DNA from: a virus
Reading direction: 5' to 3' (one strand)
Length of the DNA: 29,071 nt
IMG/VR virus record: IMGVR_UViG_3300024257_000048
Coordinates: 1-29,071 of that record
In this document: piece after piece, positions 1-29,071 of the stretch
Position numbering within the stretch: the stretch's first letter is position 1
Layout: the number at the start of each line of letters is the position of its first letter
Translations under genes and position numbers: made by a program
Notes under the pieces: model-generated
Seen by the model: the letters and a program-made list of their open reading frames with translations, nothing else
What the model was told of the DNA's origin: nothing
Databases searched by the model: none

Positions 1-620
1 TGTTTTTTTATATATATGTATATATATGTTATTATTATATTATTTATTAGTATTATGATATAATACTAGATATATTATATATCTGATATAAATAATATAG
101 CTGGGGAATAAAAAGACTTTTTATTAGGAGAGGGGGAGAATTATATAATTGTATTATATATTCTTGTCTCTTAATAAGAAGTCTTTTGATTGGATAGCTA
201 ATTCTTAGCTATTTGATTTATGCTTTTTTCTTACTATCTATTATATAGAATAGCTGGAAAAAAGCAAGGCTTTTTTTTATTTTGTTTTTGTTTATTGTTT
301 GTTCCGATTCGTTTTCTGATTAGGCATAGAACTTATTCTAGTTCATTAGTCTTAGGATAGCAATAGTAGGATTAATATCGGGATAGGATTTTCTGGGATG
401 TCTTTACTTGCTGGTAGCTTTAACTTAATTTATTGTGTTTCTTTTTCTGGACTCTTCTATTAGGGTTCTGTGTATACTACATTCAGTAGGGGGTTCGTTG
501 TTTGCCACTAGGGCTCGTTAGTTTATTTAGGTTCGGGTAGGGGAAGGATTGTAGTCTTCCTTGTTTATGGCTAAGCGATTAGCTTAGTCTGATGTTGTCT
601 GGAATGATCTTCCTTTTTCT
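1..620. other. gene-free left-end region rich in short hairpins
   Basis: No convincing open frame is seen on either strand when TGA is read as Gly. The stretch is AT-rich, but unlike the rest of the window its plus strand has more G than C (several runs of four or five G). Short perfect inverted repeats follow one another: AGATATA/TATATCT near 67-83, AATAAAAA/TTTTTATT near 107-125, TAGCTAA/TTAGCTA near 195-211, GGAAG/CTTCC near 543-561 and CTAAGC/GCTTAG near 573-589. It may be a non-coding spacer, an untranslated RNA on the plus strand, or a boundary region. I see no tRNA. Confidence 0.5.
258..278 (+). terminator. possible intrinsic terminator, plus strand
   Basis: The sequence AAAAAAGC, loop AAG, GCTTTTTT is followed by more T (eight T in all), then ATTTTG. 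On the plus strand this is a hairpin with a U tract. It is nearly symmetrical, so it could work in both directions. No plus-strand gene is visible upstream, so what it would terminate is unknown. Confidence 0.4.
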
Positions 621-624
621 TTCG

Positions 625-669
625 AAAAAAAAAGATGATAGTATCTACATTGCTGTAGATACTATCATC
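625..669 (-). terminator. strong intrinsic terminator of the leftmost cassette
   Basis: A perfect 16-bp inverted repeat (634-649 and 654-669, loop of 4) is followed on the minus strand by nine U (625-633). The stop codon of the gene at 645-782 lies inside the stem, so translation to the end of that gene would melt the hairpin. Confidence 0.9.
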
Positions 670-782
670 AATGTGATAGCACTGGCTATTCCACTAAGGA
701 ATATACCAGTGATATCACTTTTTATTTCATAGTATTTACTGATTAATACAGTAAATACTATGATTAGTATTATTGCTGTCAT
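645..782 (-). CDS. 45-residue membrane protein, unknown role
   Basis: Starts MTAIILIIVFTVLISKYY and ends in a hydrophobic segment (ITLMIVSTAM), so two membrane helices with a short polar turn (EIKSD) are predicted. There are no TGA codons. It is the only gene between the phage-type promoter at 862-886 and the terminator at 625-669, with an A-rich leader before ATG. Almost the whole coding sequence is made of inverted repeats: a perfect 14-bp one at 729-763, an imperfect one at about 673-718, and the terminator stem over the stop. I do not recognise the protein. A small phage membrane protein (holin- or antiholin-like, or superinfection-related) is a guess. Confidence 0.65.
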   Translation of the reverse strand: MTAIILIIVFTVLISKYYEIKSDITGIFLSGIASAITLMIVSTAM

Positions 783-861
783 AACTTTTTTTTATTAAAT
801 TATAAGTGGATAATATAGTAGCTTAATTACTTAGTACAGTATTAGTGTACTATAATATTAT

Positions 862-886
862 CCATAAAATTTTTAGTAGTTGTGTG
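862..886 (-). promoter_or_regulatory. phage-type promoter motif, copy 1
   Basis: Minus strand reads CACACAACTACTAAAAA followed by TTTTATGG; four other copies occur at 1248, 2069, 5448 and 17008. The downstream edge is a GG that would be the RNA 5' end. From there GGATAATA can pair with TATTATCC (808-863), a 5' stem-loop. The start codon at 782 is about 80 bases downstream, and terminator 908-940 lies just upstream. Upstream flank has the small palindrome GCCTACGGC, also found in a GCCTTCGGC form at copies 4 and 5. Confidence 0.75.
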
Positions 887-907
887 TTGATTGCCGTAGG
901 CTTCTTT

Positions 908-940
908 AAAAAAAAGAGTACCTACTTATTAGCAGGTACT
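908..940 (-). terminator. intrinsic terminator
   Basis: AGTACCT (917-923) pairs with AGGTACT (934-940). On the minus strand this is followed by CTC and eight U (908-915). The TAA stop of the gene at 929-1213 is in the loop. It separates that cassette from promoter copy 1. Confidence 0.85.
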
Positions 941-1213
941 TTCTAGACGCTTGATTGCGTCTAATCTTATTATATTTAATGAGCAATCTAGTTGCTCATT
1001 AATATTTTGGTAGGTACAACCTGCATTCACAGGTGTACCATATTGAGATTCATACTCAGCAATTTCTTGCTGAGCATTTAGTGAAGCTGCATAAATTGCA
1101 GCTTCTTCTTCTGGAGAAAATTTAATTTCTCCATAAGCTTCTTCGTAATGATTGAAGAAAGTTTGAAACTCTCTTCAATCATTATGAAGAATATCTTTTA
1201 AATATTTTTTCAT
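929..1213 (-). CDS. 94-residue acidic protein, unknown
   Basis: Starts MKKYLKDILHNDGREF (the G is TGA) and has the acidic stretch EIKFSPEEEAAIYAA, then NAQQEIAEYESQYG, a CTYQN segment and a basic end (DAIKRLESTC). It is mostly helical and soluble, with no recognised domain. It is the only gene of its unit (promoter 1248-1272, terminator 908-940). The coding DNA is a chain of perfect inverted repeats: 12 bp at about 1147-1184, then GGAGAAA/TTTCTCC, GAAGCTGCA/TGCAGCTTC, CTCAGCAA/TTGCTGAG, AATGAGCAA/TTGCTCATT and AGACGC/GCGTCT. Confidence 0.7.
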
Positions 1214-1247
1214 AATGATTTATTAATATATAAATGGATATTTCTAT

Positions 1248-1272
1248 CCATAAAATTTTTAGTAGTTGTGTA
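1248..1272 (-). promoter_or_regulatory. phage-type promoter motif, copy 2
   Basis: Same 25-bp element as at 862-886, differing only in the last upstream base. The RNA would start at GG (1249-1248) and immediately form GGATA-GAAA-TATCC. The ATG at 1213 is 36 bases downstream. Confidence 0.75.
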
Positions 1273-1481
1273 AGTGTTGGATCTTTGATCCTATTTTAAT
1301 AGTCCCCCTTCCTTATGCCTATAGCTATTTAACAACGAGACTTGTTCGAGTTGTTAAAGTTTTAATTGTCTTCCTTATTTTAATCCCCCCTTCTTGAAGG
1401 GGGCTAGGGGGTTATTTTAATTTGTCTTCCTTATTTTTATTTGTCTACTTGTAGACTTGTAAACTGTTCTCCATTGTATAC
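1273..1481. other. intergenic region with C/G tracts and a short direct repeat
   Basis: No gene on either strand. It contains the hairpins GGATC/GATCC (about 1279-1291), AACAAC/GTTGTT (about 1331-1355), GTCTAC/GTAGAC (about 1443-1456) and CCCCCTTC/GAAGGGGG (about 1386-1403). The phrase TTTTAATTGTCTTCCTTATTTT occurs at about 1360 and again, with one extra T, at about 1415. It lies between the terminator at 1482 and the promoter at 1248-1272, so it may be untranscribed spacer. Confidence 0.45.
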
Positions 1482-1515
1482 AAAAAAAAAGAGACTGACT
1501 ATATTAGTCAATCTC
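1482..1515 (-). terminator. intrinsic terminator
   Basis: A 10-bp stem (1491-1500 with 1506-1515, one G-U pair in the minus-strand RNA) is followed by nine U (1482-1490). It ends the two-gene unit that begins at promoter copy 3, and its stem carries the TAG stop of the gene at 1499-1618. Confidence 0.88.
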
Positions 1516-1618
1516 TTTTCATTTTTCTCATTACTTCTGATTGTTGATTAGCAGACATTTGTCTGTAATTCTTATATCAGTTAGCTAATGAACTTCAAGC
1601 TGTGTTTGTAGTTTTCAT
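1499..1618 (-). CDS. 39-residue basic peptide, unknown
   Basis: Starts MKTTNTAGSSLANGYKNY and ends in a basic segment with QQSEVMRKMKRDGLI. All three Gly are TGA, so the gene is invisible under the standard code. The A/T leader (TTAATTATTAAATAAATAAATT) is of the type seen before other genes here. It is second in the unit promoter 2069 - gene 1659-2024 - this gene - terminator 1482. No family recognised. Confidence 0.6.
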
Positions 1619-1658
1619 AATTTATTTATTTAATAATTAAAGTAAGAACACAAGAAGA

Positions 1659-2024
1659 CTATAAGTCTTCTGCGTTCATTGCGCTTGAACCAAATGGTTC
1701 TAAGCTTTCTACTAATGTAGATAATTCTCAAGCCACAGTTAATACTGGCGCTTCTTTTTTATCTATACCTTGTTTGTAACCTTGTACAAACTTACTATCT
1801 TTATCATACACTTTGAATGATAAGATATTTCCTGATGCTTTACCTTTGATGTTACAATAAATTGTAGCATCTAATGTTCAATTAGATTGAACATATTGAA
1901 ATGGAAACACATCTTTAGTAATATCTAAATTTAATTTAGATATTACTAAATCTAAATTAGATATATGTCTAACACTTGCTATTTTAGATAAGCTTTCTCT
2001 ATTGTACCCTTTTGAATTTGTCAT
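1659..2024 (-). CDS. 121-residue protein, unknown, beta-rich
   Basis: N-terminal helix (GYNRESLSKIASVRH), then ISNLDLVISKLNLDITKDVFPF and strand-like segments (TLDATIYCNIKGKASG, ILSFKVYDKDSKFVQGY) and an acidic C-terminus (NAEDL). The two TGA codons fall at SNGT and VAGE. It is first in the unit driven by promoter copy 3. The coding DNA has several perfect inverted repeats, including 12 bp at about 1917-1943, 9 bp at about 1876-1896, and AGAAGACT/AGTCTTCT over the stop codon. Function unknown; an accessory, moron-like gene is possible. Confidence 0.7.
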
Positions 2025-2068
2025 AATCATATTGATTAGTGATAAAATATTGGCAGGAGTTTAATCTA

Positions 2069-2093
2069 CCATAAAATTTTTAGTAGTTGTGTG
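2069..2093 (-). promoter_or_regulatory. phage-type promoter motif, copy 3
   Basis: Identical over the 25-bp core to copy 1. GGTAG at the predicted RNA start can pair with CTGCC about ten bases on. ATG at 2024 is 46 bases downstream, and terminator 2129-2162 lies immediately upstream. Confidence 0.75.
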
Positions 2094-2128
2094 GATGCTG
2101 GCTTGCCTGTTTTAATAAGTCCTCCATT

Positions 2129-2162
2129 AAAAAAAAAGAGAACACATTATGCTGTGTTCTCT
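2129..2162 (-). terminator. intrinsic terminator
   Basis: A perfect 10-bp stem (2137-2146 with 2153-2162, loop of 6) is followed on the minus strand by a run of U (2129-2137). It ends the unit that includes the structured RNA at 2182-2290 and the genes from the promoter at 5448. Confidence 0.92.
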
Positions 2163-2181
2163 TTGTATCTCTTTATGTTTA

Positions 2182-2290
2182 TTGTCCCAAGAGTTTTATA
2201 TTGTAGACCGATATACTTATCTGAAAGTATATGAAATATAAGCGGCGTTCACCTCGCTTGTTACTATCAGTCTTACAGATATAAGGACAA
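2182..2290 (-). ncRNA. candidate structured RNA, about 110 nt
   Basis: No open frame. The ends pair (2182-2187 TTGTCC with 2285-2290 GGACAA). A further stem joins 2198-2205 with 2274-2282 and continues as AGACUGAUA with UAUCGGUCU, where one pair is G-U only in the minus-strand RNA. Two inner hairpins are visible: ATATACTT/AAGTATAT (2211-2218 with 2225-2232) and AAGCG/CGCTT (2240-2244 with 2255-2259). This gives a closing stem plus multi-branch loop, followed about 20 bases on by a strong terminator. I do not recognise the family; it has no hammerhead or twister core. Confidence 0.55.
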
Positions 2291-2294
2291 GATA

Positions 2295-2333
2295 TTATTT
2301 TAATTCTATTATAGCTTCTCTTGTTTTATTCAT
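2295..2333 (-). CDS. possible 12-residue leader peptide
   Basis: ATG after the typical A/T leader (TTTACTAACTAAATT), encoding MNKTREAIIELK, stop TAA five bases before the structured RNA at 2290. It may be a leader peptide or a chance frame. It starts 18 bases after the stop of the gene at 2352-2906. Confidence 0.25.
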   Translation of the reverse strand: MNKTREAIIELK

Positions 2334-2351
2334 AATTTAGTTAGTAAATTA

Positions 2352-2906
2352 TTATTGGTTATCTAATATTCTATCTGATCATTCATAGTCTATGTTATCT
2401 AGACTACTCATCATCTCTGATATTTCTTTGTGTCTCTTTAGTTGTTCTGGTGTTAACTCTGTCTTGTCTGTCTGCTCCGTTCAGAATAACTTGTGCTTGT
2501 ATATGAATGTATCCATCAGTAATTCTAATTCCTTATCATACTTCTCTCTTATCTTATTCTCTTCTCTCTGATATAAGATATTGTAAAATCAAAATTGCTT
2601 TCTTATTTCTTCTGCTCGTCTCTTTATTGTAGACACCGTTACTTTAGTTAGATCATTATCTAAATAGATGTCTCTCTTGTTGGTCACTTTAAAGATTACT
2701 TGTGTCATGAGTTTTGATTCTCATTCTCCTATCTTAAATGTTATGTCTTCTTCTTGCTCCTGTTCTATATGTTCTTCTAATTCCTTAAACGTAATTCATA
2801 ACTTACTAGATATAGTTTCTAATAAGTTCTTTCATATCCTCTTCTCATTGTCTGATCATCAGATATATCTATTGTAAATTCATTTAATCTTATTGCTTAT
2901 CTTCAT
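2352..2906 (-). CDS. 184-residue helical protein, unknown
   Basis: Starts MKISNKIKGIYNRYIGGSDN and is highly charged and mostly helical: KELEEHIEQEQEEDITF, RRAEEIRKQFGFYNILY, REENKIREKYDKELELL, then an acidic end (SEMMSSLDNIDYEGSD). Nearly all its Gly are TGA. The start is the only ATG after an in-frame TAA. It lies between the two structured RNAs (2978-3307 and 2182-2290) in the same transcription unit. No domain recognised. Confidence 0.75.
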
Positions 2907-2977
2907 GGTGCTAATTTATTATTAACATAAAACTAAGTTTTCTGTATAAGCTATTGTTATGTTTCACTATACATCTT

Positions 2978-3307
2978 ATCTATTCGTTACATAACCGTGA
3001 ATAGATATGGGGATACTTGATCACTTAAATAAGTTTCCGATTACTTAGTTACCCCACTCTTAGTACTCATCGCTCTTCAGCTATTCATATGCTTCTGTTA
3101 AACAGAAGGTGTAATATATAAGGTAATAATAATATCTTACGATAATGCGAGAAGTCGGTTGACTATTATGTCCAGCCCCTAAGTTGAGTCATAGCTTATG
3201 CTGGCTGCGCTACTGTTAGTTATATGTTGTTATGTATCCATAACTAATAACATCAAAATCATATTATTATCATAGCCTCAACTCATAGCCTTCTTATATA
3301 TTACACC
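2978..3307 (-). ncRNA. candidate large structured RNA, about 330 nt
   Basis: A 420-base gap without a frame, with marked long-range pairing. A perfect 15-bp stem joins 3108-3122 and 3293-3307. Directly inside it a perfect 10-bp stem joins 3126-3135 and 3261-3270. Inner hairpins include TTAGTTAT/ATAACTAA (3216-3223 with 3240-3247), AGTC-GGTT-GACT continued by ATAAT/ATTAT near 3142-3168, and GTTGAG/CTCAAC (3183 with 3277). On the 3' side (minus strand) follow CTTCTG/CAGAAG, GGGG/CCCC (3009-3012 with 3052-3055) and ATCTATTC/GAATAGAT (2978-2985 with 2999-3006). Neighbours and gene spacing put it on the minus-strand transcript, between genes 3331-4440 and 2352-2906. Ornate phage RNAs such as GOLLD or ROOL are a loose analogy only. 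Confidence 0.6.
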
Positions 3308-3330
3308 ATCCATTTAATAGGATGGTTGTT

Positions 3331-4440
3331 TTATCTTTTAAATTTATCTTCTATAGATCTCTTAGTTGTAATCTCTTCTTTACCTACAGATTCTATAGTG
3401 TTCTTTAGATATGTATCTAAATATTCTTTAGTCCCTTTAAGTTCTTCTAATATTCTTTGTATAGTTTCTATATCTAAATCTGATATAGCTTTCTCTAAGT
3501 CACATATATCTTGTGTAGTCACTGTTCATACTTCCATTAAATCTCATCTAGCTCTATAGATTAATGCATCATATTCTTTTAATGTTTCCATAGCATTATC
3601 TATAGCTTTTCTATTTTTATCTTTAGACATAAAGTCTTCCACTTTGTAATCATTATATGTTTTCATTGGTTTCTTTTTAGGTGTTAAAAATGGTTTCATC
3701 ATTTCTTCTATCTCTTCTTTTGTAGGAGTAGATGATCATGATGTATAAGTATCTGTTGTATATGATACTACAGGTGAGTCAGTGTATGATGTAGATGTAT
3801 CTATAGTTTCTACATACTTCTTTAATGCATATCATCTTCTTGTAACTCTATAGTCTTCATTAGTTAATCTATATACTTCCCATCAGTCTTCTATGTTTCT
3901 TTCTTTTACTTCAAGTCTAACTCATTCATATTCTGAATCATCATCTATCTCTACTATATCTCATACTTTATAATCATATAAGTTATCATCCATATCTCTA
4001 TCGTCTCTTACTAATTCTAAATCATTTAGTTTTGTTTGATTAGTTTCTTTATTAATAGGTATTCATGGTGATTGTAATTCTAATCCTCAATCTAATATAT
4101 TAATAATCTTCCATGATTTCCATTCATTTCTTTTTCTAGATTTAAATCTAACATGTTGTCATACTTTAAATCTAGTCCGTTCTCTTGTTACTTGTTCTAT
4201 AGGATCTGATAGATAATGTTTTATATAACAACCTACAGTATAGTATACACTTTGATCTTCTGATGTATATGTAATCATCTCATCATCTAAATTTAATTTA
4301 ATATATCCTGTAGATCTACTATGTGTATATCATGTAGGTCTATTTCAAGTATGCCATTTAATACTTGTGTATTCTTCCATACGCTGAAGAAGTCTTTCAG
4401 CTTCTTCTTTAGTATCGAATTTAATATATCTATTGTTCAT
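3331..4440 (-). CDS. 369-residue protein with SH3-like (KOW-type) segments
   Basis: N-terminal part (about residues 1-30) includes KFDTKEEAERLLQRMEEYT. Two segments then look like small SH3-type barrels: FKVGQHVRFKSRKRNEWKSW and YKVGDIVEIDDDSEYEGVRLE. A Ser/Thr-rich linker (TSTSYTDSPVVSYTTDTYTS) follows, then a charged helical C-terminus. In both KVG motifs the Gly is TGA, while Trp is TGG in EWKSW and DGW, showing the two codons are distinct. It follows the lysozyme by a few bases, so the SH3-like parts could bind cell wall, but this is inference from position only. Confidence 0.75.
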
Positions 4441-4445
4441 AAGTT

Positions 4446-4811
4446 TTATTTATTAAATAAACTAAGCTCTGCATATCTTCTCTTCTTTAATCATTTGTTA
4501 TTATATCAGTATACTCACATGATATATTTAATATCTTTTATACTACATCTCTTTATGTATCTATTTATATTCATAGCATACGCTCATGTATTGTACGTAT
4601 ACGATATCATAGCTACCTTTTGGTTATCAGTGTAGCATGATTTATTTACAAGCTCATAGAGAGGATTTAAATGTTGAATGAAACGCTTGTCTCATTCCTC
4701 TCTTGTTATCTCTTCTCATCTATAACTCTTGGTACCATATCAGATACTCCGTTGCTTCCTATCCCAATATGATCTAGATCTATATCATTCAAATCTAGAT
4801 ATGAATTTCAT
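4446..4811 (-). CDS. GH24 phage lysozyme (endolysin)
   Basis: Peptidoglycan muramidase for host lysis. From ATG at 4811 it reads MKFISRFEGYRSRSYWD, with catalytic Glu at residue 8, then SIGYGT (22-27), GEEITREEGDKRF, a TDNQ motif (61-64), SYTYNTGAYA (70-79) and GLKKRRYAEL near the end, all in the GH24 order. Glycines of FEG, the first of IGYG, and NTG are TGA. At 121 residues it is short: a helix matching the usual N-terminus (SVSEGVRQRA) is encoded just upstream in the same frame, which stays open to 4943 but has no ATG, GTG or TTG. Either translation starts at 4811, or at an unusual codon, or by frameshift from the preceding gene. Confidence 0.92.
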
Positions 4812-4887
4812 AGCACGCTGTCTTACTCACTCGCTAACGCTCGCTCCGTCGACGTTGTCTTTGTAAACTCTTATTGTATTTAATATA

Positions 4888-4911
4888 GGTACAGTCTCCT
4901 TAGCCTGTACC
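4888..4911 (-). promoter_or_regulatory. hairpin with AAGGAG in its loop before the lysozyme
   Basis: GGTACAG (minus strand, 4911-4905) pairs perfectly with CTGTACC (4894-4888). The 10-base loop holds AAGGAG, a rare Shine-Dalgarno-like sequence in this window. It begins 4 bases after the TAG stop of the upstream gene (4916-4918). It could control translation of the lysozyme or stimulate a -1 frameshift. Confidence 0.5.
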
Positions 4912-4915
4912 GTTT

Positions 4916-5359
4916 CTACTTTACTGTTCTGAATTGTTCTAAGTTAGAATCTGTCTTACAGTATTCTAAATTATATTCAACTCAATCTATCTTTCTAGTT
5001 ATCTGATTAGTATAACATATACTTCTCAATAATTCTGTCTCGTACTTTGGTTCAGTACTTTTAATTAAAGCTCTAGCTTCTTCTATAGTTTTCATATGAT
5101 CCTTAGATGCTTCACTAGATTCTCTAGCTCTACCTTCTAATATCTCTATGTCACTATTCTTATTAGCTTTAGCTTGCGCTTCTAATAATTCTTGTGCCGC
5201 TTTAATCTTAGCTTCACTTGCAGCTAATTCTATTTTAGCATTAGCTATCTCTAATTCTTTATTACTTTGATATATATCATATCAAATAAATACTATTACT
5301 ATTGCTACTAATCCTGTAGCTGTTGCCTTGTTAACAACTTTCTTAAAATCTATGTTCAT
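4916..5359 (-). CDS. membrane-anchored coiled-coil protein, spanin-like
   Basis: A single N-terminal membrane helix (about residues 12-27, ATATGLVAIVIVFIGYD) is followed by a long Ala/Glu/Lys coiled coil (ELEIANAKIELAASEAKIKA and onward), then a Cys-containing tail (SICYTNQ, EYCKTDSN). Inner-membrane spanins have this plan, and it sits directly before the lysozyme, so a role in lysis is likely but not proven. First gene after promoter copy 4, with a 90-base leader. Its last codons overlap the open frame that extends the lysozyme upstream, in the -1 frame. Confidence 0.7.
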
Positions 5360-5447
5360 ATTATATAGATTAATAAATAAAATACAAGTCTATTACAGAC
5401 TTTTTTAATTTAAAATAAAAACAAAATGTGATAGTAAGTTAATACTA

Positions 5448-5472
5448 CCACAAAATTTTTAGTAGTTGTGTG
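5448..5472 (-). promoter_or_regulatory. phage-type promoter motif, copy 4
   Basis: CACACAACTACTAAAAA followed by TTTTGTGG on the minus strand. The predicted RNA begins GGTAGTA, which pairs with TACTATC (one G-U). Upstream, TAGCCTTCGGCACATC is shared with copy 5. It serves the spanin-like gene, the lysozyme and the genes to 2352. Confidence 0.78.
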
Positions 5473-5496
5473 GATGTGCCGAAGGCTAGTACAGAA

Positions 5497-6654
5497 TTAA
5501 TAAAATAAATTCTTTAGTCCATTGATAACTTCCTCTATCCAATCTAATCTTCATTTCATATTACTTATCTCTGTCTTTAGTTTTATTATCTCTGTATTCT
5601 GATCTGTTAATCTAGTCTCTAGTTTCAATACTCTTGTAGCTAACTCCATATCTATACTAGGTGATGGAGTAACTGGAGTTGGTTTAACTATTGGAGTTGG
5701 TTTAACTATTGGTGTTGGTTCTATTACAATAGGTTCTTGAACCTTATCATTTGTAGACTCCTCGTCTCCTCCTAGTTTTAATCCTCATAAACTATTTAAT
5801 GCTGCTTCTATATTCAATGCTACATCTCATCCAGCTGGCATCTTAGTTCCTGTTCTTATTAATGTTTCTCTTATCTGTTTATATGTTAATGTTGGATCTA
5901 CTTCTAACATCAATGCTATAGCACTACTAATCTGTGGTGCTGCGAATGATGTTCATGGTTGTCTATGTATAGTTCCATCTCTATCTAACATGTCTGGATA
6001 ATATCCTTTACCTAATATCTCTGTGTGTTCTGTATTATGGTAGAACTTTTTCTTATATATAAAGTTTCCTTTATGTGAATAATAACTTCATACACATATA
6101 ATACTATTGTCTTCACAATGATATGAGTTAGATATCCTTGCTTTGTTTTGTAATGTAGTTACTACCATTATCCCTGCATCAGTTAATTCTTTTAGCTTAG
6201 CTGAATATTCTTTGTTCCTCCATGTTACACTTAAGTTCACTATCTTAATATCTCCTCTAGCTTTTATCTTATCTAGTATAGGTACTAACTCTTGGTATCT
6301 ACATGATGTACCATTACAGTAATCATATCTAATTACTTCTGCTCATGGTGCATATCATACTAATCATCCATCATTATGTGATGATGTGATTAATGATTCT
6401 ATTCCTACTCAATGATCTGAATTAGTAAAGCTATCTATTACTGCTATCTTAATTCATTTACCTGTAGCTTTATCCCATGCTCCATAAAAGTCTGATACTT
6501 TAAATGATCCATCTCTTGTTGATTGATAATATGAATCTCATTTGTTTCATTCAAAGTTTAATTCACTTGGTGTATATGCATGAGCCTTATTAATCACACA
6601 TCATATAAGCATTACAAATAATACTATTGTAATTATAGTTAATATTTTTCTCAT
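5497..6654 (-). CDS. secreted subtilisin-like (S8) serine protease, lipoprotein
   Basis: The N-terminus (MRKILTIITIVLFVMLIGC) is a signal peptide with a lipobox LIGC (Cys19; the Gly is TGA). The catalytic triad is readable: Asp74 in IAVIDSF, His81 in SDHGVG and Ser236 in PGTSFAAP, with a likely oxyanion Asn170 (TTLQN). The Gly before TS is TGA. After the catalytic domain come a KPTPIV proline repeat (about 310-335) and a C-terminal coiled coil (RVLKLETRLTDQNTEIIKLK). It is the last gene of the replication unit and is followed at once by promoter copy 4. An exported phage protease next to lysis genes may cleave surface or envelope proteins, or act in superinfection control; the target is unknown. 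Confidence 0.9.
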
Positions 6655-6661
6655 AGTTTTT

Positions 6662-6856
6662 TTAATTAGTTATTAATAATTCTATTTTATCTGTAGCTAA
6701 TCTTATCATTGAATGTGATAAGATATATTCTGTTCTATCTTTTGCTTCTTGACTTAAGTATTCTATCTTCCATAGTTCTTCTCTTAAGTCTGATAGCTTA
6801 TTTAAATCTCAATTGTTATAAGCTTCTTCTATATCTATATGATTTATATCACACAT
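6662..6856 (-). CDS. 64-residue acidic helical protein, unknown
   Basis: Reads MCDINHIDIEEAYNNGDL, then SDLREELWKIEYLSQEAK and RTEYILSHSMIRLATDKIE. Predicted soluble helical bundle with no recognised motif. It lies in a run of very small genes spaced by a few bases (6662-7601), as is usual for accessory genes of a lytic phage early or middle region. Confidence 0.65.
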
Positions 6857-6862
6857 AATCTT

Positions 6863-7024
6863 TTAATTAAGTTCTAATATATTTCTAAGACAACATTGTA
6901 CTTCTCCAATATATTCTAATGCATCTTGTTTCTGTATATCACAAAGTGCAGATGCTTCTATAGCATCTGCTTCTTCTTCTAGTCTTTGGTAATATAAATA
7001 TTGTGGTCAGTTATCTAACATCAT
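6863..7024 (-). CDS. 53-residue protein, unknown
   Basis: Starts MMLDNGPQYLYYQRLEEEAD and ends YIGEVQCCLRNILELN. Two adjacent ATG codons offer starts at 7024 or 7021. Its start overlaps the end of the upstream gene (7015-7197) by 10 bases, suggesting translational coupling. No family recognised. Confidence 0.6.
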
Positions 7025-7197
7025 AGTAAAGTTATTATCTTATTAAATACTTCTTCAGTTATATGCTCTTCAGCTTTCCTATATTCCTCACAATCACATG
7101 GTGTAATCTGTACTGATTCTCTTCCTTTCTTAAATCATTTAGAATTCTTTTTAATAATCTTTTGTGATTGTTGTATTCAACTTAGTCTAGTATCCAT
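7015..7197 (-). CDS. 60-residue basic protein, unknown
   Basis: MDTRLSGIQQSQKIIKKNSK, then GFKKGRESVQITPCDCEEYR and an amphipathic C-terminus. A CDC pair is present but there is no second metal pair. Starts ten bases after the stop of 7208-7501. Function unknown. Confidence 0.62.
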
Positions 7198-7207
7198 AAT
7201 GTATTTG

Positions 7208-7501
7208 TTAATTACTAATAAGTTTATTATATTCACTTCTTATTCTTTCTGCAAATTCTGGATAACTATGTTCTATATCTCTAGACATTATATAGAATGG
7301 TACTACATATTCTATGTATGTATATACTATAGGATGTGATGATGTTGTATCATATGTAGTTTCTATTACATGTCCTTTCTTTTGTAACACTTGTATAAGT
7401 GATGTGATATTTCTACCTCATCATAATAATTCATTAAGTGTTTTTCTTTTAACTATTTTATTATCATTAAATTCTTTTAGAATTAAATCTATTTTCTTCA
7501 T
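7208..7501 (-). CDS. 97-residue protein, possible winged-helix fold
   Basis: A first helix (MKKIDLILKEFNDNKIVKRK), then TLNELLGGGRNITSLIQVLQ and KKGHVIETTYD. This helix - turn - helix - KKGH - hairpin order resembles a winged-helix DNA-binding domain of the kind that deals with host or phage regulation. The C-terminal half (IVYTYIEYVVPFYIMSRDIE) is aromatic. Two of three consecutive Gly codons are TGA. The fold is inferred by eye. Confidence 0.65.
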
Positions 7502-7502
7502 G

Positions 7503-7601
7503 TTATTTAATTAATCATTTAAAATATTTTTCTAGCTTCTTATTTTTCTTAGGTGTATCCTCCCAAGTAATCATAATCTTTTTAAACTTTTTCTTGTTCA
7601 T
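7503..7601 (-). CDS. 32-residue basic peptide
   Basis: MNKKKFKKIMITWEDTPKKN followed by KKLEKYFKGLIK. About one third lysine. Its start overlaps the end of the zinc-finger gene (7582-7974) by 20 bases, and one TGA falls near the end. Possibly a nucleic-acid-binding peptide or simply a small coupled frame. Confidence 0.5.
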
Positions 7602-7974
7602 AAATCATTTTATTATTCTTAGTAAATAGTACTGTCTTATATAATTCAGATACTCTCTTAATAGTTTGTGGTGACATCTTATCTAATGTCCTTCACTTAT
7701 CTCCTTCTTTATATCTAGTCTTAACTCATCTAGCTATTAAGTTTTCTTTAACTACTAACTCATAGTTCTCTTTGTTTCTTTCTCTAGCTAGATCTATACT
7801 AAACTCACTCATGAGTTTAGCACATCTATCTAGTCAGAACTGTTTACGATAATCTGATGTTAACATTCTATGTGTCATTCTTAAATGTGATCATAATTTA
7901 TTAAATGATTTATCACATAACTCACATATAACTTTTCATTCTGTATCGTATCTTACTGGTATATATTTATTCAT
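7582..7974 (-). CDS. MucR/Ros-type zinc-finger protein
   Basis: Residues 15-50 read VICELCDKSFNKLGSHLRMT then HRMLTSDYRKQFGL, the Ros/MucR pattern: Cys17, Cys20, His30 and His35 as zinc ligands, followed by the typical Y-R-x-x-[FW]-G-L. The Gly residues of KLG and FGL are TGA. The rest (to 130) is basic and helical, with QTIKRVSELYKT. Proteins of this type bind DNA as regulators or accompany phage DNA-processing proteins. It overlaps its neighbours at both ends (8 and 20 bases), so it is part of one translation-coupled run. Confidence 0.85.
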
Positions 7975-8428
7975 AATAATCTAAATTATATTTATTATAT
8001 ATCGTTTGATATAAATAGCTTGGATGTTTTATTACTTCATCTGATCACCAGTATCATTCCCACATAACTCATGTCCTGTTCTCATCTAACTCTACCCATA
8101 TGTTAGGTCATCCAAATGTTAATAGTATTTTAAATATTCTATTCCTATCTGATCTAAATACTTCTATCTCTAATGGTTGATCATCATCTATATATTGTTG
8201 TAGTCCATCTTCATTTTCTACTGCATATACATCATCTTCCCATTCATCTTGTTCATACATATCTTCTGGATCATCATCATACATAGATACATAATCTTTA
8301 TATTCTGTATCTAGTTGTTCTTGTAATCAAGGATAGATATGTTTAACTATATAATCTAATGTAGTTAATTCATTGTAATCATTCATCTCTTCTATAAATG
8401 ATTCATATATTCTTTCTAAGTCTGTCAT
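7967..8428 (-). CDS. 153-residue very acidic protein, unknown
   Basis: MTDLERIYESFIEEMNDYNE, then an Asp/Glu-rich middle (YDDDPEDMYEQDEWEDDVYA, IDDDQPLEIEV) and a Trp-rich C-terminal part (GPNIWVELDENR, WEGYWGSDE). In the last segment the codons are TGA TAC TGG TGA, so TGA and TGG stand side by side as Gly and Trp. The strong acidity would fit a DNA-mimic or inhibitor protein, but that is speculation. Confidence 0.72.
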
Positions 8429-8581
8429 AATTGTTTTAGTTATAAGTTAATCTAATCTTTACTTCCTTTAATAATTGTTCTAATCTTTTCTCTATTGAGA
8501 TAAGATCTTTTTTCTCTACATGATTACCATATAGTAATTGATTAATAATTTCTAAGTCTGTCATAATTGTTTTAGTTATCT
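8417..8581 (-). repeat. duplicated 30-bp translation-start module
   Basis: The stretch containing TCTAAGTCTGTCATAATTG and its continuation TTTTAGTTAT occurs at about 8417-8446 and again at about 8552-8581. Each covers the leader and the first codons (MTDLE) of a gene (8428 and 8564). Part of it (CATAATTGTTTTAGTTAT) recurs at 10152. It shows the preferred leader of this genome, ATAACTAAAACAATTATG, or a recent local duplication. Confidence 0.75.
8436..8564 (-). CDS. 42-residue protein, unknown
   Basis: MTDLEIINQLLYGNHVEKKD, then a helical, charged second half ending KEVKIRLTYN. It shares its first five residues and leader with the next gene (start 8428), so the start region of one may have been copied from the other. 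No TGA codons. Confidence 0.6.
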   Translation of the reverse strand: MTDLEIINQLLYGNHVEKKDLISIEKRLEQLLKEVKIRLTYN

Positions 8582-8905
8582 AATATAACAAAGCTCTTCT
8601 ATCCAAAGAGCTTTGGCTGCTATCATTCAATTGATAGCTTCTGCTTGATCTAATGTAATATCTGTTTCCATTCTGTCTTGTAATTCAATCCAGTCTTCCA
8701 TACCACATCATCATCCTCAATCTATTTGTTCATCATCTTTATATATATCTACAATGATGTCATTGTCATCTGATGCTAAAAAGATATTAGCTTCTTCTCA
8801 AGCTCATATCTCTAATTGTATATCATCTACCATTCATGGATAGAACATTGCTTGTACTACAAAGTGTACTATCTGATAATAGATCTCTCTATTTATTTTA
8901 TACAT
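8576..8905 (-). CDS. 109-residue acidic protein, unknown
   Basis: Begins MYKINREIYYQIVHFVVQAM, then DDIQLEIGAGEEANIFLASD, an IDGGGGCGMEDWIELQDR segment and a helical C-terminus (DQAEAINGMIAAKALWIEEL). In IDGGGGCG three of the Gly codons are TGA. The DNA near the 3' end holds two perfect inverted repeats (AAAGCTCTT/AAGAGCTTT and GCTATCA/TGATAGC). It resembles the small beta-plus-helix proteins common in phage early regions; no family is named. Confidence 0.68.
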
Positions 8906-9074
8906 AGGAAATTATTAAGTTAAAAGTTAATATAATAAATATACATAAGAATGCTATATTTATTTCTTTCTCATAATCATATACTGATTTTCTTTTTATG
9001 TTTAATATAAGTATAATTAAAAATAAAATTACTATTGATGTTGTTCATATTAATACTAATATTTTATCATACAT
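8898..9074 (-). CDS. 58-residue two-helix membrane protein
   Basis: Two hydrophobic segments (KILVLIGTTSIVILFLIILI, and IAFLCIFIILTFNLIISYV) are joined by a polar turn NIKRKSVYDYEKEIN. The positive turn suggests both termini lie outside. Its stop overlaps the start of the following gene by 8 bases. Function unknown. Confidence 0.65.
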
Positions 9075-9075
9075 A

Positions 9076-9531
9076 TTATTTTAAGTTAAATAAATTAAGT
9101 ATATCTCTATAAGCTGCTATCTTACCAGCTTCATATTCTTCATTGTTTGGTAATGATACTATCTCATGATAGATATCATCTGCTTTACATTTATCTTCTT
9201 CACATAATCCTTTACCTAATACTTCTATTCCATTTCTATTATGCAATAAGTATTCATAACAATCTTCTATCTCTGATTCTAAATACTTAGCTACTTCTTT
9301 ATCTGTATCCTTTAATCATACTTCATATCATCTAGTATATCCTTGTTCCCGTAATTGATTCTCACGTTCTCCATCTGGATCTATCCTTTCTAAATCTGAT
9401 TCGTATTCTTCTAATATTTCTTTATGTTCATCTTGTTCTTCTTGATCTGCTGTGTCATCTAATTCTCCACACCGTTCTTCAGCAAACTCTCTTGGTAGTT
9501 GCTCTTGATATTCCTTTAGTTTAATTATCAT
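9076..9531 (-). CDS. 151-residue acidic protein, unknown
   Basis: N-terminal two thirds are strongly charged: ELDDTADQEEQDEHKEILEE and YESDLERIDPDGERENQLRE. Then a segment with GYEVGLKDTDKEVAKYLESE, IEDCYEYLLHNRNG and ADDIYHEIVSLPNNEEYEAG. Only one Gly is TGA, at the join RG-YEVG. It overlaps the upstream gene by 7 bases. Conserved-looking but not identified. Confidence 0.72.
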
Positions 9532-10154
9532 AATTGTAAAGTGTTACGATATAAAATATTTGTTTTAGATTTAATACATCCTTTAATATATTTAATATGT
9601 TTATCTATTTGATATTTAATACTACAATCTATTTCATACTTAGCTTCTGCTATAGCATCTGTCTCTTCATAGTATCATCAGCAAGCTCCTTCTCATATAT
9701 TAAACATATATACTTGTCCTGTTAAATATGCATCATACTCTTTTACTTCCCATACTAATTTCTGAATTACTTCATTTCTGTTTAATCTTTTTACATTAAA
9801 CCATTTCCTTGCTTCTTCTTTAGATACATATATATATCCTACTTGTCAGCTATCCCATTGACATCAGTATCAAGTTGTGTTTATTGTTATTCAACTATGA
9901 TCATATAAGTATAATGGTAATACTATGTAATCTCTTTCTAATTCACTAGCTGTAACTCATAATCTTTCTCTTAAATCTTTAATAAAACTTCATCTTCTAT
10001 ATCAGAATTTTTCATCTCATAAATCATATTTTCAATGATTACATATCATTGTACCTAGATGACAATCCCATTCTCTAGGATCTTGTGGGTCTGGATCAAA
10101 TCCAATCTCTATTGTGTGTCCTTTATAATCTATAGTCTCTGTAATATAATCCAT
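9525..10154 (-). CDS. conserved phage protein of the PREWD / DSGQVG family
   Basis: 209 residues with motifs seen in a widespread family of uncharacterised phage proteins: DPDPQDPREWDCHLGTMICN at about residues 20-39, then LPLYLYDHSGITINTTGYGC and WDSGQVGYIYVSKEEARKW in the middle, and EVKEYDAYLTGQVYMF. Thirteen TGA codons fall on positions where the family has Gly (DLGDE, YDHSG, DSGQVG). The C-terminal tail is basic. Function is not known in the family. It is one of the most TGA-dense genes of the window. Confidence 0.85.
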
Positions 10155-10173
10155 AATTGTTTTAGTTATTAAA

Positions 10174-10200
10174 TAAAAATGATAGCATCTCTGCTATCAT
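10174..10200 (-). terminator. probable intrinsic terminator or attenuator
   Basis: ATGATAGCA pairs with TGCTATCAT around a short loop (10179-10200), followed on the minus strand by UUUUUAUUU. It lies between the stop at 10202 and the next start at 10154. As there is no promoter before the next gene, partial readthrough is likely. Confidence 0.6.
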
Positions 10201-10201
10201 A

Positions 10202-10513
10202 TTATATCTCATTTAATTTATCTACTCATACTATAATCTTTTTATATGTACTCTCTCTTATGTTATGTTCATCATTACTTATCTGTGATATTAATGGTTG
10301 ACTTATTCATAATGCTTTTGATAGTTCATACTGTGACATAAATTTTAAATGTTCTATTACTATCTTGAATACCTCATCATTAATCTTTGTTTGATAATTC
10401 ATAAGTTCTTTAGCATTCTCTTTCTTTGTTGGTATAAATAATATTACTACTATCATTCCTATAGATGCTACCCCTAATATAGTTAACCATTCTAATACTT
10501 CTAATCCTAACAT
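10202..10513 (-). CDS. membrane-anchored helix-turn-helix protein
   Basis: Residues 1-27 form one membrane helix (EWLTILGVASIGMIVVILFI). After a linker, residues about 52-80 read IVIEHLKFMSQYELSKALGI then SQPLISQISNDEHN, a Cro/C1-type helix-turn-helix in which the turn Gly is TGA. A membrane-bound HTH protein is unusual in a phage. It could tether DNA to the membrane or sense the envelope. It sits directly after the SbcC-like ATPase gene and before a likely terminator. Confidence 0.75.
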
Positions 10514-10517
10514 AATT

Positions 10518-12014
10518 TTATAAGTTATAATTTAAATTAATCTTTTTATCTTTAGTTACTTCAGTAACTATCATTTGTAATCATTCACATTCTTTGATTA
10601 CTTTATCCCTTAGGTTGATACCTATGCTTTCCCAACGATCTATAAGAATGAAGTCTATCTTTAAATACTTAATGAATAATTTTGCTAAGAGTATCTCTAT
10701 AAATAATTCATTCCCTGTACTTGTACTTCCGTATTGATTTCATTCTGCATCATAGATCTCAAATGTTTCTCTAGTGTTCCCATTCTTTAATGTCTTGAAT
10801 AATCTTATATCTAATCCTGTCTCTTTAACTTTATCTTCTAGTCTAGTATTAAACTTAAGTCTCTCTGCTTGCTTCTTCTTTAAATCTTTCTCAAGCTTTA
10901 CAAAGTTCAAGTCTTTAAGTTGTTCTTCTTTAATCTTAATCTCTGCAAGATATGATTCTCTTTTATTAATTACTTCTTGATAATCCTTAAACTCTTTAAG
11001 ATATCTTTCGTAATCAGCATTATCCCTTTCTATATATTTCATTCAGATTATCTCTGCTCTCTTCTTTACTTCTAATGTGTAATCAGATCTATAATCTGTT
11101 TCTCTTTCTAATCATTCCATTGCTTCTTCTATATGTTCATCTATATCAAATATAATAACTTGTAACTTATTCTTTAGTTCAGCTTCTTTCTCTAATACAT
11201 CTCTGTATTTATCTCTTAGATTCAATACTACTTCTTCTTTGTCTTTTCATTTGATAACTGTACCACATGAATCACAAGTATATTCCATAGAATCTTTCTT
11301 AGCTTCAGCTGCTTTATCTGCTAACTTAATCTTTAATGTAGTAAGACTTTGTATCTCTGTTTCTAAATGAAACTTTTCTTCTGCTTTATATTTCTCTGCT
11401 ATCTCTTTAGTTCTTCTATTATCTTCTGCTATCCTTTCGTTCTCGTCTTTAAACTTTTGTATCCTAGTATTATATGCTGCATTAATCTCATCAGCATTTC
11501 ATTCTATTAACTTAGCTTCTTCTGGTTCTTCTAATGCTCCATCAAGACTATCAGCATATCATTCTATTCTTATGATGTCATCTGTGATCTGATCTTTCTT
11601 TGTATGAAATTGTTTAATCTCTGATTCCATATTTCTTATCTCTTCGTTTATTTTTTCTATCTCATCTCAATCTATATTTAATATCTTAGTAATTATTTCT
11701 CTCTGCTTTACAGTCGAGTTTGTTAACTTGAAAAAGTTTCAAGGTAATATGTATCTGATAATCTCTGAATCTATTATCTCTCCTATTATCTTCTTACCTT
11801 TCATTATAACATTCCCTTTGTCTGTCTCTAATTCTACTTTTCATTCTGGTAATCAGTTACCATATCATGGATAGCTTCTACCATAACAAGCCATTATACA
11901 ATTAAGTATAGTTGTTTTACCTAACAATGATTGACCTCCTAAGATGTTTGCATCTTTAAATTGTAGACTACTATCTATTCCATGTACTCCATTCACCTTA
12001 ATACTTTTAATCAT
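10518..12014 (-). CDS. SbcC/Rad50-like recombination ATPase
   Basis: 498 residues. The N-terminus has a Walker A loop (GGQSLLGKTT, residues 26-35). Two long coiled-coil arms flank a CxxC (YTCDSCGTVIKG, Cys247 and Cys250), in the place of the Rad50 zinc hook. The C-terminus has an ABC-like signature (STSTGNELF, about 430-438) and a Walker B-like strand (IDFILIDRW). Such proteins pair with a nuclease subunit to process DNA ends; T4 gp46 and T5 D13 are phage examples. It is shorter than most. The partner could be the PD-(D/E)XK nuclease nearby, since no Mre11/SbcD-like gene is visible. It starts 3 bases after the primase-helicase gene. Confidence 0.85.
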
Positions 12015-12017
12015 AGT

Positions 12018-13847
12018 TTATTTATTATTAAATCAAAGTTTCTTTCTCTCTCTCCTTTGTTTCTGTAATGTAGATTCTCACATAATAATTCTACCATTAT
12101 GAAATCTACCAAAGATAACTCATAACCAACTCTTTCATCTGTTCTTAGTTATGATATACTTAACACTCTTACCATCTCATTTAATAGCTTCTGTATTAAC
12201 TTCATCTTTGTCGTTAGATATATGTATAACCTTATTAGCTACCTGTGCTATAGCTGCTCCATCTTTAAATGAATTGTTATCTGGATCTTCATCCTTCTGT
12301 AACTTCCTATAGTGTGATACTAATATACATGCAACCTTATACTTCCTAAGTAAATCATTTAACTGATGCATGAAATTCTCTATAGCTAAATCATGTCTCT
12401 CGTTCTTCTCAAACTTTACATAATGTAAATGATCTATCACTACTAATGATACTCATTTGTTTATCACTACATCTTTAAATAAGTTTTCTAACTGATGGAT
12501 GTCCACCATCTTCTTATGTGCTAAGTCTATTATATTAAAGTTATATCTCTTTAAGTTTATAATAGCTTGATCTATATTTACTAGTATTCAATGATAATCT
12601 TCTTCAGTAAATAAGTTAGCTTCAAACATAGAATGGCTAGGCATCCTATCGTTTCTCTTAACTCTCATTCTATTAACTTCATAGTATATATCATTAATCC
12701 TGTTCTCTTCTAGTCTATCCTCTAATGAATATCTAGCTACCTTGAATCATTGTCTCGCTACATTGTTAGCTATCTGATTACATATCGTACTCTTCCCTAC
12801 TCATGTCACTCATCATACTACTGTTAGTTGTCATGGTAATAAATATCATAGATGATTATCGAACTTCTCAAATCACCAACTCATTACTGATCATTCTGTT
12901 CTTTCTTTTAATTCTTTGTATCATCTATCTAATCATTCGCTGTAATCTATTAATGCAAATGTTCTCTCCTTAGTTTGTATCGATCAAGCTATAATCATAT
13001 CAACCAATCAATTTCATAATTGCTTACCTAATTCATTCATATCTTCCTCTTCTTCTATCTCATAGATATCCGCTTCTATACTCTCTTTGAATACTTCCTT
13101 ACATTTCTTACCTGCTGCATCATTATCAAATAATAAATATATCTTACTAAATTTATTAATGAATGCTACTATCTCTTCAGTAGGCTTAGCTGATGCTGAT
13201 TTAAATCAGATGACTTGTTCTGTATACTGTCTTAGTGTTAGAAAATCTGTAGCTCATTCTACTAAGAATATATAATCTTTCTTTAGATCCTTAGTAAAGC
13301 TCCAGAATAATCCATCACTTCAATTAGTATTAAATCCTTTTCATATTAAACTCCTGTATTGATATCATGTCTTCTCTCACTTAATGTCTCTCATCATTAT
13401 TGATAAACATTGTGTTTCTCATGATGGTGCATTCTTTCCGAATGTCACTGACTTAGTTAATCATACTATACCTTTTGGTAATGCTTTATAATTTATTCAT
13501 CTTAGAAATAAATATGAAGCTAATCTATCTTCATCATTTATAACCTCCATTTTCTCTATAGGTTTTCTTGGTTCCTCTATCCCTAGACTGAATGCTTTAT
13601 TAAACCATTCAATAGCATCTGGTATACTTGATCCTGTATGTCATATATAAAAGTTCAATGGATTCCCTTGTGGTCTCCATTCCTTAGCTTGATTAAAGTT
13701 AGATACTATATTATTTTTTATATCATATGTATAACTATCACTATACTTATTATCATCAAATAAATATTTTCTATTATTGTATTTAATTCATAATAGTTTT
13801 AATACTTCTTCAATAGGTAATTGTTTTATCCTTTCTATAATTTCCAT
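12018..13847 (-). CDS. bifunctional DNA primase-helicase
   Basis: 609 residues with the plan of T7 gp4. An N-terminal primase-like part lacks clear zinc Cys. A TOPRIM domain follows, with IFLVEGATDF (Glu197) and LLFDNDAAGKKC (240-249). The RecA/DnaB-type helicase has Walker A GGVTGVGKST (345-354), a Walker B strand SLVVIDHLH and a sensor-like ILVSHYRK. In Walker A three Gly codons, and in VEG the Gly, are TGA. It unwinds DNA and primes lagging strands for phage replication. It shares TAATG with the upstream gene. No DNA polymerase is seen in the window, so that may lie outside or be supplied by the host. Confidence 0.93.
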
Positions 13848-14167
13848 TATATATCTTTTACATGATAAGGTATTTTATATTCTTCTTTAATAAATCTATT
13901 TAACATAGGATTATTAAAGAATGATGTCTTGAAATTCTTGATTTGTTTTTTCTGTTCACTCCAGTAATCATAATAATTATCTACACAATTCTCTAATTGT
14001 TCTCCTGTTATATTATATTTCTTGATCCTTTTACCAAACCATATCTTAAATTTTTCTAATGGTTCTTTAGGTTTAAATCATAATTCAATTAATGCTTCCA
14101 CTAAATATGCTAATACTTCTTCATCAGATTCTCTAGCATATTCTTTATATTCTTTTAGATATTCCAT
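13847..14167 (-). CDS. 106-residue protein before the helicase, unknown
   Basis: MEYLKEYKEYARESDEEVLA, then YLVEALIELGFKPKEPLEKF and a basic aromatic second half (YYDYWSEQKKQIKNFKTSFF). Its TAA overlaps the ATG of the primase-helicase by one base (TAATG), so the two are translationally coupled. The position fits a helicase-loader or replication accessory protein, but no motif shows it. Confidence 0.65.
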
Positions 14168-14179
14168 CTAGTTAATAAT

Positions 14180-14791
14180 TTATTTAATTAAATCTTTAAT
14201 CTTTTCTAACTGTTCATTAGTTAATTCTAATGTAACCTTTTTCTTTTCTTCTTCTATTACTATATATCATTTAACTCCATATTCATTCAATTTTATTTCT
14301 TTTCATTCTTCTAATTCTATAATTTCATATACATCTCTTCTTACTACTACACATTGTTCACCTGTCTTAAATATACAATTCCCTCCTGTATCAAATATAC
14401 AATTATAACCTGTCTTAAATTTACATTTAACACCTGTATTAAATGTACAATAAGAACTTGTCTTAAATGTACAATGTGACTTTGTATCAAATGTACAATC
14501 TGAACCTGTCTTAAATGTGCAACTAGAACTTGTATCAAATGTACAATCTGAACCTGTATCAAATGTACAATGTGAATTTGTATCAAATGTACAATCTGAA
14601 TTTGTCTTAAATGTACAATCAGAACCTGTATTAAATGTACAACTAGAACCTGTATCAAATGTTACTCAATCTATATTATTGAAATCTAATACTAGATTAT
14701 TTTCTTTACTACTAAATGTTTTAGTAGCTTCATCAAATGTATATTTACTTTTGTCTAGTTCTTTTCAGAACTGTGTTATACTGTAATTCAT
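14180..14791 (-). CDS. octapeptide Cys-Thr-Phe repeat protein
   Basis: 203 residues. About residues 44-150 are roughly thirteen 8-residue repeats of the form x-T-G-S-x-C-T-F (for example NTGSDCTFKTNSDCTF). This points to a beta-solenoid whose coils each present Cys, Thr and Phe. It ends QCVVVRRDVYEIIELEEGKE, then a charged helix. Related Cys-repeat proteins with the VRRDV ending occur in other phages and large viruses; their role is unknown. Gly in the repeats is GGT, whereas flanking Gly codons (FGKEL, DGV, EGKE, KGY) are TGA. The regular 24-bp DNA period could expand or contract by slippage. Confidence 0.85.
14347..14665 (-). repeat. 24-bp tandem coding repeat
   Basis: About thirteen degenerate copies of a unit reading, on the plus strand, like AATGTACAATCTGAACCTGT (plus four bases), in frame with the octapeptide protein. 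There are no unique spacers, so it is not a CRISPR array. Confidence 0.88.
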
Positions 14792-14807
14792 AATGTTATT
14801 TAGTTAT

Positions 14808-14939
14808 TTAAATAATAATTCAATCGTCCTCTAGTTCCTTTCTTAATCTATTGTACATTTCTATATTACCTTTCTTATATTCTTGTATAGCTCTATTTGC
14901 TTTCCCTTCTATTGCTGCTCCTATCATTACGTTAGCCAT
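14808..14939 (-). CDS. 43-residue protein, unknown
   Basis: MANVMIGAAIEGKANRAIQE, then YKKGNIEMYNRLRKELEDDG and III. The start overlaps the end of the nuclease gene (14932-15537) by 8 bases. The protein is helical and charged. One Gly near the end is TGA. Confidence 0.6.
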
Positions 14940-15537
14940 CTTTGTTTTTATTAAATAGTAATATTGTTTCTTTATATTCTAATAGTTCTAGCCATATATC
15001 TGTGTAGTATTTTAAATTCTCTACCTCTATAAATTCAAACTTCTTCTTATTCATATATAATATGTATCAGTTGTTTAGTCATGACAACCGACAATATGCT
15101 GCTATCTGAATTTTATATTTCTCATTTTTTCTTATAGATGTTTTGTAATCTACTACTCATAAATTTGTTATAGCATCTATTGTACCTCTAATTCATTCTT
15201 TGTAAAATGTCTTCTCTTTATCTACTATAGTAATACTATATAATAATTTCCATTCTCTGAATCTCTTGTAATAATCTTTATGTTTATAATCTATCTTTTC
15301 CTTATCTAACATCTCATGTACTGCATGTCATCTATCACATGCTTCTTGTAACTTCTCTCAATGATTCTGTTTAATGTATGTGAATGATGGATCTTCTATG
15401 ATAGATAATAATTCTGTTACTGATATATCATCAGTTCCATATCTACCATAGACTAGATCTATTCATAACTCATATCCATTATCTGAACAAAACTTTTTTA
15501 ATTGTCCAAAGTTATTTGTTCCATTCTTATTAATCAT
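14932..15537 (-). CDS. PD-(D/E)XK nuclease, RecB/Cas4-like
   Basis: 201 residues. Motifs in order: ACDRGHAVHEML (about 67-77), IRGTIDAI (Asp121), VVDYKTS (Asp130, Lys132) and YKIQIAAYC (Gln144). This is the RecB-nuclease-domain arrangement, with Asp121, Asp130 and Lys132 as the metal site. Glycines at RGH and GVVD are TGA. It probably degrades or trims DNA ends in phage recombination or host DNA breakdown, and may work with SSB and the SbcC-like ATPase encoded in the same unit. It overlaps its upstream neighbour by 40 bases. Confidence 0.85.
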
Positions 15538-15836
15538 GATATCGTATCTCAAATAAATATATCTAATTTAATCATAGCTTCTACTACATCTCATAAATCT
15601 TCTGTAGCTTCACCATACTTAAATCTATGTGTTCCATTTGTTGATTCTATAACTATAGGATTTATAGTAGCTTTATTAATTGTAGCATTAAATTTTTCTT
15701 CTACTATAGTTATATTAAATAATTCTTCTAAATTGTTTATTGTCTTTATATCCTCATAATCAAATATAAACCAAGCACTAGTTGTTCATGGTTCACTAGT
15801 ACCCATTCACTTCTTATTATTAAAACTTAAATTCAT
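15498..15836 (-). CDS. 112-residue protein before the nuclease, unknown
   Basis: MNLSFNNKKGMGTSEPGTTS, then AWFIFDYEDIKTINNLEELF, a strand-rich middle (INPIVIESTNGTHRFKYG) and DLGDVVEAMIKLDIFIGD. The last 40 bases overlap the nuclease start in another frame. If translation were to shift, the two would form one protein, but both frames have their own start and stop. Possibly a recombination accessory protein. Confidence 0.65.
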
Positions 15837-15869
15837 ATTGTGTTTATTATATTCTAATATGTGTATCTT

Positions 15870-16046
15870 TTATATCTTTAGTTTTCTCATCATTAACTCA
15901 TATCATATGCAATCTTCAAATCATGTTTTATATATCATCCTAAAAAAGAATTCATCTTCTTCAGATAATTTCTTTCATATACTTTTATAAGCTTTTTTTA
16001 TTCATTCCATACATCTATCTGTATGTACTTCTTTAAATGTTTTCAT
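15870..16046 (-). CDS. 58-residue helical protein, unknown
   Basis: MKTFKEVHTDRCMEGIKKAY, then KSIGKKLSEEDEFFFRMIYK and FEDCIGYELMMRKLKI. All Gly codons are TGA. It lies between the SSB gene and the nuclease gene, just after a terminator-like hairpin (16067-16094). Function not recognised. Confidence 0.62.
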
Positions 16047-16066
16047 ATTGTATTTTATTAAATGCT

Positions 16067-16094
16067 AAAAAGACTAGTCTAATACTAGTCTTTT
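16067..16094 (-). terminator. terminator-like hairpin after the SSB gene
   Basis: AAAAGACTAGT pairs with ACTAGTCTTTT around a 5-base loop, ending in five U on the minus strand. The UAA stop of the SSB gene is at its upper edge. The genes behind it have no promoter of their own, so it probably reduces rather than stops transcription, giving SSB in excess. Confidence 0.55.
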
Positions 16095-16956
16095 AAAATG
16101 GAATGTCTTCTATACTGATTTCATCATTGTTTACTTTTTTCTTTGCAGCTTGTTCTGCTTTAACTTCTTTCTCAAAGTCTTCATCTGATTGTACTCCTTT
16201 AGGTTCTTCTGCATATTGAGGAACTTTCCCTGCTCAATATTCTTTCTTATACCATTCATGTTTTGCTCTGATATAATCGATAACTGATTTTTGCATTTCT
16301 TCTGCTGCTTCTAAAGCTTCAGTTTCTGCTTTCTTTCATTCAGTTACTATTACTTTATATCTAGCTTTATACTCTGAAGCTTCAGATCATTTCATTTCAT
16401 CTAACTCTGCTAAAGTAATCATATCATCTGATCATTGTTTACCATAACCTTTGATTACATTAATTGAACATATAGCTTCTGGATTAAATTCTTGTAGTTT
16501 AGTTACTACTCATTCTTCTCCAAATGCATGTCATCATGCTAATGCAAATGATTTAACTTTATTATCATTAAGATCTAATACAGTTATAGCTGTATGTAAT
16601 CTAGCTGATTTAGGTAAACCTTCTTTAATAATAGAGTATACTCATTGTATTGCTTTAGTCTTTACTGCTTTCCCATCTTGAAATATCATATCAATAACAT
16701 AAAGTTCTTGATTCTTCAATGATGCTATCTCATTTGAATAATATGTATTAGTAAATTTTCTAATACCATCATTCCATAATTTCCCTTTTATAGTATATCA
16801 AATATTCAATACTATAAATTTATCTAATGAATGAATAATGTTTTCACTCTTCTCTTTATCCCATACTTTAAAATCCCCTTGTGCGAATTCAAGATATGTA
16901 TCAACTGGTGACTCATTCATTTGCCCACTATTTTCTTTCCATCCTCATAATGCCAT
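16093..16956 (-). CDS. single-stranded DNA-binding protein (probable)
   Basis: 287 residues. The N-terminal two thirds are beta-rich (DFKVWDKEKSENIIHSLDKF, KFIVLNIGYTIKGKLWNDG), followed by a Lys/Glu-rich helix and a linker. The C-terminus ends NNDEISIEDIPF, the acidic tail ending in DIPF by which bacterial SSBs and several phage SSBs recruit partners. It is first in the replication unit after promoter copy 5, with a leader able to form a stem-loop, as expected for a protein needed in bulk. The call rests on the tail and position more than on a readable OB fold. Confidence 0.75.
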
Positions 16957-17007
16957 AATTAATTAAAATTAAAATTTAAAATAAAATTTGGTTAGCTGAC
17001 TAAACTA

Positions 17008-17032
17008 CCAAAAAATTTTTAGTAGTTGTGTA
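17008..17032 (-). promoter_or_regulatory. phage-type promoter motif, copy 5
   Basis: CACAACTACTAAAAA followed by TTTTTTGG on the minus strand (one base off the others near the end). The RNA would begin GGTAG, which pairs with CTAACC (one bulge). ATG of the SSB gene is 53 bases downstream. The upstream flank GCCTTCGGCACATC is the same as at copy 4. Confidence 0.78.
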
Positions 17033-17060
17033 GATGTGCCGAAGGCTAATAGAGAAAATA

Positions 17061-17372
17061 CTACAAAGACAATTCATTCTCGTAGTATTCTCTTATCATT
17101 CATGATAAATCATCTCACTGTTTAATTCTCTGCATTAAATATATCTTACCTCTATCCTTCCTTATTAAATTAAATATCTTATCTATCATCTCATGTTCTT
17201 CTACTGATGATACTAATACTATATTCCTATCTAATAACTTCATAGATTGATAAGCTCCTTTAGGAAAAAGATGAGGAAAACATTCTGCTTTCAGATCTGC
17301 TTTACCTCATGTTAATATACTCTTTCCTTTATAATACTTATGTACTCTCTTGAATACTTCCCATTGTCACAC
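17061..17372 (-). CDS. 103-residue protein, possible degenerate HNH-like
   Basis: Starts at GT​G (17372), two bases after the TAG of the upstream gene; no ATG is available in frame before the conserved part. It reads WEVFKRVHKYYKGKSILTGG, then AECFPHLFPKGAYQSMKLLD and RNIVLVSSVEEHEMIDKIF. The pattern FPHLFPKG - N - V - H - D recalls HNH-type phage proteins (NinG-like) that have lost Cys ligands. The stop lies in an inverted repeat (AATACTAC/GTAGTATT). Confidence in the frame is better than in the family. Confidence 0.6.
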
Positions 17373-17374
17373 CT

Positions 17375-17938
17375 CTATAAATCTTTAACATCTAATCCTT
17401 CTCCTTCTGATAACTCTTCTTGATTAATGATAGGTTGTTCGTTTATTGTAGACTCCTCTGTAATTTTTGTAGACTCCTCTGCATCTAATTCTTCTTGTTT
17501 TATCTTCATTGCTTCTTCTTGTTTTCTTAATTCTTCTGTTTGTTTTTTATATTCAACCCTCTGTTCTGCTATAATTTTTTTAGTCTCTGCTCTATTAGTT
17601 ACAACTTGATGTGGTAACATTGATAGTTTATTCTGTCTTTCTAGTTCATCGAATATATAATTAATCCATGATTGAATCATTGTTAATTCATAATCTACCA
17701 TAGGTGATCATGGTTGTTGCATATTAGCTCTAGCGTTAATATGATCTGATACAACTCATGCTAATGCTTCTCCATTCTTTAAATTAGTCTCATCTGATAA
17801 ATCAAATAATCCTAACATTCTATCTAAGTTCTCTACAGATCTAACTACAATAGCTATCTCTCTACCGTAATCATTTTTTACTTTAGATAAATTCATATCT
17901 AATTCTTTTAACACTTCACTAAACTTTTGTATATACAT
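17375..17938 (-). CDS. 187-residue coiled-coil protein, unknown
   Basis: N-terminal half: MYIQKFSEVLKELDMNLSKV, VVRSVENLDRMLGLFDLSDE, then VVSDHINARANMQQPGSPMV. Second half: a long charged coiled coil (EQRVEYKKQTEELRKQEEAM) and an acidic tail (EELSEGEGLDVKDL). Two Gly are TGA. No known domain. The acidic tail and position suggest an early accessory protein. Confidence 0.72.
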
Positions 17939-17962
17939 AATTGTTTATGTTAATAAATAAAT

Positions 17963-18133
17963 TTAATTATCATACCTCATTACTATTCTAGCTAAACATT
18001 TTAAACAGACAGATGTATCTATATTAATACTATCTAATGTTCAATCTAGAAATAATTCCATATCTACTTTATCAGATTCTAATAAAGTGTTAGCAAATAT
18101 CTGTTCACATTTCACACACGTTTCTCTACTCAT
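17963..18133 (-). CDS. 56-residue zinc-ribbon-like protein
   Basis: Two Cys pairs, CVKC (residues 6-9) and CLKC (about 43-46), separated by a loop with LLESDKVDMELFLDGTLDSI. This is the spacing of a small zinc ribbon or treble clef. The basic tail (LARIVMRYDN) is short. Likely nucleic-acid or protein binding. Confidence 0.68.
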
Positions 18134-18149
18134 AATAATAAGTTAATAA

Positions 18150-18695
18150 TTATTTTTCCATCTCTTCAATGAAACTTACTGCTTCATCAAATCAATAACA
18201 GAATTCAGCTTCATGTCTTTCACGAGTATTTAAATATTCTATCCATTCCTTTTGTTCGTCACTACATCTAATCCCATCTGTACTCAAAGCGTAATAAGTT
18301 CAGTCAGCCTTTTTGCTACGCTTCTTTTTTAATTCTATATGTAGTGTCCATCAATTCTTCATGTAAATAGTAAAGTCTGGATATCAAACTTGTAATCACA
18401 TACGCTTCTTCTTAAGTGCTGCAAACATTCATGCTTTACCTGCTACTCCAGATTCATTCGGTGTGTGTACAAATCTATATTCATTCCTTTTTAAATACCA
18501 TGCTAATCTTTCAGCATCTGTATCCTCTTTAGCCTGTCTCGGCTTCTTTGGTTTCTTGAGTATTGAGTCTTCATTTTTTTTCTTGATCTTTGATTTACAT
18601 CTATCAACAGCATTATTAATCATGTTCTCATGTATCGATACAGATTCTACTTTTAATCATAAAGCTTCTGCTTCTTCTATACTTATGCGAACCAT
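18150..18695 (-). CDS. VRR-NUC-type nuclease
   Basis: 181 residues. A basic N-terminal arm (CKSKIKKKNEDSILKKPKKP) precedes the nuclease fold: HTPNESGVAGKAGMFAALKK (about 77-96), GLQVGYPDFTIYMKNGWTLH (Asp107), IELKKKRSK (Glu121, Lys123) and SDEQKEWIEYL (145-155). This is the PD-(D/E)XK order of VRR-NUC proteins, common in phages and thought to resolve branched DNA. In YMKNGW the codons TGA and TGG are adjacent as Gly-Trp. Its start overlaps the membrane-protein gene upstream by 13 bases. Confidence 0.88.
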
Positions 18696-18841
18696 ATATT
18701 ATATAATGTTATTCAAATAAATATATTTAATAAGTCAGATATCAATAATGCTCATATAAAAATATAGTCTTCCTTTATTGGAATATCACCATCCTTTAAA
18801 GAGTTCAATATTAATAATCATCCATATATTATAAATAACAT
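18683..18841 (-). CDS. 52-residue two-helix membrane protein
   Basis: MLFIIYGGLLILNSLKDGDI, then PIKEDYIFIGALLISDLLNI and FIGITLYNIWFA: two hydrophobic segments with an acidic turn. Four Gly are partly TGA. Coupled to the VRR-NUC gene by overlap. Function unknown. Confidence 0.62.
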
Positions 18842-18907
18842 ATTCTTATAAAGTTAATAAATAAGTAACTATATTATATTCAAAAATGAATCTATTGCAA
18901 GACTTTT

Positions 18908-19060
18908 TTATATTTTCTTTTTAGCTTCAGCGATTTTTTTTTGTGTTCTTTTTTCTTGTTCTTCTAATATAAATCTAATCTGATCTTCTAGTACTTCTGT
19001 ATTAAACTTTTTATTTAATCCATAAAGATCCCATAATCTTTTTATTGTCATTTCTTTCAT
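18908..19060 (-). CDS. 50-residue helical basic protein
   Basis: MKEMTIKRLWDLYGLNKKFN, then TEVLEDQIRFILEEQEKRTQ and KKIAEAKKKI. A single amphipathic coiled coil with a Lys-rich end. No TGA. It is the first gene after the structured region 19081-19376. Role unknown. Confidence 0.6.
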   Translation of the reverse strand: MKEMTIKRLWDLYGLNKKFNTEVLEDQIRFILEEQEKRTQKKIAEAKKKI

Positions 19061-19080
19061 ATTGCTTTATAAGTTACTAA

Positions 19081-19376
19081 TAAGATATGCTGAGCAGGAG
19101 TAATAAAGACTACTCCCCCCTTACCCCCCTCATATATATAGGTGGGCATAAACTTCGTTTACCAGTTCATTAAGAACATCATATTGGATAAACTACTAGA
19201 ACAGGTTTAGGTTATTCTCCTTCAGTCTCGATATACTGATGATATGCGTCGCTATCGTTTATTCGACTAACATACTCCCCTAAGATTCTTTAGACTCGTT
19301 TACTTAGATAGTTACCTATATACCAGTTAGTGCCATATAGTTTACCCCACTTTATACTGTGGTACGAGATAACTAA
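19081..19376 (-). ncRNA. gene-free region with RNA-like folding and two G6 tracts
   Basis: No open frame on either strand. Pairings visible in the minus-strand RNA: AUAG-GUAA-CUAU with a GNRA tetraloop (about 19301-19312), CUAAG/CUUAG around it, AGTC/GACT with CGATA/TATCG inside (about 19228-19266), GGAGTA/TACTCC (about 19097-19116) and a long-range pairing of GTGGG..TAAAC (about 19142) with GTTTA..CCCAC (about 19338). Near 19118-19132 the minus strand has two runs of six G separated by TAA. It lies directly downstream of the terminator at 19379, so it would need readthrough or its own promoter. It could also be a replication origin. Strand is uncertain. Confidence 0.4.
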
Positions 19377-19378
19377 AC

Positions 19379-19409
19379 AAAAAAAAATAAGTTCTTTTGC
19401 AAGAACTTA
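19379..19409 (-). terminator. intrinsic terminator of the small RNA
   Basis: TAAGTTCTT pairs with AAGAACTTA around a 4-base loop. On the minus strand it is followed by a run of U (19379-19387). The plus strand also has a U-rich exit (ATTTTTA), so it may work in both directions. Confidence 0.9.
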
Positions 19410-19463
19410 TTTTTACTAAACGTGATTTAGTCCGTCGAGTAACTAAATTCTCGACGTTTAGTT
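19379..19463 (-). ncRNA. candidate small RNA with a pseudoknot
   Basis: A compact unit: sigma70-like promoter (19470-19497), about 85 transcribed bases, intrinsic terminator (19379-19409). Outer stem ACUAAACGU/ACGUUUAGU (19454-19462 with 19415-19423). Inside, stem CGUCGAG/CUCGACG (19450-19456 with 19433-19439) has a loop whose AUUUAGU is complementary to ACUAAAU just 3' of the stem (19442-19448 with 19425-19431), an H-type pseudoknot with two 7-bp stems. Outer and first inner stems share three bases, so two folds may alternate. There is no coding potential. It may be a regulatory or anti-defence RNA; no known family recognised. Confidence 0.68.
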
Positions 19464-19469
19464 ATACAG

Positions 19470-19497
19470 AGTATATTCATAACTAAACTAATGTCAA
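19470..19497 (-). promoter_or_regulatory. sigma70-like promoter for the small RNA
   Basis: Minus strand TTGACA (19497-19492), 16-base spacer, TATACT (19475-19470). The -35 is perfect and the -10 has one mismatch. The expected start is near 19463, exactly at the 5' side of the outer stem of the structured RNA. Confidence 0.72.
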
Positions 19498-19709
19498 ATC
19501 TTTTTTTCATAATATCTAAATATCTTATTCTTGAACCTCAAAAATTGATTTATTTAGGGAGTCCATAGGGGGTGGACTTATATTTTATTTAATAGTATAT
19601 GATATATTTTATATATAATAATTTTATTTTTTTATTTATTAACTCTATTTTTTAAAGTAAACAGTACTTATTAGTATGTGTCTCGGTTCAAAAATAAGGT
19701 ATCCAGATA
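19498..19709. other. AT-rich spacer
   Basis: No gene seen. It contains a short perfect hairpin AGTCCA/TGGACT (about 19559-19577) around a GGGGG tract, and a long A/T-only stretch (about 19580-19650). It separates the small RNA promoter from the end of the gene at 19710. Confidence 0.5.
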
Positions 19710-19988
19710 TTATGATTTATGTCTAACTAGTTTAATCTTTTTTTTCTTAGGTAATGAATCAAAGTATTTAGATCTTCTTTCTCTAAATGCTTCTATCTTT
19801 TTCTCTTTATCCTTATAATACTTCTTAACTTTTTTCTTATCCATATTAAAAGATATTGTCATGTTATCATTTGTAGCTGAATAAGCTATCTCAAATCATC
19901 TCTTCTCTACAACAGATCTTAATTGCTCCAATGCATTATACATTTGTTTAGTACTCATTAATTCTTTCCAGTAATTTGTTTTAGTCAT
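19710..19988 (-). CDS. 92-residue basic protein, unknown
   Basis: MTKTNYWKELMSTKQMYNAL, then EQLRSVVEKRGFEIAYSATN, and a very basic C-terminus (DKKKVKKYYKDKEKKIEAFR, LPKKKKIKLVRHKS). Probably nucleic-acid binding. The single TGA is at KRG. No family recognised. Confidence 0.65.
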
Positions 19989-20051
19989 ATGCTTGGTTAT
20001 ATAATAATATAACCATTATATAGTATTAGACTAATAAATCAAATTTTAGTT

Positions 20052-20429
20052 TTAGTTTCCTAATAAATATAATCATACATAGATTAACATAAAATCATGT
20101 AATCTTTTTTTATCTTCTGACATAAAATCTAATACTTCTAAATATGCATTAAAATCTTTTCTTTTAACTCATTTAAGTTTTTTACAAAATCATGCATGTG
20201 ATTTACCTCAATCATTATAATATTTGATTATATCAAACTGTACTCCAAATTTTAATTGATCTAATATCTTAAATGTATTAACAAGTATATTAATATAATG
20301 ATATACATTATATACTTCTCATTCTTGATTCTCTACTTTTTTTAATTCTTTTTCTAATAACTCTTTTGTTATTTCTTTTTTATCAAATCCACAAAAAGCT
20401 AATACTTTATAAATGTTTAATTTTTCCAT
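20052..20429 (-). CDS. 125-residue protein, unknown
   Basis: MEKLNIYKVLAFCGFDKKEI, KELLEKELKKVENQEGEVYN, YYNDGGKSHAGFCKKLKGVK and FNAYLEVLDFMSEDKKRLHD. The segment around YYNDGGKSHAGFCKKLKGV has four TGA-coded Gly and resembles a helix-turn-helix (phage-repressor-like), but this is weak. It lies just after the structural genes. Confidence 0.65.
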
Positions 20430-20451
20430 TGTTAGTTTTTTTATTAATAAA

Positions 20452-21381
20452 TTATTCCTCAAAGTAAGTTTCTAAGTCTTGTGACATTAGATTAACTCTA
20501 GATGATATGTTACCTAATCTTTCTAATATATCAGACATTCATGTATTATCTATGTTCTCTAGTAGTTTATATGTATCCTCTATAACTTTAGTCCTATCCT
20601 TCATATCTAACTTCTCATTGAATTCTTTAAGATCTTTTATCTTATTATTTAAATCTTTAAAGTTATTCTTAATAGTTGCTAAGATATCCTTAGTATCTGT
20701 TTTAGTTTCTAACTTAGCTATTATAGCTTCTGTTATATCTGAAATATCTAATTGCTTATATGCATCCATCTTTATTAATAACTCTCTTATATCTCATTTA
20801 ATTGAGTCGTTATTCATAGATGCCTTAATTCAATTAATAGATTCTATTATCTTACTATAATCTACATCAACTTTAATAAAGTCCTTCTTCTGTAATTTCA
20901 TAGCTGTTTCTATATCAGCTTGTATTTCTAATAATCATTCTATATCTACCCTAGTATCTTTAATATCTTTCTTTATATCAGTAGTAGATTTATCTATACT
21001 TCATATGATCTGTGCAACAGATGTATTCAATTGTTCTATTGAAATACCTCATATAACAGTATCTCATCCTCATCATCCTTTATATGCCATACCATTTCAC
21101 ATAGTCCATTTACCAGACTTATAATCTTCGTTTAACTTTAATGCTATATTATCTGATAATACATTCTCATAACCTGTAGTTGTCTCATATATATATATTC
21201 ATCCATCTGTAGCTCTAATAAAATAATCATGCCCAGTCTCATATCATTCAAATTCATAAGCATAATGTCCATAACTTAATTCATACATAGATCATGAATC
21301 TACAGTTTCTCATGTAGCTATATCTATTATGTCTATTGTTATCGAAAGTCATTCAACTTTAATCGGTGCTATTATTTTCAT
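20452..21381 (-). CDS. virion protein with Gly linker and coiled-coil tail
   Basis: 309 residues. Residues 1-110 look like a beta-sandwich (MKIIAPIKVEGLSITIDIID, HYAYEFEGYETGHDYFIRAT), as in phage adaptor or baseplate proteins. A linker MAYKGGGGGDTVIGGISIEQ follows; the five Gly are encoded GGA TGA TGA GGA TGA. The remaining 180 residues are coiled coil (STTDIKKDIKDTRVDIEGLL, LKEFNEKLDMKDRTKVIED). It sits at the end of the tail-fibre region, so a tail or baseplate role is likely. Its start overlaps the upstream gene by 23 bases. Confidence 0.72.
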
Positions 21382-21676
21382 TTTCTATTATATCTAAATT
21401 ATAAACTGAGTTATAGATCGCATTAAATCATTTATTGTCTAATAATCTATTAACTCTTTTTAAATCATTTTCTGATATTGTATCTATTCTGTAAATAGCT
21501 ACATCTCATTTTATACCTCTTAATGGATCATCTATCATCCTTATATCTAGTTTAGCAAAGTTTTCCTTTAATACTAGATACATAAGTTTACTCTTAATTA
21601 AAAGAGTAATCTTATGTTTCATTACGTATTGAATCATTTTTGCTGTAGTAGTAATAGTATTTCATTTTAAATACAT
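21359..21676 (-). CDS. 105-residue protein, unknown
   Basis: MYLKGNTITTTAKMIQYVMK, then HKITLLIKSKLMYLVLKENF and RLLDNKGFNAIYNSVYNLDI. ATG at 21676 is the first after an in-frame TAA, and a sigma70-like promoter lies just upstream (21699-21727). Mixed alpha/beta, no motif recognised. Confidence 0.65.
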
Positions 21677-21698
21677 ATCTGTCTTTGTTATTAATTAA

Positions 21699-21727
21699 CA
21701 TATACAAGTAGAGAGAACACTTGTCAA
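21699..21727 (-). promoter_or_regulatory. sigma70-like promoter
   Basis: Minus strand TTGACA (21727-21722), exactly 17 bases, then TATATG (21704-21699). The expected start is near 21692, 16 bases before ATG of the gene at 21359-21676. A weak inverted repeat (CAAGT/ACTTG) spans the spacer and may be an operator. Confidence 0.65.
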
Positions 21728-21751
21728 TTTGTTATCGTATATAAATACGGA

Positions 21752-23500
21752 CTACGCTTTAACGTAATCAACGTATACAACATCACCAGTTTCTAATGCG
21801 TCAGTAAAACTAATTACACCAGCAACATTACTATAGAATTCAGTTCTAAGACCATTTAAGTATACACCTTTAATTGAAGCAGGAGTATTAGTTAATGATA
21901 CATCAGTAGATGCGTCAGTAACAGTAGGAGCTTCAGCGTAAACTTCTTTAGCAGTTTCAGCGTCTGTATAATCTTTAGCGTCTTGTAAATTTTTAGCCAT
22001 TGATCCAGCACCAGAACCGTTAATAGTTGCTATAGCAATAGTGTTAGTATCACAGTTTCCGTCAACTTCATTAATTGCACCAACTACAGTTACTTTGTGA
22101 GCAGTAGTTAATGTAGTTAAATCACCAGTAGCTCCAGAAGCGTTATTAGCAACTTCATTAATAGCAGCAACTAAAGTATTTTTAGCTGTAGTAGTTAATG
22201 AACTTAATGCACCAGTGTTAGTTTCAAGAGTAGTTACTCTAGCTGTAACAGCACCTATCGCAGTTTCGATTTCACCCATTGTATCCATAGCTGTAGAAAC
22301 AGTACCTTTAAGTTCGTTTTTAGCAGCAGTGATATCATTAGCAACAGTAGTAACGAAATTTTCATCATCACCAATAGCAGCAGCTAATTCATTAAGTGTA
22401 TCTAATAATCATGGCGCACCATTAATTAAAGCAGAAACTTTAGTATCTGTATATGATTGAGCGTCAGTTAAGTTTTGAGCCATTGATCCAGCACCACTAC
22501 CATTAATAGTAGTAATAGCTGATTCAGCAGTATCAACTCTTCCTTCAACTTCGTCTATAGCAGCTTGAACGTCAGTAGCATCTAAACCACTAGTAGTGTT
22601 AGTATAACTAATTTCATTAGCAGCATTTTGAGCATTAAGACCAGCAGTTAAATCAGAAGCTAATTTATTTAAGTCAGCTTTAACAGTACCTTGACCTACA
22701 TTAGATGTAGAAGTAGCGTTTTCAGCAGAATCTTTAATAGATTTAGCAACAGATCCAGCAACAGTATCAGCACCGTTTAATGTATCTATAGAAGAATCAA
22801 CAGTATTGAAAGCGTCTTTTACTGTAGCACCAGATACATCTGATGAATTAGAAGCGTTTTCAGCATTATCTTTAATAGATTTAAGAACTGAACCAGCAAC
22901 AGAAACTGTATCATTTAAAGTAGTAATAGCTGATTCAGCTGAATCAACTCTACCTTCAACTTCATCAATAGCAGCTTGTACATCATTAGCAGCTAATCCA
23001 CTTGTAGTGTTAGCATAACTTGTAGTACTTGCAGTTTCAGCTTTTTCAGTGTTGTCAACTTTATCAAGATCAGCTGCAGTTGGTACTCCAGTAACAGCTT
23101 TATTGAATATGATCATATCACCAGCGTCATAAGAAACTCCTAACATTGTACCTCAAACAGATACTTTATAGAAGTCACCTTGCCCACCATTTGCAATATC
23201 ATTTTCACTTTGTGTAGAAAGATCTAAAGATCCTTTATATTCTAACCCTGAAGATAGGTTAGCTATTTCTTGATCAACGTAACTTTTGTTAGCTGCATCA
23301 GTATTAGCTACTGGTGTTGCTACAGAAGATACTAATTGACCACCCATGTTTAATACTCCAGTCATTGCAACTGAACCATCTCTTAGAATAAGATCAGCAC
23401 CTTGTGCTAATTTAGCTAAAGCTATTGTTGAGTTAGCTATCTCATTATTCGTAATAGAACCAGCTTTTATTTGTCTATTACCATCAATTTTTATTCCCAT
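21752..23500 (-). CDS. tail fibre / virion protein, low in TGA
   Basis: 582 residues. The N-terminus MGIKIDGNRQIKAGSITNNE is followed by VLNMGGQLVSSVATPVANTD and AANKSYVDQEIANLSSGLEY, a tail-fibre signature seen in many phages. Then come several copies of a heptad-like module (YANTTSGLAANDVQAAIDEV, EGRVDSAESAITTLN), a trimeric coiled-coil shaft. The C-terminus (GVYLNGLRTEFYSNVAGVIS, TGDVVYVDYVKA) resembles the small beta domain at 23555-23812. Only two codons are TGA (after KVSV and after INGAP), although Gly is common and mostly GGT/GGA. It also uses GCG and other G/C-ending codons more than its neighbours, suggesting separate ancestry or selection on expression. Confidence 0.87.
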
Positions 23501-23554
23501 GTTTATGTTTAATTATTTAATTAAAATGAGTATCTCTCTACTTGTATATATCAA

Positions 23555-23812
23555 TTAATAATATCTTATAGACATTTTATCTCATATTTGATAATTACAT
23601 CACGATTGAAATATTATTTGTTGTTCAGATATAATATAATCCTCTCATTCTCATTCCCATTGTTCTAATCAGTTAAGGGTAATTAATACACGCACAGGCT
23701 TTTTATTCAAATCAAATGTTCTTATCGTCTCATCTGTTACTATTATATGTAGGATATCCTCCTGCGTCATAGTTGCTCATTGAGACTCTAGTGGATTTAA
23801 TATTATTGCCAT
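23555..23812 (-). CDS. 85-residue beta-sandwich virion protein (probable)
   Basis: MAIILNPLESQGATMTQEDI, then VRVLITLNGLEQWEGEGEDY and IISEQQIIFQSGCNYQIGDK, ending MSIRYY. The pattern LNGL - G-DY - I-F - GD - I-V-Y is a common small domain of phage fibres, and the C-terminus of the fibre downstream ends in the same way. Six Gly are mostly TGA. Likely a tail or fibre accessory protein. Confidence 0.65.
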
Positions 23813-23899
23813 CTTTATTTATAGTTTTTAATTTCAAGTAGCTCTCAACCACTTAAAACTATTATATAAAATACTTCACCAAAATCCAATTCCTGTTTA

Positions 23900-24631
23900 T
23901 TATATTTTAATTCTTTTAAATATTCTCATTCTACTAGCTTTTGTTATAGCTTTTCTGTCTGCTTCTGGTAATTTTTCTACCTCATATACATTCTCTCTTC
24001 TTTGATATTTAACTAAATATTTTTCTAATAACTTATCTTTCATGTCTAATGTTCTAGCTGTAGGATAATATATACCAGCTTTTACAGCAGCTCTAAGTTC
24101 TTCTATATTCATTTCTATAGTTTTATCAGTAGCACTTCATAAAGTCTCTACAATGTATCATTGCTTAAGTTGAGGTACATATCTCCATGCATGGTTATGT
24201 CCGTATCTTTTATTGTCTTCTAATTTAAATTCTTCTATTTCATCCATAGTTATATCTCAATCAGCTCTAGCTTTTCTATACCATTTACCAGTATATAAGA
24301 TTCATAATCAAAATACTTTTCATTCCATAGCTAGTCTTTCAAATTCATCTGAATTAATATCTACTGTTATTACACTTATCTGTGTATTAAAGTTTTTCTT
24401 AAACCATCCAGTATACCAGTTATATATAAACTTAAAGTATGCTCACCATGACTCATTCCACATTTTATCTTTCTGTGCAGCCTGTAATACATCTATTATG
24501 TATTTATTATCTACTGTTATTCCCCATTGCATTCTAGTTATATTTAATAACGTATAAACAGTACAACCATTTCTAGTAAATTTTTCTAGGTTTTGATTAT
24601 ATAATGCTTTCATTCTTCTTACTATTCACAT
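23900..24631 (-). CDS. possible papain-like (C39-like) peptidase
   Basis: 243 residues. Starts MGIVRRMKALYNQNLEKFTR with NGCTVYTLLNITRMQWGI (Cys23) and later KRYGHNHAWRYVPQ (His145/His147), the Cys-then-His order of C39-type papain-fold proteins. Between are WYTGWFKKNFNTQISVITVD and a KVFGLGILYTGKW strand. The C-terminal 80 residues are helical and basic. Encoded among fibre and holin genes, it may be a virion-associated enzyme or a structural protein that kept the fold. The catalytic assignment is by eye and tentative. Confidence 0.6.
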
Positions 24632-24635
24632 AGTT

Positions 24636-24818
24636 TTATTTGTTAGGAACTAAATCTTTTTGTATATCTAATACACATCTAATCTTTTCTTGATTCTCTA
24701 CGCATACTGTCTTTGTATTCTCTGTATAGTCTTCTGTATACATTGTATTCTTAACACATCAGTACGTAGCTAATGTTACAGCTATTCATACAGCTGGTCA
24801 TACTTTAAAATTTTTCAT
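24636..24818 (-). CDS. 60-residue putative lipoprotein
   Basis: MKNFKVGPAVGIAVTLATYG then C: a hydrophobic N-terminus ending in a lipobox-like TYGC (Cys21, Gly is TGA), then a short polar part with VCVENQEKIRCVLDIQKDL and two more Cys. Outer spanin-type lipoproteins are small like this, and a holin gene is close. Its start shares one base with the stop of the next gene upstream. Confidence 0.6.
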
Positions 24819-24937
24819 TATCTTTCCAAATAAGGAACTAAATATAATCCTACTAAGATTATAAATCATACGATTGATAGTAAGATATAGCCTATAATGG
24901 CTATACCTCATATCAATGCTTTTCTAAATCTATTCAT
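24818..24937 (-). CDS. 39-residue single-pass membrane peptide
   Basis: MNRFRKALIGGIAIIGYILL, then SIVGFILVGLYLVPYLER. One hydrophobic helix with a positive N-terminus. It is coupled on both sides (one base and eight bases of overlap). Role unknown, possibly lysis. Confidence 0.6.
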
Positions 24938-25112
24938 TTAAATATATTATATCATTAATAGTGTCTTTACAATCTTCTATAGTTCTATATAATTTTTCTT
25001 TTCTTTGTTCCGTAGTATTATTAGATTTTAATTCTAATAAACTATCATCTATTATTCTACTACATACTCTTAGATTATATCTATCTGTATCAGATATATC
25101 TTCATATCACAT
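24930..25112 (-). CDS. 60-residue helical protein, unknown
   Basis: MGYEDISDTDRYNLRVCSRI, IDDSLLELKSNNTTEQRKEK and LYRTIEDCKDTINDIIYLNE. Acidic, two helices. The second codon is TGA, so the gene cannot be found with the standard code. Stop is TAG. Placed between the holin gene and a membrane peptide. Confidence 0.62.
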
Positions 25113-25113
25113 T

Positions 25114-25374
25114 TTATTTTAATTTAAAAATAAATTTAATATTGTCATACATACCGTTAGCAGCTAATCATACTAAGAATCAATTAAGCATTATATCTTT
25201 AGTGCTTAAATCAAATAATAAATAAACTATTCATGCCGCTAACGGGAATGTAAACAATGGTAATAGTTTTTTTATTAATTCTCCTCCTAATGATTTCTTC
25301 ATCATTTCTGTTACAACTAACACTATAGGTGTTACTATTATAACAGTTTGTTCTATTCATATATATTCTATCAT
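25114..25374 (-). CDS. small phage holin
   Basis: 86 residues. Helices: about 8-24 (QTVIIVTPIVLVVTEM), 37-54 (LLPLFTFPLAAGIVYLLFDL) and 60-75 (IMLNGFLVGLAANGMYDN), ending in a short charged tail (IKFIFKLK). The order VTEMMKK, then FPLAAG, then NGFLVGLAA-GMYDNIK is that of small phage holins of the A118/LC3 type, which open the membrane for the lysozyme. The lysozyme gene is 20 kb away in the window, an unusual separation. Gly codons in AAG, NGF and VGL are TGA. Confidence 0.8.
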
Positions 25375-25712
25375 TTTTTATTCTTTATTAAATAAAGTCT
25401 TTCTCTCCTTAGGTGAGAAACTAACATTACAGCTACTAAATTTCATAATATTAATATCGGTCATATTCATTCTTCTATAAAATGAATCTCAATTAAATGA
25501 TCTATTCATCTATGAAGAATAAACCAAAGATATAAATTTATATAATATAATAACGATAACGATATAATAACAATATGTTCAGAACGACTTGCTTTATATT
25601 TACTTTTATCTTCACTCATATAGTTCCAATTATGAACTAGATATATTACTTCTTTAATTCAGAAATATAATATAAGTAAAAAAGTTAATATAGTAATTGT
25701 AAATAAAATCAT
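25368..25712 (-). CDS. 114-residue membrane protein, unknown
   Basis: Three hydrophobic segments: ILFTITILTFLLILYFGIKE, HIVIISLSLLYYINLYLWFI and GPILILGNLVAVMLVSHLRR, with basic cytoplasmic-type turns. It overlaps the holin gene by 7 bases. It may assist or inhibit the holin, which is inferred only from position. Confidence 0.65.
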
Positions 25713-25723
25713 AGTTTTTTTTA

Positions 25724-26635
25724 TTAAATGTTATTATCTTCATATTTATCAGATACATTCGCCATTACTATAAGTAAAAATTTATTTATAATATTAGCCT
25801 TCTTTTGTTTAAATAATTCTTCTGTTATATTTTCTTTAGTATCTTTTAATACTTCATCTATCTGTTCTAATAATTCTCAAAATCTCATTTGATGAGATGC
25901 CCAGAATTTTTCTATTATCTTTATGTCTTTTCATGATGAGAATATTGCTTTCTCTAGATCTTGTCATATAGATTTAAATAATAAATTTATATGTATTTTG
26001 AACATCCTTGTGTTCGTAGTATTAAAACTATCTATATCTAAAATTATTCTTTTTAAAAATATAATTTTAGTTTTAAATAAATCTTTCATATCTGTATTTG
26101 GTATATGTTCTATATATCTATCCAGTTGTTCAAGATTATTTGTATACTCTTTTGTAAATTTATACCCAGTGATTCATGTTATTTTTTCTTTTAAAAATTG
26201 ATTCTTATGTACTGATAGAAATTCTACTAGTACTGGATGTATCTCCATTCATAATTCCTCAAGGTTTTCAGCTATACTAGATAAGTTATTTAATATTAGA
26301 AATCATGCAAATGCTCATACGAACATCTCTACATGAAATACTAAGTTCATTGTATATCACATAAACAGTAATATACTATAACTTACTAATTTCCATATTC
26401 ATTTATAAAAACCTCTACTACTAAATACTTTATATTTAATAGCTTTTAAAGATCATAATAATGTATCAACTAGAAATAACATAAATACAGCGTTTACTAT
26501 GGTTTCGTTTCATACATAAACTAAGTTCATGTAACTTAATCCAATACCAAGTACAGCTTTAGTTATGAAGTTATCTGTGAGTATAACTTTTAGATATACT
26601 AATATAGTTTTAATTCAGAATACTTCATTTAACAT
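25724..26635 (-). CDS. Phage_holin_4-like protein with long C-terminal domain
   Basis: 303 residues. Residues about 1-140 match the toxin-secretion/phage-lysis holin pattern: FMLFLVDTLLGSLKAIKYKV, FSSRGFYKGIWKLVSYSILL, VGAFAGFLILNNLSSIAENL and EELGMEIHPVL. Several hydrophobic helices are present. Such holins normally end near residue 140; here about 160 charged, helical residues follow (YIEHIPNTDMKDLFKTKIIF, KFWASHQMRFGELLEQIDEV), ending in a hydrophobic patch. The extension is unusual and may regulate lysis timing. Gly in LLG, KGI, AGF and ELGM is TGA. Confidence 0.82.
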
Positions 26636-26653
26636 TTTATGTTTTGTTAAGTT

Positions 26654-26755
26654 TTATTCTTCAGTTTCTTCTGATATCTCTAATGATTCATCAGCGAACT
26701 GGTCATTTGTGATTGACTCTTTCTTTATTTGTCAACCATTTATCCTCATTCACAT
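26654..26755 (-). CDS. 33-residue fibre-like N-terminal fragment or peptide
   Basis: MGMRINGGQIKKESITNDQF then ADESLEISEETEE. It resembles the first residues of the large fibre at 21752-23500 (MGIKIDGNRQIKAGSITNNE). It has its own stop TAA and A/T leader, so it is a separate small gene or the remnant of a fibre gene. Confidence 0.5.
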
Positions 26756-26766
26756 ATTTTAGTTTT

Positions 26767-26922
26767 TTAATTATAAGTTCATCCATCTATTGATCATGAA
26801 GCATCAGAAATAAAATCTAATACTTCCTGTGATAGATCAGATAATTTTATTGTACCATCCTTTATATCTATTCATTCGATAGTATTATCTCTTATTTGAG
26901 ATGATTTTATTTCTGGTTTCAT
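26767..26922 (-). CDS. 51-residue fibre-like small protein
   Basis: MKPEIKSSQIRDNTIEGIDI, then KDGTIKLSDLSQEVLDFISD and ASGSIDGGTYN. The QIRDNTIEGIDIKDGTIK stretch is the short beta-repeat common at the bases of phage fibres. Together with the 26654 and 26935 genes it looks like a set of small virion attachment proteins. Confidence 0.58.
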
Positions 26923-26934
26923 GGTTTATATTTA

Positions 26935-27186
26935 TTAAGCTAAATCATTAGGATTTGTAAAACTTGTTACTTCTCCCATTTTTACCCATTTTAAAGATCC
27001 TCATACATTTGCATAATAATATGCTGTATTTGAAGAAGATATGAATGTATCTCATTCAGAATATGAAGCATTTGGGTCAGTTCAAATTACGGTATTAATT
27101 CATCCTCATGCATTAGATAATTCATTATCAAATTCATTTTTAGTATATACTTCTGTATTAGAAGATATACTTCATAAATTTCACAT
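26935..27186 (-). CDS. 83-residue fibre-like small protein
   Basis: MGNLGSISSNTEVYTKNEFD, then NELSNAGGGINTVIGTDPNA and SYSEGDTFISSSNTAYYYAN, ending VKMGEVTSFTNPNDLA. The start MGNL is shared with the fibre at 27323-28795 (MGNLQNPRG). YTKNEFDNEL resembles the fibre-repeat phrase YTKTEVDNAI in that same fibre. Six TGA codons. Probably a virion protein. Confidence 0.6.
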
Positions 27187-27322
27187 AATTTTTTTATTAT
27201 TAAAAATTAAATATGTGGAGAGAATTAACTCTCCTTATATTATATAACTAGATATACAATTTCTTCTTACATTTCTGTATTAATTATTTCAGTATACCTA
27301 TTATCTATTAAGTTATTAAAAC
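27187..27322 (-). other. intergenic leader with hairpin
   Basis: No gene. A perfect hairpin GGAGAG/CTCTCC around AATTAA (27213-27230) lies about 30 bases before the ATG at 27186, on the 5' leader of the small fibre genes. A TATACT sequence occurs further upstream (about 27290) but without a convincing -35. Confidence 0.4.
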
Positions 27323-28795
27323 TTATTTAATAAGTAATTCATTTGCTGTAATAGCTATACCAGCTTTTACTGAATTATCTCAAGGATTTACACTTATAGC
27401 TCATATTCAAGAATGAGTATTAGTTCAAGAAATTACAAAATACATATCATAACTACCAAAAGATGCTCTTGCTTTATGGAATACTCAATTAGAATATGAA
27501 CCAGTAGAATCTCAATAAATTCTTCTTGTTTTACTTCAATCACTCATAGTGAATTCAATATAATAAGTTCAAGTATTTAATAATAAATTACTAAATCAAT
27601 AGTTTATATCTTGATCAGAAAAGTTTCATGTATATGTATTATCTGATGTTTTAATTAATGTTCATCCTACTGAATCATAAACTTTACAAGTAACTACAAC
27701 TCAATGATAAAACATACCTCTTATTTTTATATTAGATATATTTATAGCTTCTGTTACAGTAAATGTTTGTCAATATGATTCATTTTGAAATCAATCTCAA
27801 ATTACTTCATGTTGATCTGTATGCTGTATATTTAAAGAACCTGCAGCTTGTGATATATAATAATTACTACCTATACTTAATCCTGTATTATTACTATTTA
27901 TTCATACTAAATCAATTTGTATATTACCTCAAACAGTAACTGTTTCAGTAGCAAAACCTACAAATCAAGATTTATTTAAATCTGAAGAGTCAGTTAAGTA
28001 TACTTTTCAATCTGTAGAATTTATATATATTGATTGTCCAGCTGTTATATTTCCTCAAGCAATTAATGAAGTTGTAATATTTCATCCTCCAACATTATTA
28101 ATTGCATTATCTACCTCTGTTTTAGTATAAGTAGTAGCTTGATTAGCTTTAGTATTAACTAATGCAGTTAATGTTGTATCATCATATGTAGCACCATCAG
28201 CACCAGCAATACCTTGTGGTCATTGTGGTCAGATTAAACCTCCATTAATATCAGCAGCTAGTGTAGCAACTACATCAGCTAATTGATCTAATGTTGTAGC
28301 GTTAGCATCATAACTTCTTTGAGTTAATGCATTAGCTACTGTATATGTAGGTAATACAGATACATCAGCAGCAGTAGCTTTAGAATCTAAAGCAGCTTGT
28401 AATCCAGCTATACTAGCTATACTTAAAGCATCTAGATCACTTCTATTTAATTTAATAAAATCTACAATTTCTTGTACTTCATTTAAATCTACATCATTAG
28501 AAGCAACTAAAGTATTTAGATTATCTATTAATCCTTTTAATACTTTACCTTGTTCAGCTGATAATACAGATCCACTACCACCAGTTGTAACATCATCAAC
28601 TACATGAGATGTATTTAATGCACTTAATACATGAGTATCAAATACACTTTTTGTATTTAATTGAAATGAACTAGTGTCAGTTTTTTTAATAAAAACTTTT
28701 TCATCTATTTCATTTATAAATATTTCACCAGCTTTTCTTTCTGCTGGCATCGTAAGTCCAGAAGTTAACCCTCTAGGATTTTGTAAATTTCACAT
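27323..28795 (-). CDS. tail fibre with short collagen-like segment
   Basis: 490 residues. Start ATG TGA at 28795 (MGNLQNPRGLTSGLTMPAER); an internal ATG at 28750 follows. Residues 15-190 contain GEIFINEIDEKVFIKK and GGSGSVLSAEQGKVLKGLID, a fibre phrase common in phages. A Gly-X-Y stretch (GPQGPQGIAGADGAT) follows, then YTKTEVDNAINNVGGGNITT and a beta-rich C-terminus (IGDGFQNESYGQTFTVTEAI, SFGSYDMYFVISGTNTHSGI), probably the receptor-binding end. After the ATG TGA start, the first 180 codons have no further TGA, while the C-terminal half has more than twenty, so the gene looks like a mosaic. Confidence 0.85.
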
Positions 28796-28821
28796 ATTTT
28801 ATATGAATTAAAAATTAAAGA

Positions 28822-29071
28822 TTAATAATATTCTCAACCGTCCATAATAAAGTTTCAATCTATTCAAACTCAATCAGCTCATGTTTCCCCTTGTATTCAT
28901 TGTATTCATTGTATTCATTGTGCTCATGTTGCTCAATCATTTCAATCAACTCATGTTGCTCATGCGGCTCCAGTAGGTCATTGTATTCAATCTTCTCATT
29001 GTATTCATTGTGCTCATGTTGCTCAATCATTTCAATCAACTCATGTTGCTCATGCGGCTCCAGTAGGTCAT
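28822..29071 (-). CDS. collagen-like fibre protein, 5' part outside window
   Basis: The visible C-terminal 82 residues are an unbroken Gly-X-Y tract when TGA is Gly: GPTGAAGATGVDGNDGATGA then QGIQGEDGIQGPTGAAG, repeated, then GETGADGVGIDGNFIMDGGE and a stop. In the visible part most Gly codons are TGA (a few are GGA or GGG). Collagen-like trimers are common in phage fibres. This tract is the strongest single proof of code 25: Trp in every third position would make no sense. The start codon lies beyond position 29071. Confidence 0.9.
28906..29071 (-). repeat. exact 76-bp direct repeat, 90-bp period, in the collagen-like gene
   Basis: Positions 28906-28981 and 28996-29071 are identical, offset by 90 bases (30 codons, ten Gly-X-Y triplets). 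The repeat reaches the end of the window and may continue. Identity at the DNA level suggests a recent duplication, or possibly an assembly edge within a longer array. Confidence 0.9.

Follow-up and report, generated by a model that had tools for sequence, protein, structure and literature searches.

Long minus-strand reading frames interrupted by TGA raise the question of which genetic code this viral DNA is written in, and whose tRNAs would read it. The window, i.e., the whole stretch of DNA that we analyzed, comprises 29,071 nt of IMG/VR record IMGVR_UViG_3300024257_000048; it makes up nearly half of the 64,028-base record (G001), spans the end join of that record, and has an end that matches the record's opposite end. 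The phage is tailed, ~64 kb in size, and circular or circularly permuted, and a syntenic relative (G002) was available for comparison. We consider it probable that the phage is written in the code of its host, with TGA as glycine and CGG as tryptophan, that it relies on host tRNAs, and that translational selection acts against TGA.

Assignment of TGA to glycine

Using ORFs of at least 60 aa, the coding density of the window is 0.266 under code 11 and 0.825 when TGA is a sense codon, with 41 of 43 ORFs then lying on the minus strand at a mean length of 187 aa. The density of the 64-kb record likewise rises from 0.246 to 0.898, a gain like that seen in code-25 phages of Absconditabacteria and Gracilibacteria. 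TAA and TAG as sense codons were rejected, since they give the window densities of only 0.677 and 0.396. As the original prediction had it, dozens of in-frame TGA codons lie in minus-strand frames closed by TAA or TAG: 50 hand-picked window ORFs hold 308 TGA, 259 GGN, and 57 TGG codons, and end in TAA (42) or TAG (8), an outcome that follows from the construction of the code.

The glycine positions named in that prediction were found to be encoded as claimed. For example, the Walker A motif GVTGVGKST (12786-12812) uses TGA, TGA, and GGG for its glycines, the S8 protease motif GTSFAAP (5935-5955) and the KVGD motif (3958-3969) each use TGA, and in the lysozyme the glycine of RFEG (4785-4796) is TGA and those of IGYG (4734-4745) are TGA and GGT. 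The collagen tract contains 23 consecutive G-x-x triplets with 21 TGA codons, of which 20 occupy the glycine position of the triplet. TGG occurs beside TGA in the same genes, both in 7967-8428 (4 TGG, 5 TGA) and in 18150-18695 (3 TGG, 7 TGA).

The proposed comparison of code 25 with code 4 against protein families also favored glycine. In 4 of 4 Pfam families, glycine at TGA gave the top score and tryptophan the lowest of the residues tried (4 to 10 of the 20 per family), with the margin over alanine being small for DnaB_C (Table 1). In a TGA-masked comparison with G002, 125 of 523 columns face GGN, and the log10 likelihoods (-645 for Gly, -716 for Ser, -1158 for Trp) place glycine ahead of the next residue by about 70 units. 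On this alignment evidence, TGA is glycine in the phage. There is practically no chance that TGA is instead Trp (code 4), another residue, or a suppressed codon with mixed decoding: low-level misreading of UGA may occur, given that the peptides reported by Hanke et al. (2014) from a BD1-5 bacterium include single UGA peptides with Trp, Ala, Asp, or Lys in addition to many with Gly, but Trp as the main reading is refuted by its last place in all four families, its likelihood 512 log10 units under that of Gly, the TGG codons that already supply Trp, and the TGA codons on collagen triplet glycines.

Table 1. Genes and codons of interest in the window
Feature	Position	Strand	Length (aa)	In-frame TGA	Matches and remarks
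GH24-type lysozyme	4446..4811	-	121	8	PF00959: 47.0 bits with TGA as Gly, 35.1 Cys (next best), 20.4 Trp; 51.2 bits with CGG as Trp
CGG codon, best read Trp	4749..4751	-			Directly before lysozyme SIGYG motif; +4.2 bits PF00959, Trp vs Arg
S8 subtilisin-like protease	5497..6654	-	385	13	PF00082: 57.5 bits Gly, 42.7 Ala (next best), 32.9 Trp
SbcC-like ATPase	10518..12014	-	498	12	phrog_77, E 8.3e-11
Primase-helicase (Toprim + DnaB_C)	12018..13847	-	609	31	PF03796, PF13155; phrog_239, E 5.5e-46; DnaB_C: 71.9 bits Gly, 70.3 Ala (next best), 51.2 Trp
24-nt tandem-repeat protein (CTFxTxSD repeats)	14180..14791	-	203		Repeats 14360-14662; family searches without convincing match
PD-(D/E)XK exonuclease-like	14932..15552	-	206	7	phrog_298, E 2.5e-11
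CGG codon, best read Trp	15088..15090	-			TGG opposite in the relative's exonuclease
VRR-NUC nuclease	18150..18695	-	181	7	PF08774, E 2.6e-5; 3 TGG
Fibre-like protein	21752..23500	-	582	2	Tail-fibre PHROGs; 48 GGN
Small holin-like protein	25114..25374	-	86	4	phrog_1299, E 2.7e-7
Holin (Phage_holin_4_1)	25724..26635	-	303	12	59.5 bits Gly, 48.2 Ala (next best), 43.3 Trp
Tail fibre protein	27323..28795	-	490	24	PF22337, phrog_19602
Collagen-like fibre segment	28822..29070	-		23	5'-open, continues in the 64-kb record; 4 GGN

Probable reading of CGG as tryptophan

The label code 25 holds for TGA as glycine and is incomplete, because CGG behaves as tryptophan. CGG is rare: the 72 ORFs of G001 contain 13 such codons, including one in an ORF judged spurious. 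In the six flank-filtered CGG columns that could be compared with the relative, two of which come from an alignment at 27-32% identity, the facing residues are W, W, Y, Y, L, and V, and arginine in none. The log10 likelihoods at these sites (W -5.76, Y -7.44, R -15.84) favor Trp over Arg by 10 units, or by 9 without the giant gene, and random draws of six Arg-codon columns never favored Trp as strongly (0 of 5000), whereas draws of TGG columns did so in 4319 of 5000. The collagen gene pair was excluded from the CGG and TGA likelihoods, its one CGG column facing TGA in a meaningless alignment. With CGG read as Trp, the fibre gene of G001 keeps an unchanged CBM_5_12 score and its Collagen score rises only from 50.2 to 52.3. 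CGA occurs once in G001 and three times in G002, and the sole aligned CGA faces Gln.

It is quite unlikely that the phage uses plain NCBI code 25, with CGG as ordinary arginine and a Trp signal that arises from few sites. Shulgina and Eddy include among their predictions some Gracilibacteria that read CGG as Arg (PMC8629427), two CGG codons in 9076-9531 stand in charged contexts that suit Arg, and the comparable columns number just six; yet Arg faces none of these columns, the lysozyme CGG site favors Trp, and a Trp-like tRNA(CCG) is present in G090, G010, and G116, the three genomes nearest to the phage in codon usage. CGG is thus most probably tryptophan, a reading that has the support of these statistics. 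Reading CGG as Trp sharpens annotation, since translation by code 25 alone inserts Arg where Trp belongs, and a phage that shares this change would demonstrate that sense-codon reassignments, too, are followed by viruses.

tRNAs and the candidate host

The statement that no tRNA-Gly(UCA) is seen in the window was borne out, and extends to the whole 64-kb record: ARAGORN at default settings detected 0 tRNAs in the window, in G001, or in G002, and hence no phage-encoded tRNA-Gly(UCA) of the type known from phage RSA-ATP1. With lax settings, as many as 204 candidates were listed in a phage genome; those bearing a UCA anticodon ranged from 0 to 8 according to the setting, and we regard these candidates as noise. 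An Rfam scan of G001 at the gathering cut-off had no match, and neither phage genome matched any of four host tRNA-Gly(UCA) sequences. A search of viral contigs with a designed tRNA-Gly(UCA) pattern also found nothing, and is uninformative because the actual host tRNAs have a different D-arm.

In the candidate host class, tRNA-Gly(UCA) is present in four genomes, and the full set of 32 tRNA matches from G116, a genome among the best fits, contains none. Of six genomes examined for tRNAs (all 32 matches of G116, but part of those of G091, G010, G090, G125, and G140), five have a Trp-like tRNA(CCG) in which A1:U72 and G73 were identified by eye, and G010 has a tRNA(UCG) with A73. The suggested use of host tRNA fits these observations. 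Since no tRNA was detected in the phage, decoding would fall to the host in both cases, with tRNA-Gly(UCA) reading TGA and the Trp-type tRNA(CCG) reading CGG.

A host of the Absconditabacteria/Gracilibacteria type, as originally proposed, is consistent with two lines of evidence, the code and the codon usage. Among 19 genomes, phage codon usage is nearest to that of G090, G010, and G116 (r 0.94-0.96), and G010 contains a locus (L061) labelled Candidatus Gracilibacteria; low-GC Gracilibacteria-type hosts therefore appear to be the best codon-usage fit among the genomes compared. CRISPR spacers gave no link when 60,000 of the 64,028 phage bases were compared with 353 genomes of the class, a set from which the host may be absent, at cut-offs (1e-5 and 1e-6) that would miss spacers under about 28-30 bases. 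The matches listed in this search were mostly collagen or coding-type similarities at 69-94% identity, and no repeat arrays were found at the four candidate places where they were looked for.

Shared proteins were found in 1 of the 353 genomes (G023), where a terminase alignment search identified one distant relative, with portal and putative capsid homologues beside it at 27% and 23% identity; the same search found no further viral record. The helicase has four weak relatives in the phage collection, and none was found for it in genome contigs. A giant 4657-aa ORF had no PHROG match in either of the two pieces searched, and its first 1909 aa had no match in Pfam or PDB.

Uneven use of TGA

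TGA is the commonest Gly codon of the phage overall. The claim that this holds throughout the window needs correction, since the leftmost ~900 bases contain no ORF longer than 46 aa and the fibre-like gene at 21752-23500 uses TGA for only 2 of its 50 glycines (p 8.5e-17 in a binomial test against the genome). TGA is also depleted in a putative capsid gene, where 1 of 30 Gly codons is TGA, vs 538 of 848 in 24 other conserved genes (p 9e-12). The same is seen for the putative capsid of G002 (10 of 33 vs 648 of 815, p 4e-9) and for the distant, prophage-like homologue in G023 (1 of 34 vs 235 of 690 for the fetched region, p 2.8e-5). This gene is probably the capsid gene, judging by its place in a conserved terminase-portal-capsid order and by PHROG matches that are weak (E 0.19 in this phage, 4.8e-4 in the relative); a PDB profile search with it found nothing (best E 1.3). 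Its structure prediction had a mean pLDDT of 33.

The TGA-poor putative capsid and fibre genes prefer GGT and C-ending codons, with C-ending fractions of 0.38 and 0.36, respectively, vs 0.156 in G001, and a GC content of 0.35 in the fibre gene. In G002, the capsid fraction is 0.23, which is not the highest of that genome, and RecA is likewise TGA-poor (13 of 33) but without C-ending bias.

A similar depletion is present in bacteria of the candidate host class. TGA occurs in L14 in 22 of 117 genomes, of which we used 20, and one without a background stretch left 19; ribosomal genes were taken as small same-strand ORFs around L14, and two of the backgrounds were short (5 and 8 kb). Ribosomal-protein genes were TGA-depleted in 15 of these 19 genomes, 12 of them at p<0.01, and showed the reverse trend in four (two at p<0.01, two at p<0.05). 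Across genomes, depletion did not correlate with C-ending bias (Spearman -0.17, p 0.49).

We regard it as unlikely that the phage recently acquired its TGA-poor capsid and fibre genes from standard-code phages, their codons then reflecting origin and not expression. The fibre gene would suit this, as it lacks a G002 match at E 1e-4, resembles other viral records and phage tail genes only in part, and has the GC content of 0.35 given above. The putative capsid gene does not: it lies in a conserved gene order, has homologues in G002 (66% identical) and G023, and shows a bias common to all three, and the ribosomal genes of most host genomes are biased likewise.

Very improbable is a further explanation, by which TGA is avoided in late genes to permit a standard-code host or timed expression, an idea put forward for other recoded phages. 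The stop-recoded phages of standard-code hosts described by Borges and colleagues in 2022 reportedly use a suppressor tRNA of their own to time late genes. Our phage resembles these in using a stop codon as sense, but differs in that early and late genes are recoded alike and no suppressor tRNA was detected; TGA codons are numerous in the replication helicase (31) and in other late genes, i.e., the terminase (37) and tail-region genes (61 and 45). The existence of standard-code-compatible phages targeted by Gracilibacteria spacers, as given in Liu et al. 2023 (PMC10746230), is the point in its favor.

TGA is depleted in the putative capsid gene, and its avoidance there suggests that translating the reassigned codon carries a cost. 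As with the host, we infer the mechanism: the most expressed genes would be under translational selection against TGA, with the UCA tRNA being slower, scarcer, or more error-prone. More generally, we lean slightly towards the view that, among bacteria with TGA=Gly and the phages infecting them, TGA stays costly long after its capture, being kept from capsid and ribosomal genes by expression-level selection and commonest elsewhere by mutation, and that the phage follows its host into CGG=Trp. If so, the cost of a reassigned codon would be measurable, with presumed highly expressed genes shunning TGA-Gly; the idea is based on the putative capsid genes of three related elements and on a majority of the host genomes sampled.

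Relation to known systems

That phages of these bacteria read TGA as Gly is already published, and this part is not new. Liu et al. 2023 (mBio, PMC10746230) describe code-25 phages and prophages of Absconditabacteria and Gracilibacteria that, like ours, come from IMG/VR, gain greatly in coding density with TGA as Gly, and have dense in-frame TGA, but whose hosts, unlike ours, were fixed by CRISPR spacers. Their suggestion is that a high density of TGA may make translation more efficient, whereas our capsid and ribosomal-gene data point in the opposite direction and argue against dense TGA speeding phage translation. A word search of the text under that accession found mention of neither CGG nor capsid. 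Our observations on CGG as Trp, on uneven TGA use in a phage, and on ribosomal-gene depletion in the host class go beyond the original prediction.

RSA-ATP1, a phage of Strigamonas methylophilicida (Absconditicoccaceae), is likewise a complete tailed code-25 phage with a predicted patescibacterial host, but is described as carrying four tRNAs, including tRNA-Gly(TCA), vs none detected in our 64-kb phage (mBio 2026, PMC13059738). The code that Shulgina and Eddy predicted from bacterial genomes for Absconditabacteria (eLife 2021, PMC8629427), with CGA and CGG as Trp and TGA as Gly, agrees with ours in TGA=Gly, CGG=Trp, low GC, and the great rarity of CGG; CGA is given there as slightly more abundant, whereas in G001 CGG outnumbers CGA by 13 to 1.

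TGA is read as glycine in the phage

Treating TGA as a sense codon covers the minus strand of the window with open reading frames (ORFs) and raises its coding density from 0.266 to 0.825. The original prediction, made from the sequence alone, was that TGA encodes glycine (genetic code 25), and at each of the motif sites that it named we confirmed TGA on a glycine position. In 50 hand-chosen ORFs we counted 308 TGA, 259 GGN (ordinary glycine) and 57 TGG (ordinary tryptophan) codons, and TGA is therefore the commonest single glycine codon. The proposal was also upheld by family scores, with lysozyme, the S8 protease and the helicase all scoring highest when TGA was read as glycine. For example, lysozyme scored 47.0 bits with Gly, 35.1 with Cys, 35.0 with Ala, 32.8 with Ser, 29.7 with Asn, 24.2 with Arg and 20.4 with Trp; the S8 protease scored 57.5 with Gly, 42.7 with Ala, 42.5 with Ser, 37.1 with Cys, 37.0 with Arg and 32.9 with Trp; and the holin scored 59.5 with Gly, 48.2 with Ala, 48.0 with Ser and 43.3 with Trp. 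The helicase by itself would not tell Gly from Ala (DnaB_C: 71.9 with Gly, 70.3 with Ala, 69.5 with Ser and 69.0 with Asn, falling to 51.2 with Trp). Across 25 gene pairs with G002, a syntenic relative phage, TGA was masked in 523 columns where another codon lies opposite; 125 of these face GGN, and the likelihood placed Gly first, 70 log10 units above Ser. TGA lies opposite TGA in 169 more columns of this comparison. These sequence comparisons show that TGA is glycine in this phage.

The larger phage genome

The window, which is the whole 29,071-base IMG/VR record, is present at 100% identity over bases 1-29006 in G001 (IMGVR_UViG_3300000216_000001, 64,028 bases). Because the right end of the window continues across the G001 end join, and the ends of G001 share a 36-base repeat, we infer that the genome is circular or circularly permuted. 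Beyond the window, G001 has genes for RecA, terminase and the tail, a putative portal gene, a putative capsid gene and a giant ORF of 4657 aa. G002 (IMGVR_UViG_3300027996_000026, 66,648 bases) shows broad synteny with G001, with protein identities of 68% (helicase), 63% (terminase) and 65-66% (putative capsid), and its counterpart of the giant ORF is 4191 aa. Two pieces of the giant ORF gave no PHROG match, and its first 1909 aa gave no Pfam or PDB match.

Features of the window and of G001
Feature	Position	Description
ORF-poor stretch	window 1-880 (G001 28127-29006)	no ORF >46 aa
CGG codon	window 4749-4751	directly precedes lysozyme SIGYG
Exact 31-base direct repeat	window 8413-8443 and 8549-8579	either side of small ORF (8436-8564)
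Tandem repeat	window 14360-14662	24 nt, 12.6 copies; encodes CTFxTxSD-type repeats
CGG codon	window 15088-15090	opposite TGG in G002
Fibre gene	window 21752-23500	TGA in 2/50 Gly codons, p 8.5e-17
Giant ORF	G001 34273-48246	outside window; upstream of terminase; 207 TGA

The ORF-poor stretch extends past the window to about G001 29420, and its counterpart in G002 is L064:16361-17660 (minus). G001 28474-29404, which is window 1-533 and a further ~400 bases outside it, can be aligned to G002 over 986 positions, with 71% of nucleotides identical (E 1.5e-90). Strong structure is seen in window 100-790 (minus strand z -19, plus strand z -10; 20 shuffles per strand), which has near-invariant core blocks followed by the notation of an A/C-rich tail. 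No Rfam family matched at gathering, and two core words of 20-21 bases occur, within the viral collection, in G001 and G002 only. The stretch may be a large structured RNA or an element that serves replication or packaging. Elsewhere in the window, the tandem repeat gives rise to long overlapping ORFs in other frames, and its product is perhaps a beta-solenoid; the direct repeat was found by comparing the window with G001.

TGA use is graded between genes

The putative capsid, labeled from gene order and weak PHROG matches to a major head protein (E 0.19 for G001 and 4.8e-4 for G002), has TGA at 1 of 30 glycine codons in G001, where 24 further conserved genes together have 538 of 848 (p 9e-12), and at 10 of 33 versus 648 of 815 in G002 (p 4e-9). 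In a distant prophage-like region of the bacterial genome G023, a homologue of the capsid, 23% identical (E 4e-16), has TGA at 1 of 34, versus 235 of 690 across the whole fetched region, neighboring genes included (p 2.8e-5). A raised C-ending fraction of two-fold codons is a usual sign of translational selection, and the TGA-poor capsid and fibre genes have the highest fractions among the G001 genes listed (0.38 and 0.36; genome 0.156). The G002 capsid (0.23 versus 0.146) is not the top gene there, and G002 RecA is TGA-poor (13/33) without C-ending bias. A 1972-aa gene of G002 shows a mild shortage (119/188).

Short segments of the fibre gene are common to many other viral records (L004 to L045; identity as high as 77%, across 39 residues), which suggests that fibre modules are exchanged.

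Ribosomal-protein genes and tRNA supply

Host-class genomes were reached via loci matching the GHVDHGKT motif with both glycines as TGA. This DNA word found 8 loci in genome_contigs (by title, 5 Gracilibacteria, 2 Patescibacteria and 1 uncultured bacterium), and is a cheap finder of genomes in which TGA is glycine. In 15 of 19 genomes, ribosomal-protein genes had a smaller TGA share than the background stretch they were compared with (Wilcoxon p 0.005; Mantel-Haenszel odds ratio 0.56), even though these genomes were chosen for TGA in L14, a choice that biases against seeing depletion. The depletion reached p<0.01 in 12 genomes (e.g., 0.21 versus 0.66 in G116), and four showed the reverse trend (G140 and G040, p<0.01; G037 and G013, p<0.05). 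It was uncorrelated with C-ending bias across genomes.

No phage tRNA was detected at default settings, which agrees with the earlier remark that no tRNA-Gly with anticodon UCA is seen in the window, and phage TGA would be read by a host tRNA. tRNA-Gly(UCA) is present in G027, G040, G091 and G125, and was not found among all 32 tRNA matches of G116. At high expression, the supply of this host tRNA, its speed or its accuracy may limit the ribosome. An accuracy cost fits the rare non-Gly peptides at UGA described in a BD1-5 bacterium in the excerpted text of Hanke et al. 2014. The capsid and ribosomal depletion runs in the opposite direction to the proposal, in the portion of Liu et al. 2023 (PMC10746230) drawn on here, that dense TGA may raise translation efficiency. 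Judged by titles and abstract openings, no earlier report of expression-linked TGA avoidance was found among the papers that the searches listed.

CGG is probably tryptophan

The excerpted text of Shulgina and Eddy 2021 (PMC8629427) predicts that Absconditabacteria read both CGA and CGG as Trp and that some Gracilibacteria read CGG in this way; it was the only literature found joining phage, Absconditabacteria, tryptophan and CGG. The 72 ORFs of G001 contain 1 CGA and 13 CGG codons, one of the latter in an ORF judged spurious. At six CGG columns with conserved flanks, G002 has W, W, Y, Y, L and V, giving log10 likelihoods of -5.76 (Trp), -7.44 (Tyr) and -15.84 (Arg), or -2.94, -5.43 and -12.15 with the giant gene left out; none of 5000 six-column draws from Arg codons was equally Trp-like. 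Reading the lysozyme CGG, at a site where we take Trp to be usual, as Trp adds 4.2 bits. The same reading has little effect in the G001 fibre gene (Collagen 50.2 to 52.3, CBM_5_12 the same), and two CGG codons in window 9076-9531 have charged surroundings, which is counter-evidence.

Among the host-class genomes, a tRNA(CCG) with A1:U72 and G73 is present in G116, G091, G010, G090 and G140, as judged by eye with the identity rules in the same excerpt (PMC8629427). Four of the five tRNA-Trp(CCA) compared have these features (those of G116, G091, G010 and G125; that of G140 differs), and tRNA-Arg(GCG) of G116 has A73, unlike tRNA(CCG). The few G125 tRNAs that were retrieved included no tRNA(CCG). 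A tRNA(UCG) with A73 occurs in G010 as well, and CGA may therefore still be Arg in that genome. We conclude that CGG is probably tryptophan in the phage.

Candidate hosts

Phage codon usage is nearest that of G090 (r 0.96), G010 (r 0.95) and G116 (r 0.94), a ranking among 19 genomes and not proof of host; all three have low GC and are almost without CGA, and G010 includes a contig titled Candidatus Gracilibacteria. No CRISPR spacer link to a host was found; short spacers could have escaped the search. In bacterial assemblies of the host class, a stretch of G114:C501 (L086) resembles the phage helicase gene (69% nucleotide identity, 154 bases), and G023:C33 (L257, L258) carries a terminase-portal-capsid module.
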